A stretch of 61,954 bases of DNA from a virus. The stretch spans positions 1 through 61,954 of IMG/VR virus record IMGVR_UViG_3300037840_000222. One strand, written 5' to 3'. Below, piece after piece: positions 1 through 61,954 of the stretch. How positions within the stretch are numbered: the first letter of the stretch is position 1; every line of letters begins with the position of its first letter. The translations under genes were made by a program, and so were the position numbers. The notes below the pieces were generated by a model. The model did not search any database. It was not told where the DNA came from and saw only the letters and a program-made list of their open reading frames with translations.

Positions 1-270
1 CACAGTACCTTCGAATATCGGTTCCACCATAGATAGAACTTGAGTTAATCCTGGGTCTCGGACATCGGGTATTTCTATGGGAAGAGAGTTCATAGTTCGT
101 AGATAATATTGGGCTTGGAGAATACGACCGAGATTGCCGTTCTCAAATCCAGCTTTTACTCTATTGTTGATGGCGAAAAGTACGGCCAAGATTCCATTGA
201 CGCCGTTCTCTTTTCCCTCCATCCAGGCTAGGTGACAGGCTAATCCGTTTAATAATTCAGAGCCTACCAT
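1..270 (-). CDS. Cell-wall hydrolase-like protein (SleB-like), N-terminal part
   Basis: Runs off the left edge; 90 residues are visible from the ATG at 270. The segment with WMEGKENGVNGILAV, then INNRVKAGF and LGRILQAQ, resembles the start of SleB-type hydrolases (Glu, Gly, then an NRV block). The catalytic Glu assignment is an inference. ATG overlaps the TGA of the upstream membrane gene. Confidence 0.5.
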   Translation of the reverse strand, partial: MVGSELLNGLACHLAWMEGKENGVNGILAVLFAINNRVKAGFENGNLGRILQAQYYLRTMNSLPIEIPDVRDPGLTQVLSMVEPIFEGTV

Positions 271-383
271 CAGCACCCCTTAATAGCAAAAAATAAAACT
301 ACGGTTAAAACAAAAACAAATCCGAATATAACCGTAAATATGGCTTTCATCGGATTAGGCAATCCGTTTAGCGGTTCACTCAT
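270..383 (-). CDS. Small single-pass membrane protein (37 aa)
   Basis: Starts MSEPLNGLPNP, then one hydrophobic helix of about 22 residues and a short KGC tail. Start overlaps the stop of the upstream gene and its TGA overlaps the next ATG, so it is translationally coupled on both sides. Its position beside a hydrolase-like gene would fit a lysis accessory role, but nothing proves this. Confidence 0.6.
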   Translation of the reverse strand: MSEPLNGLPNPMKAIFTVIFGFVFVLTVVLFFAIKGC

Positions 384-748
384 GCTTCACCCACCTGTAT
401 CACTCCGTCAGTCTTAGGAATTCCATTAATGGAATTTTTCTTCTTTGCTTCGACTTGTCTATTTATCTCGTCCTGTTGGATCAATTCTTTTGGGGAATAG
501 GGGTCAGGAAGGTCTCTAAGGAACCGCCAGTTACAGTCCCGCGAACAGAAATTATACACCTTTTGTGGTTGAGAAAGGTCGGACCGCTCTTCATAATTCG
601 GCTGCCAGTTACAAGCCTTATAGTATTCATCCGGCATCTGTTCCGGGTCTTGACTAACTGCCGCAGGACTCCAAGCTATCCTACATGCCTGTCCGTTCTG
701 GCCCTTGGTACATTTTATGTAATCACATATTACGCCGTTAATAATCAA
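380..748 (-). CDS. Hypothetical protein, cysteine-containing (122 aa)
   Basis: Starts with TTG in a 4-base overlap (TTGA) with the stop of the upstream gene. Five Cys residues in the N-terminal two thirds (CDYIKC, CR, CN, CSRDC) suggest a metal site. A palindrome copy is in frame near the C-terminus and encodes NSINGI. Function not recognised. Confidence 0.65.
   Translation of the reverse strand: MIINGVICDYIKCTKGQNGQACRIAWSPAAVSQDPEQMPDEYYKACNWQPNYEERSDLSQPQKVYNFCSRDCNWRFLRDLPDPYSPKELIQQDEINRQVEAKKKNSINGIPKTDGVIQVGEA
420..435. repeat. Palindrome copy 1
   Basis: Exact ATTCCATTAATGGAAT. In frame in gene 380-748 (NSINGI). Confidence 0.95.
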
Positions 749-903
749 TCAGTTATCTCCTCTACACAATCAACTCTAAAATAAGGCTCTCGATTCCTTA
801 GGATCGATACTGCGATTTTTTGCGCCCATTCTTCTGTAGTGGCGGCTACTTCGACCATCTCTTGATCTGGATAAGATAAAAATACCCTGTATTTTTTAAT
901 CAC
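745..903 (-). CDS. Hypothetical protein (52 aa)
   Basis: GTG start overlaps the TGA of the sigma-factor gene. Sequence begins VIKKYRVFLSYPDQEMVEV; acidic C-terminus. No family recognised; kept because of its exact overlaps with both neighbours. Confidence 0.55.
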   Translation of the reverse strand: MIKKYRVFLSYPDQEMVEVAATTEEWAQKIAVSILRNREPYFRVDCVEEITD

Positions 904-1382
904 GCCATCATTTCCTTCAATTCTTTAAGGGCTTTCTCTTTTTCCCTATGCACCCAGTATCTATCTTTACCATACAGTTCCCCAATCTCAGTTTCTGTGT
1001 GCCGAGTTGTACCACCTAATCCGAAAAACGATTCCAAGATAAATTGATGTAGTGAAGAGAGACTGTTTAAACATTCAATCGCTTTGGTAGCGTCTATTAG
1101 AATATCGACTGATGGCTGACGAATTTGCTGGCGGTCTATTTTTTTCACAACTCCCGGATCAGATATATCTTCTGTGTTAGGTGGACGGATTCGGAGAGAA
1201 TCGATAATAGTATTCCGGATAATAATATAAGCTAGCCGAGGGCTATTGATCTTTTCTCTATTCACAAAAAGAGCGAGGTTCGCCTCCTGCCTCAAGTCTT
1301 CCTTATCCTGCCAAGGAATCCTACGGGCGTATTTATAGATGACTTTTTCTATTAGTTCGTCGTATTTACTATTTTCGCCCAT
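900..1382 (-). CDS. Sigma-70 family RNA polymerase sigma factor
   Basis: About 160 residues from ATG at 1382 (MGENSKYDEL); an in-frame ATG further upstream lies inside the preceding small gene and is less likely. Residues about 15-70 resemble sigma region 2 (WQDKEDLRQEANLALF, then YIIIRNTIIDSLR). The C-terminal part (HQFILESFFGLGG, TETEIGELYG, VHREKEKALKEL) resembles the region 4 helix-turn-helix. Probably redirects host RNA polymerase to phage promoters, perhaps the late plus-strand block. Small for the family, like ECF or phage sigma factors. Confidence 0.75.
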   Translation of the reverse strand: MGENSKYDELIEKVIYKYARRIPWQDKEDLRQEANLALFVNREKINSPRLAYIIIRNTIIDSLRIRPPNTEDISDPGVVKKIDRQQIRQPSVDILIDATKAIECLNSLSSLHQFILESFFGLGGTTRHTETEIGELYGKDRYWVHREKEKALKELKEMMA

Positions 1383-1519
1383 TCGGCTTCCAGTCTTTGT
1401 GTCTCTTCCGTTTGTTGAACGATTCCGACTTTTGATACTTGGCACCCGGTGCAATACATACTGGGATCGCCGTCAGTTGTTCCATTATAAAGTCCATGAG
1501 GGCATCTAGGTATCGACAT
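1352..1519 (-). CDS. Small zinc-ribbon-like protein (55 aa)
   Basis: Begins MSIPRCPHGLYNG and has CTGC at residues 23-26, so one CxxC plus C-P-H. ATG overlaps the TAA of the HNH gene (TAATG). Its 3' end overlaps the sigma-factor start by 31 bases in another frame. Confidence 0.55.
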   Translation of the reverse strand: MSIPRCPHGLYNGTTDGDPSMYCTGCQVSKVGIVQQTEETQRLEAEWAKIVNTTN

Positions 1520-1878
1520 TATTGTTTCCCACCCCAGCGGCGGTTACCATGAAAACTGTCTTTGTGCCCGGTGTGACAACTATTACAGATAAACCAACTA
1601 TTCTCCACCGATACCTCTCCTTCGTGCCCTCTCGGAACCATCTCGTGCATTTCCCCACTGCGCTCCGTAGTTATTTCGCCGCAGCGTTCACACTCTCCCT
1701 GAGATCGTTCAAAGACTATCTTACGCACGACCGCTACGGCATCTTTTTTTGGCCACTCTCCCACCCGACCTTCAGCGTAGGCAGGGGATAGAACTGCGAA
1801 GGTTCGTCCCCTGAATATCCTGATGGGATAGCCGTTAACCAATTCTACGTAGACTCGGTTACGGCTCAATCGTGCCAC
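1519..1878 (-). CDS. HNH endonuclease-like protein
   Basis: About 119 residues. CERCG, then GEMHEMVPRGHEGE, NSWFICNSCHTGHKD form a typical HNH fold with two zinc CxxC pairs and a His-rich active site (beta-beta-alpha metal). Start uncertain: GTG at 1878 or TTG at 1869, which overlaps the upstream TGA; the frame is open to ATG 1905. May be a free-standing nuclease or packaging-associated HNH protein. Confidence 0.7.
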   Translation of the reverse strand: MARLSRNRVYVELVNGYPIRIFRGRTFAVLSPAYAEGRVGEWPKKDAVAVVRKIVFERSQGECERCGEITTERSGEMHEMVPRGHEGEVSVENSWFICNSCHTGHKDSFHGNRRWGGKQ

Positions 1879-2048
1879 GCATCCGGACAGTATCCACAAT
1901 ACCAATATTTATCATCTACAGTACACTCCAACTCTTTACCTCGTTTAAACCCTCTAGGGAGTTTTGCATCAGCATCCCACGCGGACACATAGAATTTATA
2001 ACCTTTATACTGACTTAGACAAGTTGGGCATTGCTTCTTCGTTTCCAT
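1866..2048 (-). CDS. Zinc-ribbon protein (60 aa)
   Basis: METKKQCPTC at the N-terminus and CGYC near the C-terminus give a two-knuckle zinc ribbon. It starts inside the 3' end of the preceding gene (44-base overlap) and ends over the HNH start. Confidence 0.55.
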   Translation of the reverse strand: METKKQCPTCLSQYKGYKFYVSAWDADAKLPRGFKRGKELECTVDDKYWYCGYCPDAWHD

Positions 2049-2772
2049 TTTTTATCCATTCTATCTCCGCAGCGCCATCAGGGTTTTGATTAGACTTCCA
2101 CTCGTACTCTGAGATAAATTCGCGGACTAGTTTTAGCAGGACTTCTTTCATTATAACATGAGCGGGTAGGGCCTTCGGAATTGGTGGGTCGGTTTTAATA
2201 GCTAGATCGAACCCATGAAGTAACTCTTCTTTCTCTCCTGGGGTTAGATAACAGCCCTTCAAATCAAACCATTCGCCTTTTTCGTTATGGTCGATAACGT
2301 GGAACGATTTATGGACGGCTTCTCTGAAACTAGCGGCTGTCACTTTCGGGTCACGGGCTTGTTCTAATATCTCTTCTGACGGCGCTTGATCTGTAGCAGC
2401 GACCGCCTTACGTAATTCTCCTGCCTTATTAATCCCCATCTTTAACATAGTCTCGTCATCTACATATTCGGACAGAGTTTTGACGGTGGACTTATAGGCA
2501 TAGAGTTGACTCTTTCCCTTCCCATAAATCTCTTCTAGAAAAGAGTAATACTCTCTCCAATTATTATAACCGAGAATAGTCCAGTAAAGTTTCTTCTCCA
2601 TTTCATAGATATCTCTACCAAGGGAGACATAGCCTTTGTCTAACGCAGCTTCTGATACTTTGACTTTCTTGATGGTATCTAATATGCGTTGGTGGGTTTC
2701 GTGCGCCAAATTTTTCTCTTGAGGAGTAGGCGGCTCAATTATTTTAGGCTCATACTGTTTAAGTTGATTCAA
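2005..2772 (-). CDS. Hypothetical phage protein (255 aa)
   Basis: Mostly helical and charged. The block LYWTILGYNNWREYYSFLEE followed by GKSQLYAYK resembles phage proteins near replication genes with a ParB/KorB-like or DNA-binding helical core, but I cannot assign a family. Overlaps neighbours at both ends. Confidence 0.65.
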   Translation of the reverse strand: MNQLKQYEPKIIEPPTPQEKNLAHETHQRILDTIKKVKVSEAALDKGYVSLGRDIYEMEKKLYWTILGYNNWREYYSFLEEIYGKGKSQLYAYKSTVKTLSEYVDDETMLKMGINKAGELRKAVAATDQAPSEEILEQARDPKVTAASFREAVHKSFHVIDHNEKGEWFDLKGCYLTPGEKEELLHGFDLAIKTDPPIPKALPAHVIMKEVLLKLVREFISEYEWKSNQNPDGAAEIEWIKNGNEEAMPNLSKSV

Positions 2773-2950
2773 TCTTTTGTCCCGTCACAAAAATATCTTG
2801 TCCCGTTAATTCTTTAATCAGTTCGTTAAAGGCTTTCCAATCAACATGATAGCCTTGGGTTGCTAGTTGCGAATGTACTTCCAAATTTTCTAGAAGTTTT
2901 ACCAATTGTGGTAGTGCCGAACACAGTGTTGCTTCTCTTGCGTATGTCAA
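2759..2950 (-). CDS. Hypothetical protein (63 aa)
   Basis: TTG start just after the TAA of the upstream gene. Helical sequence (PQLVKLLENLEVHSQLATQG). 14-base overlap with the next gene. Confidence 0.5.
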   Translation of the reverse strand: MTYAREATLCSALPQLVKLLENLEVHSQLATQGYHVDWKAFNELIKELTGQDIFVTGQKIEST

Positions 2951-3124
2951 TTATTCTTTGTACTCCAATCCATTAACGTTATATTCGATTGCGTAGTGAT
3001 AGAAATTCCTAACTTTGGGTATACTAGATATATACTGTTCGGCCAATTCCTTCGTCGCGTAAACCCCTAAGATTTCTACCTCGTGATCTACAGAATCTAT
3101 TTTTGTAATAATCCAAACTGTCAT
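2951..3124 (-). CDS. Hypothetical protein (57 aa)
   Basis: ATG overlaps the TGA of the clamp gene (ATGA). Begins MTVWIITKIDSVDHE; alternating pattern like a small alpha-beta protein. No family recognised. Confidence 0.55.
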   Translation of the reverse strand: MTVWIITKIDSVDHEVEILGVYATKELAEQYISSIPKVRNFYHYAIEYNVNGLEYKE

Positions 3125-4167
3125 ATCTTCATACCCGCCATAAGTAATCTTTTTTCTCCGGCTTCTATAAGGAACGGACTTCCTGATCCGTTCACCTTGA
3201 ATATAATGGTATCACAACCGCGAAGAGTTGTCAAGTGTTTTTTTAAGAAATTTTCATTCACCCCTATTTTAAAACAGACTGGCTCATCGAAAGCGTCTGG
3301 AACAATTGGGGTATATTCGATCTCATGTTTTGCCGACCCCTCCGAGTTTTTACAGGAAAGACCGAGAACATCGCCCTTGAAGTCAAATATGACAAGAGGC
3401 TTTTCCTGATCGACGGTGGGGGATAGAAGGGACAGTGCTTCCTGCAATTCATCAGTTTTGATCTCCACTATTAGTTTATAGGATTTAGGAATTACTTTTT
3501 GGATATCCGGAAAAGGCTTTGTCAGTTTCTTTGTCCAGACCGTTAACTCGTTTGTTTTAAAGAAGATACAGGAATTGGATTCTGAAATCTCTATATCTGA
3601 TTCTAAATCTTTAATGGCTCGGACGATCTTGGAAGGGATGAGAAATTTGATCCCGGCTTCGATTAACATTTCTGCCGTCATGAAGGCTATTCTTAGATTG
3701 TCCGTGGCTGTAGCTTTTAGAGTATGGATTCCGATTTCCAGATGAACCGACCCCGTATGGTCGAACCGAACGCCGTCAGTCGTGACTGAAGAGGCATAGG
3801 CCAATAGGTCGTTTAAAATCTTACCAGACAGCTTAATTCCATTAATGGAATTTTGGGGAACCTCTGGGGGTTTGTCTTTCAGAATCGGGATGTCGGCTTT
3901 GAACTTTCCGCTACGGATGGTAAGCGGCTTGCCTTCCTCCCAACTTATGGCGGCGTCTTTTGTCAGTTTAGAACATATGGAATTGAACAGACGGCTGTTC
4001 ACCATAAGTCTATTCTCTGCCTTAAACAAATCTGACGAGATTACTATCCCCATATCCCCGTCAGAAACAGAGAGACCCTCGCCCCCGATACAGGTGTCGG
4101 TACTGGCTACGGTCGAAAGTCTCTTCACCAACTGTTTTAGATGGCTGGCAGAGATAGAAAGATTCAA
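3121..4167 (-). CDS. dnaN: DNA polymerase III beta sliding clamp
   Basis: 348 residues, close to bacterial beta (about 366). Three-fold repeat pattern: first domain begins MNLSISASHLKQLVKRLSTV; middle has HTLKATATDNLRIA, matching the conserved A-T-D-x-x-R-L/I; FPDIQKVIP matches the F/Y-P-D motif; C-terminus RLLMAGMKI resembles the terminal M-P-M-R-L strand. Forms a ring around DNA as processivity factor for the phage polymerase. A palindrome copy is in frame (NSINGIKLSG) just before the second domain. Translationally coupled to the small genes on both sides. Confidence 0.88.
   Translation of the reverse strand: MNLSISASHLKQLVKRLSTVASTDTCIGGEGLSVSDGDMGIVISSDLFKAENRLMVNSRLFNSICSKLTKDAAISWEEGKPLTIRSGKFKADIPILKDKPPEVPQNSINGIKLSGKILNDLLAYASSVTTDGVRFDHTGSVHLEIGIHTLKATATDNLRIAFMTAEMLIEAGIKFLIPSKIVRAIKDLESDIEISESNSCIFFKTNELTVWTKKLTKPFPDIQKVIPKSYKLIVEIKTDELQEALSLLSPTVDQEKPLVIFDFKGDVLGLSCKNSEGSAKHEIEYTPIVPDAFDEPVCFKIGVNENFLKKHLTTLRGCDTIIFKVNGSGSPFLIEAGEKRLLMAGMKI
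3836..3851. repeat. Palindrome copy 2
   Basis: Exact. In frame in the clamp gene (NSINGI). Confidence 0.95.
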
Positions 4168-4352
4168 TTTTTTATGCTTTCAAAAACTCTACCTAAACAT
4201 ACTATTACGGCTACACATACCATACAAAAGAAGTCAAGTCCGCTTAGTTGTTTCTTTAAAAGATCGTAGGTTGTTCCGGCTATTGTGCACATGAAAAAAA
4301 TAGTAGTCATTGCCCACCACAATCCCATCTTTACGCTTTTCATATTTTCCAT
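4164..4352 (-). CDS. Small two-helix membrane protein (62 aa)
   Basis: Two hydrophobic segments (about residues 10-28 and 40-56) around a charged loop. Start overlaps the end of the nucleotidyltransferase gene; stop overlaps the clamp start. Function unknown. Confidence 0.55.
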   Translation of the reverse strand: MENMKSVKMGLWWAMTTIFFMCTIAGTTYDLLKKQLSGLDFFCMVCVAVIVCLGRVFESIKN

Positions 4353-5125
4353 TTCTGCCAGTGACGGCGGTAAGCCTCTGATATTACGCGACTTATAAAA
4401 TTCCTATCCAGTTCGGCAGGGAGGGGGGATTTTGCTTCAGCTTCTTTACATATCTCAAACATCTTAGTGGCTTCTCTGATCACCCAATCCTCTGTATATT
4501 TTCCCGTTCTAATATTAATCAATATTTCTTTCTCTGGAGAGGGTAGAGTTATAATTCCTGATCTCATCAGTTCTTCACATTCAACCAAGAGTCGGATTAC
4601 GTGCATCGCAAACTTAGTATCGTACCCATATTTTTCTATCAAGTCGGGACGATTAACGTTTCGGCTTCTCTCCCCCGTCATCCGCATTAATTGAGCAGAA
4701 GCAAAGCCTAAAAATTGTTTAGAGTGTTTCTTACAGAGAAACGCACTTCGATATTTTCGGACAGCGTGAAACCAAGTGTCGGATTCCGACGGTCCTTTTA
4801 CAACATTGTCGGCAAACAGACTGTGTAGGATTGATGGATTGCCTTTACAAGCTAAGTTGGCCCATTTCTGTAATCCGTATAAAGTTATATCTACGTCATC
4901 TTTTCCGTTCTTTTGATCGTTCCCTGAAGTAGACCAGACGAAGTGTTCATAAGAATCTATCCCGATTATTTTCTCTGGTGGCTCTACATATACCCCATAG
5001 ATATCTAGGTCGTCGTAGCCTTCAACCTTGGCCCCGTGGAGAGCAGACCCACCGACAAACAGGTGGATAATTTCTGACCAGTACGGAAATTTAGCTGCTT
5101 TAACGTGATCTAAAAGATCAGGCAT
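4340..5125 (-). CDS. Nucleotidyltransferase superfamily protein
   Basis: 261 residues. HLFVGGSALHGAKVEGYDDLDIYGVYV carries the G-G-S and D-x-D metal motif of the polymerase-beta-like nucleotidyltransferase fold (the predicted-nucleotidyltransferase group found in many phages and bacteria). The C-terminal half is helical. Good Shine-Dalgarno (TAAGGAGTAAA before ATG). The substrate cannot be read from sequence; roles in nucleotide or RNA modification are possible. Confidence 0.78.
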   Translation of the reverse strand: MPDLLDHVKAAKFPYWSEIIHLFVGGSALHGAKVEGYDDLDIYGVYVEPPEKIIGIDSYEHFVWSTSGNDQKNGKDDVDITLYGLQKWANLACKGNPSILHSLFADNVVKGPSESDTWFHAVRKYRSAFLCKKHSKQFLGFASAQLMRMTGERSRNVNRPDLIEKYGYDTKFAMHVIRLLVECEELMRSGIITLPSPEKEILINIRTGKYTEDWVIREATKMFEICKEAEAKSPLPAELDRNFISRVISEAYRRHWQKWKI

Positions 5126-5133
5126 TTTACTCC

Positions 5134-5688
5134 TTATTGGTTTAAGAAAAATTTAACCGCTTCTTTATCTGGCTCTCTACCAAAAGTAGAGATGAATAGT
5201 TTTTCGGTCATACCTGGGTGGGTTAAATATTCTTCTGGAAAGAAAGGAATATCTCCTCCAGATAGCCATTTAAAATAATCCTGTCTCCACATTTCTAGAT
5301 CGAGACCCTTTACTGCCTTCGCTTGTATCAGGTCAGCTAAAGTTTCTGGGTCTTCTAGAGAGGCAGGGAAGCTAACTCCCTTCGTATCGTTATCCCAAAA
5401 ACACTGAAAAGCCATCAGTCCGTTTGATTCTTTAGCGAACTCGGAGGGCCGAAAGAATATGCTATTTGTTGGTTTCCATAATAGCAGTGTCAATAGATCA
5501 GCATATCCGTCCCAACTTAAAGCAGTTGTCTCGGATATCTTTTTATTGAGAGCATCGTAGCCTACCTGAATGCACCATCTTACGTGGCTATAGTCGCATG
5601 GTATGGCGATCATCTTTCTATCTTCAGAATCAAACTCCATTTTACATTTACATTTACAAATAGTGGATAGCCAAGTTATAAATCTCAC
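5134..5688 (-). CDS. Hypothetical protein (184 aa)
   Basis: GTG start overlaps the TGA of the primase-helicase gene. N-terminus CKCKCKMEF; rest mixed alpha-beta with SWDGYADLLTLL. No family recognised. Confidence 0.6.
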   Translation of the reverse strand: MRFITWLSTICKCKCKMEFDSEDRKMIAIPCDYSHVRWCIQVGYDALNKKISETTALSWDGYADLLTLLLWKPTNSIFFRPSEFAKESNGLMAFQCFWDNDTKGVSFPASLEDPETLADLIQAKAVKGLDLEMWRQDYFKWLSGGDIPFFPEEYLTHPGMTEKLFISTFGREPDKEAVKFFLNQ

Positions 5689-7577
5689 CTGAACAACCTC
5701 TCCGGTTCTTTTTCTCTAGTAGTTGGGAAGAACGTACATACGTCCCCGTCAAACATCAATTCTGTATATGCATTACCAATTCCTAAATTTCTCCCCTTCT
5801 GTAAATAGACTTTGGTAAGCCGTTCATACGGTTCCCGTGGCGGTTTATCAGGATTGTCTATAGGGGCAACATCCCTGTGAATCGCATAGGCAGCATCGCT
5901 TGCGCTAATCAGCATCTCAGAACCCTTAGCGTCGGTTATGTGAATCGGCTTGCCTTTCATGGTGGAAAGAGCTTTGCGAGGTTGCCCCAGGTTAAACCAT
6001 TTGGTGCCGAATTTTTGGCTTAGGGATTTGATTCTATTCATCGCATTTTCCTGAGCCTTAATAGGGTCTTTTTCATTCACTGTTACGAAATGAATAGTAT
6101 CGAGAATAACGGTCGTTGCGCTGCTTCGCCGTATCGCTGCTTCGATTACATCTAACACCCCCATGATATCAGGAGTGTCGTTATTTCGTCCTATGTAATA
6201 CCGGGTATCAGACAGGAGCAGACCGGCTCGATCATAATCTTCTGGTTTCAGTTCGTGTCTGTTTTTATTTAGAAGGTAGGAAACGACGATTTGGTTGTAC
6301 TCTTCGTCAGATAATTCTGCGCTGTAGTTTAGAACTATCTCTCCACGTTTAACGGCCGCGTCTATGCTAGCATTCATCATCAGAGTGGACTTCCCCATCC
6401 CAGTTTGCGTGGCTGATAAATAAACCACTGACCCCGGCATGATAGTCGCCATCGCATCCATTTGTGGCCAGGGCCAGCGCCACCTGTACGGACTGTTTTC
6501 CGTGTCAATCCGCTGCCCGCGTTTAAGGTTATCTTTTAAATTAGAGAAGCCGGGTACTAAAATTTCTTTCGCCTTCACGGTTAGGCTCTCCACCAAATCT
6601 CTAAAGGCTGAGATGTCTGACTTACTGGCTTCAAGGAATAGTTGATTAGCGTCTTTTATCCCTTCTGGCCACGTCAATTTATAAACTCTTTCCTGAATCT
6701 CCCGAAGGGCTTTGTCCATATAATCAGACCCAGTTTGGTCGTTATCCCCGGCTAAGATTATACAATCGGCTTCTAAGAGTTTCTCCTTGTTGGCTGCCGT
6801 CAGAGGAGTTGAAGAGGATTGAACAGAGACGCACCTGAACCCCGCCTGTTCCATTGTTAAACAATCTATCTTACCCTCTGTTACGTATACGGCGTCCAAG
6901 GGTTCGATTGTGTCGGAGTTGAAGAGGGGAGTTGAGTCCCCTTTGGCCATACCGGATTGTCGGCAGAACTCTTTTTGGAGGATAGATCGGTACTCGATTG
7001 CGAGAACTCTTTCTCCTGAGACCGAAGGTAACGATATCCAGCCGCCGCCCGACACCATTGAATTGGCGGAAAGCCGTCCCACATCCTGCCTAAAACCGAG
7101 ATGCATTTTCTTAGCAGTTTCATAATCTATCCCCCTAGATTTTAACCAGTCTCGCCCGGCTTGACTTTCTTCTAAAGCCTTTTCGTATGTAGAATATTCT
7201 TCGAGTGAGTAAGAGACGGCCTTAGAATCTTTTCCATTAATGGAATTGAAAATCTTATCAGCAATTTTAGTCTTAGAAAACTTCTCACCGATTCCGAGTT
7301 CTGTTTTTGCTTTTCCCACTGCGTCAGGGAACTCCAGATTATCGAACTTTGTTATAAAAGAGATCACATCACCGCCAAAATTGCAGGCTCCAAAACATTT
7401 CCAATACCACCCGCCATTATAACTAATTACTTTGAATGACCCGGTTTTCTCGTTGTGGAAGGGACAGATCGCCGTGTAGTTTTTATCGGTTCCCTTCTTT
7501 AAACTAATCCTAGATGAGTAGAGGGGGAGTGTTCCGGGGTGGTTTTTTATCTCAATTACGTCTTTAGAATCAAACAA
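5685..7577 (-). CDS. Bifunctional DNA primase-helicase (DnaG-DnaB type)
   Basis: 630 residues. N-terminal CHC2-like zinc finger (CPFHNEKTGSFKV, CFGACNFGG at about 38-68), Toprim domain (VYVTEGKIDCLTMEQAG; LAGDNDQTGSDY at about 230-290), then a RecA-like DnaB helicase domain with Walker A-like SATQTGMGKSTLMMN at about 390 and Walker B-like TTVILDTIHFV at about 480. Same architecture as T7 gp4: unwinds the fork and makes primers. Palindrome copy in frame (FNSINGKDSK) in the linker between zinc finger and Toprim. Confidence 0.88.
   Translation of the reverse strand: MFDSKDVIEIKNHPGTLPLYSSRISLKKGTDKNYTAICPFHNEKTGSFKVISYNGGWYWKCFGACNFGGDVISFITKFDNLEFPDAVGKAKTELGIGEKFSKTKIADKIFNSINGKDSKAVSYSLEEYSTYEKALEESQAGRDWLKSRGIDYETAKKMHLGFRQDVGRLSANSMVSGGGWISLPSVSGERVLAIEYRSILQKEFCRQSGMAKGDSTPLFNSDTIEPLDAVYVTEGKIDCLTMEQAGFRCVSVQSSSTPLTAANKEKLLEADCIILAGDNDQTGSDYMDKALREIQERVYKLTWPEGIKDANQLFLEASKSDISAFRDLVESLTVKAKEILVPGFSNLKDNLKRGQRIDTENSPYRWRWPWPQMDAMATIMPGSVVYLSATQTGMGKSTLMMNASIDAAVKRGEIVLNYSAELSDEEYNQIVVSYLLNKNRHELKPEDYDRAGLLLSDTRYYIGRNNDTPDIMGVLDVIEAAIRRSSATTVILDTIHFVTVNEKDPIKAQENAMNRIKSLSQKFGTKWFNLGQPRKALSTMKGKPIHITDAKGSEMLISASDAAYAIHRDVAPIDNPDKPPREPYERLTKVYLQKGRNLGIGNAYTELMFDGDVCTFFPTTREKEPERLFR
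7231..7246. repeat. Palindrome copy 3
   Basis: First base T. In frame in primase-helicase (NSING). Confidence 0.95.
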
Positions 7578-7585
7578 GTTACCTT

Positions 7586-7876
7586 CTATTTTTCATCTTG
7601 GAGTTGATAAGTCAGCAACATCCCTTTTTCGCCGTTAGTTTTTTCTATCCAATATCCATATCCTATTCCTTTAAAGAAGGCTCTTGGTTGTCTACCGTTA
7701 GGTTTATAGACCGTCTCCAATTGAACATCTATCCAAACTTTTTCAGTGTGAAAACAGGTTTTAGATGTTCGAATAGACCATACCTTTGGGTCGCCTCTTT
7801 GCATTGCTATTCTGTTAAAATGTAAATAAAAGACTTTCGGTTTAGGAAACTTGAATTTTTTCAATTGGCTTCTCAA
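7586..7876 (-). CDS. Hypothetical protein (up to 96 aa)
   Basis: Frame open from a TTG at 7876 but overlaps the end of the phosphoesterase gene; an internal TTG at 7864 or ATG further in could be the real start. Basic, beta-rich (VWIDVQLETVYKPNG). No family recognised. Confidence 0.5.
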   Translation of the reverse strand: MRSQLKKFKFPKPKVFYLHFNRIAMQRGDPKVWSIRTSKTCFHTEKVWIDVQLETVYKPNGRQPRAFFKGIGYGYWIEKTNGEKGMLLTYQLQDEK

Positions 7877-8466
7877 ATTTTAAATATTCGTATATCTTAA
7901 TATTATTACTATTTACCCCTCTGGCTAAATATTTATCAGGTTTTTGAAGGAATTCGTCGAATTCGACGGGCTGATATTGAGTGTATTCGATTGCGAACAA
8001 ACGCTGCCAAGGATTCTTTAATAATTTTCGATGGGGTAATGGACTCTCGTTTTCTTCTGGATGAAAGCCGTGCCATATGTTATGCAGATGTCCGTGGACT
8101 GCCAGATTACACCCCGGCGGCAGAAAATCTGATGGTTTGTGGGACAACCAAACTCCCCGATAGATCATACCGTCGCAGCAGAAATCCCACCCGTTGTTCA
8201 TCCACCAACTCGCAGAATGACCCTCATCGTGGTTCCCCCGTATGAGAATCTTCCTACCGGGGATATCTGCCAACATATCTTTGACGGGTTTCTTATTCCC
8301 TATAGCAACATCCCCTAGACAGATAGTCGTATCTTGCGGACGGAGTAACCGCCTCCAGTTTTTTAGGATTAGCTCTGTGAAGTTCTCCGGTCGTTGGCAG
8401 TATGTAATAATGTTTGAATGGTTAAAGGTGCAGATCAGAAATCAAGAATGTCGTATCTGGTTTCAC
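7842..8466 (-). CDS. Metallophosphoesterase, frameshifted
   Basis: Calcineurin-like fold. The long frame (from codons before 8276 down to 7842) has ILIRGNHDEGHS (G-N-H-D/E) and AVHGHLHN (G-H-x-H). The first motif lies in another frame: GTG at 8466 with good GGAG upstream gives VKPDTTFLISDLHL and then hits TAA at 8422-8424. Dropping one T at CTT-TAA-C restores LNHSNIITYCQRPENF and joins the frames. Either a one-base insertion or +1 programmed frameshifting (the site CUU-UAA-C resembles the RF2 site). Related gene at 9426-10076. Confidence 0.65.
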
Positions 8467-8477
8467 TCCGGGTCTCC

Positions 8478-8493
8478 TTTCCATTAATGGAAT
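8478..8493. repeat. Palindrome copy 4
   Basis: First base T. Abuts the stop of duplicated gene copy 1. Confidence 0.95.
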
Positions 8494-8709
8494 TTAAATT
8501 TCTTCTATCTTACAAGAATGATGGCGGCGACTGTAGGAATTTACCAATTCCCATTTGTTATCTTTTAGCTCATACTTATCGACATTGTTGGTCCCACTTC
8601 GACCGGACGGACTATTTAGATAATCTAAGGCTTCGATAGAACTAGTGGTTAGGTTTGGAGACCCGTAACCTTCGTACTCATACGCATCGTACATAACAAA
8701 TAGAATCAC
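8494..8709 (-). CDS. Duplicated hypothetical protein, copy 1 (71 aa)
   Basis: GTG start; sequence MILFVMYDAYEYEGYGSPN, ending RRHHSCKIEEI. Nearly identical to 35677-35892. Stop codon directly abuts a palindrome copy, as in the second copy. Function unknown; acidic with a Gly/Ser-rich middle. Confidence 0.7.
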   Translation of the reverse strand: MILFVMYDAYEYEGYGSPNLTTSSIEALDYLNSPSGRSGTNNVDKYELKDNKWELVNSYSRRHHSCKIEEI

Positions 8710-8912
8710 AGTCTATTCACACTCCCTCCCAGTCTTTCTATCCACCTCTTGAGATTCCCTAACGGCTGTTTTAAAAACCGTCGGAGAATAGGGGCGGCTT
8801 CTACTATTATACCATCTAACTCTACCACTCCACAAGTGAAGTTTGGTCCTCGGATATAGTACCAGTTAGCCCTTGGTTCCCACATTGGTCTGTTCATAGA
8901 TTGCTTCGCCAT
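8706..8912 (-). CDS. Hypothetical protein (68 aa)
   Basis: MAKQSMNRPMWEPRANWYYIRGPN; overlaps the HNH gene end by 19 bases and the duplicated gene start by 4. No family recognised. Confidence 0.5.
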   Translation of the reverse strand: MAKQSMNRPMWEPRANWYYIRGPNFTCGVVELDGIIVEAAPILRRFLKQPLGNLKRWIERLGGSVNRL

Positions 8913-9433
8913 CTTTTATTGTTAATTATCTTAGAGATGGCCTCTCGCTTGACTCCGTACATGCTCGCCAATTCTCTTTGTAATACACCGCCTTTTGCGT
9001 AAAGACTACGGATATCGTCCGCTATTTTTTGGCTCAAGCTCCCTCTTCCGTGCCTGGAATTATGCTCGGCCCTAGTTAGAGGTTCCATATGATCGGGATT
9101 AACACACCCAGAGTTTTCACACTTATGGTGAATTTCAGCACCATCCGGTATTTTACCTTTTGACCGTTCGTAATAAACTCTGTGAGCTTTTTGAACAGCA
9201 CCATCAATGTTTAGTGATGCGTATCCGGTTCGGCTATCTCGGCATCGTTGCCAATTCCAGCATTCGGTATTGGTGTCTACTATATATTCCACAGAATAAG
9301 GATACTTATGGTGTCCGGATATATACTTTCTAGGTTCACCTTTTACAAATCCATATCTGGAATCCGTCTGAACGGCCAGAGATGTGGCTCGTCCACAACC
9401 GCACATACACAAACCGCCGTTCTCATTATACAT
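8894..9433 (-). CDS. HNH homing endonuclease
   Basis: 179 residues. CMCGCGRATSLAV at the N-terminus, then HHKYP, a central HNH core (AHRVYYERSKGKIPDGAEIHHKC, GCVNPDHMEPLT, AEHNSRHG) and a C-terminal helix-turn-helix (LASMYGVKREAISKIINNKRW). This is the classic layout of phage HNH homing endonucleases with DNA-binding tail. Inserted between two genes whose reading frames are otherwise tightly packed. Confidence 0.85.
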   Translation of the reverse strand: MYNENGGLCMCGCGRATSLAVQTDSRYGFVKGEPRKYISGHHKYPYSVEYIVDTNTECWNWQRCRDSRTGYASLNIDGAVQKAHRVYYERSKGKIPDGAEIHHKCENSGCVNPDHMEPLTRAEHNSRHGRGSLSQKIADDIRSLYAKGGVLQRELASMYGVKREAISKIINNKRWRSNL

Positions 9434-10076
9434 CTAATACTATCGGTTCGTTTCTAATTTTATAGTCTTCCCCGCAAGAGCTAGCGTTTATAAAAGTCGT
9501 TCCATTGAAGTCTTTTATTCCAGCATCTCCGTGCACGTGGCCAAAGCAGTGAATTTTTGGACGGACTTGTAAGGCTCTAGTTAATAGATCGTCACAACCA
9601 ACATGTTCGTATCTACCGTAGGGCCGATCTAAAATTCCTCGCGGGCCTCCGTGTGTCATCAGAACATCTATCCCCTCCGGAATCAAATCCCATTTAGATT
9701 TGATCGGTTCGCCTCTATCTAACATGAAGGCCCACTGTCCGAATGAAGGCGTCCAAGGAGAGCCGTAGATACGAAGACCTTCTAAAGTGATTTCAGAATC
9801 GGTTAGATGATGAAACCCTAGCCCGTTACTGGTGGCGACATACCGTCCCGTTTTCCATCCTGCATAGTAGTCTCGTTCATAATTGAAATCATGATTGCCG
9901 CTTATTAGTACGCGATGGAGGTGAGGCCGGGAGGAAAACCATTCGTGAAAATCAGATTCCTCTTTTCTCCATCCGGAGTTCGTGGAATCTCCACAGTGTA
10001 AAAGAATATCCCCGTCTGGCAGAGCAATCTCCCTATGACGGTTATGGGTATCGGAAATTATTACCAATCGAGGCAT
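9426..10076 (-). CDS. Metallophosphoesterase
   Basis: 216 residues, complete set of calcineurin-like motifs: VIISDTHNRH (D-x-H), LLHCGDSTNSG (G-D), VLISGNHDFNYE (G-N-H-D), LMTHGGPRG and CFGHVHGD (G-H-x-H). Likely a metal-dependent phosphoesterase acting on nucleotides or phosphoproteins; substrate unknown. Downstream overlap with the HNH gene. Confidence 0.85.
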   Translation of the reverse strand: MPRLVIISDTHNRHREIALPDGDILLHCGDSTNSGWRKEESDFHEWFSSRPHLHRVLISGNHDFNYERDYYAGWKTGRYVATSNGLGFHHLTDSEITLEGLRIYGSPWTPSFGQWAFMLDRGEPIKSKWDLIPEGIDVLMTHGGPRGILDRPYGRYEHVGCDDLLTRALQVRPKIHCFGHVHGDAGIKDFNGTTFINASSCGEDYKIRNEPIVLDV

Positions 10077-10298
10077 TTATTTATTCACCACCAAACAAGG
10101 TAGGGTAACATAAACCCCATCTGAATAGACAAGTGTTACTTCTGTGTCTGTTTTACAGGCTATCCGTAATTGTTCTAAGTCGGAACGCAGCATCCATACC
10201 TGAATAAAGACGGCGTCTGTCGACTTCTTAGGTGGGGTCTTTGAGGGAACAGAGAATCCTGTCGTCAGTAGAAACAGTATTAAAAGTAATCGCTTCAC
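10077..10298 (-). CDS. Small secreted or periplasmic protein (73 aa)
   Basis: N-terminal signal-like segment KRLLLILFLLTTGFS followed by a charged region; no clear lipobox. Start overlaps the stop of the upstream gene. Confidence 0.6.
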   Translation of the reverse strand: MKRLLLILFLLTTGFSVPSKTPPKKSTDAVFIQVWMLRSDLEQLRIACKTDTEVTLVYSDGVYVTLPCLVVNK

Positions 10299-11299
10299 AG
10301 TCTCTCCTCTATTAATTCTTTTTCTGCTAGTTGTGCTAGCCTGTGTTGAACAGACGCCTGTGCGTCCTCGTTTGCTCTCTTTAAGAACTCTTCTTGTTTG
10401 ATCTCTTTCTCTTTCGATTCCCTATTGGCTAAAATGATAGTCTTACCTCCACCTTCTGTGAAATCCCTGGTGGCGTATTTAAGAGAGAATTCATCCCTGG
10501 TGGTGATGAAATCTTTATACGCTTTTTCTATCTCTAAAAAAGAGAATTCGGTTAACAGAAGATTCAGAATCTCTCTTTTCTTTCCAGTGAAAGGCTCTCC
10601 ACCAATATGATAAAGAGAAGTACAGAGGGCATCCAGTCCAGGGTCTTCCCTAATCACTTCATGCTTTAAATAAGTATGAGCGACTTTTATAAAGTCTCCT
10701 ACTGGATAATTAGGAGTCAGTGTTTGAGTGTTCGCCCATATTTCGAAAGCAGTAGAAACGGCGGTACCGCCGTACGTTTCTATCAATTCATCTAAACTTC
10801 TCTTGAAGTAACGCTCTGCTTCCGGCCCTCGCCCGAAAGCAGTGTAGCAGTATTCAGGAATCATTTTAAACGGATTAAGCTCTTTCGGTTTAACTGTACC
10901 GAAAATTTTACCGTTCCACCTAGTATTTCCCCCTGCTTTTCCTCTTTGAGAAAGAGATTCCCGTTTCTCTACCAGTTTACTCCAATCCTTACGGAGTCTA
11001 TTTTGGTAATAGACTTCCTGATCCTCTCTATTTTCCTTAGAGAATTTCTCTAAAGGAACAGAACAGTTTTCTTCCCACATTTGCTTATCTTTACATCCAG
11101 CCAATTTCCATAACACATTGGGATCGGTCGGCAAATCAGGTCGGGTAGAGTAGGTCCAAGCATTTGTCAGAAGTCCTTTATATATGTATTTTTCCAGCCA
11201 CGTCATAGTCCTAACATCTATGTCGGACTGAAACGCCTCTTCATCCCATAATTGATAGTCGGCTTTGTCCCTTTCTAAGAACGCCATACCGGAAGCCAT
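10295..11299 (-). CDS. Hypothetical replication-region protein (334 aa)
   Basis: Start at ATG 11299 or 11287 (MAFLERDKADY), both inside the end of the membrane gene. The N-terminal third (SDIDVRTMTWLEKYIYKGLLTNAW, then SLSQRGKAGGNTRW) resembles phage replisome-organiser type proteins that begin with a DUF1376-like domain; low certainty. Helical, charged C-terminus. Confidence 0.6.
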   Translation of the reverse strand: MASGMAFLERDKADYQLWDEEAFQSDIDVRTMTWLEKYIYKGLLTNAWTYSTRPDLPTDPNVLWKLAGCKDKQMWEENCSVPLEKFSKENREDQEVYYQNRLRKDWSKLVEKRESLSQRGKAGGNTRWNGKIFGTVKPKELNPFKMIPEYCYTAFGRGPEAERYFKRSLDELIETYGGTAVSTAFEIWANTQTLTPNYPVGDFIKVAHTYLKHEVIREDPGLDALCTSLYHIGGEPFTGKKREILNLLLTEFSFLEIEKAYKDFITTRDEFSLKYATRDFTEGGGKTIILANRESKEKEIKQEEFLKRANEDAQASVQHRLAQLAEKELIEERL

Positions 11300-11499
11300 C
11301 CATATTTAAGTTTTTCAGAAGCTATATATGTGCAAATAAACCCGACTGGATGAAGTATTGCCCCGATGGTGGCCATCAGAACAGCAAACTGACGATTATT
11401 TTCTTCTGGGAAGAAATGATTAAAATAGCCAAAACAATATCCTTGTATAAAAATCCAGCTTACAATAGCTGCCGCTAAATATATAAATAACCAAATCAT
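11275..11499 (-). CDS. Two-helix membrane protein
   Basis: Start at ATG 11499 (MIWLFIYLAAAIVSW), overlapping the TGA of the exonuclease gene; the frame is open further upstream but without support. Two hydrophobic segments separated by a short acidic loop. Function unknown. Confidence 0.6.
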   Translation of the reverse strand: MIWLFIYLAAAIVSWIFIQGYCFGYFNHFFPEENNRQFAVLMATIGAILHPVGFICTYIASEKLKYGWLPVWRS

Positions 11500-12485
11500 A
11501 AGTTTTCTCCTGTCATATCCTCTAACCAATCATCTTCTTCCATTAATGGAATTTGTTTAAAATTATCCGGTAAAGAGATTGGTAAAACATTTACCGAATA
11601 TCCCGGCCAAGAATCTTCCTCTACACATTTTTTATATACACGAAGTAACCTTCGATATTCCTGACGGCCAACCTCCAACATTTCTTTCGTTGGAAAATAG
11701 AGGGCGCTGGCGTAGGGGATATGTTTCTCCCAGGCTGCGAATACAAATGCCTCAACCGAGTATCCTAGAGCCTCTAATCCGTCTGTATACATCGCGGCCT
11801 GAACGTAATACCGATATTTGCTGACTGATCTTTGAAAGCCGTCAGGACTAGCATCCGTTGTTGATTTTAAGTCTACGATTATCACCCCAGTTGAATCTTT
11901 ATCGATTGGACCGTTTGTCAACCAGTCAATTCGGCCTTTACACGGAACCCCTGTGTCTTTATCTGTCCAAAAAATAGACTGTTCAGCCTGTCCCGTTTTA
12001 AACAGTTCCGATGCGGCCGGGTGTTTTTTTACTCTATGAGTGACAGCTTTACACACTCTCCAGTCGGGAATAGACAGAACTTTTTTTCCATTAATGGAAT
12101 TTTCGTAGATGTCATCCCAAAATTTGTACTTGTCGGACGCCGATTTAATCGCCGTTTTCAGTACCGGCTTGGTTCCGGAGACCGGCAGACCGAGTTCCTT
12201 TGCCGCCCGTTTATAGTCTTCGGCTAGATCGAGCGCTCCCGGATAGTCTTTTATATCTGGCTCGCAGACAAAATCTTTTTCAAACCGCTCCGGTTCTAAG
12301 ATAGAAATGTGGAGGGCGTTCCCTAGCTCTCTTGCGGGCGTTACCTTCTGCGGCCCTCGAAGGGGGTTCAAATAGAATGACCAACAATGAAGCGGACTAA
12401 TAGACAGGGCATCTAAAAGATGCTTTGAAGCCGCTGGAATCGATTCGTATTGTTCGAAGGGAATGGTGTAGATGCCTTCAATCAT
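11496..12485 (-). CDS. PD-(D/E)XK exonuclease (RecB/Cas4-like)
   Basis: 329 residues. RELGNALHISILEPERFEKDF at about residue 50, then the catalytic block CKGRIDWLTNG ... GVIIVDLKSTTDASPDGF (D...D-x-K) and the following helix with YYVQAAMYTDGLE (Q-x-x-x-Y) are the motifs of phage RecB-like exonucleases (PF12684-type). Probably works with the ERF and SSB proteins in recombination or host DNA degradation. Two palindrome copies are in frame: ENSINGKKVL in the middle, QIPLMEED near the C-terminus. Confidence 0.85.
   Translation of the reverse strand: MIEGIYTIPFEQYESIPAASKHLLDALSISPLHCWSFYLNPLRGPQKVTPARELGNALHISILEPERFEKDFVCEPDIKDYPGALDLAEDYKRAAKELGLPVSGTKPVLKTAIKSASDKYKFWDDIYENSINGKKVLSIPDWRVCKAVTHRVKKHPAASELFKTGQAEQSIFWTDKDTGVPCKGRIDWLTNGPIDKDSTGVIIVDLKSTTDASPDGFQRSVSKYRYYVQAAMYTDGLEALGYSVEAFVFAAWEKHIPYASALYFPTKEMLEVGRQEYRRLLRVYKKCVEEDSWPGYSVNVLPISLPDNFKQIPLMEEDDWLEDMTGENL
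11537..11552. repeat. Palindrome copy 5
   Basis: First base C. In frame in the exonuclease (IPLME). Confidence 0.95.
12085..12100. repeat. Palindrome copy 6
   Basis: First base T. In frame in the exonuclease (NSING). Confidence 0.95.
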
Positions 12486-12654
12486 TTACTTCTATACCGT
12501 AGTTTTCTAAATATTTCCGAATTATTTTCACTGCCTCTGGTATCGGATCAAAAATAGTTCTAGACCCGTCTTCATCTTCACTTCCTGGTATCTCGTCCTG
12601 TAAATTTAAATCATGACAGATATCCTCAATTTGCCACATCCGAAGTTTTATCAT
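12478..12654 (-). CDS. Hypothetical acidic protein (58 aa)
   Basis: Start taken at ATG 12654 (MIKLRMWQIEDICHDL), overlapping the upstream TGA (ATGA). Acidic centre, helical ends. Confidence 0.55.
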   Translation of the reverse strand: MIKLRMWQIEDICHDLNLQDEIPGSEDEDGSRTIFDPIPEAVKIIRKYLENYGIEVND

Positions 12655-12932
12655 TCTCCCTCCAGCGGGTCTATGGCTTCCACTATTCGCCATTCTTCGT
12701 ATTCGTATTTCCGTCTCGCGGTTAGAAGTTTCTCGGCATCTATATGGCTGTCTAAAAGTGCCGCGTTGTACCATTCTTTTTGTTTTGTCGGCAATTCATC
12801 GAAGTCATAGACTTGCCATTCAGTTCGGAGATAGTTGAACAGACGAAGAAACGCTGACTGTCTTTTCAACGGAGTAGAGATATCCCATATCATGTCATCT
12901 TGTTTACGATTGCCGTAGATTAGTAGTTGCAT
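12651..12932 (-). CDS. Hypothetical protein (93 aa)
   Basis: Start at ATG 12932 (MQLLIYGNRKQDDM) chosen for its AAGGAAA site five bases upstream; an alternative ATG (12950) is inside the palindrome. Helical and charged, ends AIDPLEGE. Confidence 0.55.
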   Translation of the reverse strand: MQLLIYGNRKQDDMIWDISTPLKRQSAFLRLFNYLRTEWQVYDFDELPTKQKEWYNAALLDSHIDAEKLLTARRKYEYEEWRIVEAIDPLEGE

Positions 12933-12940
12933 TAGTTTCC

Positions 12941-12956
12941 TTTCCATTAATGGAAT
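12941..12956. repeat. Palindrome copy 7
   Basis: First base T. Contains the TAA of the M15-like peptidase gene. Confidence 0.95.
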
Positions 12957-13498
12957 TCTAAATAAGACGCCATCACAGCGATATGAAAACAATAAGGCTC
13001 GACAGCGAACTCGATTACCCCTCTATTCCTCATATCAATTAAATACTTCTTTATCCAGGTTCGTTGTTTTTTATTGTACTCCCGTTTGGCCAGATCAACA
13101 GTGATCCCTGCCGTGTGGGAGGATAGATTTTCAGGAGCGGCGAAGCGGTTTGTTCTCCGCAGTTCCCGTTGCTGTTCTACTGTCCTAACGGCGGAATTAA
13201 CCGTAATAGGGCGTCCAAAAAGATCATAGAAAGTGCTAGCCATATCCTGAATAAAAACTTTAGCCCACGGTCTAACGTATTGTCGGTCTTCTCGAATGTG
13301 AGCAGCCAGTTTAATTTTTTCATCATTGGGAAGCCTCACTAGTTCCCCACTCTGTTCCAATTGGTGGAGTTGATTATTATCTACTATCCTTGGCAGATTT
13401 AGGCTGTCTATTTCCTGGTTTTGTCTAATCATAGAAACAGACGAACCGGGTTTAGGGTGGGGGTGGTGGGCCATCAAGAAGAGTAAGATTAGCCACAT
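12947..13498 (-). CDS. M15-like (DUF5715-type) peptidase
   Basis: 183 residues. N-terminal hydrophobic stretch (MWLILLFLMA) looks like a signal or anchor. Central PITVNSAVRTVEQQ, then NLSSHTAGITVDLAK gives the S-x-H-x(6)-D zinc motif of M15/VanY-like peptidases, with a later CFHIAV His. Could cut peptidoglycan cross-links or assist lysis. The stop TAA lies inside a palindrome copy. Confidence 0.72.
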   Translation of the reverse strand: MWLILLFLMAHHPHPKPGSSVSMIRQNQEIDSLNLPRIVDNNQLHQLEQSGELVRLPNDEKIKLAAHIREDRQYVRPWAKVFIQDMASTFYDLFGRPITVNSAVRTVEQQRELRRTNRFAAPENLSSHTAGITVDLAKREYNKKQRTWIKKYLIDMRNRGVIEFAVEPYCFHIAVMASYLEFH

Positions 13499-13755
13499 CA
13501 GTTTCTCGCTATCGTAACTCGACCGTGTTTGTCTAAAGGCACCCCTATTTTTTTATCTACAAAAAATACTCGTCTGACAACCCCACTTGGTTTGAATTCT
13601 AAAATCGCGGTTTCTGTTAGTGCGTTTTTTGCTACAATGTGTATGCTGTTCCCATATTGCTTTATATGGAAAGTTAAATCGGCTCCCGAATCCTTTACAC
13701 ATGAGAGGCCGAGTTTTAGGTTGATCTTTGGTTTAACGGTTTTTGGTTTGGTCAC
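13498..13755 (-). CDS. Hypothetical protein (85 aa)
   Basis: GTG start overlaps the TGA of the WGR-like gene. Basic N-terminus (TKPKTVKPKINLK), beta-rich body. No family recognised. Confidence 0.55.
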   Translation of the reverse strand: MTKPKTVKPKINLKLGLSCVKDSGADLTFHIKQYGNSIHIVAKNALTETAILEFKPSGVVRRVFFVDKKIGVPLDKHGRVTIARN

Positions 13756-14120
13756 GATACCTCTTCTAAGATAGTTTCTACGGCGACAGCAAGTTTATGC
13801 CAACCGTCTTCCCATAAAACGTTTCCGACGTGTAATCCTGATAATTTCTTAAGTCGTTTAATTAGTTTATCACGATCCGTCTCGATATCTTCGTAGCCTT
13901 TTGCCCGTTTCTCTTCCTCAGTTTTACTGAAAATCTTTGCCGCTTCATAGAAAGTGACCAAGCCTTTAGTCTTATCGACATGAGTGAGGGTGCCGCCTCT
14001 AGGACCGAACTTAGCAGTCACTCGATATCGGTTTTCTTCACATTCCATTATAAGATGGTACTCTTTATCACTCTTATAATCTTCGTAAAATAGATGTATT
14101 TCTTTGTAAACTATACTCAT
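13752..14120 (-). CDS. WGR-domain-like protein
   Basis: 122 residues. KEYHLIMECEENRYRVTAKFGPRGG, then FYEAAKIFSKTEEEKRAKGYED, matches the WGR pattern (strand, R-x-G-R/P-x-G, helix, K-G-Y). The WGR domain is a nucleic-acid-binding module known in PARPs and phage or plasmid proteins. No catalytic domain is attached here. Confidence 0.6.
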   Translation of the reverse strand: MSIVYKEIHLFYEDYKSDKEYHLIMECEENRYRVTAKFGPRGGTLTHVDKTKGLVTFYEAAKIFSKTEEEKRAKGYEDIETDRDKLIKRLKKLSGLHVGNVLWEDGWHKLAVAVETILEEVS

Positions 14121-14128
14121 TTTTCTCC

Positions 14129-14521
14129 TCAGAACGGGATGTCGGAATCTTCAGAATTACCATCGGCTTGTGGACTGGTCTTCTCTTTATTACCGAGCAA
14201 AACTATATCACTGGCGATGACTTCTGTGCGGTATTTCTTTTCGCCAGATTGCTTGTCTTCCCAGGTGGACGTTTGAAGCCGACCTTCTACGTATAGTTTG
14301 TCGCCTTTCTTGACATATTGGCCTAAAATTTCAGCCTGTTTCTGCCATGCGACGACATTATGCCACTCTGTTCGGTCGGCCCATTCGCCGTTGTTTTCTT
14401 TATATCTTTCAGTAGTGGCAATAGTAAATTTCGCTACTGCGGTTCCGCTTTTTGTAAAAGAGACTTCCGGATTTTTCCCCAGATTCCCTAAAATTGTAAC
14501 TCTGTTTACAGATTTAGACAC
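14129..14521 (-). CDS. ssb: Single-stranded DNA-binding protein
   Basis: 130 residues, GTG start. OB fold hallmarks: SVNRVTILGNLGKNPEV, FTIATTERYKENNGEW, TEWHNVVAWQKQAEI, YVKKGDKLYVEGRLQT; acidic tip EDSDIPF at the C-terminus as in bacterial SSB (D-D-I-P-F). Protects single strands and recruits replication and recombination partners such as ERF and the polymerase. Confidence 0.92.
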   Translation of the reverse strand: MSKSVNRVTILGNLGKNPEVSFTKSGTAVAKFTIATTERYKENNGEWADRTEWHNVVAWQKQAEILGQYVKKGDKLYVEGRLQTSTWEDKQSGEKKYRTEVIASDIVLLGNKEKTSPQADGNSEDSDIPF

Positions 14522-14666
14522 TAAAAATCTCTCCTTCTATTCCAGCTTCGTGGGTGGACTGTTCCACCAGATCAGTTAGATCGTCTTCCAGGTTTTGAAT
14601 TGCTTCTTCGACTTCGGGAGTCAACTCATCGCCTTCTATTACAATTTCAAACCTTGCTAGTACCAT
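14514..14666 (-). CDS. Small acidic protein (50 aa)
   Basis: Begins MVLARFEIVIEGDELTPEVEEA. Strong AAAAGGAGG site upstream. Overlaps the SSB start in another frame. Unknown function; co-translated with SSB. Confidence 0.6.
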   Translation of the reverse strand: MVLARFEIVIEGDELTPEVEEAIQNLEDDLTDLVEQSTHEAGIEGEIFSV

Positions 14667-14749
14667 TGTATCCTCCTTTTAGAAATAGAAGCGGGAGTTT
14701 CCTCCCGCTGACGGGGACCGGCTCTTATGGGTGGCCGGTCTGTCCCCCA
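14667..14749 (-). promoter_or_regulatory. Two-hairpin leader before the ssb operon segment
   Basis: On the minus strand a 35-nt hairpin beginning GGGGACAGACCGGCC is followed by GCGGGAG-GAAA-CTCCCGC, then a short pyrimidine stretch and the AAAAGGAGG site. Could be a weak terminator or a translation-control leader. Confidence 0.45.
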
Positions 14750-14842
14750 TTATTGAAACAACAACACTATTATTCGATTGACAATATAGATAAAAGCAAT
14801 CAACTCTACCGCTATTGCAATCTCAACTAATGCGTGTTTCAT
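14750..14842 (-). CDS. Membrane microprotein (30 aa)
   Basis: MKHALVEIAIAVELIAFIYI then VNRIIVLLFQ: one long hydrophobic helix. Lies between the ERF gene and the hairpin leader. Confidence 0.5.
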   Translation of the reverse strand: MKHALVEIAIAVELIAFIYIVNRIIVLLFQ

Positions 14843-14844
14843 GT

Positions 14845-15777
14845 TTATCCTTTAATCAATTCTCCTATCGTTCCTGCCTTAAGAGCGTCTTCTAGAACGG
14901 GGATAATCTCATCAAACTGTTTCTTGGTTATCTGGGTATAGAGACAACCGGCTTTCTTTTGAAGGTATTCTTTCAACAACCGAGAGTCTTGTTTCAGCGC
15001 CTTCAGTCTGGTTCCGTAAGCCGTTTTTTCTAACGGAGTCGGAAGTGGGCTATCCGGTTTAGGTAGATCAGCGTCAGACAAAGGACAGCCGTCAGCATCA
15101 GCATTCGGAACTTGGACTGGTTTTTCCATTAATGGAATTACCGACTTAGTCGGAATTTCCGGTGTAGAGAAATCTTGTTGAGCGAGTCCGACTGGCCTAT
15201 TGGGCAGACCGCCGATAAACTGGCCGCCCTGTCCGAATCGTTTTGGCTGTTCTGACGGCTTATCTTGGTTTACTAATCCATTGCCGTCGTCATCTTCTGT
15301 TGCTAGGTTTAATGCACGAGTCTCGGCGTACCGAGCTAGGTATGTAAATGCAATACCGATTGTCTGGGCATCATACCTGCTCCCACCCTCTTTCAATTTT
15401 TGGTCAGCAGGACAGCCTGAGATAGTCATCTCTATAAACCCACCTGATATGTGGGAGATAAGAGTGACGATACCGGCAGTTCTATCGTTATTTATAAATG
15501 GCGCTTGAAAAATATAAATTCCGGCTTCAGCCAATTGGTCGGCAGTGTTGCCGATAATTTCTGAGATGTCGGCGTACTTTCTATTCTTTCCTTTGGCATC
15601 TTTATAGAATGGATTTTCGGCAGACTTCTTAATTACTCCGAATTTTGGTCTAGCTTCGCACATCGCTTTCGTAACAGCGGCTAACCCTTCCGGGCTTGAC
15701 GCTCTGATGGCGACTGTTGGTTGGAAGCCATCAGGGATTTGTGGTACTTTTTCTAGTTGTATTTCTGGTACTGACAT
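14845..15777 (-). CDS. ERF-family single-strand annealing protein
   Basis: 310 residues. The segment KSAENPFYKDAKGKNRKYADISEI with later GIVTLISHISGGFIEM and AQTIGIAFTYLARYAETRAL (Y-A-R/T-R-Y-A-L/R-x-x-L) is diagnostic of ERF. Pairs complementary single strands in phage recombination, with the nearby SSB and RecB-like exonuclease. A palindrome copy is in frame as IPLMEKPV in the linker to the C-terminal region. Confidence 0.85.
   Translation of the reverse strand: MSVPEIQLEKVPQIPDGFQPTVAIRASSPEGLAAVTKAMCEARPKFGVIKKSAENPFYKDAKGKNRKYADISEIIGNTADQLAEAGIYIFQAPFINNDRTAGIVTLISHISGGFIEMTISGCPADQKLKEGGSRYDAQTIGIAFTYLARYAETRALNLATEDDDGNGLVNQDKPSEQPKRFGQGGQFIGGLPNRPVGLAQQDFSTPEIPTKSVIPLMEKPVQVPNADADGCPLSDADLPKPDSPLPTPLEKTAYGTRLKALKQDSRLLKEYLQKKAGCLYTQITKKQFDEIIPVLEDALKAGTIGELIKG
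15123..15138. repeat. Palindrome copy 8
   Basis: First base T. In frame in the ERF gene (IPLME). Confidence 0.95.
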
Positions 15778-15786
15778 CTATTCCTT

Positions 15787-16552
15787 TCAGATTTGATTTT
15801 TCTTTTTACTATGTTCGTTCCAGTAAAGAGTGTTTGCTTCTCTACACTTCTCACATCGACACTTAAAAACTGTGTAGGTTCTTAGGGTCCCGTGTTTGAG
15901 GTTCTTTGCTTCGTCCGCTAATCTTATGTTTCGTTTTGCCTTTTTAGCGTTAACACTATTCTGTATAGCGGTTTTACTTTTAGGTTTGCCTTTTAGAGCC
16001 TTAGAGATATTCTCTCTATGTTGTGGCGGCTTGGGCAAACGGGCATAAGCTCCTACGGCGAGTTTAGTATTAGGATGGGTTGTCTTTCCAATACACGCTA
16101 ATTGCGCTTTTCTAATAGCTGCCATAGCTTTTTCGCTATGCTTATGTGCTATAGACATATTACGTCGCCATTCTAAGGAAAACTCCGGGCGTTTTATCCC
16201 TTTCCGGCTAACGGACATCTTCTTTCTACTTTCAGTAGAAAAATCAATACCCAGAACGCCTTTACCGCCATCGGTTAAGTTTACCAATCTACATCCTATA
16301 TGGCGAAAGAAAGCTATCCAGAATATTTCTCGCTCATCTAACATTTCGACTGGAATATTTTCCTCTACGATATTTACATCGTACACGCTTCCCTTTTTTC
16401 TTAAGAGAATCTATCCAGTTACGTAGATGTCTATTAGTCGTAGTGGCACTAACATGCGCTAGCGGACGAACCATCCCTCTGGATGATTGCCCTATATACC
16501 TAATTTCTCCGGTATAGGGGTCAGACAATGCGTATATGAGATTGCTAATCAA
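15787..16552 (-). CDS. GIY-YIG homing endonuclease, frameshifted
   Basis: The N-terminal frame from 16552 gives LIYALSDPYTGEIRYIGQSS (GIY-YIG), HLRNWIDSLKKKG; the second frame continues VYDVNIVEENI, then EREIFWIAFFRHIG and DGGKGVLGID with NUMOD-like RKKMSVSRKGI and CRCEKC at the tail. The frames meet at a run of six T (16394-16399, plus strand). Removing one base restores a single 255-residue protein. Sequencing error, recent mutation or slippage are all possible. Confidence 0.75.
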
Positions 16553-17712
16553 TTAAGAGATAGATACTCCGGATTTATTAGCTTCAATTTCAACCGTCCT
16601 AATCCGTGTACATGTCTTTCTGCTATCGGCTTAATTACTATTCCTTCTCGAATGGTTTTATTGTCTAGAACAGATTTACCGCCGATAAGGTTTTTAATAA
16701 GAGTTTCATCATAGGGTATTCTTTCTCCTAAGATTGGAACCCTATTTAGATCATTAAGTGCCCATTTGTCTAAAGGCGCTATCCACTCTTCTTTTGGAGT
16801 CAGAATGTCAAACACATAGAATTCAACTTTTCCGGGCGCACAACCGTATAGGAAGTTCTCGCCCTGACAAGGAATCAACTCCCCGTAGAGGGTAAACCCT
16901 TCGTTTTGACGGCACCACTTTTCTATCCACGAATTTTGTTCAAGTGCTTTTCTCCAGATACATCTGCTGTTTTTACTCTTCCATAGCCGCCTAGAACCGG
17001 CGTACATATGCCCATCTTGATAGACATATCGGCCTTGGCATCCATGAATCTTTTCACTAACCCAGACTTGTTCTCCAGGTTGAAAGGCGTCCGTAAAATG
17101 TTTCCAGTTTTCGATATCGTAATAAGGCTTATCGGTCTTCGGCCCTCGTTCATTACTCCCTCTAGTTGGGTCGTGGAAACCGAACAAGCCTTTAAGTCGA
17201 TGCCAACCAAACCACAGCCAACCCTTCCATGATCTAGGCCAAGGTGATTTCGGGCCCCGTTCGTTCTGTCCACCAAGGTCTTCGGGTTCTGGGGGAGAAT
17301 AATGAACTATTCCGAGAATATCAGATATGTCTTCGCCTTCCTGTAATCCTATCGCCCATGCATCGGTGGATTTGAACGGCATTAATAGCCCCTCGCTCCA
17401 CAATTTTCGAAATCTACGGACTTTAATTACCCTGTATTTTGGCGGAACTTCCTTCATCCCATCTCGAAAAGTCCCATCTGGTAGAATTATGCTATTCCAT
17501 AAGATTGAATATTCTGGTCTTGTTGGAACTATCATTTCCGGGGGAATATAATAAGCCAAATCTCCGATTTTAAAATCATCAGTCTTAGTGATAACTCGGT
17601 ATCCAGTACCGGGGATTTTTATGATAGAGAGAGTGTCAGCATTTGGGTGTTTTGTGATCTCGTCTATTCGAATTACTCGAACTTTATGGTGCTCCGGTTT
17701 TTGTTCTTCCAT
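16549..17712 (-). CDS. RNA ligase family protein
   Basis: 387 residues. WVSEKIHGCQGRYVYQDGH contains the nucleotidyltransferase motif I (E-K-x-H/D-G) with the adenylated Lys; later FTLYGELIPCQ (motif III-like), EFYVFDILTP (motif IIIa), REGIVIKPI (motif IV) and GRLKLKLINPEYL (motif V). N-terminal OB-like region (VRVIRIDEITKHPNADTL). Family is the Rnl2-like/DRB0094-type ligases. May repair tRNAs cut by host anticodon nucleases, which fits a phage that carries a tRNA. Confidence 0.85.
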   Translation of the reverse strand: MEEQKPEHHKVRVIRIDEITKHPNADTLSIIKIPGTGYRVITKTDDFKIGDLAYYIPPEMIVPTRPEYSILWNSIILPDGTFRDGMKEVPPKYRVIKVRRFRKLWSEGLLMPFKSTDAWAIGLQEGEDISDILGIVHYSPPEPEDLGGQNERGPKSPWPRSWKGWLWFGWHRLKGLFGFHDPTRGSNERGPKTDKPYYDIENWKHFTDAFQPGEQVWVSEKIHGCQGRYVYQDGHMYAGSRRLWKSKNSRCIWRKALEQNSWIEKWCRQNEGFTLYGELIPCQGENFLYGCAPGKVEFYVFDILTPKEEWIAPLDKWALNDLNRVPILGERIPYDETLIKNLIGGKSVLDNKTIREGIVIKPIAERHVHGLGRLKLKLINPEYLSLN

Positions 17713-17817
17713 CTCTTCTTCTAAAATCTTATATACTTTCGTGAGATACGAGAACCTCGCGGCTCCTCCTAATCCTAGCCTCAGATTGGTTAATTAATCG
17801 TATCTCCGAAAACATAT

Positions 17818-17859
17818 AAAATAAAAATTGGAGCGGCTTTCACGTTTGCACTAGCCGCT
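17818..17859 (-). terminator. Intrinsic terminator
   Basis: On the minus strand AGCGGCT (17859-17853) pairs with AGCCGCT (17838-17832), followed by CCAATTTTTATTTT. Sits after gene 17930-18073, so RNA ligase downstream probably has its own promoter. Confidence 0.65.
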
Positions 17860-17914
17860 AGGCGGGCCTTTCGAGTCTTCGCTAGGTGCGCGATCAAAAC
17901 TATCCCGTCCTTCT

Positions 17915-17930
17915 ATTCTATTAATGTAAT
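17915..17930. repeat. Degenerate palindrome
   Basis: ATTCTATTAATGTAAT, two changes. Abuts the stop of gene 17930-18073. Confidence 0.5.
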
Positions 17931-18073
17931 TATAGAATAACCACCGTCTGTTCTTCAGACGAGGCTTTGAAAATGAAACGAATTGGAACATGGTTTCCGT
18001 TAGCATCTACGGTTTTAACAGTAGCGCCGACTGGGAACAAAGTTAACTTATCGATTGCTTCTTCTACAGTCAT
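17930..18073 (-). CDS. Hypothetical protein (47 aa)
   Basis: MTVEEAIDKLTLFPVGATVKT...; RBS-like GGAGAAAACA before ATG. Its stop abuts a degenerate palindrome copy (17915-17930). Confidence 0.6.
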   Translation of the reverse strand: MTVEEAIDKLTLFPVGATVKTVDANGNHVPIRFIFKASSEEQTVVIL

Positions 18074-18096
18074 TGTTTTCTCCTTTGTTGGATAGA

Positions 18097-18318
18097 TTAA
18101 AATCGAACACTAGGCCCGTAAATATGGTGGCCGTTTGGATGAATCGGACAACTAAGATGCGCCCCTTCTGGCGGAATTACCATCCATAGCGGTTTGTTAA
18201 GCGTACATTCTGGGCTATAATCAGGATGTCGTCTTGGCTTCGGTCTTTGACAATCTGGACAGGGTTTTCTGCCTATTACTTGTCCCCAAATTTCATCTTC
18301 ATTCATCAATCTACCCAT
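18097..18318 (-). CDS. Zinc-binding hypothetical protein (73 aa)
   Basis: PCPDCQRPKPRRHPDYSPEC and later SCPIHPNGHH give C-x-x-C plus Cys/His ligands. An alternative ATG five codons in (MNEDEIWG) is possible. Confidence 0.55.
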   Translation of the reverse strand: MGRLMNEDEIWGQVIGRKPCPDCQRPKPRRHPDYSPECTLNKPLWMVIPPEGAHLSCPIHPNGHHIYGPSVRF

Positions 18319-18328
18319 TACTTTCCTC

Positions 18329-18559
18329 CTACCTTTCTACAATACTCCCCGTTGAACAGATTAAAACATTTTTACGCAGTGCGGGCCATTCCTCTAACCA
18401 TTGTAGAGCAGTTTTTCCGTCAGGCATATCGATTTTACTGTAGAATTCTGGTGAACTATCTCCCGCCTCGGCGCAATTAATTGCGGTTAGTTTAAATCCT
18501 ACATCTTGCGCGGTTAATCCACACCGCTTTTCTTGGCTAAATAGATTAAAGAATTTCAT
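18329..18559 (-). CDS. Hypothetical protein (76 aa)
   Basis: MKFFNLFSQEKRCGLTAQDV; directly follows the clamp-loader stop. No family recognised. Confidence 0.55.
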   Translation of the reverse strand: MKFFNLFSQEKRCGLTAQDVGFKLTAINCAEAGDSSPEFYSKIDMPDGKTALQWLEEWPALRKNVLICSTGSIVER

Positions 18560-18560
18560 A

Positions 18561-19499
18561 TCATGCCTTAACTTTTTTACAATATTCCATCAATAAAGCC
18601 GTCAGGGCGGTCAAATCAACCCCCGATTCAAACGCCGTATAAACCGCCAACCCTTTTGCGAGGGACACACCTGCCTCTATCATACTACCAGATAATTGTT
18701 TTTCTGTCAAGAGCAAATATCGTAGCTGACCGGAAACCGCCGTTCTTAGCCCCTTAGCATCAGCAGCCTTCATTTTCAATAACTTAGGGAATAGATAAAA
18801 CCAGTTCCCTTTTAAAGCAACGGTGGCTATTTCTCCGTACACCGGATCAGACTCAGAAGATTGAACAGCTTCCCTTGGCGACATGCCGTTCGCGTACAGC
18901 TCAACGGCGTTTATAATTGCTCGACCGGAAGTGATATCGTATTCTTCGATGAATTCCATTAATGGAATTAGCGCCCGTTCTGTATCGGTAAGGTTCCACG
19001 TCCGTTCAACTAATTCGGCTCGATCTTTTCCCTCTATTCCCTTCAAATTGAAGGACATACATCTATCTCTTAACGGCTGAAGAAGACCTGAGATTTCAGT
19101 AGTTGTAATAATAACTATGACAGGGAGATCGGTTTCCTCTAGAAAATCTAATAAGGCGGATTGAGCGGCTCCGGTTAACTTCTGACCTTCATTTAGAATA
19201 TAGATTTTAAAATTTCCTTGTAACGGATGATATCGAGAATCCGAGATCAGTTTCCTAATTCTATCCACCCCAGTCTCGTCTCCGCAATTAATTTTTTCTA
19301 TTTCAGGAGAGTCTGTTTGGCAAAGTTCTTTGGCTAGAATTTCAGCCAAGGTTGTCTTTCCTACCCCAGTTGGACCGGCGAAGATATAGCCATTAGCATG
19401 CTGGCCGGATGAGAGATGGTTTTTAAGGGCTTTGACAGTTTCGGGTTGCCCAATCACGTCGTCGAAGGATTGGGGACGCATTTTGAGGGCGAGATTCAT
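18561..19499 (-). CDS. Clamp loader ATPase (DnaX/RFC-like)
   Basis: 312 residues. RPQSFDDVIGQPETVKALKNHL, Walker A GPTGVGKTTLAE, a zinc-less DnaX-like middle, FKIYILNEGQKLTGAAQSALLDFLEE (Walker B region) and LRDRCMSFNL (sensor/SRC-like R-C). Loads the phage beta clamp encoded at 3121-4167. A palindrome copy is in frame as LIPLMEFIEEYD. Confidence 0.88.
   Translation of the reverse strand: MNLALKMRPQSFDDVIGQPETVKALKNHLSSGQHANGYIFAGPTGVGKTTLAEILAKELCQTDSPEIEKINCGDETGVDRIRKLISDSRYHPLQGNFKIYILNEGQKLTGAAQSALLDFLEETDLPVIVIITTTEISGLLQPLRDRCMSFNLKGIEGKDRAELVERTWNLTDTERALIPLMEFIEEYDITSGRAIINAVELYANGMSPREAVQSSESDPVYGEIATVALKGNWFYLFPKLLKMKAADAKGLRTAVSGQLRYLLLTEKQLSGSMIEAGVSLAKGLAVYTAFESGVDLTALTALLMEYCKKVKA
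18953..18968. repeat. Palindrome copy 9
   Basis: Exact. In frame in the clamp loader (IPLME). Confidence 0.95.
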
Positions 19500-19655
19500 T
19501 TAATAATTCGCCGCATCTTCAAAGTTAATAAATATAAGATTGCCGCAATAATATCCACAATATGCGTCATCAGAAATATACGTGATGGTGGTAGTTTTAC
19601 CTTTATTTATCCCCGATTTAGCTCGTATCCAATCTCCCACTTTAAAAATTTTCAT
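19500..19655 (-). CDS. Hypothetical protein (51 aa)
   Basis: MKIFKVGDWIRAKSGINKGKTTTIT: resembles a small KOW/SH3-like beta barrel (GDWIRAKSGINKGK). TAA directly precedes the clamp-loader ATG (TAAATG). Confidence 0.6.
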   Translation of the reverse strand: MKIFKVGDWIRAKSGINKGKTTTITYISDDAYCGYYCGNLIFINFEDAANY

Positions 19656-19676
19656 TTACCCTTCCTGATGGCGTGT

Positions 19677-19907
19677 TCAACACCATGTTTTTTTAGTTTG
19701 GTCATTATTTTTCCTGATGGCATCGTCGATTTCGTGCTGCTCATCTTCGACGTTACGGTTGTCTATCCACAAAGTTAACCCACCTATAACTATCCCCGCT
19801 ATTCCATAACCAATACTCTTTGTTTGAAGTGCGGTGGATAGAAAGGCTCCGCAGATAACTAGTCCGATATCGACTAGACGGTGACGGGATTTAATTTTAT
19901 TACTCAT
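19677..19907 (-). CDS. Two-helix membrane protein (76 aa)
   Basis: Basic N-terminus, two hydrophobic helices (DIGLVICGAFLSTAL and GIAGIVIGGLTLWI), acidic/charged tail. Overlaps the NADAR stop. Confidence 0.55.
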   Translation of the reverse strand: MSNKIKSRHRLVDIGLVICGAFLSTALQTKSIGYGIAGIVIGGLTLWIDNRNVEDEQHEIDDAIRKNNDQTKKTWC

Positions 19908-20332
19908 GTTGAAAACTTCTCTTCTCTTACCTGTATAAGCAATTTACCGAGATGGTTTTCTCCTACTCCTACCGGACATTGGCCCCAAAATGTGTCATTC
20001 CAAGTATTGCCTTCAATTAATTCGGCATCTTCTGTGTTTAAGAGGTATCTTTTTAGGTCTGGATTTTTAAATTTCTGACGGAGTAGGTTTAGCATAATAT
20101 CCAGACTCTTAGTTTTCCAGTCTGGACCCTGTTTATTTCGTCCTAGTCTTTTAGCATCCCCAGGTTTATCACAGATACGAATTAACTGCCGATATTCAGG
20201 ATCGGTTCTTTTCGCAGCTTGATATGCGTGTTCGACGGTTGGGTAGACTTCTCCATCTAAGATTACTGGAGCGTAGTAGAAGTTACTAAGAAATCTATAT
20301 TTGCCGGTAAAGCTAGTTATTGGGTTTGTCAT
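19904..20332 (-). CDS. NADAR-family ADP-ribose glycosidase
   Basis: 142 residues. FTGKYRFLSNFYYAPVILDGEVYPTVEHAYQAAK is the signature of NADAR/YbiA proteins (F-L-S-N-F, E-H-x-Y-Q-A-x-K), followed by RLGR and YLLNTEDAELIEGNTWNDTFWG (G-x-N-x-x-N/G-x-W-G). Known members remove ADP-ribose from guanine in DNA (partner of DarT-type toxins) or act on riboflavin intermediates. A phage copy could undo ADP-ribosylation-based host defence; that is an inference. Confidence 0.88.
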   Translation of the reverse strand: MTNPITSFTGKYRFLSNFYYAPVILDGEVYPTVEHAYQAAKRTDPEYRQLIRICDKPGDAKRLGRNKQGPDWKTKSLDIMLNLLRQKFKNPDLKRYLLNTEDAELIEGNTWNDTFWGQCPVGVGENHLGKLLIQVREEKFST

Positions 20333-20466
20333 TTTCTATCCCTAAAGAAATATATCTTTCCCCATCTGTGGGCATTTGTTCCTACATAGAAGGCTAGTTC
20401 TCCCTCTCTCCCCCACCAGATTACAAATTTATACCCAGGGGATTTACGGACGAATTCGAATCTCAT
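20329..20466 (-). CDS. Hypothetical protein (45 aa)
   Basis: MRFEFVRKSPGYKFVIWWGREGELAFYV, rich in aromatic and basic residues. ATG four bases from the polymerase stop; TGA overlaps the NADAR ATG. Confidence 0.55.
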   Translation of the reverse strand: MRFEFVRKSPGYKFVIWWGREGELAFYVGTNAHRWGKIYFFRDRK

Positions 20467-20467
20467 T

Positions 20468-22528
20468 TTACTCCTTACGATAGCTAACACATTCAAAACC
20501 TGCCGCATCGAGTGGCAATCCTGGTGCCCAATCTATTGATTGTCTCATACATTCTCGAAGTTCCTTGACTCCTAGGTGAGAAGTCTTTTTTACAACTGCC
20601 GCTATTTCGTCGTGGGCATGTAAAAAAATTGGAAAACCAATTTTATCCGCTCGTAGCACCCCCACCGATAAAATGTCGCGTGAAATAGCTTGATCTGCAT
20701 TTTCGAGCAACTTCCCCCCATGAGTCGGAATCCGAGAATATGTATGCTGTTTTAAATCGTTTCCCCAATAAACTAAAGTCTTCTTAGTTTTTCCAAACCA
20801 TTCTCTTTCCTCCACTGTGGGATTAAGATAATGAACACTTCGTCTTGATGGTAAAATCATCTTCAAAACATCATCTAACAGTTCAAATCGCAGAAATCTG
20901 ACTTGTTGGGGTTTCCCGGTTTCCACGCATTTGATACTGGCGTTTTCCAAATCATACCATAATTGGACAATCTCGTGGTATTTTTCACGAAATAGTTCCA
21001 CGGATTTATGGGCTAATTCTTTCGTCATTTCTACGCCTAAATTTTGGGCGTATCCCCAAAGCCCTGTTCGAATTTTATCCCCTGTCTCGGTTGTGATCTC
21101 GTCTCCCCCACCTAATCGGAAAATAGCGCCCAAGATCGCTGGCTTAGCATTCTGACGCATCTCTTTAACGGCGGGGTCTTTCGTTTTTAATAGTATTTCT
21201 AAATCTTCGTACTTTCTGTCATATAGTTCACAGGCGAAGGCTAGATAGGCGTCTTTGCCATCAGCGAAAACTTGAAGAAGCGGTTTACAATCAGCTAACC
21301 ACGCTCCTACTCTAGTTTCGATTGCCGACTCATCACAAATGACCAGCTTTTCATCATCACCGGCTCTAAACGAGGAACGAAGACACCCGGCTAATACATC
21401 TAATGGATCAGACTTAAAACTAGATATTAGTCTATTAAAATCACCGGCTCGGATTATCTCTATTGCTTCGTCAACCCGCTTTTCTAGTTCCTTATTCGGC
21501 CTTGTTAGGTTTTGCGGTTGTACCCCATGCCCAGACCAGCGGGCAGTCCGACTTGCGCCCATGAATTTAAAGGAATATCTCAGCCGACCATCTGATCCCA
21601 CCATATCCTTGATGGTGCCAAATTTCGAATCAAACGTCTTGGCTGATTGTTGGCGTATTTTTAACGCCGTCCGACACTCTCCCGTCAAACTATAATTGCC
21701 GTTAAGAGCAAGATTAACAAAAGATTTATTAAGAGTGCTAAACGGGTAACCGTTCGCTCTGGCCCAATTTAAAAGCTGGTTTCTTGAATTTGGATTATCT
21801 AATCCTGTAATATTTTTATGCTGAATAGCCAAACCATCATGGATTCTCTCAGCAAAATCGGCGGCATTATTAACCAATAACATATCGCAAGGGATGCCAA
21901 AATCATTAATTTTTTGATCGAGTTGATAGAGTTCCCATTCTTGTAGGGGAAGCGGAAATTTAGCCATTCTATTTATGATGGCGCGTTCAGCCACCACATC
22001 TTGAATGCAGTAAGAACCGAATAACTTCCAGTCTTCCGGATCACTCTCCCAATCCCTAAAAATTGCCTCTGAGATACCGAATAGAGTCTCTTCCCCGCCT
22101 TCCTTGGCAGGTAAGCAGAACTTTTTAATAAGGCGTTTGCCTTCTTCCATCTTAGCCAAATCTGGCGGCAGTCCGAGTTTTTCTCCACATTCTTCTAAGC
22201 TACCTGGAAGACTGAGATATCGGGCTTGTACCATAGCGCAGCGCCATTGATTAATCGGAACTTCTATCCCTAAAATCCATTGAGTAATAACCCGTTCAAA
22301 CTGAGCATTAAAACTCCACTTATTCACCCTATCATCTAATAACCCATCCTCCAACTCTGGGGGAATTGATGAACAGAGATGGGGTTCCCACAGTTTTACT
22401 GGGCCATCATCGTAGCAGTACGCCCCCAAGATGACTTCCGTGCTATGATGCGTAGCATAAACATCCAGCCCGACTTCAGCCAAATTTTTTTCTGACCGTG
22501 ATTCGTAGTCCAATAGCAACCGTTTCAA
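20468..22528 (-). CDS. Family A DNA polymerase with 3'-5' exonuclease
   Basis: 686 residues, TTG start. N-terminus MKRLLLDYESRSEKNLAEVG with D-x-E of exonuclease motif I; motif III-like YCIQDVVAERAI. Polymerase part: LVICDESAIETRVGAWLA (motif A, D-x-S-x-x-E-x-R), KPAILGAIFRLGGG (motif B region, K-x(3)-L/G-x(2)-Y-like) and LHAHDEIAAVV (motif C, H-D-E). Same group as phage polymerases with an uracil-like N-terminal exonuclease but no 5'-3' nuclease. Main replicase, working with clamp, loader, primase-helicase and SSB. Confidence 0.9.
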   Translation of the reverse strand: MKRLLLDYESRSEKNLAEVGLDVYATHHSTEVILGAYCYDDGPVKLWEPHLCSSIPPELEDGLLDDRVNKWSFNAQFERVITQWILGIEVPINQWRCAMVQARYLSLPGSLEECGEKLGLPPDLAKMEEGKRLIKKFCLPAKEGGEETLFGISEAIFRDWESDPEDWKLFGSYCIQDVVAERAIINRMAKFPLPLQEWELYQLDQKINDFGIPCDMLLVNNAADFAERIHDGLAIQHKNITGLDNPNSRNQLLNWARANGYPFSTLNKSFVNLALNGNYSLTGECRTALKIRQQSAKTFDSKFGTIKDMVGSDGRLRYSFKFMGASRTARWSGHGVQPQNLTRPNKELEKRVDEAIEIIRAGDFNRLISSFKSDPLDVLAGCLRSSFRAGDDEKLVICDESAIETRVGAWLADCKPLLQVFADGKDAYLAFACELYDRKYEDLEILLKTKDPAVKEMRQNAKPAILGAIFRLGGGDEITTETGDKIRTGLWGYAQNLGVEMTKELAHKSVELFREKYHEIVQLWYDLENASIKCVETGKPQQVRFLRFELLDDVLKMILPSRRSVHYLNPTVEEREWFGKTKKTLVYWGNDLKQHTYSRIPTHGGKLLENADQAISRDILSVGVLRADKIGFPIFLHAHDEIAAVVKKTSHLGVKELRECMRQSIDWAPGLPLDAAGFECVSYRKE

Positions 22529-22689
22529 TCTTCTGTTCTATCCTCTCGAATTTTCTCGCTTATCTCTATTACTCTATCTTTGATATAGTAATAAATATCC
22601 TGATCGTCATCCTTGACGGTACTGGAGTTTAGAACATAAATGCAGGCTACCATAAGGCTATTTATCGCATCGTAGTACCGCTTTTTCAT
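22525..22689 (-). CDS. Hypothetical protein (54 aa)
   Basis: MKKRYYDAINSLMVACIYVL with AAAGGAG upstream; TGA overlaps the TTG start of the polymerase, so probably translationally coupled to it. Confidence 0.6.
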   Translation of the reverse strand: MKKRYYDAINSLMVACIYVLNSSTVKDDDQDIYYYIKDRVIEISEKIREDRTED

Positions 22690-22702
22690 AAGGCTCCTTT
22701 AA

Positions 22703-22718
22703 ATTCCATTAATGGAAC
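22703..22718. repeat. Palindrome copy 10
   Basis: Last base C (GGAAC). Eight bases after the stop of gene 22727-22912. Confidence 0.9.
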
Positions 22719-22726
22719 AGAGAAAA

Positions 22727-22912
22727 TCAATCAACTCCTGCCGCTCGTTCTAAATTCGAAAGATGCTTATGGAGAGCGTCATCTTCCTCCTTTACGGCTT
22801 CTTCTAAATTAGCAAGAGCCGTTCTAGCTGCGGCGAAATATTCGTCTACTATGTTTCGTCTGTCGAAAAGCACTCTACCGGACTCTCGTATTTTATCAAA
22901 TTTTTTGTTCAT
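22727..22912 (-). CDS. Hypothetical helical protein (61 aa)
   Basis: MNKKFDKIRESGRVLFDRRN then an Ala/Glu-rich helix, coiled-coil like. A variant palindrome lies eight bases past its stop. Confidence 0.55.
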   Translation of the reverse strand: MNKKFDKIRESGRVLFDRRNIVDEYFAAARTALANLEEAVKEEDDALHKHLSNLERAAGVD

Positions 22913-23024
22913 GGAGTTTTTCCTTTACCATCAAACAGATAGCATCGCAAACGACCATACATCTAACAGCTATCGATGGATTTTTCATACAGGCATCGTT
23001 TACCCATAACATTGGCGAATTCAT
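22896..23024 (-). CDS. Hypothetical protein (42 aa)
   Basis: MNSPMLWVNDACMKNPSIAV, four Cys, hydrophobic centre. ATG overlaps the upstream TAA (TAATG); the end overlaps the next gene by 17 bases. Confidence 0.45.
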   Translation of the reverse strand: MNSPMLWVNDACMKNPSIAVRCMVVCDAICLMVKEKLHEQKI

Positions 23025-23308
23025 TACCACGCCTTCTTATAAGAATAAGTTCTCTTCCGGGGTTGATAGAGTTTTCTCCCAGCTAGAAAATCTCTGTCTG
23101 CGTTGGATAGAAGAACCGTATCTTGGTAATTTTTCCACCATGATGGAAAGAAAGTAGTCGGATTGAATCTCGGACTCTGTTCCTCATAGCCTTTATCTAT
23201 AGTACAGTTAAAACAATGAGTCCTACCGGGATAAAAACGACACTCACAGAAATCGAGTGTCCGGAGATTACGTTCTTTACTTTTTTCGAATCCTTTGGGT
23301 CTGATCAT
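23024..23308 (-). CDS. Hypothetical cysteine-containing protein (94 aa)
   Basis: RTLDFCECRFYPGRTHCFNC at residues about 17-36 gives four Cys in a zinc-ribbon-like spacing. Basic tail. Confidence 0.55.
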   Translation of the reverse strand: MIRPKGFEKSKERNLRTLDFCECRFYPGRTHCFNCTIDKGYEEQSPRFNPTTFFPSWWKNYQDTVLLSNADRDFLAGRKLYQPRKRTYSYKKAW

Positions 23309-23511
23309 ATGGTTATAACCTGAAATCTTTCCTCTTCTTCTTCAGCAGGTAGTTCCGGCCAGTAACAGATGTGAATATTACTTTGAGAGCAATATTTTTC
23401 CGCCATCTCTGTCTCCGGAGGCCGGATTTCAAACACCCCATCTGGGGTGTGTTTTAAAACTAACAAATCCGGCCCTTCTAATAATTTTCGGGCTAATTCA
23501 TGGCTTGTCAT
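23305..23511 (-). CDS. Hypothetical protein (68 aa)
   Basis: MTSHELARKLLEGPDLLVLKH followed by a PPETEMAEKYC segment; overlaps both neighbours. Resembles many phage HELA-type small proteins (S/H-E-L-A-R-x-L-L), function unknown. Confidence 0.55.
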   Translation of the reverse strand: MTSHELARKLLEGPDLLVLKHTPDGVFEIRPPETEMAEKYCSQSNIHICYWPELPAEEEEERFQVITI

Positions 23512-23641
23512 TTTTATCCCCTTTTGAAAGAATCCACGCCCTAGCTATATTTGTAATAAAGTTATCCGCGATTAATAGAACAATCGAGACTAGGAGTATT
23601 GCCCAACCCGGATGTTCGCTTGCGAAATACCAAAAAGTCAT
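23498..23641 (-). CDS. Small membrane protein (47 aa)
   Basis: MTFWYFASEHPGWAILLVSI then VLLIADN; single transmembrane helix and a short basic tail. Confidence 0.5.
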   Translation of the reverse strand: MTFWYFASEHPGWAILLVSIVLLIADNFITNIARAWILSKGDKNDKP

Positions 23642-23660
23642 CTTACCCTCTCGATTGGCT

Positions 23661-24137
23661 TTACTTAATCCAAGCTGTTTTGGTGGAAAGACTGCCGTCG
23701 GTTTCCACCGTTAACGCGGAAACTTTTGCCCGTAATTCCGGGCAGTCAAATACCGGCATTTCTTCCGTTTTTAAAACGAATCGGAGGTTTCTACATTCGT
23801 GCTTATTTCGAACGCCACTGACGGTCCTGTCTGACGGTTGATGAGCTTCGACCCACAAACCCCAATTTAACTTGACCGGCAGGAGTTTTTCATCTCTGGC
23901 ATCGTGAAGGCTAAATTTCCAGTCAGGATGGTTTTTCTTAAAATTTGCTAAATCCCTGTTAGCCCATTCCCAACCATCAATCTTCTGTTTTTCGCTTGTC
24001 CAGTAGAAAAAAGTTCGGTTTGGTTCGACTCCCAAACTCCATGAATTTTCAATAGGCCCGTAGATTTTATTGTCGTTCGGTTTTCGGATTAAGATAATAT
24101 AGCCGGGTACCGCCATCAATTCTTCAGTCGTTGACAT
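23661..24137 (-). CDS. Hypothetical protein (about 158 aa)
   Basis: Start set at ATG 24137 (MSTTEELMAVPGYIIL) with GAAGGGTGAA upstream; the frame also contains an ATG inside the palindrome (24155) that would add six residues. Trp-rich, beta-rich. No family recognised. Confidence 0.55.
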   Translation of the reverse strand: MSTTEELMAVPGYIILIRKPNDNKIYGPIENSWSLGVEPNRTFFYWTSEKQKIDGWEWANRDLANFKKNHPDWKFSLHDARDEKLLPVKLNWGLWVEAHQPSDRTVSGVRNKHECRNLRFVLKTEEMPVFDCPELRAKVSALTVETDGSLSTKTAWIK

Positions 24138-24148
24138 TTCACCCTTCG

Positions 24149-24164
24149 ATTCCATTAATGGAAT
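24149..24164. repeat. Palindrome copy 11
   Basis: Exact. Between genes 24175 and 24137; contains a possible ATG. Confidence 0.95.
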
Positions 24165-24174
24165 TACTAATTAA

Positions 24175-24498
24175 TTATTTTTTGGTCTTTCTGTTCACTT
24201 CTTTTGCCCACTTAATAAGTTTCTTAGTTTCTGCGGGTGAAAAGAACATGCAACCGATACGGAGAGATTTTCCCGATTTTTCTACCGTTGCGAGACATTT
24301 GCCATATTCGTCTCTAGACGATCTAATGTAGTAAGCCACTAAAAATTGACCGTTGAGACCAGCGATAAGCTCTTTCTTTGTCATTCGATACGGTCTTTTT
24401 GACCTAAATCCCTTACCGCCGTCCGTTTGCCAAATTTCCGTCATGCTGGCTCGATTTAGACGGAAGGTGAAACCACTATCCGATTTTACTGTTCTCAT
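24175..24498 (-). CDS. Hypothetical basic protein (107 aa)
   Basis: Many Lys/Arg (RPYRMTKKELI, AKEVNRKTKK). C-terminal IGCMFFSPAETKKLIKWAKE. Possibly nucleic-acid binding; no family recognised. Confidence 0.55.
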   Translation of the reverse strand: MRTVKSDSGFTFRLNRASMTEIWQTDGGKGFRSKRPYRMTKKELIAGLNGQFLVAYYIRSSRDEYGKCLATVEKSGKSLRIGCMFFSPAETKKLIKWAKEVNRKTKK

Positions 24499-24713
24499 AA
24501 ATTTTCCTCTACTATCTCTGGTTTTGGTACGTCAGAAATAGAGACAATAAACTTTGCTGACGTAATATGCTTCTTTTTTATCCCCTTGGTGGAGGACAGA
24601 ACTTTCAGAGCCTTATAGACCGCCATCGGCCAAGTGCTGCCGGTTCCTTTACTGGTGAAATCGGCCTTGCCTTTAGCTTCAGGAAAGAATGCTTCTACGA
24701 TTACAGATTTCAT
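24495..24713 (-). CDS. Hypothetical protein (72 aa)
   Basis: Start at ATG 24713 (MKSVIVEAFFPEAKGKADFT), overlapping the TGA of the upstream gene. Resembles small phage proteins with a FKGKG-like strand-turn-helix fold. Confidence 0.5.
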   Translation of the reverse strand: MKSVIVEAFFPEAKGKADFTSKGTGSTWPMAVYKALKVLSSTKGIKKKHITSAKFIVSISDVPKPEIVEENL

Positions 24714-24955
24714 TGGGGTTCGTCCTTCATCCAATCAATCTCATCTTCTAACCATTCTACACGTTGATCCAGTGTGTCTATTTGTTTTTTTCTCTCCTCC
24801 GCTATATCTTTCCACGAGAGATAACATTGGGCGAGATTACGGATTCCGCCTAATATGTCTTCCTCTTTACACATGGAAAGATACTTCTTAAGTTCTTTAC
24901 GGGCAGCTCGAAGTTGGCCTATCGGTGTTAGTTTTTTCGGAATAGATTTTTTCAT
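24710..24955 (-). CDS. Hypothetical coiled-coil protein (81 aa)
   Basis: Helical throughout; C-terminal RKKQIDTLDQRVEWLEDEID has heptad spacing. Four-base overlaps with neighbours. Confidence 0.55.
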   Translation of the reverse strand: MKKSIPKKLTPIGQLRAARKELKKYLSMCKEEDILGGIRNLAQCYLSWKDIAEERKKQIDTLDQRVEWLEDEIDWMKDEPQ

Positions 24956-25173
24956 GGAAAATTTTTTATCCCTTCATATTCTAATTTCTCCCAATCATCA
25001 TTTTTAGAAAACGATGAATTTAACCATATGGAAAAATCTTGGATCAGAGTATCGCCACTTAGAATCGGGCGGTTTCTGTTTACCTGAGAAAGATAGTTTT
25101 TTACGATATCAGTTAGAATCTCTTCGTCGGAGTAGCATCCCCAATCTGCTTCGTTTTCAGGTGATGGTCTCAT
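24952..25173 (-). CDS. Hypothetical protein (73 aa)
   Basis: MRPSPENEADWGCYSDEEIL; acidic, helical. Overlaps neighbours by four bases. Confidence 0.55.
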   Translation of the reverse strand: MRPSPENEADWGCYSDEEILTDIVKNYLSQVNRNRPILSGDTLIQDFSIWLNSSFSKNDDWEKLEYEGIKNFP

Positions 25174-25586
25174 ACTTCATACCCCTCTGATTTTAAAAGA
25201 GTTGTAGCAAACGGCATCGCTATTTCTACCGCTGGTTCGAGGTAAGTTTCTAGTCTATCAAAAACTTCGTCTTCTGTCAAGGGGAAAAGATTGGCTACGC
25301 CAAATCGGGTTTTCCATCTCTCCACCGCTCCCCGGCCTTCAATATCAATATAATTGCCGTCATCTGTTTTTACGAGTATATGTCCGGGGTCATACGGTAG
25401 CCGATTTCGTCCGTCACCTAGAGCGATTAACTGCCAATCTGGTTTTAATTGTTTGATGGCTAAAGCCAATGCATGGCACTGGCCGTGCCGGAACGCCATT
25501 TTAGCGGAATCGTCTATAATTCCTTGATCATTTAGGGGAACAGATAACGTTTCTTCGTGGTTTTTCCATATTTGGACCGTTGGCAT
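25170..25586 (-). CDS. Papain-like/transglutaminase-like fold candidate (138 aa)
   Basis: RHGQCHALALAIKQL, then PGHILVKTDDGNYIDIEGRG, gives a Cys-His-Asp order that recalls small papain-like or peptidase toxin/effector domains (C-x-A-L-A...H-x-x-V...Y-x-D). Catalysis is an inference. Probably acts in the cytoplasm; no signal peptide. Confidence 0.55.
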   Translation of the reverse strand: MPTVQIWKNHEETLSVPLNDQGIIDDSAKMAFRHGQCHALALAIKQLKPDWQLIALGDGRNRLPYDPGHILVKTDDGNYIDIEGRGAVERWKTRFGVANLFPLTEDEVFDRLETYLEPAVEIAMPFATTLLKSEGYEV

Positions 25587-25748
25587 TTATAGGAAATTTT
25601 CTTGTTTAATTTCCTGAATTAGTATTTCTAGGATTATCATACCCAAGCCAAGGTTTATAAAAGCGACCCAAACATGATTGTTTAAAATCATCATACCAGA
25701 TGCTGCCAAGTTTACTATGATTGCGGCTTTATATAAAATTCTCATCAT
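25587..25748 (-). CDS. Two-helix membrane protein (53 aa)
   Basis: MMRILYKAAIIVNLAASGMM and a second hydrophobic helix; CAGGAGAG ribosome site. TAA directly before the next ATG. Confidence 0.55.
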   Translation of the reverse strand: MMRILYKAAIIVNLAASGMMILNNHVWVAFINLGLGMIILEILIQEIKQENFL

Positions 25749-25999
25749 CTCTCCTGATTAACTATAACAAATTCCTGTGGGATACCATATCTGTTGGCGG
25801 TTTCGACCATATCACGGAAAGTCATCCATTGATTGTTGAAAGCGTAACGCAATAGAGGGGCGGGATGAACAGATGTACAGAGGATTTCCGCCCCTCTTTT
25901 TAAAAACCAATTACAAAAATCATCTTGACAGAGATAAACAGAGTCGTCTATCAATGCCGATGTTGTGAAATCGTTATAGATTGCTAGTGCCGTTGCCAC
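25745..25999 (-). CDS. Hypothetical protein (84 aa)
   Basis: MATALAIYNDFTTSALIDDS; includes QDDFCNWFLKRGAEILCTSVH. No family recognised. Confidence 0.55.
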   Translation of the reverse strand: MATALAIYNDFTTSALIDDSVYLCQDDFCNWFLKRGAEILCTSVHPAPLLRYAFNNQWMTFRDMVETANRYGIPQEFVIVNQER

Positions 26000-26345
26000 T
26001 TTTGCTCCTAAGGTAAGAATCGAGATTATATCTCTTCAGCCACAGTTTCGCCGCCTCCCGGCTATCGTGAGAGACGCCTTCCATATTTTTATAAGATATC
26101 GCCACCATAATGGTTTCTTTCACATGTCCTACCCATTCCGGTCGGCCTACCACTATGTACGGCCCTTTTTCGTTAATACGATTTTGGGCTCCGATCTTAG
26201 CCTGTGTTTTGTTGAACTTATCGATTGGATTATAACTAGAGACGCCAAATCGGATGATAGACAGGCCGTTCCCCATTGGAAACTTGTCGGAAGCTACACA
26301 TCCGACCGGAAAGCCTTTTCTGTTTCTCAGATAGAAATATCTCAT
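25974..26345 (-). CDS. Hypothetical protein (123 aa)
   Basis: MRYFYLRNRKGFPVGCVAS; beta-rich basic protein with GRPEWVGHVKETIMVAIS. Overlaps both neighbours. Confidence 0.55.
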   Translation of the reverse strand: MRYFYLRNRKGFPVGCVASDKFPMGNGLSIIRFGVSSYNPIDKFNKTQAKIGAQNRINEKGPYIVVGRPEWVGHVKETIMVAISYKNMEGVSHDSREAAKLWLKRYNLDSYLRSKSGNGTSNL

Positions 26346-26557
26346 ACTCCTCCTAAAATTCCATTAATAGAACAGACTCTTGATTCACCATGTTTATCTT
26401 GGCATATCGTTTGTCCAAGTTGAAATTCACCTAAACAAAACGGACAACCTCCGTATTCATCAGAATAGGTGTACCCCGATCCTTGGTCTTCGTTACAATA
26501 GCATCGGGAATGGTGGCTATGGCCACAATCACCAGCTTCGGCATCGCAAATTTTCAT
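26342..26557 (-). CDS. Cys/His-rich small protein (71 aa)
   Basis: CGHSHHSRCYC, CPFC, C near the end: seven Cys and several His, likely zinc binding. Variant palindrome in frame near the C-terminus (CSINGILGGV). Confidence 0.6.
   Translation of the reverse strand: MKICDAEAGDCGHSHHSRCYCNEDQGSGYTYSDEYGGCPFCLGEFQLGQTICQDKHGESRVCSINGILGGV
26358..26373. repeat. Palindrome copy 12
   Basis: Variant ATTCCATTAATAGAAC. In frame in gene 26342-26557. Confidence 0.85.
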
Positions 26558-26567
26558 CTGTCCTCCG

Positions 26568-26583
26568 ATTCCATTAATAGAAT
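26568..26583. repeat. Palindrome copy 13
   Basis: Variant ATTCCATTAATAGAAT. Two bases past the stop of gene 26586-26816. Confidence 0.9.
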
Positions 26584-26585
26584 AA

Positions 26586-26816
26586 TTAAAATCCCGTCAT
26601 CAAAGCTTCGATATTTGATTCATCCATCCGATAATTAGCGTATGCTTCGCAGATATCGGCTATTTCTTTGACATCGTAAACTGATGCCGCCCACTGAAAA
26701 GCGATAGAATTTAGAATAAGAGCCGCCGCCTCCATTTTGGTTGATGGTATTTTAGGTGGGTTTTCTAAAATATCGTAAATTATGTCGTAATCATCCTTGA
26801 CAATCTGTTTATCCAT
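26586..26816 (-). CDS. Hypothetical protein (76 aa)
   Basis: MDKQIVKDDYDIIYDILENP; acidic, helical. Divergent from the plus-strand gene at 26845. Confidence 0.55.
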   Translation of the reverse strand: MDKQIVKDDYDIIYDILENPPKIPSTKMEAAALILNSIAFQWAASVYDVKEIADICEAYANYRMDESNIEALMTGF

Positions 26817-26826
26817 ATGTTATACT
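26797..26826 (+). promoter_or_regulatory. Sigma-70 promoter, extended -10
   Basis: TTGACA (26797-26802), 18-bp spacer, TATACT (26821-26826) preceded by TG (TGTTATACT). Close to consensus. Drives the lone plus-strand gene; the -35 lies inside the start region of the divergent gene. Confidence 0.75.
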
Positions 26827-26844
26827 CTTTTCTAGGAGATTAAA

Positions 26845-27030
26845 ATGGCTAAAAGCAAAGGCGTCAGACTCGCCGTAAAAACCATGTCTGAAATTTTATC
26901 CAACCCTAAATCTACCACCAGTCAGAAAATAGGTGCGGCTAGAGTGATAGCTTTAATTTATGGTGGTAAAAAGAAAGCCATGAAAGAGAAGAAAGAGAAA
27001 AATACCGGGGTTTCCCCTCTGTTAAACTAA
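26845..27030 (+). CDS. Small basic plus-strand protein (61 aa)
   Basis: MAKSKGVRLAVKTMSEILSN, Lys-rich C-terminus. AGGAGATTAAA before ATG. The only plus gene in the 0-37 kb minus block; its own sigma-70 promoter suggests expression from host polymerase independent of the operon. Ends in a four-base overlap with a convergent gene. Confidence 0.7.
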   Translation: MAKSKGVRLAVKTMSEILSNPKSTTSQKIGAARVIALIYGGKKKAMKEKKEKNTGVSPLLN

Positions 27031-27281
27031 TCTTGAAAGAAACAGATGGTGGCTCCTTTGGGGAATGTTTCATGTCCCATCTTTACATAGTATTTAACTT
27101 CGTCAAGAGCTTTCTCTTGTGAGATTGTTGACCAATATAAAACATCATCCCCCACTCGGATTGCAACATTATGTTTTGATGTCATATAAAGAACAGGTTC
27201 TCCGTCTGGAATCTTGTCGGCCCCGCCGATAGGCGTTCCTATTTCTTCTTCGCAGTGTTTTAAAGAGTAAGTTATCTTCAT
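27027..27281 (-). CDS. Hypothetical protein, paralogue A (84 aa)
   Basis: MKITYSLKHCEEEIGTP ... HETFPKGATICFFQD. Ends like its neighbour 27283-27534 (LPKGTVVVLIQE), so the two look like an old tandem duplication. Confidence 0.6.
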   Translation of the reverse strand: MKITYSLKHCEEEIGTPIGGADKIPDGEPVLYMTSKHNVAIRVGDDVLYWSTISQEKALDEVKYYVKMGHETFPKGATICFFQD

Positions 27282-27282
27282 T

Positions 27283-27534
27283 TTACTCCTGTATTAAAAC
27301 GACAACCGTTCCTTTGGGTAACAGACGGTACTGTTGAATAAAGTTTTCTGGGTTTTGATCTTGTGGATTGGACCCGATTCCGGCAGGAGAATTAAACCGG
27401 AATATCCGCTCGCCTATACGAATTACAGGTCTATTAGAATCTGACTCGGCTAAAGTATATTCCGGCAGATTTTTAGCCTCTGTCCATTCCCCATAATTCC
27501 CTTTAGCGTGTTTAACAGAGATAAAGCATTTCAT
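27283..27534 (-). CDS. Hypothetical protein, paralogue B (83 aa)
   Basis: MKCFISVKHAKGNYGEWTEA; shares strand pattern and P-K-G-x-x-x-x-x-x-Q ending with the downstream gene. Confidence 0.6.
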   Translation of the reverse strand: MKCFISVKHAKGNYGEWTEAKNLPEYTLAESDSNRPVIRIGERIFRFNSPAGIGSNPQDQNPENFIQQYRLLPKGTVVVLIQE

Positions 27535-27547
27535 GAATAGCCCTCCG

Positions 27548-27563
27548 ATTCCATTAATGGAAT
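27548..27563. repeat. Palindrome copy 14
   Basis: Exact. Overlaps the stop of gene 27563-27766. Confidence 0.95.
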
Positions 27564-27766
27564 TATCTATGAACTTCAGTTTTATGTCCGTTTTTACAAA
27601 TAATAAACTTTGGTGGATTGGTTCCGTCTACTACTTTATGGATATTAACTTCCGGATCGGCTTGACTGATAGGATTGCATTCAGAGCAGAAAACAACATA
27701 TTTGATCCCTTGTTTGGTTTTAGTTCGGGTTCCGTTTTTCTTGTTCTTTCTGTTTATTCGAGGCAT
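27563..27766 (-). CDS. Zinc-ribbon basic protein (67 aa)
   Basis: MPRINRKNKKNGTRTKTK, then FCSEC and ICKNGH: basic N-terminus plus C-x-x-C ... C-x-x-x-H. Stop is fused to a palindrome copy; start follows hairpin element E1. Confidence 0.6.
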   Translation of the reverse strand: MPRINRKNKKNGTRTKTKQGIKYVVFCSECNPISQADPEVNIHKVVDGTNPPKFIICKNGHKTEVHR

Positions 27767-27822
27767 AAGCCCTCCATAAGAAAAGGGAAGTTCTGATCCT
27801 TCCCTTGCCCTAGCAGGACTTA
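27767..27822 (-). promoter_or_regulatory. Stop-hairpin-start element E1
   Basis: RNA sense: stop TAA in AAGTCCTGCTAGG, apical stem AAGGGAAG/CTTCCCTT, then CTTATGGAGGGCTT directly before ATG. Basal AAGTCCT pairs with AGGGCTT. Confidence 0.7.
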
Positions 27823-28065
27823 GATGGCTAGAGTGAGATCACCGAGAAGAGTGATATCCGTGCGGCTGCCGAAATAGCTGGCAGGCTTCACCGTTACCTG
27901 ATTGGCTCCCGCATTACCGGGGTGGCCCAGCTTTACAGCTTCACCACCAGTGGCCTTGACGTAAACGCGGCCATAGGAGGTCTGAAAGAATCCGCCGACC
28001 GGAACATCAGCGAAAGTGACGGACTTAGGAGCCGCCTTAGCGGCTGTGGTAAACTTAAAAGGCAT
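27820..28065 (-). CDS. Hypothetical protein (81 aa)
   Basis: MPFKFTTAAKAAPKSVTFAD followed by VPVGGFFQTSYGRVYVK, a small beta-barrel type pattern. GC-richer wobble than neighbours. Lies between elements E1 and E2. Confidence 0.6.
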   Translation of the reverse strand: MPFKFTTAAKAAPKSVTFADVPVGGFFQTSYGRVYVKATGGEAVKLGHPGNAGANQVTVKPASYFGSRTDITLLGDLTLAI

Positions 28066-28113
28066 GTTTTTCTCTTTTCATTTGAAATTCTCTCTTTTGA
28101 GAGTGAGGTTCTG

Positions 28114-28157
28114 ATCCCTCCATAAGACAGTCTAAATTAGACTGCCCTAGCAGGAAT
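28114..28157 (-). promoter_or_regulatory. Stop-hairpin-start element E2 (remote variant)
   Basis: RNA sense: ATTCCTGCTAGGG, stem CAGTCTAA/TTAGACTG, CTTATGGAGGGAT. Unlike other copies it ends about 50 nt before the next start and is followed by a second hairpin, CTCTC-AAAA-GAGAG. Confidence 0.6.
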
Positions 28158-28163
28158 GAAGCT

Positions 28164-28511
28164 CTAATAACCTGAAATAACGCCGGATTGTAACTCTAAA
28201 TACCACGCACCTCCGTCATGGTCTTTTGTTTGGATATCGGCTTCCGCCTCTTCATTAAACAGAATTTTAACATATTGAAGATATCGTTCTGTTACTGTTA
28301 AATCTTCTTGTGTAGAAAGATCGAAACGATATTGATAATTAACGTAATAAGATAGGATACTTTTTCTTATCATTAATTCGATTTGTTCTCTGTTTGGCTG
28401 GCAATCATCTCTATAATCTAGAGCCAATTTAAGGCCATTTAACATCGGACGGAAAGTATTGCTAAAATCGTTGTCGCCTAAAACTATCGCTATTGTTCTT
28501 ATCTGTTCCAC
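28164..28511 (-). CDS. Hypothetical protein (115 aa)
   Basis: Start set at GTG 28511 (VEQIRTIAIVLGDND), two bases after the upstream TAA; an ATG seven codons earlier lies inside the upstream gene. Helical, acidic C-terminus. Confidence 0.55.
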   Translation of the reverse strand: MEQIRTIAIVLGDNDFSNTFRPMLNGLKLALDYRDDCQPNREQIELMIRKSILSYYVNYQYRFDLSTQEDLTVTERYLQYVKILFNEEAEADIQTKDHDGGAWYLELQSGVISGY

Positions 28512-28513
28512 GT

Positions 28514-28678
28514 TTACCCCACCCAAACCCAATTACAAACACAACTTATTGTCTCATGAAGCGTCTGTTTTGGGTACTGTCCTTCCCCAATGTTGTCCCG
28601 CCTAAAACCGGCGGCCCTATTAGGAAAGATTCCGGAATAAGTGGCACAGGAAACGTAAATAGTTTGTTCGAGGTTCAT
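28514..28678 (-). CDS. Hypothetical protein (54 aa)
   Basis: MNLEQTIYVSCATYSGIFPN; AGGAGGACAG before ATG. Three Cys. Palindrome copy 10-25 bases upstream. Confidence 0.6.
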   Translation of the reverse strand: MNLEQTIYVSCATYSGIFPNRAAGFRRDNIGEGQYPKQTLHETISCVCNWVWVG

Positions 28679-28688
28679 CTGTCCTCCT

Positions 28689-28704
28689 ATTCCATTAATG
28701 GAAT
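28689..28704. repeat. Palindrome copy 15
   Basis: Exact. Abuts the stop of the phosphatase gene. Confidence 0.95.
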
Positions 28705-29808
28705 TTAAAACCCGCCTAGCAATTGAGTTTGACTGTTATTTTGATAAGTGCTGGCGGTAGTTTCATATTTGAATTTTGCTTCGAACTTATCCAGTTTACC
28801 TGCGACAGACCAAACGGCTTTTTCCTGTATGAGTGCCTCAATTGCCTCTGGGCAGTGCATAGAATGAACGAGATCAATTGCCGCCCTTGGCTCCATCCCA
28901 CAAGCTACGACAAACAGAGAGGCTAATGCTGTTCCAGTCCGACCATGACCACCTACACAAAACATTAACATTTTGTATTTATTGGTTTTGAGATAGTTTA
29001 CCAAATCTCTCCAAAATTCGCCTGGAAGATTAACCACCCCTCTATCCGGCCAGTCAAGAACAAATTCTCTATATGTCTGTCCTCCAGATTCCCATTTAGC
29101 CAATTCGGGGACAGGTAATTTGTGCTTTTTTCCTATTTCATTTCCAGTTAGATTGAGCACTATATCAAATTCGTTTAAACGGGTTTCGCAATCATACCTG
29201 CGGCCTACCCAAACACCCCACGTTTTCCCATCAATCATTTGTTTTGGTGGGTGGGAACAGTGTTTAACGTTAGACGTATAACTGGCGAAGCCGTTCGCTT
29301 TCCGGCCAGCAGGAGTTTCGTGCTTTTCAGCTAATGCCCAGGTATCGAATTTTTGTTTACAGTATATGCATTGTTGAGAACATTCTTCTTTAACCCATTT
29401 ACAATAATGGAGTTCTTCTTTTTGCTCATCCTTCTTTTCAGTCTGGATCATAGAATTATCCCTTTCATGGTTGGTGGCTTCCTGCATATACCAAGTTTCA
29501 AACTTACACCCGGTACAATGCCAGATTTCATATTCATCAATGTAAACTTGATGTTTTATTTGGTCTTGATCTGGCAGAAACTCTTTAGTCTCTAGATTCC
29601 AATCTTTTTCACATTTATCACAGTAACCCAGCCAAACACCGTGCCATTCATATTCATAACTTGCAGTTTGGCATTTTGGGCAAGGAGAATAGACAGCTTC
29701 GCCTACCCCCGCTTGTTCGACATCCGACTGTTCCATCATAGATAATTCCAGTTCGTTATGGGGCCGATCACAATCTATTTCTTCGCATTGACAGATTAAA
29801 TTATTCAT
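28705..29808 (-). CDS. Dual-specificity phosphatase with zinc-ribbon N-terminus
   Basis: 367 residues. N-terminal third has several C-x-x-C pairs (CPKCQT, CDKCEK, CIYCKQKF with a following H), like zinc ribbons. C-terminal 150 residues: MLMFCVGGHGRTGTALASL is a C-x(5)-R phosphatase loop of the tyrosine/dual-specificity family, with LVNYLKTNKYK before it and general-acid candidate D in LDWPDRG. Stop abuts a palindrome. Overlaps the end of the large Cys-rich gene upstream, so the two are co-expressed. Confidence 0.75.
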   Translation of the reverse strand: MNNLICQCEEIDCDRPHNELELSMMEQSDVEQAGVGEAVYSPCPKCQTASYEYEWHGVWLGYCDKCEKDWNLETKEFLPDQDQIKHQVYIDEYEIWHCTGCKFETWYMQEATNHERDNSMIQTEKKDEQKEELHYCKWVKEECSQQCIYCKQKFDTWALAEKHETPAGRKANGFASYTSNVKHCSHPPKQMIDGKTWGVWVGRRYDCETRLNEFDIVLNLTGNEIGKKHKLPVPELAKWESGGQTYREFVLDWPDRGVVNLPGEFWRDLVNYLKTNKYKMLMFCVGGHGRTGTALASLFVVACGMEPRAAIDLVHSMHCPEAIEALIQEKAVWSVAGKLDKFEAKFKYETTASTYQNNSQTQLLGGF

Positions 29809-32344
29809 TAGGCTCCGTTTCTTCTTCTATTTCTGGATTACAGTTTTCACAATCGGTATTCTCGCAATCATGACAGTCTGTGTTTGTACAGTTACATCCA
29901 TTAGGGCAGCAATTTTCACAATCATGGTCATTACAGTCACAGCAGTTTGGGCACATCCAATCGGTATCGTGACAAGATATGCAGTTACAGTCGCAACCGT
30001 CGGGATAGCAGATACTACAGGTGTGGTCTTCACAATCGCATTTTGGAATAACTACCGCCGGATGGCAATCTTCGCATTCAGGATTCCCGCAACATTCATT
30101 CGTACAGCAAACTTTCACTGATGAAGAAGAGACTTGTTTCTTGTAAATCTCAGTCTTATATCGTTTCCGGTGTTCTTCTAGATACGTTTTCGGATCGAGT
30201 GGCTCGATTTTGAACTTTCTGGCTTCTACAAATCTTTTTTCTAACCCTATTCCACCGTCTTTTATAGCATCATAAAGAATTGGGGCTACGGGTAGAATAG
30301 AATGAATCGGATTATTCGCAGTATAAGTCATCTCATTTGGAGAGATAAACTTATTAAAAGTCCATCCCCCATTGTGAACAGAGTTTACCCCGTTATTCAG
30401 TGCTTCGAGAGCCGCTTGATAGTTTCCATCTACCAAAGCATTAAAAATAAGACCGGCCCAGCGGGCTAACAGAAACCATCTAGGCCCGCCGATGCTTGAA
30501 TTTCGCCAATCTTCTTTATCGAAAGAATCCATCGCGGAGACATATCTTTTCCTGGTTATACCGAAAAAAGTCCGAGGAAAATAGGTGTTGTATTCTGTTT
30601 CCCGGTCTCCGATACTCCCGGTGCCCAATATCGTGCGATCTCTTCTACGATATTCCCCTAACGTCGCCGTAACTAGAAGTCGATAACAGCACCCCATTGC
30701 CAGTCCTAACAAGAGATCGGCTTTTCCTAACCATTTAATCGTATGGTGGCACCCCGCCATCATGATATAAGCGGCATTTTCCCTTTTTACTTTAATCTTA
30801 CATCCTAACATAAATCCGCGCTTCATCGCGATTATATCAGGCGTAGATTTGGAGGATAGAGGCTCTAAAATCTCTCCGATCTTAGGCTCTCTAGATACTA
30901 GAATGGGGATGTTTGACAGGTAGGCATGAACAGCATAATGGCTGGCTAAACTACCTCCTGGGTGGTAAACGACTGATCCTTCAGGGAGGGTTTTTACCTT
31001 TTTCTCCCATTCTAGTAAGTCGCCTTTAGCTTCGACAATTGAAGTAACTGTGATTTTCTTAGGGATAAAATCAATCGAATCGGGGAGTTTCGGCCCGTTT
31101 CTTAGTTGGACATATTGTGGACTATATTCCTTGTCTTCCCTGATTACTAATTTCTGTTTGATGTTGCAAAAAACACAAAGTTTATGCGTGTATTCTCTCC
31201 ACAATATTTCAAGATATGGTGCCTCAGTTATCCCGGCATCTTTTAATAAATTACCCCAAATAACTATATGACTGTAGGGACTACCGATTGTAGATATTCT
31301 TATCGAATCTCTTCCGCTAGTGGCCCCGTCGTTACCTTGGCCGATAGACAACGATCCTTCTGTCCATACTCCGCTATGACTGGACTTGATAAAAGGCATA
31401 GCGATAATCTCCGCGTTTTCATCAGCCTGCCGAGTCTCTTTGACTATTTGTTGGGCTTCTTCAAGCGTGTTTACAGGCCGTGAATCAACAAATCCGTGTC
31501 TAGGAATAACAGGACAAGGACGGACGAATTTACCTATCAATTCTTGTAACTGTTTTTTGGTCTTTAACCATTCTATATCATATAATTTGTTCTCAGGAAC
31601 AGGGAAATAATGTTTACTTAGGGCCGACAATCCTCTAGTTTTTTGGGTTCGATAGTCGATTGGTGTTTGTGATAACGTTTTACGATCACCAACTTTTTTA
31701 CCTTTTGCGACAATCGTGTCACCACAAATATAACAGCCGCAACCAACCGTTCCGTAGATTTCAGCAGTTCCTTGAATAATCGAACTATCTCCTACGATAG
31801 CCCCTGACAAAAACGATTTATCGTTAACAGTGGTATGCTCTTCTATTTTTGAATCATGAACCAGGCTTTCCCCCCAAATAAGACAATTTGGACCCACTAT
31901 AGAAGATCCACATACAACGGCATTTTTGCCCACATTAGCCGACGCATCTACCTGAGAATCTTTATACACCCAGCCACCAGGGAGGTATCCGTTTGTATTT
32001 TTATGGCGGTGCCAATCTTCAAAAACAGATCCAGGCATAAGATCAAGAATTTTCTGGGTTGGCACATCCGGTTTTGTCTCTTTCATTTCTAGAATAGCAG
32101 TATTTTCCATATTTTCTTCCTGTAGTGGAATAGAAAAAGCGGGGTCAATTGGATAAAAGATTTGATTATCTTTTGGAGTAGCGTATTCAATCTTATACGG
32201 AAAGCCTACAGTCGTCCAGTCTTTTGAGATAGGTATTGATACGTCTACTACTGGTGCAGTGTAAAACCATGATTGCGGAATTTTTTCTTTAACCAGAAAA
32301 TAGGTTTTAGACAGTTTTTCAAAGTCATCTAATTTTAGAGCCAA
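29801..32344 (-). CDS. Large multidomain protein: hexapeptide-repeat, PEP-mobile-like and Cys-rich tail
   Basis: 847 residues. About 115-230: left-handed beta-helix hexapeptide repeats (VDASANVGKNAVVCGSSIVG). About 270-450: region with SGVWTEGSLSIGQGNDGATSGR and QYVQLRNGPKLPD. About 470-500: VVYHPGGSLASHYAVHAYLS resembles the swivelling phosphohistidine domain of PEP synthase-type enzymes (G-G-x-x-S-H-x-A/V). About 740-835: more than 30 Cys in C-D-C / C-x-x-C spacing with acidic residues. I did not recognise this combination; it may bind metal and carry a phosphate or nucleotide relay. Confidence 0.65.
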   Translation of the reverse strand: MALKLDDFEKLSKTYFLVKEKIPQSWFYTAPVVDVSIPISKDWTTVGFPYKIEYATPKDNQIFYPIDPAFSIPLQEENMENTAILEMKETKPDVPTQKILDLMPGSVFEDWHRHKNTNGYLPGGWVYKDSQVDASANVGKNAVVCGSSIVGPNCLIWGESLVHDSKIEEHTTVNDKSFLSGAIVGDSSIIQGTAEIYGTVGCGCYICGDTIVAKGKKVGDRKTLSQTPIDYRTQKTRGLSALSKHYFPVPENKLYDIEWLKTKKQLQELIGKFVRPCPVIPRHGFVDSRPVNTLEEAQQIVKETRQADENAEIIAMPFIKSSHSGVWTEGSLSIGQGNDGATSGRDSIRISTIGSPYSHIVIWGNLLKDAGITEAPYLEILWREYTHKLCVFCNIKQKLVIREDKEYSPQYVQLRNGPKLPDSIDFIPKKITVTSIVEAKGDLLEWEKKVKTLPEGSVVYHPGGSLASHYAVHAYLSNIPILVSREPKIGEILEPLSSKSTPDIIAMKRGFMLGCKIKVKRENAAYIMMAGCHHTIKWLGKADLLLGLAMGCCYRLLVTATLGEYRRRDRTILGTGSIGDRETEYNTYFPRTFFGITRKRYVSAMDSFDKEDWRNSSIGGPRWFLLARWAGLIFNALVDGNYQAALEALNNGVNSVHNGGWTFNKFISPNEMTYTANNPIHSILPVAPILYDAIKDGGIGLEKRFVEARKFKIEPLDPKTYLEEHRKRYKTEIYKKQVSSSSVKVCCTNECCGNPECEDCHPAVVIPKCDCEDHTCSICYPDGCDCNCISCHDTDWMCPNCCDCNDHDCENCCPNGCNCTNTDCHDCENTDCENCNPEIEEETEPNE

Positions 32345-32365
32345 TTTTGTTCCTCGGTTGAAAAT

Positions 32366-32381
32366 ATTCCATTAATGGAAT
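32366..32381. repeat. Palindrome copy 16
   Basis: Exact. Overlaps the stop of gene 32381-32608. Confidence 0.95.
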
Positions 32382-32608
32382 TACAGTCGTTTCTCTTTCC
32401 TGTACCAGCTTTTTTGCCATTGTTTTAAGACATTTTGAGAAATAGACAAAACCACCACCATAAGGCCTATTCCCGCTCTGGCTGTCGAATTAGTAACATC
32501 AACTAATCCGTTCCATAAATCCATTAAATGGGGTTTTGCGTGATCTCTAAACCCCCTGGTGGTTTTTAGATAGTGGAATTTGATTGAGTGGTTTATATCT
32601 CTAATCAT
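32381..32608 (-). CDS. Hypothetical protein with one hydrophobic segment (75 aa)
   Basis: MIRDINHSIKFHYLKTTRGF, then NSTARAGIGLMVVVLSIS (short hydrophobic stretch), basic tail WYRKEKRL. Preceded by element E3; stop fused to a palindrome. Confidence 0.6.
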   Translation of the reverse strand: MIRDINHSIKFHYLKTTRGFRDHAKPHLMDLWNGLVDVTNSTARAGIGLMVVVLSISQNVLKQWQKSWYRKEKRL

Positions 32609-32655
32609 TAAAACCCTCCATTGGGCGCTCTGCGGAGCGCCCTAGCAGGGTTTTA
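32609..32655 (-). promoter_or_regulatory. Stop-hairpin-start element E3
   Basis: RNA sense: TAA in AAAACCCTGCTAG, strong stem GGGCGCTC-cgca-GAGCGCCC, AATGGAGGGTTTTA then ATG. Basal AAAACCCT pairs with AGGGTTTT. Confidence 0.75.
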
Positions 32656-33126
32656 ATATCCAGTTTTGATGAAATGTAAAACTCGAAGTTTAGTTGCCTT
32701 GAACCGCCCTTTTCCAGTCTTAGCTGCTTTATACATATTTGAGTATTTTTCAGGCCATCCATACCCCCCATTGCAAGAATGTTCTTTGAGAAAGAACAGT
32801 CTAGCGGCTTGTTGATCCGTGAGACCGAGTATTTTCTTAGCAGGATCAAATGCATCGGGAAATCCATCGTACTTATCTTCGAAGAATCCATAATCCTTCA
32901 AAAATTGAATACCTTTTTTAGTTACAAGGAGGCAGGTTCCGCCCAAACAAGAGGTGATTTTACAAGGCGGAACAGGTTGCATTTTATGATCAACTCCGGC
33001 TACTTGGTCGTCTTCGTGAAAAGCACCCCAGTGTACCATGTTAAGCCGGTCTTTCTCTTCTTCCAAATATTTCAGGATTCGGAGTAGAATTCGTTCTGTT
33101 TTCTTTGATACTGCGTTTTTTGTCAT
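32653..33126 (-). CDS. Hypothetical protein (157 aa)
   Basis: MTKNAVSKKTERILLRILKY; middle has SCLGGTCLLVTKKGIQFL and FFEDKYDGFPDAFDPAKKIL. Resembles small phage helical proteins; no family recognised. Confidence 0.6.
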   Translation of the reverse strand: MTKNAVSKKTERILLRILKYLEEEKDRLNMVHWGAFHEDDQVAGVDHKMQPVPPCKITSCLGGTCLLVTKKGIQFLKDYGFFEDKYDGFPDAFDPAKKILGLTDQQAARLFFLKEHSCNGGYGWPEKYSNMYKAAKTGKGRFKATKLRVLHFIKTGY

Positions 33127-33248
33127 TTTGTTCTCCTAAAGAACGTTATAATTCTGTGAAAATATAACCGCCATCCATAGTAGATGGTTGTTCCCGCTAC
33201 GACCGTAGCGGTACCTATTTCGGGTCAGATATAGCACATAAAACCCCC

Positions 33249-33431
33249 TTAAGACAATCTGTTCTCTCCTAGCCAATAATCACCGTGAGATGAACAGACT
33301 TTATATCCTAGAACAATCTTGCCATCTTGTAAATCCCGTCTCCAGGCTCTGATTTCTTCTACTTTACCGGACAGACGGGTTCCGTTAATGGAAAAAAGAA
33401 CTTTTTGGCCGATATCGAACTTAAGTTTCAT
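33249..33431 (-). CDS. Hypothetical SH3-like protein (60 aa)
   Basis: MKLKFDIGQKVLFSINGTRLSGKVEEI reads like a small SH3/YopX-type barrel. Start at ATG 33431 overlaps the upstream TGA. A degenerate palindrome encodes SING. Confidence 0.6.
   Translation of the reverse strand: MKLKFDIGQKVLFSINGTRLSGKVEEIRAWRRDLQDGKIVLGYKVCSSHGDYWLGENRLS
33379..33394. repeat. Degenerate palindrome
   Basis: GTTCCGTTAATGGAAA. In frame in gene 33249-33431. Confidence 0.5.
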
Positions 33432-33592
33432 GAATAAGCCCCTATTTCTTTTTCTACTCTGAAAGCAACGGAAATTTTCTGTCCACATCCTGTACAAGTA
33501 AACTCCCTGCCACTATGAGTATGACCGGTGTTTACAAAATGTGAATGACACCCTTCTGAAGCGTTCTCACAACTTATGTGATAAAAATCCAT
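33428..33592 (-). CDS. Zinc-binding small protein (54 aa)
   Basis: MDFYHISCENASEGCHSHFV, later FTCTGCGQKIS: C-x(6)-C plus C-x-x-C. ATGA overlap with the next gene. Confidence 0.6.
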   Translation of the reverse strand: MDFYHISCENASEGCHSHFVNTGHTHSGREFTCTGCGQKISVAFRVEKEIGAYS

Positions 33593-33633
33593 AGTTGCTT
33601 TAAAATGTTAAGTTACCATAGTTTTCCTTCTCT

Positions 33634-33649
33634 ATTCCATTAATGGAAT
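33634..33649. repeat. Palindrome copy 17
   Basis: Exact. Overlaps the stop of gene 33649-33795. Confidence 0.95.
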
Positions 33650-33795
33650 TATTTATGAAGTTCATTACAGACAGTACAACGAAACCCGCCTGTTTTGTTA
33701 AAAGAGTTACGGGCGAAATTCATCACTCGAAGGAATTTTCCATATTTAAAATCTTGGTATGAATGGGCGCACTTACAGGGTTTAATAGCGGTCAT
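33649..33795 (-). CDS. Zinc-ribbon small protein (48 aa)
   Basis: MTAIKPCKCAHSYQDFKYGK, later FRCTVCNELHK: two C-x-(x)-C knuckles. ATG 33795 overlaps the upstream TGA. Stop fused to a palindrome. Confidence 0.6.
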   Translation of the reverse strand: MTAIKPCKCAHSYQDFKYGKFLRVMNFARNSFNKTGGFRCTVCNELHK

Positions 33796-34040
33796 ACTCC
33801 TAGCTCCTCTGCGGTCAGTTTGGATATTTCTTTCTGTAAACTCTGACTGGTTAAAACGATTTCGCACTCCATCATTGTGATAGCTAAAACTAATACATGG
33901 GATATTTCTCGGATTGACGCCCCTTGGAGAAGATATGAATGAATTGTATTTTTTAAGGCTTTGATGGCTTCAGCTTCCAAGTTTAAAGCTAAATCCGTGT
34001 ATTTATCTCTATTAAAAAGCGAAAGATTTTCTTTTTCCAT
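33792..34040 (-). CDS. Hypothetical helical protein (82 aa)
   Basis: Start at ATG 34040 (MEKENLSLFNRDKYTDLAL), with GAGGTG three bases upstream. Helical and acidic; QGASIREISHVLVLAITMM could be helix-turn-helix-like. Confidence 0.55.
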   Translation of the reverse strand: MEKENLSLFNRDKYTDLALNLEAEAIKALKNTIHSYLLQGASIREISHVLVLAITMMECEIVLTSQSLQKEISKLTAEELGV

Positions 34041-34053
34041 AAGCACCTCATCG

Positions 34054-34076
34054 CGGTACATAGTTTGTATGTACCG
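34054..34076. repeat. Inverted repeat just upstream of gene 33792-34040
   Basis: CGGTACATA and TATGTACCG flank five bases. Lies immediately 5' of the ribosome site, so it may be an operator or an RNA hairpin that governs it. Confidence 0.6.
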
Positions 34077-34086
34077 AGTCAAGCGA

Positions 34087-34455
34087 TTAGAATGAAACTA
34101 ACTCCTTCCTGGGATGAGGTTTTTTAACAATCGGTATTTCGGTTGATAGATTTTCATCCCTACGGGTTTGTTTGGCGGCCACTGTGGCCGCGCCATCAGT
34201 GGTCAGGGTTAATAAATCGGCGTGTATGGACAGAAAAGACAGCACTTTCTGTCCATTTGTAAATAAGAATTTTACTACGTCGGCGGGGATATTGATTGCC
34301 GACCGGATATAACCCCGGATTTGGAAATCGCCATCATAGGAAACCATAAAAGTAGGTTCAGCCGATGGCTTTTTGTTTTTCCATAGAGTTGCTTCAAGCT
34401 CTTTGACATAAGTTTGAAGTTCCTCGGCGGACATTCCAGTTGTATCTTTAAACAT
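34087..34455 (-). CDS. Hypothetical protein (122 aa)
   Basis: MFKDTTGMSAEELQTYVKEL; TTCCTCGGCGG helical start, then beta-rich middle and basic tail (KPHPRKELVSF). TTTAGGAGAAAATATG start region. Confidence 0.6.
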   Translation of the reverse strand: MFKDTTGMSAEELQTYVKELEATLWKNKKPSAEPTFMVSYDGDFQIRGYIRSAINIPADVVKFLFTNGQKVLSFLSIHADLLTLTTDGAATVAAKQTRRDENLSTEIPIVKKPHPRKELVSF

Positions 34456-34467
34456 ATTTTCTCCTAA

Positions 34468-34483
34468 ATTCCATTAATGGAAT
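34468..34483. repeat. Palindrome copy 18
   Basis: Exact. Four bases past the stop of the AUU-start candidate. Confidence 0.95.
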
Positions 34484-34487
34484 AGAT

Positions 34488-34631
34488 TTAATCTCGGTCG
34501 TTTTCGTAAACTCTGCGGGCGTTTCTTTCTAGTGCCTTTTGCCGTTTGGGATTGTTTTCGTCGTAAGAGAAATCTTCCCTAGATTCCTCTTCATATCTTC
34601 TTAATGATTCGTTTACATTACCAAGATTAAT
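34488..34631 (-). CDS. Possible AUU-started protein (47 aa)
   Basis: Open frame INLGNVNESLRRYEEESRED ... RVYENDRD with no ATG/GTG/TTG at its head. The upstream junction TAGGAGAATAGA is the same as at other genes of this phage, but ATT stands where ATG is expected. Highly charged helical protein. Confidence 0.4.
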   Translation of the reverse strand: MNLGNVNESLRRYEEESREDFSYDENNPKRQKALERNARRVYENDRD

Positions 34632-34640
34632 TCTATTCTC

Positions 34641-34946
34641 CTAAATCCCTAATTCTTCGTTTGTTGGTGTAGGCCCAATATGATGTCCTAGATGTATTTT
34701 AGGGGATAGACGATCAGGATTAGCTTCTTCAGATTTCATCTTTCCATACCATCCTATCGTCTCAAGGCATTGTTTCAAATATTCGATACTTGAAGCAGCT
34801 ATACAGGTTTCCAAAACATCGTGCATACTACCACTATCTGCCGTCCCGTCAAGTAGACAAATAAGCCCTCCTATTTGGCGCTGTTGTTTTTCTGTGGATG
34901 TTTGTAGAAATTTTTCTATATAAGATAGAATATGATTCTCTTCCAT
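34641..34946 (-). CDS. Hypothetical protein (101 aa)
   Basis: Start at ATG 34946 (MEENHILSYIEKFLQTS) with AAGGAGTAGAT upstream, overlapping the end of the PP2C gene. Helical. Confidence 0.6.
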   Translation of the reverse strand: MEENHILSYIEKFLQTSTEKQQRQIGGLICLLDGTADSGSMHDVLETCIAASSIEYLKQCLETIGWYGKMKSEEANPDRLSPKIHLGHHIGPTPTNEELGI

Positions 34947-34948
34947 AT

Positions 34949-35650
34949 CTACTCCTTTCTCCACACAATCGCTGTGGCGTTATCTTGTAAACCATTGTTT
35001 TCAGTTATAGTTAGTAAATCTTTAGCTATTGGCGTTCCTTCTCCTGTTAGAGAAGAGATAATTTGTTTACGTACATCATCATTTTGATGGCTAGGATCAA
35101 ACAAGCCATCTGTAGCCACCAATATAATAGCCGGATTGGGGATAGAGTAAATCTCTGGCTCGCTTATAACTACGGGTTGTAATTCCCTATCTCCCAAAGC
35201 CCTACCCATTTGCAGTCCGGGACCAGAGAAATACTTAGAAGCATACCCTCCGTAGACAAAACCACCTCTATCCTCCACAGCTTTGGCTTCTTTCTGGTTT
35301 GTTCTTACATTGTGGTCTGGACTATAGTGGATATCTCCCTTATCATCAATAACAATAACAGGAGAATCGCCTATGATGGCGATATCTGCCTTGTTTTTAC
35401 TCACCAATACTGTGGACAGAGTAGAACCGTCTGTAAACTCGCTTGTTTGATAAGCGAGATTTTTTAAAAAGTTGAAATTTTCCGGAAATATATTCATCAA
35501 TTCGAAATAGTGATGGATATACTCTGAGCACCGGCTACCACCATGCCCATCAGCTACCATCATGATGGCAAATCCAGATATAGACTCGCAGGAGTAATAT
35601 CTGTCTTCCTGATATGGCCTTGGGCCTTGAAGTGTTCCGCTGGTAATCAT
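34949..35650 (-). CDS. PP2C-type protein phosphatase
   Basis: About 233 residues from ATG 35650 (AAAAGG upstream). All PPM/PP2C motifs are present: RPYQEDRYY (E-D), IMMVADGHGGSRCSEY (A-D-G-H-G-G), AIIGDSPVIV (G-D-S), DHNVRT, RALGD, LVATDGLFD (A-T-D-G-L/F), NGLQDNATAIVW (D-N-x-T). A metal-dependent Ser/Thr phosphatase. May counter host kinase-based defence or alter host signalling; a second phosphatase is at 28705. Confidence 0.88.
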   Translation of the reverse strand: MITSGTLQGPRPYQEDRYYSCESISGFAIMMVADGHGGSRCSEYIHHYFELMNIFPENFNFLKNLAYQTSEFTDGSTLSTVLVSKNKADIAIIGDSPVIVIDDKGDIHYSPDHNVRTNQKEAKAVEDRGGFVYGGYASKYFSGPGLQMGRALGDRELQPVVISEPEIYSIPNPAIILVATDGLFDPSHQNDDVRKQIISSLTGEGTPIAKDLLTITENNGLQDNATAIVWRKE

Positions 35651-35660
35651 TGAACAGACC

Positions 35661-35676
35661 TTTTCATTAATGGAAT
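35661..35676. repeat. Palindrome copy 19
   Basis: Variant TTTTCATTAATGGAAT. Abuts the stop of duplicated gene copy 2. Confidence 0.9.
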
Positions 35677-35892
35677 TTAGATTTCTTCTAGCTGGCAAGA
35701 ACGGTGACGACGACTATAAGAGTTTACCAATTCCCATTTGTTATCTTTTAGCTCGTACTTATCTACGTTGTTGGCTCCGCTTCGACCAGATGGGCTATTT
35801 AAGTAGTCTAACGCTTCGATAGAACTGTTGGTTAGATTCGGAGACCCGTATCCTTCGTATTCGTATTCATCGTACATAATAAACAGAATCAC
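35677..35892 (-). CDS. Duplicated hypothetical protein, copy 2 (71 aa)
   Basis: GTG start at 35892 with GAGGAG upstream; VILFIMYDEYEYEGYGSPN ... RRHRSCQLEEI. About 90% identical to 8494-8709 by eye. Stop abuts a palindrome in the same position as in copy 1. Confidence 0.7.
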   Translation of the reverse strand: MILFIMYDEYEYEGYGSPNLTNSSIEALDYLNSPSGRSGANNVDKYELKDNKWELVNSYSRRHRSCQLEEI

Positions 35893-35993
35893 AAAATTCT
35901 CCTCATCCAAACAGATAGGTTTAATATCTGCTTGGTCAAAAGAATTTTCTATTCACCAAGTAGCCGTAGATGGGAATAGTTGAATAGAGTGAC

Positions 35994-36087
35994 AGAACGC
36001 CTAATAGAACAGACTAAAATAAAGCCGGTCTGCTGGCCATATCAGAACAAGGGACATTTATTGATAATCTGTTCAATAAGACGTTCT
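35994..36087. ncRNA. Imperfect hairpin A
   Basis: 35994-36013 pairs with 36068-36087 with about four mismatches in 20; interior includes GCCGGTCTGCTGGC. Tandem to hairpin B. Strand not determined. Confidence 0.4.
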
Positions 36088-36098
36088 AACGATGCAGA

Positions 36099-36180
36099 AG
36101 TGGTTAATGGAGAACAGAATAAGATCGATTTCCCGGTCGCATACAGGCGACCAGCAATATTCTGCTCTCTATTAACCACT
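36099..36180. ncRNA. Long hairpin B
   Basis: 22-nt arms 36099-36120 and 36159-36180 pair with one mismatch and one G-T; inside is GGTCGC-atacag-GCGACC. Looks like a structured RNA or processing site. Strand not determined. Confidence 0.5.
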
Positions 36181-36319
36181 CCCTGCCCTATTTAACGTCC
36201 ATTACCAACTACCGAGTAGGTTTTTACTCTATTCTCCGATTGCTAGACATTACTCTAGATTTCATCCGGGGATGAATAGATTAAAACCCGCCACCAGAAT
36301 CTTAGGCAGCTACTCTGCC

Positions 36320-36335
36320 TTTCCATTAATGGAAT
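36320..36335. repeat. Palindrome copy 20
   Basis: First base T. Overlaps the stop of gene 36335-36499. Confidence 0.95.
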
Positions 36336-36499
36336 TAGTAATGAAACCAAGAATTTGTAACTTCGAGAAATACTTGTTTCTCGCGGCCAGCCTTTTTATT
36401 TTCCATCCACTCCCGGTTAGCTTCGTGATTCCGCTTACTTTTCTTTGGCCCTTTCCATCCACCGCGCTTAGGATGGCGCATTTTCATTGTTCCGTTCAT
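36335..36499 (-). CDS. Small basic protein (54 aa)
   Basis: MNGTMKMRHPKRGGWKGPKK; strongly basic N-terminal half, possibly nucleic-acid binding. AGAGGG upstream of ATG 36499. Stop fused to a palindrome. Confidence 0.6.
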   Translation of the reverse strand: MNGTMKMRHPKRGGWKGPKKSKRNHEANREWMENKKAGREKQVFLEVTNSWFHY

Positions 36500-36501
36500 T
36501 T

Positions 36502-36636
36502 CTACCCTCTCTTCTTCGGCCTCTCCCATTTAAGAGCGGGCTGGCCGTTGGTTAGTTTAAACTCTCCTACTCTTGTTCCACGTAGGAGTCTAGCGTCTCT
36601 TTTTCTTTGGGAAATAGTTTTAAAGATTCGTTTCAT
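36502..36636 (-). CDS. Small basic protein (44 aa)
   Basis: MKRIFKTISQRKRDARLLRG; basic, ends KWERPKKRG. Its TAG lies two bases before the next ATG. Confidence 0.55.
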   Translation of the reverse strand: MKRIFKTISQRKRDARLLRGTRVGEFKLTNGQPALKWERPKKRG

Positions 36637-36646
36637 GAACAGGCTC

Positions 36647-36910
36647 CTATGGTAGTTCGAATACGTGAAAAACTAGACTGCCGCCATCTAAGAAATACGA
36701 ACCAAGATAATCTCTGTCAGCTTCGGGTATTGGATGGCCTGTACCGAAGATTTCAAACTGTCTATCTACCTTCGGAGCTGTCGGGTCAACTTCCACCCAA
36801 AGGCAGGGAATGTTAAATTGTGCGGCGACGTGCAATATAAAGCCGTCTTTCGGGATGGCTATCGTTTGACGGCCCGTAGTTTCTAAAGGAAATTTCCAGA
36901 TTGCTTTCAT
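36647..36910 (-). CDS. DUF7352-like phage protein (87 aa)
   Basis: MKAIWKFPLETTGRQTIAIP, then HVAAQFNIPCLWVEVDP and GTGHPIPEADRDYLGSYF match a widespread small phage protein pattern (K-F-x-L ... I-P-x-G-A/F-x-I-L-x-V ... G-T-G-x-x-I). Function unknown. Confidence 0.7.
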   Translation of the reverse strand: MKAIWKFPLETTGRQTIAIPKDGFILHVAAQFNIPCLWVEVDPTAPKVDRQFEIFGTGHPIPEADRDYLGSYFLDGGSLVFHVFELP

Positions 36911-36925
36911 CGTGTTCCCCTCTCT

Positions 36926-36941
36926 ATTCCATTAATGGAAT
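36926..36941. repeat. Palindrome copy 21
   Basis: Exact. 15 bases upstream of gene 36647-36910. Confidence 0.95.
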
Positions 36942-37059
36942 TAAAACAAAAATAGAACGCCTATAGGGATCGGGGAATAGATTTAGGAAAAAGTGGTATG
37001 TGGCACGAAGCCTTCCACCGGGTTATCTATACGCCGACCCTTAGAGACGTTCTAGTTAG

Positions 37060-37258
37060 GAATAGAACGGCGATATGTGGGTAATAGGTTAGCGTATACT
37101 CTTAAGTAGTAAAGAGGCCCGGCAGGGAAGTTCTCAGTGCAAATCTGAGTGCGCTCCTAACCAATGGCTAAGGTTAGATCAAGAATGCAGATAGACGTTA
37201 GTACTAACGGAACATTGTGAAATCCTGCATCTATTACCCACATATCGCCGTTCTATTC
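37060..37258. ncRNA. Structured element closed by a 28-bp perfect stem
   Basis: 37060-37087 and 37231-37258 are perfect inverted repeats. Between them are CTCAG/CTGAG, CTAACC/GGTTAG, ATGCAG/CTGCAT and CGTTAG-TA-CTAACG hairpins. Predicted as a roughly 200-nt multibranched RNA; orientation unknown. Could also be an origin or packaging structure. Confidence 0.55.
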
Positions 37259-37757
37259 ACAGAATGATGGCGAACAGAGGAATTTTAGCCCTTGCGGAAC
37301 GCACCTCTGTTCACCGGAGCTAGTAGCTCCCTAAGATTCTGGTGACTTAGCAGACCAATAAGCGGCTACCCTCAAGCTCAGACTCTTGTCTAGCTCTCCT
37401 TACGTGGATATGATATGGTCTAACAAGTCCACCCATTCCCTAACGTAACCCTTTGGGACTATGCCCGGTTATGCTTCTTTCCATAAGTACCGCGCTAACC
37501 TATTGAGTGCTGCCGACCGGACCCCGCAAGCGGGATTCGACGGCAAACGCAGTGTACCACAACCGATTTTGCCGAGAGTCCGAAAAATCGCGCAAGTGCT
37601 TTGTTTTCAGCGCGAAAAAAATTCTTGACAGGTTTCGCCGGTCAAAACCGGCGGAGGCGTAAATCGTTGAAAACACGGCACTTAAGTTTTGAAAAGTTTC
37701 GTGAAGATTCGTAAAGCACTGCGCATATAAAGGACGGCACTCGATTTAATTTTTTCC

Positions 37758-37787
37758 TTGACAGAAAAACGGAGACTGTGGTATAAT
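37758..37787 (+). promoter_or_regulatory. Sigma-70 promoter of a leaderless gene
   Basis: TTGACA (37758-37763), 18-bp spacer, TATAAT (37782-37787). The ATG at 37794 is seven bases past the -10, so the transcript should start at or beside the ATG. Confidence 0.75.
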
Positions 37788-37793
37788 TATTGC

Positions 37794-38471
37794 ATGAAAA
37801 TTAAAAAAGAAGTGTTTAAGATCATAAACTATGATGATTTTAAACTATCCTATTATGTTTATGCTTGGATTCGAAATAAAGACTGGTTGTACGTTGGTCT
37901 GTCTAAAAACGTCCATCAGAGAATATTCGACCATAATGTAATCGGAATAGAAGAACCTTTTCAAATAACAGACAAAATTTTATTGTTTAATTGCTCTAGT
38001 AAAGACGAAATGTGTCTATTAGAGAAGCAGTTAATTAGAGAAAATAAACCGAAATACAACAAATACGGATATATTATTAAGGAAAAAATACCTGTACATA
38101 AGCAAAAAAGTAAAGAAAAACTAATTGAAGAACCAATTATTAAAGACAATAGCGTATCATTGAAAACTATAACGAAAGAAACTGCATCAAAAGAAATTAA
38201 TTATTTTGACCCTTTATGGGAGAGCAACAAAAATTTAGTAAAGGAATATTTCCACTTGCAAAAAGTATTACCATTAGTTGATTCTCAAACACATATTATA
38301 ATGGATAATAAGATATCGTCCAAAATAACTAAGCCTCGTATTAAAATATCTTTGGCAGATAAACAGGCAGCCATGCGCGAAAGATATACTCGACAAAAGT
38401 CTGTCCCGATTTTTTCTATTCCTGTCTCTTTGAGCCAGAATGATCAGCCTATAATAAAACCAGCCCCCTAG
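37794..38471 (+). CDS. GIY-YIG nuclease-like protein, AT-rich
   Basis: 225 residues from ATG 37794. YYVYAWIRNKDWLYVGLSKN gives the Y-V-Y ... Y-V-G core, then R-x-x-x-H, and MCLLEKQLIRENKPKYNKYG the conserved E and N-x-x-x. The C-terminal half is Lys-rich and AT-rich, unlike neighbouring genes, suggesting transfer. Opposite in direction to all neighbours, with its own near-consensus promoter and no leader. Confidence 0.75.
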   Translation: MKIKKEVFKIINYDDFKLSYYVYAWIRNKDWLYVGLSKNVHQRIFDHNVIGIEEPFQITDKILLFNCSSKDEMCLLEKQLIRENKPKYNKYGYIIKEKIPVHKQKSKEKLIEEPIIKDNSVSLKTITKETASKEINYFDPLWESNKNLVKEYFHLQKVLPLVDSQTHIIMDNKISSKITKPRIKISLADKQAAMRERYTRQKSVPIFSIPVSLSQNDQPIIKPAP

Positions 38472-38488
38472 ATATACTAAGGGGCTGA
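38450..38488 (-). terminator. Intrinsic terminator, possibly bidirectional
   Basis: CAGCCCC (38461-38467) pairs with GGGGCTG (38481-38487); on the minus strand it is followed by GTTTTATT. Ends the 38512-38892 operon and overlaps the stop of the convergent GIY-YIG gene. Confidence 0.6.
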
Positions 38489-38491
38489 GAA

Positions 38492-38507
38492 ATTCCATTA
38501 ATGGAAT
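38492..38507. repeat. Palindrome copy 22
   Basis: Exact. Between the stop of gene 38512-38745 and the terminator. Confidence 0.95.
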
Positions 38508-38511
38508 AGAG

Positions 38512-38745
38512 TTAGCGACACACTGGATTCTTTGGTGGCCACGGTTCGAACCGCGAGAAGTTTTTCTGTAATGGTGGTTTTTGTTGTTCTTTTAGATAAT
38601 CATTAACTGTTGGCAGAGCATCACGGAAACAATGGCTATGGCGAAGAATAATACAACCATGAGCAACTATCCAACGTTTTCTGGTAATTGAAAAATAGAC
38701 TCTCACTTTCATCCAATCGCCATTACGGGTTTTTACTCTATTCAC
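38512..38745 (-). CDS. Hypothetical basic protein (77 aa)
   Basis: GTG start (VNRVKTRNGDWMKVRVYFSI) with GGAG eight bases upstream, overlapping nothing. Aromatic/basic; His/Cys-containing centre (HGCIILRHSHCF). Confidence 0.6.
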   Translation of the reverse strand: MNRVKTRNGDWMKVRVYFSITRKRWIVAHGCIILRHSHCFRDALPTVNDYLKEQQKPPLQKNFSRFEPWPPKNPVCR

Positions 38746-38892
38746 TCAGCACACTCCTATTCTGATTACCAAGTTGATAAGACACGGTAATGTTGTTAGT
38801 GATCTCTTGATTAATAGACTGAAAACCACCATAGAGATGATAGAGATCTTGTGAAACGGTTTGGATACTTGTTTAAACAGTTTATCTATCAT
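38746..38892 (-). CDS. Small membrane protein (48 aa)
   Basis: MIDKLFKQVSKPFHKISIIS then a hydrophobic helix. Strong AAAGGAGG site four bases upstream of ATG; a TGCCG/CGGCA hairpin precedes it. Confidence 0.6.
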   Translation of the reverse strand: MIDKLFKQVSKPFHKISIISMVVFSLLIKRSLTTLPCLINLVIRIGVC

Positions 38893-38957
38893 CGAACCTC
38901 CTTTGCCGCCTATAGACGGCAGAATCAGAAAATGTCAGTTATAACCGTCATGCAACG

Positions 38958-39100
38958 GCCTAGCTACAGCCTAGCCGTTGTATCGGTTTCGATGCTTTGG
39001 CTAGGCCATAGCCTAGCCGCTGCCTAGCTAAAAGTGTTTTGGCTAGGCCAACAAACTAACCTAACCTTAACTCTACTTACCTTCCCTTACCTTAACTTTA
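38958..39100. repeat. Iteron array 1 (GCCTAGC) with CTTACC tract
   Basis: Six copies of GCCTAGC or its complement at 38958, 38969, 39000, 39011, 39022 and 39042, followed by a tract with repeated CTTACC/CCTTAAC (39057-39100). Candidate replication origin or partition site; compare 44171-44250. Confidence 0.6.
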
Positions 39101-39356
39101 CAGCGCCGGTTAAAAGCGGTAACGGTTTTAACTAGCGGAATCGCTGTCCTTTAAAATCGTCCGCTGCGGATTCGACCCTTTCAGGGAATGAGTCGCATTC
39201 GTGAGCTTTCCGTGCGATTTAAAGCGTTCGGCGTTCGAAATGACCTGGGCTACATACTTTTCCGAGAATCGCTCATATCGAATCGTGGCGACAAAAACTC
39301 ATTTCTTCACCGAACTTCATCGAACTTTACAAACCATGATGGCGCTCTCCTGAGCT

Positions 39357-39372
39357 ATTCCATTAATGGAAT
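39357..39372. repeat. Palindrome copy 23
   Basis: Exact. In non-coding sequence beyond the operon terminator. Confidence 0.95.
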
Positions 39373-39394
39373 AGATTAAGACAACGCCATAAAA

Positions 39395-39431
39395 CAGAAA
39401 AAACCCTAAGAGGCTGGTTTTCCTCTTAGGG
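39395..39431 (-). terminator. Strong intrinsic terminator
   Basis: Minus strand: CCCTAAGAGG, loop AAAACCAG, CCTCTTAGGG, then TTTTTT. Ends the array of small genes that starts near 43.2 kb. Its 5' arm contains the stop of a seven-codon ORF. Confidence 0.85.
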
Positions 39432-39449
39432 TCGTCGCCGCTGTTCCAT
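39426..39449 (-). CDS. Seven-residue leader-like ORF (MEQRRRP)
   Basis: ATG directly follows the GGAGGGTTT of element E4; three consecutive Arg codons CGG CGA CGA, then CCC and TAA inside the terminator's 5' arm. Could sense translation and modulate the terminator. Confidence 0.5.
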   Translation of the reverse strand: MEQRRRP

Positions 39450-39509
39450 AAACCCTCCATAAGCCATCATAGGGAATAGAAAAACCATATGATGGCCTAG
39501 CAAGGTTTA
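39450..39509 (-). promoter_or_regulatory. Stop-hairpin-start element E4
   Basis: RNA sense: TAA in AAACCTTGCTAGG, apical stem CCATCATA/TATGATGG, CTTATGGAGGGTTT then ATG of the seven-codon ORF. Basal AAACCTT pairs with AGGGTTT. Confidence 0.75.
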
Positions 39510-39662
39510 TAGGCTTATTTTTACTCCATGAAAAACTTGAACAGAATACCCTTGTTTTTCATACTCTCTTACGGCATTAGTAGCTACTTCAACATCTCTA
39601 TACCAATCAACACCCTCGCAATCATTTTTACATGTAGCCACTACATAAAATTTCTCTTCCAT
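39507..39662 (-). CDS. Hypothetical protein (51 aa)
   Basis: MEEKFYVVATCKNDCEGVDW; small alpha-beta protein with two Cys (C-x(3)-C). Start follows E5, stop is inside E4. Confidence 0.65.
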   Translation of the reverse strand: MEEKFYVVATCKNDCEGVDWYRDVEVATNAVREYEKQGYSVQVFHGVKISL

Positions 39663-39713
39663 AATCCCTCCACTCGGGGACAGAGATTAGTCTGTCCCCT
39701 GATTGATGGATTA
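39663..39713 (-). promoter_or_regulatory. Stop-hairpin-start element E5 (divergent)
   Basis: RNA sense: TAA in AATCCATCAATCAG, stem GGGGACAG/CTGTCCCC, GAGTGGAGGGATT then ATG. The TGCTAG motif is altered but the basal stem (AATCC with GGATT) is kept. Confidence 0.65.
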
Positions 39714-39944
39714 CTTATACTGACCGCAGGATATCTGAACCTCGTTCTTTGTTTCAGACGTTCCCTTGACCGTTGGGTCGGCGTTTTCATCACAAGTCAC
39801 AATAAAATCTGTTTGGCTCAGTTGATGGATGTGAAAGCGACGGGAAAAACGCTTGTTCTGTGCCTCAACGTGAAGCGAGTACATCAGAAAAAACAGAACC
39901 AAACCCGCGATTGTGATTACTGCCCACGTTCCTGCTTTTTTCAT
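39711..39944 (-). CDS. Membrane-anchored small protein (77 aa)
   Basis: Start at ATG 39944 (MKKAGTWAVITIAGLVLFFL), N-terminal transmembrane/signal anchor, then a beta-rich domain with two Cys (VTCDEN, ISCGQYK) that could form a disulfide in the periplasm. Confidence 0.65.
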   Translation of the reverse strand: MKKAGTWAVITIAGLVLFFLMYSLHVEAQNKRFSRRFHIHQLSQTDFIVTCDENADPTVKGTSETKNEVQISCGQYK

Positions 39945-40002
39945 ATTAAAACCCTCCATAAGAGAACAGACTGGTTTTTTCTGTTCCCCTAGCAAGATTT
40001 TA
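39945..40002 (-). promoter_or_regulatory. Stop-hairpin-start element E6
   Basis: RNA sense: TAA in AAAATCTTGCTAGG, stem GGAACAG/CTGTTCT, CTTATGGAGGGTTTT, AAT, ATG. Basal AAAATCTT pairs with AGGGTTTT. Confidence 0.75.
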
Positions 40003-40467
40003 GAATATACTCTTACCGTTCCATGAGTTACACGGAACTTGCTGTTTATGGAGAATGTTGAGTTCGTCTTTGCAGTCGGCGTCTGCCTTCTGCCAGTCGG
40101 CGTCTGCCTTCTGCCAGTCGGCGTCTGCCTTCTGCCAGTCGGCGTATGCCTTCTGCCAGTCGGCGTCTGCCTTCTGCCAGTCGGCGTCTGCCTTCTGCCA
40201 GTCGGCGTATGCCTTCTGCCAGTCGGCGTATGCCTTCTGCATTCCTACAGGAAGTTCGCCTTCAAACGGACGGAAATTTGTTAGCCGAATTACTCTTTCC
40301 TGTTGTGGTTTATTGTTTAAGATATATTGAATTCGTTCTTCAACAGGAAAAGCCAACGGCTCAATTTGAACTTCATGATGGCAACACCATGCAATTTTGG
40401 AACGGGTATTTGCCCATACTTCGCGGCATTCTTTTGCCGCTTGTTCTATTTGATCGTTTTGGATCAT
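40000..40467 (-). CDS. Heptad-repeat protein (155 aa)
   Basis: Start at ATG 40467 (MIQNDQIEQAAKECREVWAN). Residues about 76-132 are eight tandem copies of K-A-(Y/D)-A-D-W-Q, a seven-residue helical repeat with a Trp in each unit; coded by 21-bp DNA repeats (40075-40240). Ends KQQVPCNSWNGKSIF. Likely a long helix or coiled coil; copy number may vary. Confidence 0.7.
   Translation of the reverse strand: MIQNDQIEQAAKECREVWANTRSKIAWCCHHEVQIEPLAFPVEERIQYILNNKPQQERVIRLTNFRPFEGELPVGMQKAYADWQKAYADWQKADADWQKADADWQKAYADWQKADADWQKADADWQKADADCKDELNILHKQQVPCNSWNGKSIF
40072..40242. repeat. 21-bp coding tandem repeat, about 8 copies
   Basis: Unit gtcggcgtctgccttctgcc plus a, with tct/tat variation. Encodes the A-D-W-Q-K-A heptads of the overlapping gene. 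Confidence 0.9.
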
Positions 40468-40520
40468 AGTAAAACCCTCCACTGGAAATTCCATTAATGG
40501 AATTCCCTAGCAAAATTTTA
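40468..40520 (-). promoter_or_regulatory. Stop-hairpin-start element E7 (palindrome as apical stem)
   Basis: RNA sense: TAA in AAAATTTTGCTAGGG, apical stem is the 16-bp palindrome, then CCAGTGGAGGGTTTTACT and ATG. Confidence 0.7.
40488..40503. repeat. Palindrome copy 24
   Basis: Exact. Apical stem of element E7. Confidence 0.95.
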
Positions 40521-40652
40521 CTTGGGATGAGCCAATTGATAGATGGCCCAACGTTTCGCTAAACCTTTGGAAATTGGCGTCTCAGATTCGGCTCTGATAA
40601 TCCGAATCAATTGCTGGCGTCTCGCACGTCTTGCTTTTTTCTGTTCAGTCAT
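40518..40652 (-). CDS. Small basic protein (44 aa)
   Basis: MTEQKKARRARRQQLIRIIR then ETPISKGLAKRWAIYQLAHPK. Strongly basic helix; possibly DNA or RNA binding. Confidence 0.65.
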   Translation of the reverse strand: MTEQKKARRARRQQLIRIIRAESETPISKGLAKRWAIYQLAHPK

Positions 40653-40712
40653 AAAACCCTCCCATAGAGCTAGTCCATTAAGAGAACAGACTAGCCTAAT
40701 GGCAAGATTTTA
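40653..40712 (-). promoter_or_regulatory. Stop-hairpin-start element E8
   Basis: RNA sense: TAA in AAAATCTTGCCATTAG, stem GCTAGTC/GACTAGC, CTATGGGAGGGTTTT then ATG. Longer stem, CCAT/ATGG added below. Confidence 0.7.
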
Positions 40713-40916
40713 GCCAAATAGATGCTCTGGTATCCAAAGCAAAATATCATCGGCCATCATTGCTCTATAACCTCCGCATGGACAAAAAAACATGCCGCTA
40801 AATGGAACACTTCCGCAAGATTTTCCGCATTGTGGGCATGTCTTAGGGTTTTCGTTTGAATTAGGAAAACCCGCCACTATAAATTCAGGCGTAATACTTC
40901 CCTTGCCATAAGCCAT
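40710..40916 (-). CDS. Zinc-ribbon protein (68 aa)
   Basis: MAYGKGSITPEFIVAGFPNS, KTCPQCGKSCG, FFCPCGGY: four to five Cys in zinc-ribbon order. Confidence 0.65.
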   Translation of the reverse strand: MAYGKGSITPEFIVAGFPNSNENPKTCPQCGKSCGSVPFSGMFFCPCGGYRAMMADDILLWIPEHLFG

Positions 40917-40925
40917 CTGTTTACC

Positions 40926-41054
40926 TCATTTCGATTGAACTGGTTTAGTCATTCCGGCATATGGACAGGCAACGGAACAGTGATAACATGGGCAGCTATC
41001 GGGATGTTTATAGCAATTACAAACAGGCTTACGCTTTTGCTTTTCTCTGTTCAT
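40926..41054 (-). CDS. Cysteine-rich microprotein (42 aa)
   Basis: MNREKQKRKPVCNCYKHPDS then CPCYHCSVACPY: seven Cys in 42 residues, likely zinc binding. AGGTAAG before ATG; the AGG TAA of the preceding gene provides the site. Confidence 0.6.
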   Translation of the reverse strand: MNREKQKRKPVCNCYKHPDSCPCYHCSVACPYAGMTKPVQSK

Positions 41055-41055
41055 C

Positions 41056-41217
41056 TTACCTCCAAACCTGTGAACGGTCTTTTGGTTGTGGTTTACCACA
41101 AACGAAGCATGTTGTCTTAACCAGTCTCCGATTGCGTCTATGTTGATTCTTCCAAAGTGAGCCGCAAGGCTTACACTGGCGTTTTCCTAATCGCATGGTG
41201 GAATCGAGTTTTGTCAT
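41056..41217 (-). CDS. Zinc-ribbon microprotein (53 aa)
   Basis: MTKLDSTMRLGKRQCKPCGS, later TTCFVCGKPQPK: C-x-x-C-G twice with basic linker, like an HNH-type or ribbon zinc finger. Preceded by E9. Confidence 0.65.
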   Translation of the reverse strand: MTKLDSTMRLGKRQCKPCGSLWKNQHRRNRRLVKTTCFVCGKPQPKDRSQVWR

Positions 41218-41275
41218 AAATCCTCTAATTAGGACACTCTATTCCATTAATGGAATGTCCTAAGTGCAAGATTTA
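41218..41275 (-). promoter_or_regulatory. Stop-hairpin-start element E9 (palindrome inside)
   Basis: RNA sense: TAA in AAATCTTGCACTTAGG, stem TAGGACA/TGTCCTA enclosing an exact palindrome, then ATTAGAGGATTT and ATG. Confidence 0.7.
41241..41256. repeat. Palindrome copy 25
   Basis: Exact. Inside the stem of element E9. Confidence 0.95.
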
Positions 41276-41719
41276 CCCGGTATATAGAGTATCAGCATTT
41301 TCTGTTTTACTAGTTCTTAAAAACTTTGTCATATTGGCGGAATTCAGATATACATGTGCCGTTGCTGGTTTTCCGCAAAATGTTCCGCTCTGAACAAGGG
41401 CAAAACTGTCCGGTAAAAATTTGAGAGTGACGTTGCCAACATGGTCAACGGCAAGGTGTTTATCTTCCGAATTCACCAAACCACGGTTAGCGATATCGAA
41501 AAACGGATGAGTGGATGTTGGCATTGGTTGACGTTGCATGGTGGCCAGATTCACAATGGCATACTCGTCCCGTGATCCGCCGTCCCAGTAGCTATTGATA
41601 TTCTTACCATTATCAGGAAATGCAGAGAGAAAAGCATTGTGTTTCTTATAGCTTGGAAACGCCAATTGAATTACTCTCTTCACTTCCGGCGCTATCCTCA
41701 AAGTGATAGTTTGAAGCAT
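41273..41719 (-). CDS. Hypothetical protein (148 aa)
   Basis: MLQTITLRIAPEVKRVIQLA; beta-rich, with RDEYAIVNLATMQRQ. GGAGGGTTTT before ATG. No family recognised. Confidence 0.65.
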   Translation of the reverse strand: MLQTITLRIAPEVKRVIQLAFPSYKKHNAFLSAFPDNGKNINSYWDGGSRDEYAIVNLATMQRQPMPTSTHPFFDIANRGLVNSEDKHLAVDHVGNVTLKFLPDSFALVQSGTFCGKPATAHVYLNSANMTKFLRTSKTENADTLYTG

Positions 41720-41737
41720 AAAACCCTCCTGAATACC

Positions 41738-42004
41738 CTATTGCATTGGGTGTTTCATTGGACGTGCCCTCGTGCTGTGATGTTTTCGCATCAATTCTAT
41801 GCAAGCCTCTTCAGGTGAGGAGTAAAGTTCCCTGTGGGGTGAAGTGCCGTCTTCCATATACCAACAAAATTTGCTTATATAAACCATTCGCCCCAAATAA
41901 GGGACTAAAATCTCTGTTTTGAGTAAAATCAGATTACTGGTACTATAATCATAATCTGCACTCGTATTACGAACTTCCGCTGTCGCATAGATATAGTCTT
42001 CCAT
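41738..42004 (-). CDS. Hypothetical protein (88 aa)
   Basis: MEDYIYATAEVRNTSADYDY; His-rich end (RKHHSTRARPMKHPMQ). Preceded by E10. Confidence 0.65.
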   Translation of the reverse strand: MEDYIYATAEVRNTSADYDYSTSNLILLKTEILVPYLGRMVYISKFCWYMEDGTSPHRELYSSPEEACIELMRKHHSTRARPMKHPMQ

Positions 42005-42066
42005 AAACCCTCCACTAGGCAGATAATTCCATTAATGGACAGATTATCTGCTAGGTGCAAGGTTTA
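42005..42066 (-). promoter_or_regulatory. Stop-hairpin-start element E10 (palindrome inside)
   Basis: RNA sense: TAA in AAACCTTGCACCTAG, long stem CAGATAAT.../ATTATCTG enclosing a variant palindrome, then CTAGTGGAGGGTTT and ATG. Confidence 0.7.
42026..42041. repeat. Palindrome copy 26
   Basis: Variant ending GGACA. Inside element E10. Confidence 0.9.
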
Positions 42067-42252
42067 TTGGGCAAACTTGCGCCGGTACTGCTCTTTCCAA
42101 TCCCTGATGGCAAGTTCAGGGCGGGAACCTGAGCCACAGATACTGTCTAGATTGTTTCCAATCCAATCTGTAGTAACATAGCATTGCCATGTCTTACCGC
42201 ATTGTTTCAGATTATACGTCAAACTTCTGAAAAGTTTTCGTCTGTTCTCCAT
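42064..42252 (-). CDS. Hypothetical protein (62 aa)
   Basis: MENRRKLFRSLTYNLKQCGK; two Cys, basic. Preceded by E11, stop in E10. Confidence 0.65.
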   Translation of the reverse strand: MENRRKLFRSLTYNLKQCGKTWQCYVTTDWIGNNLDSICGSGSRPELAIRDWKEQYRRKFAQ

Positions 42253-42308
42253 AAATCCTCCACAAAATAGGGGAACGATATTCTGTTCCCCTAGTCTAGC
42301 AGGATTTA
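42253..42308 (-). promoter_or_regulatory. Stop-hairpin-start element E11
   Basis: RNA sense: TAA in AAATCCTGCTAGACTAG, stem GGGGAAC/GTTCCCC, TTTTGTGGAGGATTT then ATG. Basal AAATCCT pairs perfectly with AGGATTT. Confidence 0.75.
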
Positions 42309-42713
42309 CTTGCCGTTGTTCTTGCCGAACTTGGCAATGTTCGCTTCCGTGGGATGCTTCACTGCTCCTGTGGTATCGGCAACACGGAGCAGGCGCTTGT
42401 TTTCGGATGCTGGCGTGTCTTTTTCGGCCTTAAGAGCCAAAAGAGCCGAATGCTTTTTCATGAATACACTGATCGGCGCGTCATCGGCCAATGGCTTGCC
42501 AGTCAATGCTTCAATCAATCGCGGCATCTGTTCCGAGTACACGGTCAACGGGAACGTGGTATTGATCCCGTAGATACCGATTGCGCCTTTGTCTTCGCCA
42601 ATGCCGAACGTGACGGCTTTGGGCTGGTTATTCTTTGCCAGTTGCGCTTCTAATTCGGCAATGCGGGCTTGCATTTTCTGTACTTCAGTCAATTGCTGAT
42701 TGTTATTACTCAT
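42306..42713 (-). CDS. Hypothetical coiled-coil protein (135 aa)
   Basis: Start at ATG 42713 (MSNNNQQLTEVQKMQARIAE) with GGAGAATAGAC upstream; the frame is open 65 codons further but crosses a palindrome. Residues 8-25 form a heptad helix; the rest has a beta pattern (GAIGIYGINTTFPLTVYSEQ). Resembles single-strand or structural accessory proteins; unassigned. Confidence 0.65.
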   Translation of the reverse strand: MSNNNQQLTEVQKMQARIAELEAQLAKNNQPKAVTFGIGEDKGAIGIYGINTTFPLTVYSEQMPRLIEALTGKPLADDAPISVFMKKHSALLALKAEKDTPASENKRLLRVADTTGAVKHPTEANIAKFGKNNGK

Positions 42714-42873
42714 GTCTATTCTCCATAAATCGCTGATTTTAAAGGGATTCAGCCAACCCTGATTAGAGGCATTGAATGCCTCAAGGGAAACAGATGAAAA
42801 ACTGTTTGACGCGGGACTATCCCGTTGGTCTGGATGACAGTATAGCAATTCTCTGTTCCCCCTGAGATATTCA

Positions 42874-42889
42874 ATTCCATTAATGGAAT
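42874..42889. repeat. Palindrome copy 27
   Basis: Exact. Upstream of gene 42306-42713. Confidence 0.95.
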
Positions 42890-42938
42890 TGAGGTTTTCT
42901 CTGTTCACTTAGCAATAGCTTACGCGGTACATACCGCG

Positions 42939-43025
42939 CTATCTGGCTGATAACCAGCGTAACACAAAATCTGCGAGTGTTTCCGTTGATTCCCGTTCTC
43001 TTTTCGGCCATTTCTTTATTTTCAT
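42939..43025 (-). CDS. Basic microprotein (28 aa)
   Basis: MKIKKWPKRERESTETLADF then VLRWLSAR. ATG directly follows the TAG of the upstream gene; a CGCGGTA/TACCGCG hairpin overlaps its end. Confidence 0.45.
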   Translation of the reverse strand: MKIKKWPKRERESTETLADFVLRWLSAR

Positions 43026-43172
43026 CTAATTCCCTTTCCTTTCAGCCAGATACAGAGCGTACTCTAATTCCTCTTGTTCTCTGTTCAGCCTGTTCTTGAC
43101 GGCTTGATTGCCGCTAATGTCTATCCGATATTGGAGTGAATCAATTCTGTTCACTAACTCTTGTTGGTTCAT
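43026..43172 (-). CDS. Helical small protein (48 aa)
   Basis: MNQQELVNRIDSLQYRIDIS; a single charged helix, coiled-coil like. First gene of the minus array; no good ribosome site seen. Confidence 0.55.
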   Translation of the reverse strand: MNQQELVNRIDSLQYRIDISGNQAVKNRLNREQEELEYALYLAERKGN

Positions 43173-43628
43173 CGCTATGCACCCCGTAAGCTATTGCTTT
43201 GGTTTTGCTTGTTCTATTCACCATTGACGGCTGCTATCATTCCCGCTACGGTTCATCTCCGTTGAGTACAGAGGGGAAAGTTATAAGCGAATTCCATTCC
43301 GTCTTTGGTTTCGGGGGTTTTCTCTCCCCCTGTGTTGGTTACTATCAGCCATACTCTGAAAACTAGTCCGATTGCCGTCTATTCAGGCTGCTTTCCCGGT
43401 CATGGCTGTTAGCTCTCGGTACTTGCTCGGTGATCGTTTTCAGCGGCTTGTTCTGTTCGCCGTTCCCGCTTGCCGTTTGGAATCTGCCGCGAACGAATGC
43501 AGGTTCTCATGATCGCGTTTCAGAGTCAAGTTAAGAATTGTAAAGCACCGTAAGTCGTTGAAAACAAAGCGAAAAAACCGTGAAAAAAGTTTTGCGGCAG
43601 GGATTCGCGGCTATTTTTTAGGTTTAGT

Positions 43629-43669
43629 TATACTGTGTGGCATACAGTATTCGTTCGAACGTTCGTTCG
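43629..43669. promoter_or_regulatory. Operator-like cluster over a -10-like TATACT
   Basis: TATACT at 43629-43634; ATACTGT-N7-ACAGTAT (43630-43650); CGAAC-GTTC-GTTCG (43656-43669), which fits the CGAAC-N4-GTTCG LexA/DinR box. No good -35 is seen. Confidence 0.45.
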
Positions 43670-44170
43670 GTTGTGTTTCCTGACCAAACCGCTGGTTATA
43701 ACCGTCATCCCCAATCGCAATAACGGCAATCGCAAACAAAAACCGTCACTTTTAACACAGAAAACTGAAAAGCTAAGTGCTTTAGAATCAACATCCGATG
43801 CCATCTGCTCACCGTATAGCTGAACGTCATAGTAGTTGTTCTCTTTCCCTCTCTATAATCTATCCCTAGGGAGTAACATTAACTTCTAGATAGCCTAGGG
43901 GGAGGGGGAAGCCCCTTTGGGTTGGGAGGGGAGGGGTTTAGTGACCTGGCGATACCTCCTTCCTTTTCAACCACTTACAAGCCATACAATAATAATCCTT
44001 AATTTCCCACCACCTTTTTCTTTTTAGGGACTCCAAAACCATAGGTACCCTTTGGAACCCCAAAAGGGACTCCTTTTTAATAGAGGGTGCTACCTACGGA
44101 AAAATAACCTCTCCCGGCCACCAAATGTTAATTAAATAATAACATGAGCATTATAACCGGCATGGCCATA

Positions 44171-44250
44171 GCCTAGCTACGGCCTAGCTATAGCCTAGCG
44201 TAGTAGAGATAAGGTAAGTAGAGGTAAGAGAAGTTAAGTTTAGGTAAGTA
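44171..44250. repeat. Iteron array 2 (GCCTAGC) with GGTAAG tract
   Basis: GCCTAGC at 44171, 44182 and 44193 (11-bp period), followed by repeated GGTAAG/GTTAAG (44200-44250). Same composition as 38958-39100, with the tract on the other strand. Confidence 0.6.
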
Positions 44251-44742
44251 CCGGCCATTAAGAAAAAATAAAATCTTTTCTTTAAAACCGCACACCGCGC
44301 CTCTAGAATACGATATAGTATATAGAGGGACAGATAAACGTAATCTGAGCGCCCGATCAGGCTAATGTAAGTGCCTGGGCCTGCCGTGTGAACGAAAACC
44401 AGCGAAACACCTGGGGACGTGGCCGGGGTCAAACTAATATGTGATACAGCGGGTTAACCGTATCACGCATAAGGCTTTACACATATGGTATTGTCTTAGC
44501 GGCCTGCGATAGAAATAGATTTAGGGTATATAAACCGGCTCGGTACCCTACTCCTCGGAGTCCGGATTAATTTGTAAGCCCAGTCTGACCGCTTACTGAA
44601 GTCTTCTGGGTATCGCTTTCAGGAAATCGTTCCCACTGCCCGGTGGGTGATCGCAAACAGCCGGTTCTGTTAGAATGCCGCTAAGGGTGATGCGAGCCTA
44701 TGCGCTTTTAATAGAACCGGAAGGGATTAGAATTTAAAGTTT

Positions 44743-44804
44743 TGCGGTTTAGCATCAGTCGGATAGATGTGCAGTTGGCCGTGGGTTCGACTCCCACAAC
44801 CGCA
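44743..44804 (+). tRNA. tRNA-like RNA lacking an anticodon arm
   Basis: Acceptor TGCGGTT pairs with AACCGCA minus discriminator; D-arm GCAT/ATGT; perfect T-arm GTGGG-TTCGACT-CCCAC. Only about ten bases lie between D-stem and T-arm, so there is no anticodon stem. Deleted tRNA or a tRNA mimic; 62 nt. Confidence 0.5.
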
Positions 44805-44858
44805 ATTAGTTTAACCGATGCCGGATGAGAAAGAAGTTACCCGGACGGTTTTCGATTT

Positions 44859-44932
44859 GCTGGCGAGTGGAACGGATTACCATCCAAGTCTCATAAACTT
44901 GGGATAACGGGTTCGACTCCCGTGCTTCAGCA
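44859..44932 (+). tRNA. tRNA with CAU anticodon (Met or Ile2)
   Basis: Acceptor GCTGGCG with CTTCAGC (one mismatch, one G-U), D-stem GTGG/CCAT, anticodon arm CAAGT-CTCATAA-ACTTG, T-arm ACGGG-TTCGACT-CCCGT. Anticodon CAU. No CCA is encoded. Could be elongator Met or lysidine-modified Ile. Confidence 0.75.
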
Positions 44933-44938
44933 ACCAAA

Positions 44939-44954
44939 ATTCCATTAATGGAAA
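44939..44954. repeat. Palindrome copy 28
   Basis: Last base A. Six bases past the tRNA(CAU). Confidence 0.95.
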
Positions 44955-44959
44955 CGAAG

Positions 44960-45235
44960 CGAAGACCGGATCGCATCTGGTCGTGGTGGGTCGCACTCGC
45001 CGTTCCTAAAACGTAGTGGGGATCATTGATCCAGCCCCTCCCTCTAGTGAGGGCTGGTGTTACCAACAATCTACGATACGGGATTGGGCCTGAAAAACCC
45101 AATCCGCTAAACGGCATACACGCGGTATGATAGGGTATAAATTTTTAGCGGCGCTGAAAAATGAAGGCGGGGTGGCATCCCCTAGCGACTCAGAAGAGTA
45201 CTAAAGCGCCCACAGCCGCTAGACGCGATTAGGAG
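44960..45235. ncRNA. Hairpin-rich leader before the late block
   Basis: GACCGGAT-CGC-ATCTGGTC, GGATCA/TGATCC, CCAGCCC/GGGCTGG, GGATTGGG/CCCAATCC, and a closed fold 45146-45221 (TAGCGGC with GCCGCTA; GGCGCT with AGCGCC; GGGGTGGCATCCCC inside). A GGGTATAAATTTTT sequence lies at about 45134. Could be leader or antitermination RNA. Confidence 0.45.
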
Positions 45236-45240
45236 AATAG

Positions 45241-45426
45241 ATGGATGGTTACGAGTATCAAATACCTTCGATCAGCAGCAACTCAATAACATTGGGTACG
45301 GACGAAGGGGTTCACAAGGAGCAACTTTCTAAACCTCCGAGTGAAGTGTCTATTCGAATTCTAAATTCAATCATTTACGCAAGAGTTCCAGAGTCTAACT
45401 TTTACCGTGACGCCTTAGTAGATTAA
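45241..45426 (+). CDS. First late-block gene, hypothetical (61 aa)
   Basis: MDGYEYQIPSISSNSITLGT; GGAGAATAG directly before ATG. Stop TAA is fused to a palindrome. Confidence 0.65.
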   Translation: MDGYEYQIPSISSNSITLGTDEGVHKEQLSKPPSEVSIRILNSIIYARVPESNFYRDALVD

Positions 45427-45441
45427 TTCCATTAATGGAAA
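45426..45441. repeat. Palindrome copy 29
   Basis: Last base A. Joins stop TAA of 45241-45426 to ATG of the SprT-like gene. Confidence 0.95.
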
Positions 45442-45729
45442 ATATGGTTAATGACCGGCAGCTAGCGTACTGGTTTGGAAAGTATAACCGGCTATACTTT
45501 GGAGAACAGTTACCCAAAACCCAAGTCTACTGGGAACCACCACCCTCTTCTTATGGGAATACTTGCCGGGTAGAGGAAACCCCCAATCAGTTTATAATCC
45601 GGCTTGACCCGGCTACAAATGGTTCATGTTAAATTATGGCCCAAACACCCCGCTCACCGTCACGGAAAATTGTTCCAGTCAGAGATGAAGAGACTGGTCG
45701 AGATGGGTGCGCTCAAGAAACTTTGGTAA
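45435..45729 (+). pseudogene. SprT-like metallopeptidase, broken
   Basis: ATG is inside a palindrome. Frame 1: NDRQLAYWFGKYNRLYFGEQ then LPKTQVYWEPPPSS, ending SC-stop at about 45632. The next frame continues MVHVKLWPKHPAHRHGKLFQ then EMKRLVEMGALKKLW, stop 45729. Together they are the SprT-like pattern, but the H-E of H-E-M-V-H is missing at the join. Deletion plus frameshift most likely; two separate peptides may still be made. Confidence 0.6.
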
Positions 45730-46007
45730 GCCAACCGTTCCCTTTTGTAGAACCTTGGCGCTGTGATAACTGTCTCGAATTGATGTACAATAAAACTCCT
45801 GATGGCTATCCGGCCCCAGGCGCTCCGGTCGGATTAAACATTTCGATTGATGGAAAGAAACTGCGGGTTTGTCTTCTTTGCGCTCAGATGTTTATCTCTG
45901 TTACCCAAAGCGAGTTCTTTAGAGATGAACATAGTAAGTGGGTTAAAGAGATGGAACACCGAAAGAAACTTAGGTCTGGAAGCAATTACTTAGATAGGAA
46001 AGACTAA
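45723..46007 (+). CDS. Zinc-ribbon protein (94 aa)
   Basis: TTG start over the end of the SprT frame (TTGGTAAG). PWRCDNCLELMYNKTPDGYP, later LRVCLLCAQMF: C-x-x-C twice. An ATG at 45636 is open in frame but lies inside the SprT segment. Stop fused to a palindrome. Confidence 0.6.
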   Translation: MVSQPFPFVEPWRCDNCLELMYNKTPDGYPAPGAPVGLNISIDGKKLRVCLLCAQMFISVTQSEFFRDEHSKWVKEMEHRKKLRSGSNYLDRKD

Positions 46008-46022
46008 TTCCATTAATGGAAA
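46007..46022. repeat. Palindrome copy 30
   Basis: Last base A. Joins the stop of 45723-46007 to ATG of 46016-46114. Confidence 0.95.
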
Positions 46023-46114
46023 TCTTTATATTAGGCTTTGCGTTCGGAGTGCTATGTACTGTAGTCGGTCTTGCAATTTGGTCTAGACTAGGTTACTGGG
46101 GTTCAAATTTCTGA
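46016..46114 (+). CDS. Membrane microprotein (32 aa)
   Basis: ATG comes from the palindrome (46007-46022). MEIFILGFAFGVLCTVVGLA: one hydrophobic helix. Begins the lysis segment. Confidence 0.55.
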   Translation: MEIFILGFAFGVLCTVVGLAIWSRLGYWGSNF

Positions 46115-46143
46115 AGTGGCTTGAAACACATAAGCACCTAGCG

Positions 46144-46797
46144 ATGGTGCTGATTGCGGCGGTAGTTCTTCTGTTAACGTACTACAAAGCCGTAGCTCAC
46201 TTCGACGGCTTAGCCCACGACAAATTTGTTCTGGCTAAAGCCCAACTGGAAACAGACGTTAAAACCGCCAAGACTCAGGCCGTTCAAACCAACACCGACC
46301 AGATTGATCTTCAGAACAAATTGAACATAGAGATCGCTGCTAGACAAAACCGGGATCAGCAGATAGCAAAATTGCTTTCTGATCTACAGACGCAGCGTCA
46401 GAAAGACAATTCTTTAACCCCATCCGACCTGTCTCTGAGATGGTCTGGTCTAATAGGGGTTCAGCCATTAGAGATAAAACCAAATCCTGATGGCTTGGTA
46501 GTTTCTATTCCCGCTAGCCACGAGACCGTGAGCCAGTTAGAAGAGATTCCGGTTCTAAGAGAAACTAATAAGCAGGATCAAACTCTGTTGATACATCAGA
46601 ATGATCTGATGGGTGGGTTTCAAAAAGTCATAACCGATTTACAGAATGAGAAATCTACCTGTAAAAAAGAACTGTCTGATAAAGATATTGAGTATAAAGC
46701 TGAAATAGCTAAGGTGAAAGCCGACTCCCGTAAACACGGTTTCTGGTATGCTCTCGGTGGGTTCGTAGGCGGGGTTCTGTTGAGTAAAAGATTTTAG
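46144..46797 (+). CDS. Spanin-like (Rz-type) membrane protein
   Basis: 217 residues from ATG 46144; the frame is open 17 codons upstream without ATG/GTG/TTG. N-terminal transmembrane helix MVLIAAVVLLLTYY, then a long alpha-helical region with heptads (TDQIDLQNKLNIEIAARQNR), C-terminal hydrophobic stretch FWYALGGFVGGVLL. Inner-membrane spanin is the best guess from layout and neighbours. Confidence 0.55.
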   Translation: MVLIAAVVLLLTYYKAVAHFDGLAHDKFVLAKAQLETDVKTAKTQAVQTNTDQIDLQNKLNIEIAARQNRDQQIAKLLSDLQTQRQKDNSLTPSDLSLRWSGLIGVQPLEIKPNPDGLVVSIPASHETVSQLEEIPVLRETNKQDQTLLIHQNDLMGGFQKVITDLQNEKSTCKKELSDKDIEYKAEIAKVKADSRKHGFWYALGGFVGGVLLSKRF

Positions 46798-46805
46798 GAG
46801 TTTAT

Positions 46806-47012
46806 ATGTGTTTTCTTTTTGTATGCCTATCATTTATCGGTGGGGCAGTTCTGTTTAATTACCTCGGTAGCCAGTCTAAAGACGCAGCTATTAAAGCTGC
46901 CTATGAAGCCCGCGATTTTGCTTACAAAAATTTCAACGACGCTCGTGTAGAATATAAGAAATTGAAGGCGGGAGTGAGACACGATTTGGATAAGGTACTG
47001 AATGTTTTCTAA
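46806..47012 (+). CDS. Small membrane-anchored helical protein (68 aa)
   Basis: MCFLFVCLSFIGGAVLFNYL N-terminal hydrophobic segment, then a Lys/Ala-rich helix. AGGAG before ATG. Could be an outer spanin partner or another lysis accessory. Confidence 0.5.
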   Translation: MCFLFVCLSFIGGAVLFNYLGSQSKDAAIKAAYEARDFAYKNFNDARVEYKKLKAGVRHDLDKVLNVF

Positions 47013-47214
47013 GCTGATTAAATGGGCTACCGGCAGACATACTCTGTTCGCTATCTATTTCACCATATCGGGAACTGTTCTCCAAATTTATCATAAACTG
47101 GATGGCAATTTTATAGCTCTTATAGCCGCCATTCAGGCTTTTATATTAGGCCACTCTGTTAAAGAAGATTACTTCTCTTCCAAGAACAAACTGGAGTCTG
47201 AGGACAAACCTTAG
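47002..47214 (+). CDS. Holin-like protein (70 aa)
   Basis: MFSKLIKWATGRHTLFAIYF, then two hydrophobic segments and an acidic tail. Directly before the lysozyme, with a TAG/GTG overlap. Confidence 0.65.
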   Translation: MFSKLIKWATGRHTLFAIYFTISGTVLQIYHKLDGNFIALIAAIQAFILGHSVKEDYFSSKNKLESEDKP

Positions 47215-47651
47215 TGGATATAATCGAGCAGCTTAAACGCGATGAAGGCTTGCGTTTGGTTCCGTACCGAGATAGCGTCGGCATCTGGACGGCGGGGTAC
47301 GGTCATAACCTTCAATCACATAACGGTTCCCTAAACCCAATAACTCAAGAGCAAGCTGATTCGTGGTTAGAAGACGACGCCGATGCTGCCCATGTGAGTG
47401 TTTTAAAATGGTTGCCTTGGGCTAGTAAACTTAGCGACGCCCGGTTTGGTGTTTTACAAAACATGTGTTTTAATATGGGAATAGGTAACCAGCATCATGG
47501 ATTACTATCGTTTTCAACATTCTTGGGTTTAGTAAGAAATGGAAAATACGAAGAAGCGTCCCAAGATGAAATACACACCAAATGGTCTGTAGAAGTGGGA
47601 GCAAGAGCCGACCGACTGGCTAATCAAATGAGAACAGATCAGTGGACCTAA
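47214..47651 (+). CDS. Endolysin, T4-lysozyme type (GH24)
   Basis: 145 residues, GTG start. LKRDEGLRLVPYRDSVGIWT then AGYGHN carries the E-(8)-D-(5)-T triad of GH24. Cuts peptidoglycan glycan strands. No signal sequence, so it needs a holin (47002-47214 candidate). Stop fused to a palindrome. Confidence 0.88.
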   Translation: MDIIEQLKRDEGLRLVPYRDSVGIWTAGYGHNLQSHNGSLNPITQEQADSWLEDDADAAHVSVLKWLPWASKLSDARFGVLQNMCFNMGIGNQHHGLLSFSTFLGLVRNGKYEEASQDEIHTKWSVEVGARADRLANQMRTDQWT

Positions 47652-47666
47652 TTCCATTAATGGAAT
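47651..47666. repeat. Palindrome copy 31
   Basis: Exact. Joins the lysozyme stop to the ATG of 47660-47797. Confidence 0.95.
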
Positions 47667-47797
47667 GCTGGCATAAGTTTGACGCAATAAATAGAGGGTT
47701 GAGATGTCGTTTCTGTGGCCACCTATTACCTCTGGTAAGTTTTAAAGGGATGGAAAATCCGCCTGCCAAAGAGCCGGTAGCTCCCTGTAGAAAATAA
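47660..47797 (+). CDS. Zinc-binding microprotein (45 aa)
   Basis: ATG inside the palindrome. MECWHKFDAINRGLRCRFCG: C-W-H, C-x-x-C, one more Cys near the end. Confidence 0.5.
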   Translation: MECWHKFDAINRGLRCRFCGHLLPLVSFKGMENPPAKEPVAPCRK

Positions 47798-47812
47798 TTT
47801 AAGGAAAATAAT

Positions 47813-48388
47813 ATGAGTAATATGAATACTGTGTTTGGTCTGCCGAGTTTGGCTGGCCCCGTCTCTGCTACCGAGACCGCCGTTGCTGCCGTAGCGGGCG
47901 GAACTACTCGCGCACTGTTTGGATTGACTTCGGATGTTAACGGCGGATTCTTCGATGGTCGGCCTTTTAAGATTCGTGTGGTTGCTTCCGCAGTAGCAAC
48001 CGGCACCAGTAACCTGACGGTGAATTTGTATTGGAATTCCGCAGCCAATACTAACCTGACTACTTTTACTGGTGACATCCTTGTTATCGGTTCTGGTGCT
48101 CAGGCACTGGCTAGTAAATCTGGTTCCATATTTATGGAAGCCACTTTGATGTGGGATTCTACTCTTCAGGCGCTCGGCGCGTTCTGGAACGAAGCTGCTG
48201 GCTTGGCTAACATCGTTACCACTCCCGCTATTATCAAAACCTCTGCTGCTGTTACTGCTACCAACCCCGTCACTTCTACTGGTGTAGCGACTCCTAACCT
48301 GCTTCAGTTCTTTGTCACTATGACCTGTAGCACCGCTGCTAACGTCACTTCTACCAAGTTGGTAGAGGCGGCAATCGACCGTATTTAG
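47813..48388 (+). CDS. Structural protein, beta-rich (191 aa)
   Basis: AAGGAAAATAAT before ATG. Thr/Ser/Ala-rich beta sandwich pattern (NLTVNLYWNSAANTNLTTFT) as in head-decoration or tail-associated proteins. Related in composition to 50294-50833. Confidence 0.6.
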   Translation: MSNMNTVFGLPSLAGPVSATETAVAAVAGGTTRALFGLTSDVNGGFFDGRPFKIRVVASAVATGTSNLTVNLYWNSAANTNLTTFTGDILVIGSGAQALASKSGSIFMEATLMWDSTLQALGAFWNEAAGLANIVTTPAIIKTSAAVTATNPVTSTGVATPNLLQFFVTMTCSTAANVTSTKLVEAAIDRI

Positions 48389-48714
48389 TGAATAGTACTT
48401 GGGCAAGCCGTATTCGAAGAGAGTACGGCTTGCACCCATCTGGTTATAACCAGATGTTGGTAGAACAGAATAAAGCTTGTGCTATTTGTAAAAAGCCGGT
48501 TGAACCTAATAAGAAACTGAATGTAGATCACTGCCACAAGAGTCAGAAGGTGCGGGGTCTTCTCTGTTTCAAATGTAACACAATACTAGGGCTAGCGAAC
48601 GACGATCCTTCTATTCTGACGAATGCCATCAGTTATCTCAATAAACACTACGATCCGGGTTACGATGTAGCAGCGATGGCGGAAAAATATAAAGATATGG
48701 TGTTTAAGGGATAA
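48388..48714 (+). CDS. Endonuclease VII-like HNH protein
   Basis: 108 residues, GTG start overlapping the TAG. LVEQNKACAICKKPVEPNKK then LNVDHCHKSQKVRGLLCFKC and NTILGLAND is the recombination endonuclease VII / HNH signature (zinc C-x-x-C twice, D-H-C-H). In this structural block it is likely a homing or intron-type nuclease rather than a resolvase. Confidence 0.85.
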   Translation: MNSTWASRIRREYGLHPSGYNQMLVEQNKACAICKKPVEPNKKLNVDHCHKSQKVRGLLCFKCNTILGLANDDPSILTNAISYLNKHYDPGYDVAAMAEKYKDMVFKG

Positions 48715-49061
48715 TGGCTAACTCCTATAATTCTCTTCCAATTCGAATCGATACTACTTTCGTAAGTTGGGAGGCATCGCAGACTCTTAATACCGGAACC
48801 CTGCCATCTACTCTGCAAAATCCTGGACCTATAAATGCTCAATGGGGTTTGCAAATATATCAGATGCTATGGAAAGCTCCGGGAGCTTCAGCTAGTTTTA
48901 CTGTTACTGATCCCGATGATGGAACGGTTTTGTTTAATAGTATAACTCCTGCCGCCTTTGTCGGGGCCGATCCTTATTGGTTCTTTCAAGCACCTTTGCA
49001 GTGGAGAGATTTTAGCGTCACCATAAGTGCTGGTACTCTTCATATTTGGTATAGGAGTTAA
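48714..49061 (+). CDS. Structural protein candidate (115 aa)
   Basis: MANSYNSLPIRIDTTFVSWE; ends LQWRDFSVTISAGTLHIWYR. Beta sandwich pattern. TAATG coupling with the nuclease gene. Confidence 0.55.
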   Translation: MANSYNSLPIRIDTTFVSWEASQTLNTGTLPSTLQNPGPINAQWGLQIYQMLWKAPGASASFTVTDPDDGTVLFNSITPAAFVGADPYWFFQAPLQWRDFSVTISAGTLHIWYRS

Positions 49062-49062
49062 A

Positions 49063-49254
49063 ATGGCTGATGGAATTTATTTCACACCTGCTGAACAGGC
49101 TATAGTAGATTTATTGGAACAAACGCAAATAGAACTGCGCGGAATTAGGTTGGCCCTTATTCATATGGCAACACAAGATGGTAAGGCAGTTCCTGATGAT
49201 TTTGATATAACTTCTCCTATTAATATATCAGAAGTTACACAACAACTTGAATAA
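49063..49254 (+). CDS. Small helical protein (63 aa)
   Basis: MADGIYFTPAEQAIVDLLEQ; acidic amphipathic helix. Start 49063 follows the TAA by one base. Confidence 0.6.
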   Translation: MADGIYFTPAEQAIVDLLEQTQIELRGIRLALIHMATQDGKAVPDDFDITSPINISEVTQQLE

Positions 49255-49265
49255 AGGAATTTAAT

Positions 49266-49946
49266 ATGCTATTTGTAGGAACTGTAGGGCAACAGCAATT
49301 TTCTGACGGTACTCCCCAGTCCGTTCGTCTTGGTAGACAGGCAGATTTGGATGTGTCGGAACTTCATGGCCGGTTTTATGAACAGACTTTTCGCGGAAAT
49401 ATTTTTTCCACTGGAATGTCGATAACGTCGATTAATAATGCTACTTTTACAACGGGTACTTTGGGGGCTACTTGTACTCCTATTCTTGGTGTATGGAACC
49501 CTTCTAGCTCTGGGGTTAACCTTAGTATTTTGCAGGCTTCTTTATCGTGCGCTTTAACGGCGCTAACTGCTACTGGCGGGGCTCCTTTTGTGTGGGCAAC
49601 CTCTGTGGGTAATACCGCTGTTTCCAGCGGTAACGCACCGTTTAGTCGTAAGACTCTTCAGGGTGCTGGTTCTCAGGCTAAAGCGTTCAACTGTTCTCCT
49701 GCTTTGACCGGACTTACAAATAACTTGGCAGTTCAGTTTGGATCGATTATTGCGGTGGGTCAGCCATATAATATCTCTGAGGTTGCAACCGCTGCCGGGT
49801 TCATGACTTCCGCTAGCTCTGATATCGAAAGTTTTGATGGAAGTTTTATCGTTCCTCCAGGCGGTGTAGCTGCTTTGTTGGCTACAACTACCCCAGTAGC
49901 GCATAGTGTGGCAGGATACTTACTCTGGGAAGAGAACCCCGCCTAA
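49266..49946 (+). CDS. Structural protein candidate (226 aa)
   Basis: MLFVGTVGQQQFSDGTPQSV; central Ala/Thr/Ser-rich strands, ends VAHSVAGYLLWEENPA. AAGGAATTTAAT before ATG. Confidence 0.6.
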   Translation: MLFVGTVGQQQFSDGTPQSVRLGRQADLDVSELHGRFYEQTFRGNIFSTGMSITSINNATFTTGTLGATCTPILGVWNPSSSGVNLSILQASLSCALTALTATGGAPFVWATSVGNTAVSSGNAPFSRKTLQGAGSQAKAFNCSPALTGLTNNLAVQFGSIIAVGQPYNISEVATAAGFMTSASSDIESFDGSFIVPPGGVAALLATTTPVAHSVAGYLLWEENPA

Positions 49947-49958
49947 GTAGGAGAATAA

Positions 49959-50294
49959 ATGCTAACATATTCAGCATACATTGCTCCTGGTGTTTTTGTA
50001 GATCGTTCTGGAAAGATCACTACTGGCGGGACTTCGCAAACAGCGATTCCCGCCAATGGTAATCGACGCAGATTGATTATTCAGAATCCAGCTACAGCAG
50101 GTAGTCAGGGTATCGGTACCGCAGAAAATCTTTTTGTAAATTTTACTCTTGGTGCGAGCGGTACAGCGGGATCAAGCATAGAACTACTTCCCGGCGGATC
50201 ATATGATACAGATAGCGGTCCTTGTACAACGGAGCAAATAAATATAGTGGCTGCAACCACTAATCATCAGTATCTTGCGAAAGAGATGACGTAG
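49959..50294 (+). CDS. Phage decoration-type protein (111 aa)
   Basis: RRRLIIQNPATAGSQGIGTA then LFVNFTLGASG, IELLPGGSYDT, ending HQYLAKEMT, is the pattern of small beta proteins (I-Q-N-x ... L-x-x-N/F ... P-G) placed with phage head proteins. Confidence 0.65.
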   Translation: MLTYSAYIAPGVFVDRSGKITTGGTSQTAIPANGNRRRLIIQNPATAGSQGIGTAENLFVNFTLGASGTAGSSIELLPGGSYDTDSGPCTTEQINIVAATTNHQYLAKEMT

Positions 50295-50833
50295 TGTCTA
50301 TATTTAATCCAACTGCTGCTACCGAATCTAGTGTAACCATCAGTGTGGTTCCTGTTACTGTAAACGCCAACACAACCGGCGATCAGAGTCTTTCTTCATC
50401 CACAATTACAGCCGGTCTATTAAACTCGGTTGGTAAGACACTTAGGTTGTTTGCGGCTGGTGTATACAGTACTCCGGTTGCTTCAACAGCAACCATAACC
50501 ATAAAAGTTAAACTTGGGTCAGTAACTCTTTTTAGTGCAACGTCTAGCGCCAATCCTGGTACGGTAACTAACAATTCATGGAATGCAAACGTCTATGTAA
50601 CGACTCAGACAGCGGGTGTTAGCGCGGTATTTGAGTGTCACGGTAATATGGTTATCGACCTAGGGGCATCTCCTGGTCTACCAGATTCAACTTTCAGTGA
50701 CACTAACATTGCCGTATCTAGTGCAGTTGACTCTACCGCTTCTCAGACTATGCAAGTTACTGTTGCATTTTCTGCGGCTAGTGGGAGTAATTCTTGCACA
50801 CAGCGTCAGTGGTTAATAGAAGCAGTTAATTAA
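50294..50833 (+). CDS. Structural protein, beta-rich (179 aa)
   Basis: GTG start overlapping TAG (ACGTAGTG). Sequence such as ATITIKVKLGSVTLFSATSS; ends RQWLIEAVN. Related in style to 47813-48388. Confidence 0.6.
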   Translation: MSIFNPTAATESSVTISVVPVTVNANTTGDQSLSSSTITAGLLNSVGKTLRLFAAGVYSTPVASTATITIKVKLGSVTLFSATSSANPGTVTNNSWNANVYVTTQTAGVSAVFECHGNMVIDLGASPGLPDSTFSDTNIAVSSAVDSTASQTMQVTVAFSAASGSNSCTQRQWLIEAVN

Positions 50834-50909
50834 TATTTAAGATAGTCTGTACAAATATAAGGCCGGGTGAGTTCTATTTCAGAACCCCGGCTCAGACTTA
50901 AGGATTAAA
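50834..50909 (+). promoter_or_regulatory. Intergenic hairpin
   Basis: GCCGGG pairs with CCCGGC around GTTCT-atttc-AGAAC (about 50862-50892), then AAGGATTAAA before the next ATG. No U-run; perhaps mRNA stabiliser. Confidence 0.5.
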
Positions 50910-51221
50910 ATGGCTAAACGTGGTGAAAAGGCTATGGGCGGGAAGAAATCCGCCTCCAAGTCTAAAGGGAAGAAAAGCGGCAAACATGTTCACGAGATTG
51001 TGCTTCGTAGAGCGAAATCGGGAGAACTGTTGGCTAAACATCGGCACATGAGTAAGTCGGGTGAACCGGCTATGGAAGATGAGGAACACGTAGTCGCTCC
51101 TGGCTCATTAGACGACCATGTGGAACAGCATATGCCTATGCAGCAAGAAGAACAAGCCCCGGCTCCTGCCGGTGCCCAACCTAACCCAATGGGTGGCGGG
51201 GCAATGATGGGTGGAATGTAA
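50910..51221 (+). CDS. Small low-complexity protein (103 aa)
   Basis: Lys/Gly-rich start (GGKKSASKSKGKKSGKHVHE), acidic middle, Met/Pro/Gly-rich end. Resembles small phage virion-associated proteins. Stop TAA fused to a palindrome. Confidence 0.6.
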   Translation: MAKRGEKAMGGKKSASKSKGKKSGKHVHEIVLRRAKSGELLAKHRHMSKSGEPAMEDEEHVVAPGSLDDHVEQHMPMQQEEQAPAPAGAQPNPMGGGAMMGGM

Positions 51222-51236
51222 TTCCATTAATGGAAT
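51221..51236. repeat. Palindrome copy 32
   Basis: Exact. Fused to the stop of 50910-51221; its ATG opens only a four-codon ORF. Confidence 0.95.
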
Positions 51237-51245
51237 CGAGATAGC

Positions 51246-51425
51246 ATGGCGCGATCAGCGGCGGGACGAATTCTAGGCTCCAAAACACGCAAGAGAACCA
51301 AAATTAAGAAAGTTATGCGGGAGTTTAAGAGAGGGTCTTTGAAATCTTCTTCCGGACAAAAGGTTACTAATCCTAAGCAGGGTATCGCTATAGCACTCTC
51401 TGAAGCTGGTCTCTCTAAGAAATAA
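51246..51425 (+). CDS. DUF6496-like small basic protein (59 aa)
   Basis: MARSAAGRILGSKTRKRTKI, then VMREFKRGSLKSSSGQKVTN and PKQGIAIALSEAGLSKK, matching the DUF6496 pattern (F-K-x-G-x-L-K-S-S-S-G-x-x-V-T-N-x-x-Q-A/G-I-A-I-x-L-S-E-A). Often near phage terminase genes. Confidence 0.75.
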   Translation: MARSAAGRILGSKTRKRTKIKKVMREFKRGSLKSSSGQKVTNPKQGIAIALSEAGLSKK

Positions 51426-51922
51426 TGTCAGAACCCAATATCTTTTTATATACCGGGAAACAAATAGAAACTTCTTTCACTGACGGCATGTATCGTGCTG
51501 CGGTAGAAGGGAACAATTTTTGTAGTGGCAACCTTAAAGGGTTGATAGATGCTATCAGTTTCTTTCATTCCATCTATGTTACGACTGACCCAGTTATCGT
51601 TCCTGAGAAACCTCTTGTCCAAAAATTGGGCGAGATACTGGCGGGAAACAGTTCGCTAGAAGACAAACAAAGAGCGTTCTTCCAGATGGAATCTCTGGCG
51701 ATACAGGGAAATCAGATAGCTTCCCGTACCGTGGCTGAAATCAAAACCAAGCCTGTATCGTTCGGTGCAGCTTGTGTTGTCCGTTGGGCGGGTAAAAAAG
51801 ATTTAGCGGAAGTAACATCAGTAGAGATTTCATCGTTGGTGGCGGATGTAGTTCATAGGGCTGAGTTGCTCAAAGAGCTGTCCAACCGAATCAGTTTACC
51901 AAGTTTCATGGCGAGGGAATAA
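51425..51922 (+). CDS. Hypothetical virion-region protein (165 aa)
   Basis: MSEPNIFLYTGKQIETSFTD; helical. TAATG coupling with upstream gene. Possible small terminase candidate by position, but no DNA-binding motif was recognised. Confidence 0.55.
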   Translation: MSEPNIFLYTGKQIETSFTDGMYRAAVEGNNFCSGNLKGLIDAISFFHSIYVTTDPVIVPEKPLVQKLGEILAGNSSLEDKQRAFFQMESLAIQGNQIASRTVAEIKTKPVSFGAACVVRWAGKKDLAEVTSVEISSLVADVVHRAELLKELSNRISLPSFMARE

Positions 51923-52581
51923 TGTTAGGTAATGTTAATCCTTTAGCCCCGATCACGGTGGGTAGCGGCTTTATCGTGACCGTAAATTCCGCGATTGTTC
52001 TTATCAACGGAATCCCGACCACCATAGCATCGACGGTCGTTTCTCTTACCCCCGCAGCCACTAACTATGTTTATGTAAATTCTAGCGGCGTGGTGGTTGT
52101 TAATACCAGCGGATTCCCTGTTGGCGTTCTTCCTGTTTCCACCATCACCTGTAGCGCAACCAGTATTACAAGTATCGTTGATAGTCGATCTGATTTTTCT
52201 TTATCTGGCAGTACCGCAGCTACCAACGCTTCTGTTACTATTAACATTGATGGCGCGGGGTCTGTTCCTTCAACCGGAGTTCATGCTAGATTGTCTGTTC
52301 CCGTAGCCTGTACTGTTAAAGGATGGATACTGGTAGCAGACGTGGCTGGCTCCGCTGTGATTGATGTTTTAAGAAGCACTTATGCTGCATTTCCTACAAC
52401 TGCCTCAATCGCTGGTACCGATAAGCCGACTTTGACCGCTGTTCAGAAAAATGAGAATCTTGGTCCTTTGACTTTGTGGGGGAGTACGGCTTTGGCTGTT
52501 GGGGATGTTTTAGAGTTCAATCTAAGCAGCGTAGCCACTTGTAAAGTTTTAAGTTTGACTTTGAACGTAAGTATACCATAA
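51922..52581 (+). CDS. Tail fibre/tailspike-like beta protein (219 aa)
   Basis: MLGNVNPLAPITVGSGFIVT, INGIPTTIASTVVSLTPAAT, NYVYVNSSGVVVVNTSGFPV: a repeated short-strand pattern seen in fibre or virion surface proteins. Confidence 0.6.
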   Translation: MLGNVNPLAPITVGSGFIVTVNSAIVLINGIPTTIASTVVSLTPAATNYVYVNSSGVVVVNTSGFPVGVLPVSTITCSATSITSIVDSRSDFSLSGSTAATNASVTINIDGAGSVPSTGVHARLSVPVACTVKGWILVADVAGSAVIDVLRSTYAAFPTTASIAGTDKPTLTAVQKNENLGPLTLWGSTALAVGDVLEFNLSSVATCKVLSLTLNVSIP

Positions 52582-53279
52582 TGGCGATAACGTTTGTTCA
52601 ATTTAAAGATGCAGAAGATCAGGCGGCGGCTGGAACAATATCTGCTACCTTTACATCTGTTCCTGAGAGTGGAAATTGTGTCATAGTTGGGACATATGCT
52701 CAGGCTACAAACCCGGCTACAACTGTTACCGATGATATGGGAAATACGTATCACAAAGCCACTTCTCAAACTATAAATTCTGCGGATTTAGGAGTTGCGA
52801 CTACAGAGATTTGGTATGCGTGGAATATTTCTGTTGCAGGAACCCATACTATAACATTTACTTCTGGTGCAGGTCATAACAGTGGAATAATTATACATGA
52901 ATTTTCCGGTGTAAAAAAAGTAGCTGATCCGCTTGATGGTACTGGAGTTGGCGCTGACCAAACGACTCCTCCAGTTGATCAAACGTCTGTTACAGTAGTA
53001 GGGACGACTGACTTATTGTTTGGTTGGGGAATATCTGAATCTTTCAGAGGCTCTGTATTAAATCAAGGCGCTACTTTTACTAACGTAGTATCTGTTCTAA
53101 TAGATTCTGCTACTGGTTGGGATTCGACTTCCGAATATAAAATACTATTATCTAGCGGTGTAAAAACAGTAGATTGGGATAATTCGCAAGGCGGGTTGGC
53201 GTGGATAGCTTTAGGTGCTGGATTTTTACCCGCTCCACCGGTTACAAGCACTACACAAGTAATTAAATTCGGATTTTAA
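52581..53279 (+). CDS. Structural beta-sandwich protein (232 aa)
   Basis: MAITFVQFKDAEDQAAAGTI; has TISATFTSVPESGNCVIVGT, later IIIHEFSGVKK. Thr/Ser/Gly rich; Ig-like pattern common in phage surface proteins. Confidence 0.6.
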   Translation: MAITFVQFKDAEDQAAAGTISATFTSVPESGNCVIVGTYAQATNPATTVTDDMGNTYHKATSQTINSADLGVATTEIWYAWNISVAGTHTITFTSGAGHNSGIIIHEFSGVKKVADPLDGTGVGADQTTPPVDQTSVTVVGTTDLLFGWGISESFRGSVLNQGATFTNVVSVLIDSATGWDSTSEYKILLSSGVKTVDWDNSQGGLAWIALGAGFLPAPPVTSTTQVIKFGF

Positions 53280-53295
53280 ATTAATAGAGGTTAAA

Positions 53296-53487
53296 ATGGC
53301 GATTGATAATTTTATAACACCCCCTAATGGTGGATATTTACTTTTTTCTGATAACGGTAATTTTACTGTTTATAGTCTTCAGAACGGTTTTAACGTGTCT
53401 GTGGATACTGGTCGAGGTGGGCCTGATATATCTAATGTATATAGTGGTACCGATTCGGCTGCCGCGAAAAACGCAGAAGTTATCTAA
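53296..53487 (+). CDS. Hypothetical small protein (63 aa)
   Basis: MAIDNFITPPNGGYLLFSDN; beta-rich. TAATG overlap with the next gene. Confidence 0.6.
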   Translation: MAIDNFITPPNGGYLLFSDNGNFTVYSLQNGFNVSVDTGRGGPDISNVYSGTDSAAAKNAEVI

Positions 53488-53645
53488 TGCGTACTGCCGC
53501 GAAACGTACCCTTGGTAATAAAAAGAAGATTAAGAAATCTTCTAAGAAGACCAAGATTAAACTAAAAATTAAAAGTAGCTCGCCTGAAGGCGTCGCTAAC
53601 GCGGTTTCTAAACTTGCTGGTACTCTGGGGAACATAAAGACTTAA
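53487..53645 (+). CDS. Very basic small protein (52 aa)
   Basis: MRTAAKRTLGNKKKIKKSSK, then a helical end. Lys-rich; probable DNA- or head-associated protein. TAATG coupled to terL. Confidence 0.6.
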   Translation: MRTAAKRTLGNKKKIKKSSKKTKIKLKIKSSSPEGVANAVSKLAGTLGNIKT

Positions 53646-55678
53646 TGATTGCGGACTTCAATGAACTCGTATCGATTCACGGAAGTCCGATCTCTATTCC
53701 AGATGAAGACCTTTATAGGTTTATAATCAGGGCTGATATTTGTAAGAACACCGTTAACCAGCACAAACTAGGGTTAGAGAAGTTTAAAAATCTCCCTCTA
53801 GTCTTTGAAGTTCGTAGGCGCTGCGAGCGCTCTCTTTGGTTTCTGGGAAAATATTTTCTTAGAGATACCGACGTTCACGCCGCTGGTCTTCCTGAAGATG
53901 AATTCTTTATCTGTGAACATGTTCATCGTCGTCTTTGTGATATGTTCATTGTTAAAGATAAAACCAAGTCTATCGGCGCTCAAGACCCGGATTTTAAAGA
54001 TCGTCTGATTCTTTATCCACGATATACGGGTAAGTCCGCTTGGGACAGATATGACACTGTTCAGTGGATGCTGAACTTTCCTGATATACGTATTCTATAT
54101 CTGACGGCGACCCAGCCTTTGGCTGAAGGGTTTGTAGCCGAAACTAAAGGCCACTTCGTAATTAACGAAGCCACCCCCAGCCTTATGAATCTTTATTTCC
54201 CTGAATATTGTTCTGAGGAAAAAGATTTAGGTGGAGCTAATCGGCTGGTCTGCCCTAATGCGGAGTGGGTTAAAAAGGGATTAGACAGAAAAGAACCTAC
54301 CGTTCTTGGTGGCTCGATTGATACCAACCTATCAGGTTGCCACTTTGAAGTGATGAAGGCCGATGACGCGGTATCAGACGAAAATAGCCAAAATGAAACT
54401 CAGTGTAAAAAAGTAACCGCTGATTATAATCTGAAACACAAGATGTTATCTCCGGTTGGATACGCCGATAAAATCGGTACCCGCTATGCCGATGAAGATA
54501 TGTATGGTGATGGGTTAAAGAAGAACGTTGGAACTAACATCAAACGGGAATCTGGCCCTAATTGGGACATAATCGAAAACCGAGATATTAGTTTTAAAAT
54601 CCTTATTGGCCGTAGTATTGTAATCAAACAAGAAGTTCGAGAGAAGTTAGAACGGGAAAACAAGCCCGTTACTTACGGTAACGCGGGAAAAGATGGCTGC
54701 TATATTCTCTTTCCCGAACACCATCCTTATGAATGGTGCATGTTCGAATACAGTAGGGATGAGATAATCTTTGAGGGTCAGCAGAATCAAAACCCTCGTA
54801 GCCGCGTTAACCCGATGTTTGATTTACCGTTGTTAATGCGGCATACGGTTCCGTTTAACGATAAAATAGTTCCTCAGACGGGGCCGATATCTCAGTTTTG
54901 GGATTTCGCCTATAGCACTAAGAAGGGTCGTGATTACTCTACCGGCTCTTGCGTTATATGGAACAATCAAAGACAGTGCGTAGTAATCGATCTTATACGG
55001 GCTAAGTTTAAACCATTAGACTTAGCTAAAGCAGTGGTAGACTTCGCTGTTAAATATAAGCCATATATAATCGGGGTTGAAAAATCCCCTGGTTCTGATT
55101 TCCTACAGTTTGCGATAAACGCAGAAGCCATGAAGACTAAAATCCCTCAAGTGATCGATGTATGCGGGAGAATAGATTGGGTTCCGATTAGCAATCAGAG
55201 AGATGCTAAGGATAATAGAATCCGAAGTCTCCATCCGATCATAGCTAGCGACATGATGTACTTTGTCGCTAATCTGCCACACAAAGATGTTTTGTACGAC
55301 GAGTTCGAGCGGTGCCTCAGTACCAATAACCATTCTACTCACGACGATATCCCTGATAATCTAAGCTATCAACCTAGATACGCTCCTGCGATGTTGGCTG
55401 CGATAATGATGCAGGAACAAGATAAATTTAGCAGGGCTGATGGTGCGTGGCAAAATGTATTCGATCCTAGTGGTGAGTTGTATGGCGAGTGGGGTTCCCA
55501 TGATATGCCGTCACCGTTTAAAGGTTTGATTCTCAGACAGGATGTAGACAATCAAGGGAACATAAACCTGCGATGGGTATCGGATCAGATAGAAAATCCA
55601 ATTGTTCAAGTTACGACTAATGACGAGTTTTATACAAGAGACGATAGCGGCTTAGACCCTGTTCTTGGCGCACTATAA
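53645..55678 (+). CDS. terL: Terminase large subunit
   Basis: 677 residues. DRLILYPRYTGKSAWDRYDT has a Walker-A-like G-K-S; IRILYLTATQPLAEGFVAET is motif II/III region; C-terminal nuclease SQFWDFAYSTKKGRDYSTGS (D of RNase H-like fold), YIIGVEKSPGSDFLQFAI (second acid), and a later D/H region (THDDIPDNL). Packages DNA into the head with the portal. The ATPase Walker A is atypical (R-Y-T-G-K-S). Confidence 0.85.
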   Translation: MIADFNELVSIHGSPISIPDEDLYRFIIRADICKNTVNQHKLGLEKFKNLPLVFEVRRRCERSLWFLGKYFLRDTDVHAAGLPEDEFFICEHVHRRLCDMFIVKDKTKSIGAQDPDFKDRLILYPRYTGKSAWDRYDTVQWMLNFPDIRILYLTATQPLAEGFVAETKGHFVINEATPSLMNLYFPEYCSEEKDLGGANRLVCPNAEWVKKGLDRKEPTVLGGSIDTNLSGCHFEVMKADDAVSDENSQNETQCKKVTADYNLKHKMLSPVGYADKIGTRYADEDMYGDGLKKNVGTNIKRESGPNWDIIENRDISFKILIGRSIVIKQEVREKLERENKPVTYGNAGKDGCYILFPEHHPYEWCMFEYSRDEIIFEGQQNQNPRSRVNPMFDLPLLMRHTVPFNDKIVPQTGPISQFWDFAYSTKKGRDYSTGSCVIWNNQRQCVVIDLIRAKFKPLDLAKAVVDFAVKYKPYIIGVEKSPGSDFLQFAINAEAMKTKIPQVIDVCGRIDWVPISNQRDAKDNRIRSLHPIIASDMMYFVANLPHKDVLYDEFERCLSTNNHSTHDDIPDNLSYQPRYAPAMLAAIMMQEQDKFSRADGAWQNVFDPSGELYGEWGSHDMPSPFKGLILRQDVDNQGNINLRWVSDQIENPIVQVTTNDEFYTRDDSGLDPVLGAL

Positions 55679-55693
55679 TTTAAAGGAATAAAT

Positions 55694-56332
55694 ATGGCCT
55701 TAAGTAAGAAATTTAATACTGGTCCAGAAGCCGTAGCTGGCAATGGCTCTAAGCTGAATCCGAAGAAACCCGATTATCGTTCGGCATCCGGATACTCGCC
55801 CGAAGAAGACGTTAACGCTGGTCCGCATGGTGGAAAGAAAGGTAAGGTTTCTCCTTTCCACGATCAGAACTCCGACAATTGGGCTGCTGAACATAACAAG
55901 TTGGTCGGTCAATCCGATTACCAAAAAGACCCGTATCGTGCGAAAGGTAGCGACTTCCCGGTTAAAGCCGTGGACGCCCGTACCGGACAATCTGGTTCTC
56001 ACGGAATGTCGTCCGGACATAACGAGTTGGTTATGCAGGGTATTGGTCTTGAAGGCGCTCGCCATGCCGAAGACGACGGCCCCATGACTCCGGTTCCCGG
56101 AGATAGAAGTAGGGTAGTAGCGTCCTATTTTCCAATTGAAGTCAGTAAGGGTGAAGGTAGTTCTGATACCGGCGAGATTGGCATTTCCGAAATGGTCGAT
56201 CTCGAATGCGGCTATATTGTTGGCGGCGATACTGGAGTGACTGACCGTGTTCCTGAATCGAAAGTAAGTGTCGGTAAACCACCTGCCCGTAATATGAAGG
56301 CTGGTATGGTTGGACAGCAACGTAAAGGTTAA
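55694..56332 (+). CDS. Hypothetical virion-region protein (212 aa)
   Basis: AAGGAATAAAT before ATG. Gly/Asp/Lys rich, low hydrophobicity, beta tail. Lies between terminase and portal; possible structural or internal head protein. Confidence 0.55.
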   Translation: MALSKKFNTGPEAVAGNGSKLNPKKPDYRSASGYSPEEDVNAGPHGGKKGKVSPFHDQNSDNWAAEHNKLVGQSDYQKDPYRAKGSDFPVKAVDARTGQSGSHGMSSGHNELVMQGIGLEGARHAEDDGPMTPVPGDRSRVVASYFPIEVSKGEGSSDTGEIGISEMVDLECGYIVGGDTGVTDRVPESKVSVGKPPARNMKAGMVGQQRKG

Positions 56333-56437
56333 TAAGTTCGGGTATTGGAAGGCTCCCGGCTTTGCTGGCAAGGGATAAGGTGGTACGGCAGTACAACCTC
56401 CATTAAGCTATCTGTAGTGGACAGCGCCCGATAACTT

Positions 56438-56453
56438 TTTCCATTAATGGAAT
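56438..56453. repeat. Palindrome copy 33
   Basis: First base T. Its ATG opens MEYFETEEM. Confidence 0.95.
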
Positions 56454-56476
56454 ACTTTGAAACTGAGGAAATGTAG

Positions 56477-56641
56477 ATGGGCTGGATGGAGGAAGTTAAA
56501 GCGAACGAGAAACACGGTCTTTTAAATTCCGTGACGGCTTTGATGCATCAGGAAAGTCGGGCTTCCGGCCAACCTGATCTAACAGTAGATCAGATTACTA
56601 AACTCCATCAATTTATTCAAGGTGATCGATCTGTTCTTTAA
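56477..56641 (+). CDS. Hypothetical protein (54 aa)
   Basis: MGWMEEVKANEKHGLLNSVT; acidic/helical. GAGGAAATGTAG before ATG. TAATG overlap with the GIY-YIG gene. A nine-codon ORF from the palindrome ATG (56447) precedes it. Confidence 0.6.
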   Translation: MGWMEEVKANEKHGLLNSVTALMHQESRASGQPDLTVDQITKLHQFIQGDRSVL

Positions 56642-57342
56642 TGTTTACTATATACTGTATAACTAATACTATCAATGGTAAGAAGTATGTTGGTCAGACA
56701 TCTCGTAATATTAAACAGCGATGGTGGGAGCACCAGTCTACTGCTCGCTACGAAGATACCTTATTTTCTAGGGCGATTCGTAAATACGGTCAAGACGCCT
56801 TCGAAATAAAAGAGATAGATCGAACCGAAGACGAAGATGTAGCTTCTTATCGGGAAATGTTTTGGATAACAGTTTTAGGGACATACCGAGACTACGGTTA
56901 TAATAGTGATATTGGTGGTTCGGGTTACTACCAACCTAGCGAAGAGACTCTTCGGAAACGAAGTGAATCTTTGAAAAAGGGCTATGCCGAAGGGCGCGTT
57001 ACTTGGTGTACCCGTACTGATTTGGATGACAATAAGATTGCAGAGATGTATCTGAACGGTTTGAGCCAACGTGCGATAGCGGCTCAACTAAATACATCGA
57101 AAAGAACGATTGCGGTTAGGTTACATAAACTGAACGTACCGCAGCGGGATAAGATCGATCCTAACCGGGTAGGCTATATTTTTACTCCGGAGACTAGGCA
57201 GAAAATGCGAGATGCTAAACTTTCCGATCCTCTGACCGCCGAGCGGTGTCGTAAGATGACTAGAGAGCGGATAGAGAGGAGAATAGATGGCGGTTCTCGA
57301 TCCCCAAGTAATAGACCCGCACCGACCGATATTAGAGTCTGA
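56641..57342 (+). CDS. GIY-YIG homing endonuclease
   Basis: 233 residues. FTIYCITNTINGKKYVGQTS (GIY-YIG), RWWEHQSTARYEDTLFSRAI, YREMFWITVLGT; followed by NUMOD3-like RKRSESLKKGYAEG, a helix-turn-helix segment IAEMYLNGLSQRAIAAQLNT, and a second NUMOD3-like TRQKMRDAKLSD. Its 3' end overlaps portal exon 1 by 56 bases. May mobilise the portal intron just downstream. Confidence 0.85.
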   Translation: MFTIYCITNTINGKKYVGQTSRNIKQRWWEHQSTARYEDTLFSRAIRKYGQDAFEIKEIDRTEDEDVASYREMFWITVLGTYRDYGYNSDIGGSGYYQPSEETLRKRSESLKKGYAEGRVTWCTRTDLDDNKIAEMYLNGLSQRAIAAQLNTSKRTIAVRLHKLNVPQRDKIDPNRVGYIFTPETRQKMRDAKLSDPLTAERCRKMTRERIERRIDGGSRSPSNRPAPTDIRV

Positions 57343-59595
57343 AGCTAAAGCGGCGTTGTCAGATGGGTTGTTTGAAGACGATCCAAGTTTAATATTGGTT
57401 TTAGCGGACACGTTAAAAGCCGAAGCATATGCTGGTACGAAGTCGTGGGTAAACTAAAGCTGCCCACTTTAAATTTCTCCTGATTAAGCTGAACCCTGTG
57501 ACGGGAACAGACTGCAAGCAACCGTATGGTGGGCAGCAGTAGAGACTGAGCGGAGAAACTCCTAACGGAGATGCGACAGTCCGGACTAACGGGAATCAAA
57601 CCGTTAGAGGTAGACAGAAATGATCTACCCTTTCCATTAATGGAATGTAACAAGTGAGCTTTCTGGCCGCAAGCCTCTGTTCTTTATCAATCCCCCTTCG
57701 AAGCTAAATACTGGGAAAACACTTTCGTACCCCGTGCTTCGATTCCTTTTTACACTCTAGCCACTGCGGTAAACAGCCTTGTTCCGAAAGTAATGCAAGG
57801 TCTGTTTTACGAGAATCCTCCTTTTCTGATTCAGAAAAGACCTAAGACTTCCGAGAAGGCTGCTCAAGCCATCGGAGCCATCATTGGGTATCAACTCGAA
57901 GATGAGGATATGGAGTTCCGTCGTGAAACAGAATTAGGCGTTCGTAATGCTATTCTATTTGGTACTGCGATTTGGAAGTGGGGATGGGAGATTTTCACTC
58001 GTGAAAAGAAAACCTATCAGCAGAAATCTGAACCCCTTAAAATCCCTAATCCTCTCAGCGGCTTGGGGCAGGACTCGATAGAGATTCACGGTGACGATGA
58101 CATTGAAGAAGTCATCGAAGAAGAATATATAGATAGACCGTTTTTTAATCACATCCCTAATCTTAGGGAAGTGTTGGTGGCTCCGACTCTCAGAATCCCC
58201 GACATCCGTAAGGCGAAGTATGTTATTCACCGGATGTTTCTCAATTTCAAAGATTTAGATAAACTGCGGGATCGTCCTGGTTATAAAATACCGTCAGAAG
58301 ACGAACTGATTAGTTTGTTCTTTCCCCCGAAGGAACAAGTAGAAACTCCTCTGGGAGAGATGGCAGCACGTAATCCCCTTTGGGATTTGAGGGCGCAGCC
58401 TCGTAACGAAGAAGATTCAGAAGACCCGTTTAGCAAACCATTAGAGGTTCTGGAACGGTGGGATAACGAAACTTGTATCGTCGTTCTCCAAAAGAAATTA
58501 GTTCTGTGTAATGATAAGAACCCTTATGGGAAGATTCCGTTTTTGTCTGTTAACTGGTGGGATATCCCCGAAGCATTTTATGGGATGGGTTTGGCAAAAA
58601 CAATCGGGCAGGAACAACGTCTTCAACAGGGTATTACGGGTACTTGGTTAGACAACGCATCTTTAAACCTTAACGGTGTTTATGTCCGTACACTCGGTAA
58701 AGGTCAGCAGTCTCAGTCTATCCGTATAATGCCGGGTAAAGTTGTTAACGTAGAGTTAGATGCTAACGGCAAAGGCGATTTCAAACCCCTAGAACGTTTA
58801 CCGGCTGTTCCCGAAGCGGCGGAACATATTGCGATGTCTCAGGCTCGTGTAGAGTTGAACAGCGGTGCTAACGAAGTTACTGCTCAGGGGATCGCAGGTA
58901 ACGCCGCCCACAGTAATATGGGTCGTACTGCGGCGGGTGCTAACTTGATTGGTGCTGGTGCTGATTCTCGCCCACAGGATTTTGTAGAAAAATTTGTATC
59001 TCAGGTCTTTATTCCATTCCTCTACGAAGTGCAGGAAATGGATAGACGACTGTTACCCAAAGAAACTATTAAGTACATTCTCGACGAAGAGTTGGAACAT
59101 GCTTATTTCTCTGAGGGCGGGTCTGTAACCGAACTGTTAAACGCTCGTATTAAATTCTCAGTACTGGCTGGGGCTAAGATGCAGGCGCGTAGACAAATGG
59201 CACAGGCGATGCCACTTCTCATACAATTATTGACGAACGAGCAAACTACTAAGCAATTGGGTATTCAGAAAAAGAAAGTTAACGTAGCTGCCATCCTTGA
59301 AGACTTCATCGAAGTATCAGGTTGGAAAGTTCGTAACGATTGGATTCAGGATATGACTCCTGAAGATGAAAAGCGGTATATGGCTCAGTCTCCCGCTGCC
59401 CAAGTCCAAGCTAAAGCCCAGGCTCAGGGTCAGTTACAGCAACAACAACATTCGAACAAACTAGAACTTATCGATCAGGAAAATTTGAGTCGTGCTGGTA
59501 GAGAAGTTTTAAGGCACACTATGGAGCAAGCAGAGACTCCGGAGGCAACGTTTGGTTCCCCGGCTAGCGGAGCAGGCTTTGGTGGATCATTTTAA
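57287..59595 (+). CDS. Portal protein, split by a group I intron
   Basis: Exon 1 57287-57450 (MAVLDPQVIDPHRPILESEA ... TKSWV), intron 57451-57656, exon 2 57657-59595 (AFWPQASVLYQSPFEAKYWE). Joined product about 700 residues, the size of podovirus-type portals. Exon 2 has KVMQGLFYENPPFLIQKRPK and a wing/stem region; Gln-rich C-terminal part (QAQGQLQQQQHSNK). GGAGAATAG before ATG. Forms the dodecameric DNA gate at the head vertex. Confidence 0.75.
57451..57656 (+). ncRNA. Group I intron (206 nt, no ORF) in the portal gene
   Basis: 5' site: exon GTGGGT pairs with the intron GCCCAC, with U-G at the splice point (P1). P7-like GACTG ... CAGTC (AGAGACTGAGC and GCGACAGTCCGG) with a GGAG-AAA-CTCC stem between. 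Intron ends in G at 57656, which is also the only nearby G that keeps the frame. A palindrome copy (57631-57646) sits near the 3' end as a hairpin. Confidence 0.7.
57631..57646. repeat. Palindrome copy 34
   Basis: First base T. Inside the portal group I intron. Confidence 0.95.
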
Positions 59596-60243
59596 ATGAG
59601 AACTAAAACCTGCTCTCAATGTAATGTTGAGAAACCCATCAACCTTTTTCGACAAGAGAAAAGAACTAAAGACGGCTATCAAGCTAGGTGTAAAGCGTGT
59701 GAAATGAAGTACAAAAATGAGCATAAGACTTTACCTGAGAGTATAGATAAACGCCGCAAAGCTGATGCTAAACGAAAACTATCTTATTTAGATTTATACA
59801 CAAGTAATCCAGACTTAATCGATAACGAAAAGTACTGCCCACGATGCGACCAGGCTAAAGAAGCGATTCACTTTAGTAAAGAACTTCGTCGTAAAGGTGG
59901 TCTTAAAGATTATTGTAAAGTCTGTGAAAGGGAGATGTGTAAAAGTAGATATGATGAATTAAAACAATTGGTGTTTCAGAAATTAGGTTGGAGTTGCTGC
60001 CGATGCGGATATCACGATGTTCGCGCACTCCAGATAGACCACGTTAACGGCGGTGGTAATAAAGAACATAAACAAGTAAAGAATAGTCTTTCTTTTTTAA
60101 AGAAAGTTCTTACTGACGATAAAGGGAGCTATCAAATTCTCTGTGCTAACTGCAACTGGGTTAAACGTCACGAAAACAAAGAAGAGCCTTTTTATACCCT
60201 AAAATTAACCGATTCCATTAATGGAATTACAACCTGCCGATAG
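59596..60243 (+). CDS. Zinc-finger HNH homing endonuclease
   Basis: 215 residues. Two C-S/P-x-C ... C-K-x-C zinc modules (CSQCNVEKPINLFRQEKRTK; CPRCDQAKEAIHFSKELRRK) followed by an HNH core CCRCGYHDVRALQIDHVNGG and LCANCNWVKRHENK. Palindrome in frame at the C-terminus (DSINGITTCR). Inserted between portal and head genes. Confidence 0.85.
   Translation: MRTKTCSQCNVEKPINLFRQEKRTKDGYQARCKACEMKYKNEHKTLPESIDKRRKADAKRKLSYLDLYTSNPDLIDNEKYCPRCDQAKEAIHFSKELRRKGGLKDYCKVCEREMCKSRYDELKQLVFQKLGWSCCRCGYHDVRALQIDHVNGGGNKEHKQVKNSLSFLKKVLTDDKGSYQILCANCNWVKRHENKEEPFYTLKLTDSINGITTCR
60212..60227. repeat. Palindrome copy 35
   Basis: Exact. In frame at the end of the HNH gene (DSINGI). Confidence 0.95.
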
Positions 60244-60249
60244 GAGATT

Positions 60250-60444
60250 ATGGAAAAAGCAATTGTAGGCGACGTAGTAAGACTGAACAGCGGCAGTCCT
60301 GCTTTGACGATTATCAGAGTTAATAACGGGACTGTTGATTGTATATGGCTGTGCGAAGAAAAGTTTGAACAAGGTAATTTTCCTCTGCCGTGTGTTTATA
60401 AAGATGAGTTTATAACTGAGCAGCTTAGGAACCTTCTCGCGTGA
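60250..60444 (+). CDS. Hypothetical small protein (64 aa)
   Basis: MEKAIVGDVVRLNSGSPALT then WLCEEKFEQGNFPLPCVYKD: matches small YodC-like (DUF2158) proteins (G-D-x-V-x-L-x-S-G-G/S-x-x-M/L-T-V/I). Confidence 0.7.
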   Translation: MEKAIVGDVVRLNSGSPALTIIRVNNGTVDCIWLCEEKFEQGNFPLPCVYKDEFITEQLRNLLA

Positions 60445-60878
60445 TACCCTACGAACCCGTTAAACCGGACTACTCCGACATTGAAAAAGCTGTAGAGTAT
60501 GTTAACGAAGCATACCGGGCCGAGTCTTCTCGGACTGGTCTATCCACAAGAGAAGTCTCTGGTGAAGAGATACAGGAAGCCGTCAGATGGGCTGATGGCC
60601 AAGAACTTCAGAACATAGTGGATACCCGTGGATACGGGATTGTTATTAGTCTCATTCACGGATATATGGACGGATATATTAGGGATTGCATCCTGACTAA
60701 CCCGGCTAACAAAGACGAAGTTCTTCAGAATCAGTGTCTAGCCCACTCAGCGACACATATTTTCGAGCGGCTCGAATCAGATGTTAAATCCAGATTGGTG
60801 GCTGCCGAGTCTGTCCCCGAAGTAGTTAAGTTAGGAATAAGATTAGCAAGAGGGGTTCCGGTCGGGAGTGCTGACTAG
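60441..60878 (+). CDS. Hypothetical virion-region protein (145 aa)
   Basis: GTG start in a GTGA overlap. Helical, acidic (SDIEKAVEYVNEAYRAESSR). Perhaps a head-completion protein; unassigned. Confidence 0.55.
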   Translation: MIPYEPVKPDYSDIEKAVEYVNEAYRAESSRTGLSTREVSGEEIQEAVRWADGQELQNIVDTRGYGIVISLIHGYMDGYIRDCILTNPANKDEVLQNQCLAHSATHIFERLESDVKSRLVAAESVPEVVKLGIRLARGVPVGSAD

Positions 60879-61093
60879 TGGCGTTAGATAACACATCCTT
60901 GATTCCTATCGCTCTTGGTGGGATCGCCATAGGAGCCGCCGCTCTCAAAATAATTGACAAACTAGTTTCCGGCAGGAATGGAAACGGTAAAAGCAGAAAA
61001 TCTGGTGAAATAGCTATTGCAGAGTGGGAGTTGTTTTTCACCAAAATGAAAGACGATATTGTAAACGAAGTTGTTAAAAGAATTAAAGACTAA
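60878..61093 (+). CDS. Small protein with one membrane-like helix (71 aa)
   Basis: GTG start overlapping TAG. Begins MALDNTSLIPIALGGIAIGA; hydrophobic stretch then charged helix KMKDDIVNEVVKRIKD. Confidence 0.55.
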   Translation: MALDNTSLIPIALGGIAIGAAALKIIDKLVSGRNGNGKSRKSGEIAIAEWELFFTKMKDDIVNEVVKRIKD

Positions 61094-61134
61094 AATTTCC
61101 GCTCGCAGTCGGATTACTGCATAGGAGAAATTGA

Positions 61135-61954
61135 ATGCCCGTTGGAACGCCCGCACCACCTTCTACTGAAGTTGATCCTTTTACCGATACCCAGTTCGCT
61201 CCGTTAGATACGAGTGACGGTCCTAAACATATTGCTGCTCTTGGGCGAATTGCCGAAGAACATCCTGAGTTGCAGACCGGACTTTTACAGGAGTCTACCG
61301 AACCACAGCCTACTCCGACATCTGTTCCCCCAGTTGACGAACCGGAAGTAATCGAAGTCGAAGGCGGAACGATTACCATTAGCCACGACGCTAAAGGCTG
61401 GCACGGAGTTTTAGAACAAGAAGATGGAGGGGGGAAAGAAACCTTCCATGGTAAGACCCAAAAAGAACTGATGGCCAGTGTTCTTCAAGGGAAATTGAAA
61501 GCTACTGCTCAGATCAGAAAGCTGAACAAGAAACTTAAGTTAGGTACGCCTGTCGCTGTTCCGGAAACAGTTGTACAACCGGCAGTCTATCAATCTAAGC
61601 AACTGTCAGCCAATGATATTTTTGAAATAAAGACCGAACTAGCTAACGATCCGGATAAGGCATTCGAATCCTGGTTTCAGAAGAAGTTCGGAATGTCTGC
61701 TACCCAACTGGTGGCTACAGCCCAAGAGGCTAACAATCGTTCACGAAAAGGCGAAGAAGCCTATGAGGAATTGAGTATTGAAGGGGTTTCTAAGGAATTC
61801 TTGGAAAAACATCCTGATTACTATCCTCACGTAGATAACGGTCAGAACATTATGACTTGGCTGTGCCGAAACAAACTAGGTCGTCAAGTCACTCAGAACG
61901 ACAATTTTGGTACTATCTCCGGAGAACTTCTCCGTAAGGGATTGTACACGGTAG
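61135..61954 (+). CDS. Scaffold-like head protein, cut by window end
   Basis: 273 codons visible. AGGAGAAATTGA before ATG. Pro/Thr/Glu-rich N-terminus (PSTEVDPFTDTQFAPLDTSD), then charged helices (LKATAQIRKLNKKLKLG). Position after the portal and composition fit a scaffold or protease-scaffold protein. Confidence 0.6.
   Translation, partial: MPVGTPAPPSTEVDPFTDTQFAPLDTSDGPKHIAALGRIAEEHPELQTGLLQESTEPQPTPTSVPPVDEPEVIEVEGGTITISHDAKGWHGVLEQEDGGGKETFHGKTQKELMASVLQGKLKATAQIRKLNKKLKLGTPVAVPETVVQPAVYQSKQLSANDIFEIKTELANDPDKAFESWFQKKFGMSATQLVATAQEANNRSRKGEEAYEELSIEGVSKEFLEKHPDYYPHVDNGQNIMTWLCRNKLGRQVTQNDNFGTISGELLRKGLYTV

Follow-up and report, generated by a model that had tools for sequence, protein, structure and literature searches.

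What is the function of the hairpins that separate consecutive small genes in this phage, where a single fold draws in both the stop codon of one gene and the ribosome-binding site of its successor? The DNA analysed here, called the window, is the complete IMG/VR record IMGVR_UViG_3300037840_000222 (61,954 bases). A preliminary description had listed eleven stop-hairpin-start elements in it. All eleven places are present, every one on the minus strand, and ten of them (E1-E4 and E6-E11) are true copies of one structured RNA motif. The remaining place, E5, lacks the UGC core, and its score in the final model (12.8 bits, E 0.98) is no better than chance.

Structure and location of the elements

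The ten copies share a fold in which a basal stem of about 8 bp leads into the core 5'-U.GC / UGG.A-3' and then into an apical hairpin whose sequence is unlike in each copy. The core lies near the middle of the hairpin and consists of a U-A closing pair with GC opposite UGG. At its root the basal stem takes in, or lies next to, the upstream gene's stop codon. The duplex is irregular and 17-24 bp long, or about two helical turns. The elements are located between genes of a small-gene operon, as follows.

27766-27822, minus strand: E1; TAA stop with basal stem TAAGTCC/GGGCTTA, the core T.GC/TGG.A and an apical hairpin; its Shine-Dalgarno sequence (SD) is GGAGG, and the ATG of gene 27563-27766 follows after 4 nt
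28112-28159, minus strand: E2; after gene 28164-28532, whose TAG stop is a few bases upstream
32610-32654, minus strand: E3; between gene 32653-33126 (TAA) and gene 32381-32608 (ATG)
39449-39509, minus strand: E4; after gene 39507-39662
39662-39714, minus strand: E5; a hairpin lies between stop and SD, but the conserved UGC core is missing; excluded from the members
39948-40001, minus strand: E6; between genes 40000-40467 and 39711-39944
40471-40519, minus strand: E7; between genes 40518-40652 and 40000-40467, with the palindrome ATTCCATTAATGGAAT as its apical stem
40653-40711, minus strand: E8; between genes 40710-40916 and 40518-40652
41217-41275, minus strand: E9; between genes 41273-41719 and 41056-41217, with UAG.AGG in place of UGG.AGG on the 3' side
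42004-42066, minus strand: E10; between genes 42064-42252 and 41738-42004
42252-42308, minus strand: E11; between genes 42306-42713 and 42064-42252

Several features proposed as common to all of the elements hold with exceptions. The upstream stop codon was given as TAA, and a TAA is overlapped by the element in nine of the ten copies, E2 with its TAG being the exception. The UGC/UGGA core is exact in E1-E4, E6, E7, E10 and E11 and varies in E8 (UGGG.A) and E9 (UAG.A), the latter departing from the TGG said to mark the 3' side. The GGAGG of the 3' arm precedes an ATG by 4-8 nt in eight of the ten elements, and E9 has a degenerate GAGG. The placement of the SD directly before ATG thus describes most copies but fails at E2, where no start codon follows directly and the next ORF begins at 28065. 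Downstream of E4 there is only a 7-codon ORF (MEQRRRP) and a terminator-like hairpin. In E5, the TGC that had been read as part of the motif actually lies within the upstream gene.

Folding, covariation and the conserved core

Folding z-scores of the elements range from -3.0 to -6.1, and the pattern TGCTAG..TTATGGAGG is seen four times where 0.01 occurrences are expected. In the ten copies 85% of the cells pair, and the covariation score over basal and apical pairs is 0.378 compared with 0.205 for shuffles. None of 500 shuffles scored as high, and the score drops to about 0.20 or lower once the pairing partner is slid. Folding and covariation therefore bear out the view of the elements as structured, recurrent and SD-sequestering, including the covariation of the basal pairs and the presence of apical stems that are unrelated in sequence yet paired (ten copies, E5 excluded). 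The basal stem alone is 97% paired when the window copies are combined with those of three other phages. Covariation also persists with more copies: in the basal helix of 25 elements 94% of cells are paired and double changes number 53 versus 14.7 in shuffles, a count that is inflated and partly built in, since the descriptor that found several of the relatives demanded basal pairing.

Sequence changes in the elements keep RNA pairing, G-U pairs included, which bears on whether the hairpins act as DNA. Conserved repeated ends and variable middles around small genes are what might be seen in recombination linkers for the shuffling of gene cassettes, comparable to attC DNA hairpins. The attC-like cassette idea was rejected on account of this preserved RNA pairing, and copies in Okubovirus relatives (described below) keep to corresponding junctions, making linkers a very improbable explanation.

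Self-cleaving ribozymes located at gene junctions are likewise an extremely doubtful explanation. The string 'UAA..CUGC..GUGGAGGG' looks twister-like by eye. A relative of gene 41273-41719 was found in one contig only, L005, and this contig has Hammerhead_II matches between its genes. Against a ribozyme, the window contains no Rfam ribozyme match at E values up to 5, and the elements lack conserved loops for tertiary contacts, their apical loops being unrelated in sequence. The resemblance to twister and hammerhead was rejected as unsupported by cmscan.

To assess the specificity of the core, each of the 1,024 possible T.xy/zwv.A cores was counted with a single structural rule. Of these, TGC/TGGA ranks first in the window (8 occurrences), in Cytobacillus phage Bfsp1 (3) and in phage SPO1 (5), with P values against marginal expectation of 8e-8, 1e-6 and 3e-7, respectively. 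It is tied for the most frequent core in Goe16 and is not enriched in G001, an unrelated 65-kb contig (P 0.26).

Copies in other phages

A covariance-model search had been proposed with the preliminary description, and such a model (R1), built from the ten window copies only, did find further copies. R1 identified three in an unrelated 176-kb phage, G002 (E 1e-7 to 6e-5), and single copies in Bfsp1 (copy a, E 8e-13) and a phi29-like contig. Two of the three G002 copies were picked by no pattern and came from R1; their basal stems differ yet are complementary (TAACTTT/GGAGTTA and TTAGTCT/GGGTTAA).

Pattern searches were less productive. The strict element pattern gave no match in viral contigs and four matches in genome contigs, none of which had an apical hairpin, while a loose scan for an SD plus basal stem returned too many chance matches for use. 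Pattern matches in viral contigs were mostly chance and were retained only with a strong apical hairpin and the right layout. Three such matches with strong, well-placed hairpins were obtained from IMG/VR: L009 (phage G002), L119 (G003) and L105/L106 (G005, phi29-like). With the UGC positions unconstrained, strong hairpins still came only with UUGC (one independent case). Covariance-model matches with E <1e-4 at loci selected by pattern were left out as evidence.

The copies of G002 and G003 have the same SD layout as the window elements. In all three phages the core UGGA continues into GGAGG, with a start codon 4-14 nt on. G005 has the core, but there the SD of the next gene is not formed by the 3' arm. 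Bfsp1 (L221, MZ570263.1) has the same core at three successive early-operon junctions, all of them unannotated.

8906-8958: Bfsp1 copy
9296-9346: Bfsp1 copy
9646-9699: Bfsp1 copy

These hairpins share the core with the window elements but differ from them in their basal stems, which are unrelated, and in the absence of the next gene's SD from the 3' arm, each having its own SD further downstream. Because the Bfsp1 copies retain the core without the SD and with other basal stems, the conserved thing is the core and not the SD. The core is independent of the SD, contrary to the earlier proposal that the conserved bases are tied to it.

A second covariance model, R2, matches the window, G002, G003, G005, Bfsp1, SPO1 and SP82G, in a phage scan that passed two of the three Bfsp1 copies and did not list window E9, which was found in a separate run. 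R2 has no match in T7, T4, A511, K, SPbeta, phi29, B103 or KonjoTrouble, and no copies were found in the Bacillus phages phi29, B103, Chedec 11 and PumA1. Positions 27-43 kb of the window have no nucleotide match to any record searched in the phage collection, and a search for relatives by way of the DNA polymerase or the large protein near E3 yielded none that were useful. Rfam has no match to the window copies, which had not been recognised as a named motif in the preliminary description, and has no family for the SPO1 sites either. The motif occurs in at least six phage lineages (the window phage, G002, G003, G005, Bfsp1 and SPO1/SP82G).

Relationship to the RNase III sites of SPO1 and SP82

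The RNase III sites of SP82 early mRNA were reportedly mapped by Panganiban and Whiteley in 1983. For SPO1, the GenBank entry for the early region (AF031901.1) has six hairpins labelled 'RNAse III site', the label being a GenBank annotation. Four of the six correspond to the motif.

11043-11095 of AF031901.1: SPO1 RS-A, descriptor match
10750-10799 of AF031901.1: SPO1 RS-B, descriptor match
10123-10170 of AF031901.1: SPO1 RS-C, descriptor match
5415-5473 of AF031901.1: SPO1 RS-D, close variant with UGU for UGC, matched by R2

RS-E and RS-F have the same label and lack the full core. The descriptor, which consists of a 7-bp basal arm, T.GC, a hairpin and TGG.A, finds five copies between small early genes of SPO1 (the coordinates of the SPO1 records are offset by 1,685). 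SP82G has the same set of sites as SPO1, and in Okubovirus relatives copies remain at the corresponding junctions. Two further SPO1 hairpins with the same core, at 5801-5849 and 12229-12277 (L228), do not have the RNase III label of AF031901, and the second of these overlaps an annotated terminator.

RS-A to RS-D and the window elements have in common the core T.GC(TAG)/(CA)TGG.A, a basal stem of about 8 bp and apical hairpins that are unrelated in sequence. As in the window, the SPO1 sites lie between small genes and sometimes overlap the stop codon, and their duplexes are 17-21 bp long. They differ in the 3' arm, which in the window is the SD of the next gene with an ATG within 4-8 nt, whereas in SPO1 the arm is TGGAGCC and a separate SD follows. 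When R1 was run on positions 1-20 kb of SPO1 it recognised none of RS-A to RS-D, and the link to SPO1 therefore rests on core, architecture and position and not on full-length homology.

A small invariant internal loop between variable helices could also be the binding site of a phage or host RNA-binding protein, as in an operator, or of a ligand, either of which would recognise UGC/UGGA without cleavage. This explanation is improbable, given that in SPO1 the same hairpins bear the RNase III label and that a duplex of two turns fits RNase III. The earlier suggestion of a conserved internal loop serving as a recognition site nevertheless holds in spirit, as the UGC/UGGA core recurs and coincides with annotated RNase III sites. 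In T7 early mRNA, RNase III sites of the E. coli type are likewise irregular hairpins between cistrons, about two turns long, and divide the early message (PMC8708148). T7 has no R2 match anywhere, unlike the window.

Predicted processing and translational coupling

The ten elements are probably sites of the SP82/SPO1 type at which host RNase III processes the message between cistrons, a prediction that includes the cleavage itself. Their irregular duplex of 17-24 bp has about the length covered by an RNase III dimer, and cleavage would be expected near its middle (see PMC8708148). An RNase III dimer would accordingly bind the duplex of each element, the core would mark the cleavage point near the centre of the two-turn helix, and cutting would split the polycistronic message into units. 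The window phage has no RNase III of its own that could be found, and the enzyme meant is therefore that of the host.

Since the SD is within the 3' arm, the uncut stem would hide the ribosome-binding site of the next gene. The SD would then be freed by cleavage, or by a ribosome that reaches the stop codon within the basal stem and terminates there. The two processes are compatible, and termination-coupled reinitiation may occur alongside cleavage. It is possible, though put forward here only tentatively, that several unrelated phages (the window phage, G002 and G003) combine in one hairpin an RNase III site and the following gene's ribosome-binding site, with host RNase III, the terminating ribosome or both acting as the on switch. 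The next small gene would be silenced in the uncut message and exposed in the cut one.

Alternatively, the elements could serve translational coupling alone, a ribosome that terminates at the in-stem UAA opening the SD with no nuclease involved. The lysis gene of MS2 is an example of translational coupling in which a stem-hidden SD can be opened by the upstream ribosome, and hairpins of this kind resemble the window elements in hiding the SD in a stem. Translational-coupling hairpins are not known to have an invariant internal core. Coupling alone would agree with the stop codon within the basal stem in nine of ten copies, with the SD in most 3' arms and an ATG 4-8 nt downstream, and with the same SD layout in G002 and G003. 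Junction lengths agree as well: in the E4-E11 cluster junctions measure about 47-58 nt with an element and 18 nt or less without one, so that each ribosome-binding site of the cluster is either near a stop codon or held in a hairpin. Coupling, however, has no need of a UGC/UGGA core. The core is nonetheless almost invariant and is found again in places without a hidden SD (Bfsp1 copies b and c, SPO1 and SP82G), and E2 has no start codon at hand. Coupling without a nuclease is on balance unlikely. Obligatory coupling had been proposed as the primary function. As a general explanation this is not supported, because Bfsp1, G005, SPO1 and SP82G have the same core with a 3' arm that does not serve the next gene as SD. 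The window phage may still use coupling, which its junction lengths fit.

RNase III processing, the preferred explanation, links a motif from a metagenomic phage to a class of Bacillus phage RNase III sites dating from 1983. The class thereby gains a defined core and a covariance model, which Rfam does not have, and the motif predicts where these phages cut their messages. No paper describing the motif outside SP82 and SPO1 was found in the literature covered, from which older subscription literature was absent. The family is more widespread than its record suggests, and what appears to be new is the SD-fused form of the site, with cleavage predicted from sequence. It raises the question of whether one hairpin can be both a nuclease site and a translation switch.

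Other features of the window

The 16-bp palindrome ATTCCATTAATGGAAT occurs at 37 places across the window, many of them perfect and both genic and intergenic (for example at 420, 3836, 18953, 27548, 28689, 40488, 51221 and 60212). In E7, E9 and E10 it makes up the apical stem or part of it, and a phage DNA-binding protein may bind at these palindromes.

Contig L005 (IMGVR_UViG_3300048854_000073) has hammerhead type II-like ribozymes between small genes, just past stop codons.

9903-9964 of L005: hammerhead-like, Rfam RF02276, E 0.004, below the gathering score
10387-10448 of L005: hammerhead-like, Rfam RF02276, E 0.002, below the gathering score
About 11709-11764 of L005: third hammerhead-like copy, identified by eye

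A tandem repeat of about 24 bases is present at 40060-40250, within the ORF 40000-40467. Long inverted repeats are located at 35990-36200 and 36950-37270, in stretches without clear genes, and 36093-36187 folds into a hairpin that is long and nearly perfect. The Pfam cut-off is exceeded by two GIY-YIG domains (37851-38060 and 56644-56883), which probably belong to homing endonucleases. A tRNA-like fold at 44743-44808, which ARAGORN does not call, lies next to tRNA-Met(cat) at 44859-44932. It can be aligned to the tRNA-like ends of tmRNA with E 0.0016, at a score far short of the gathering threshold.
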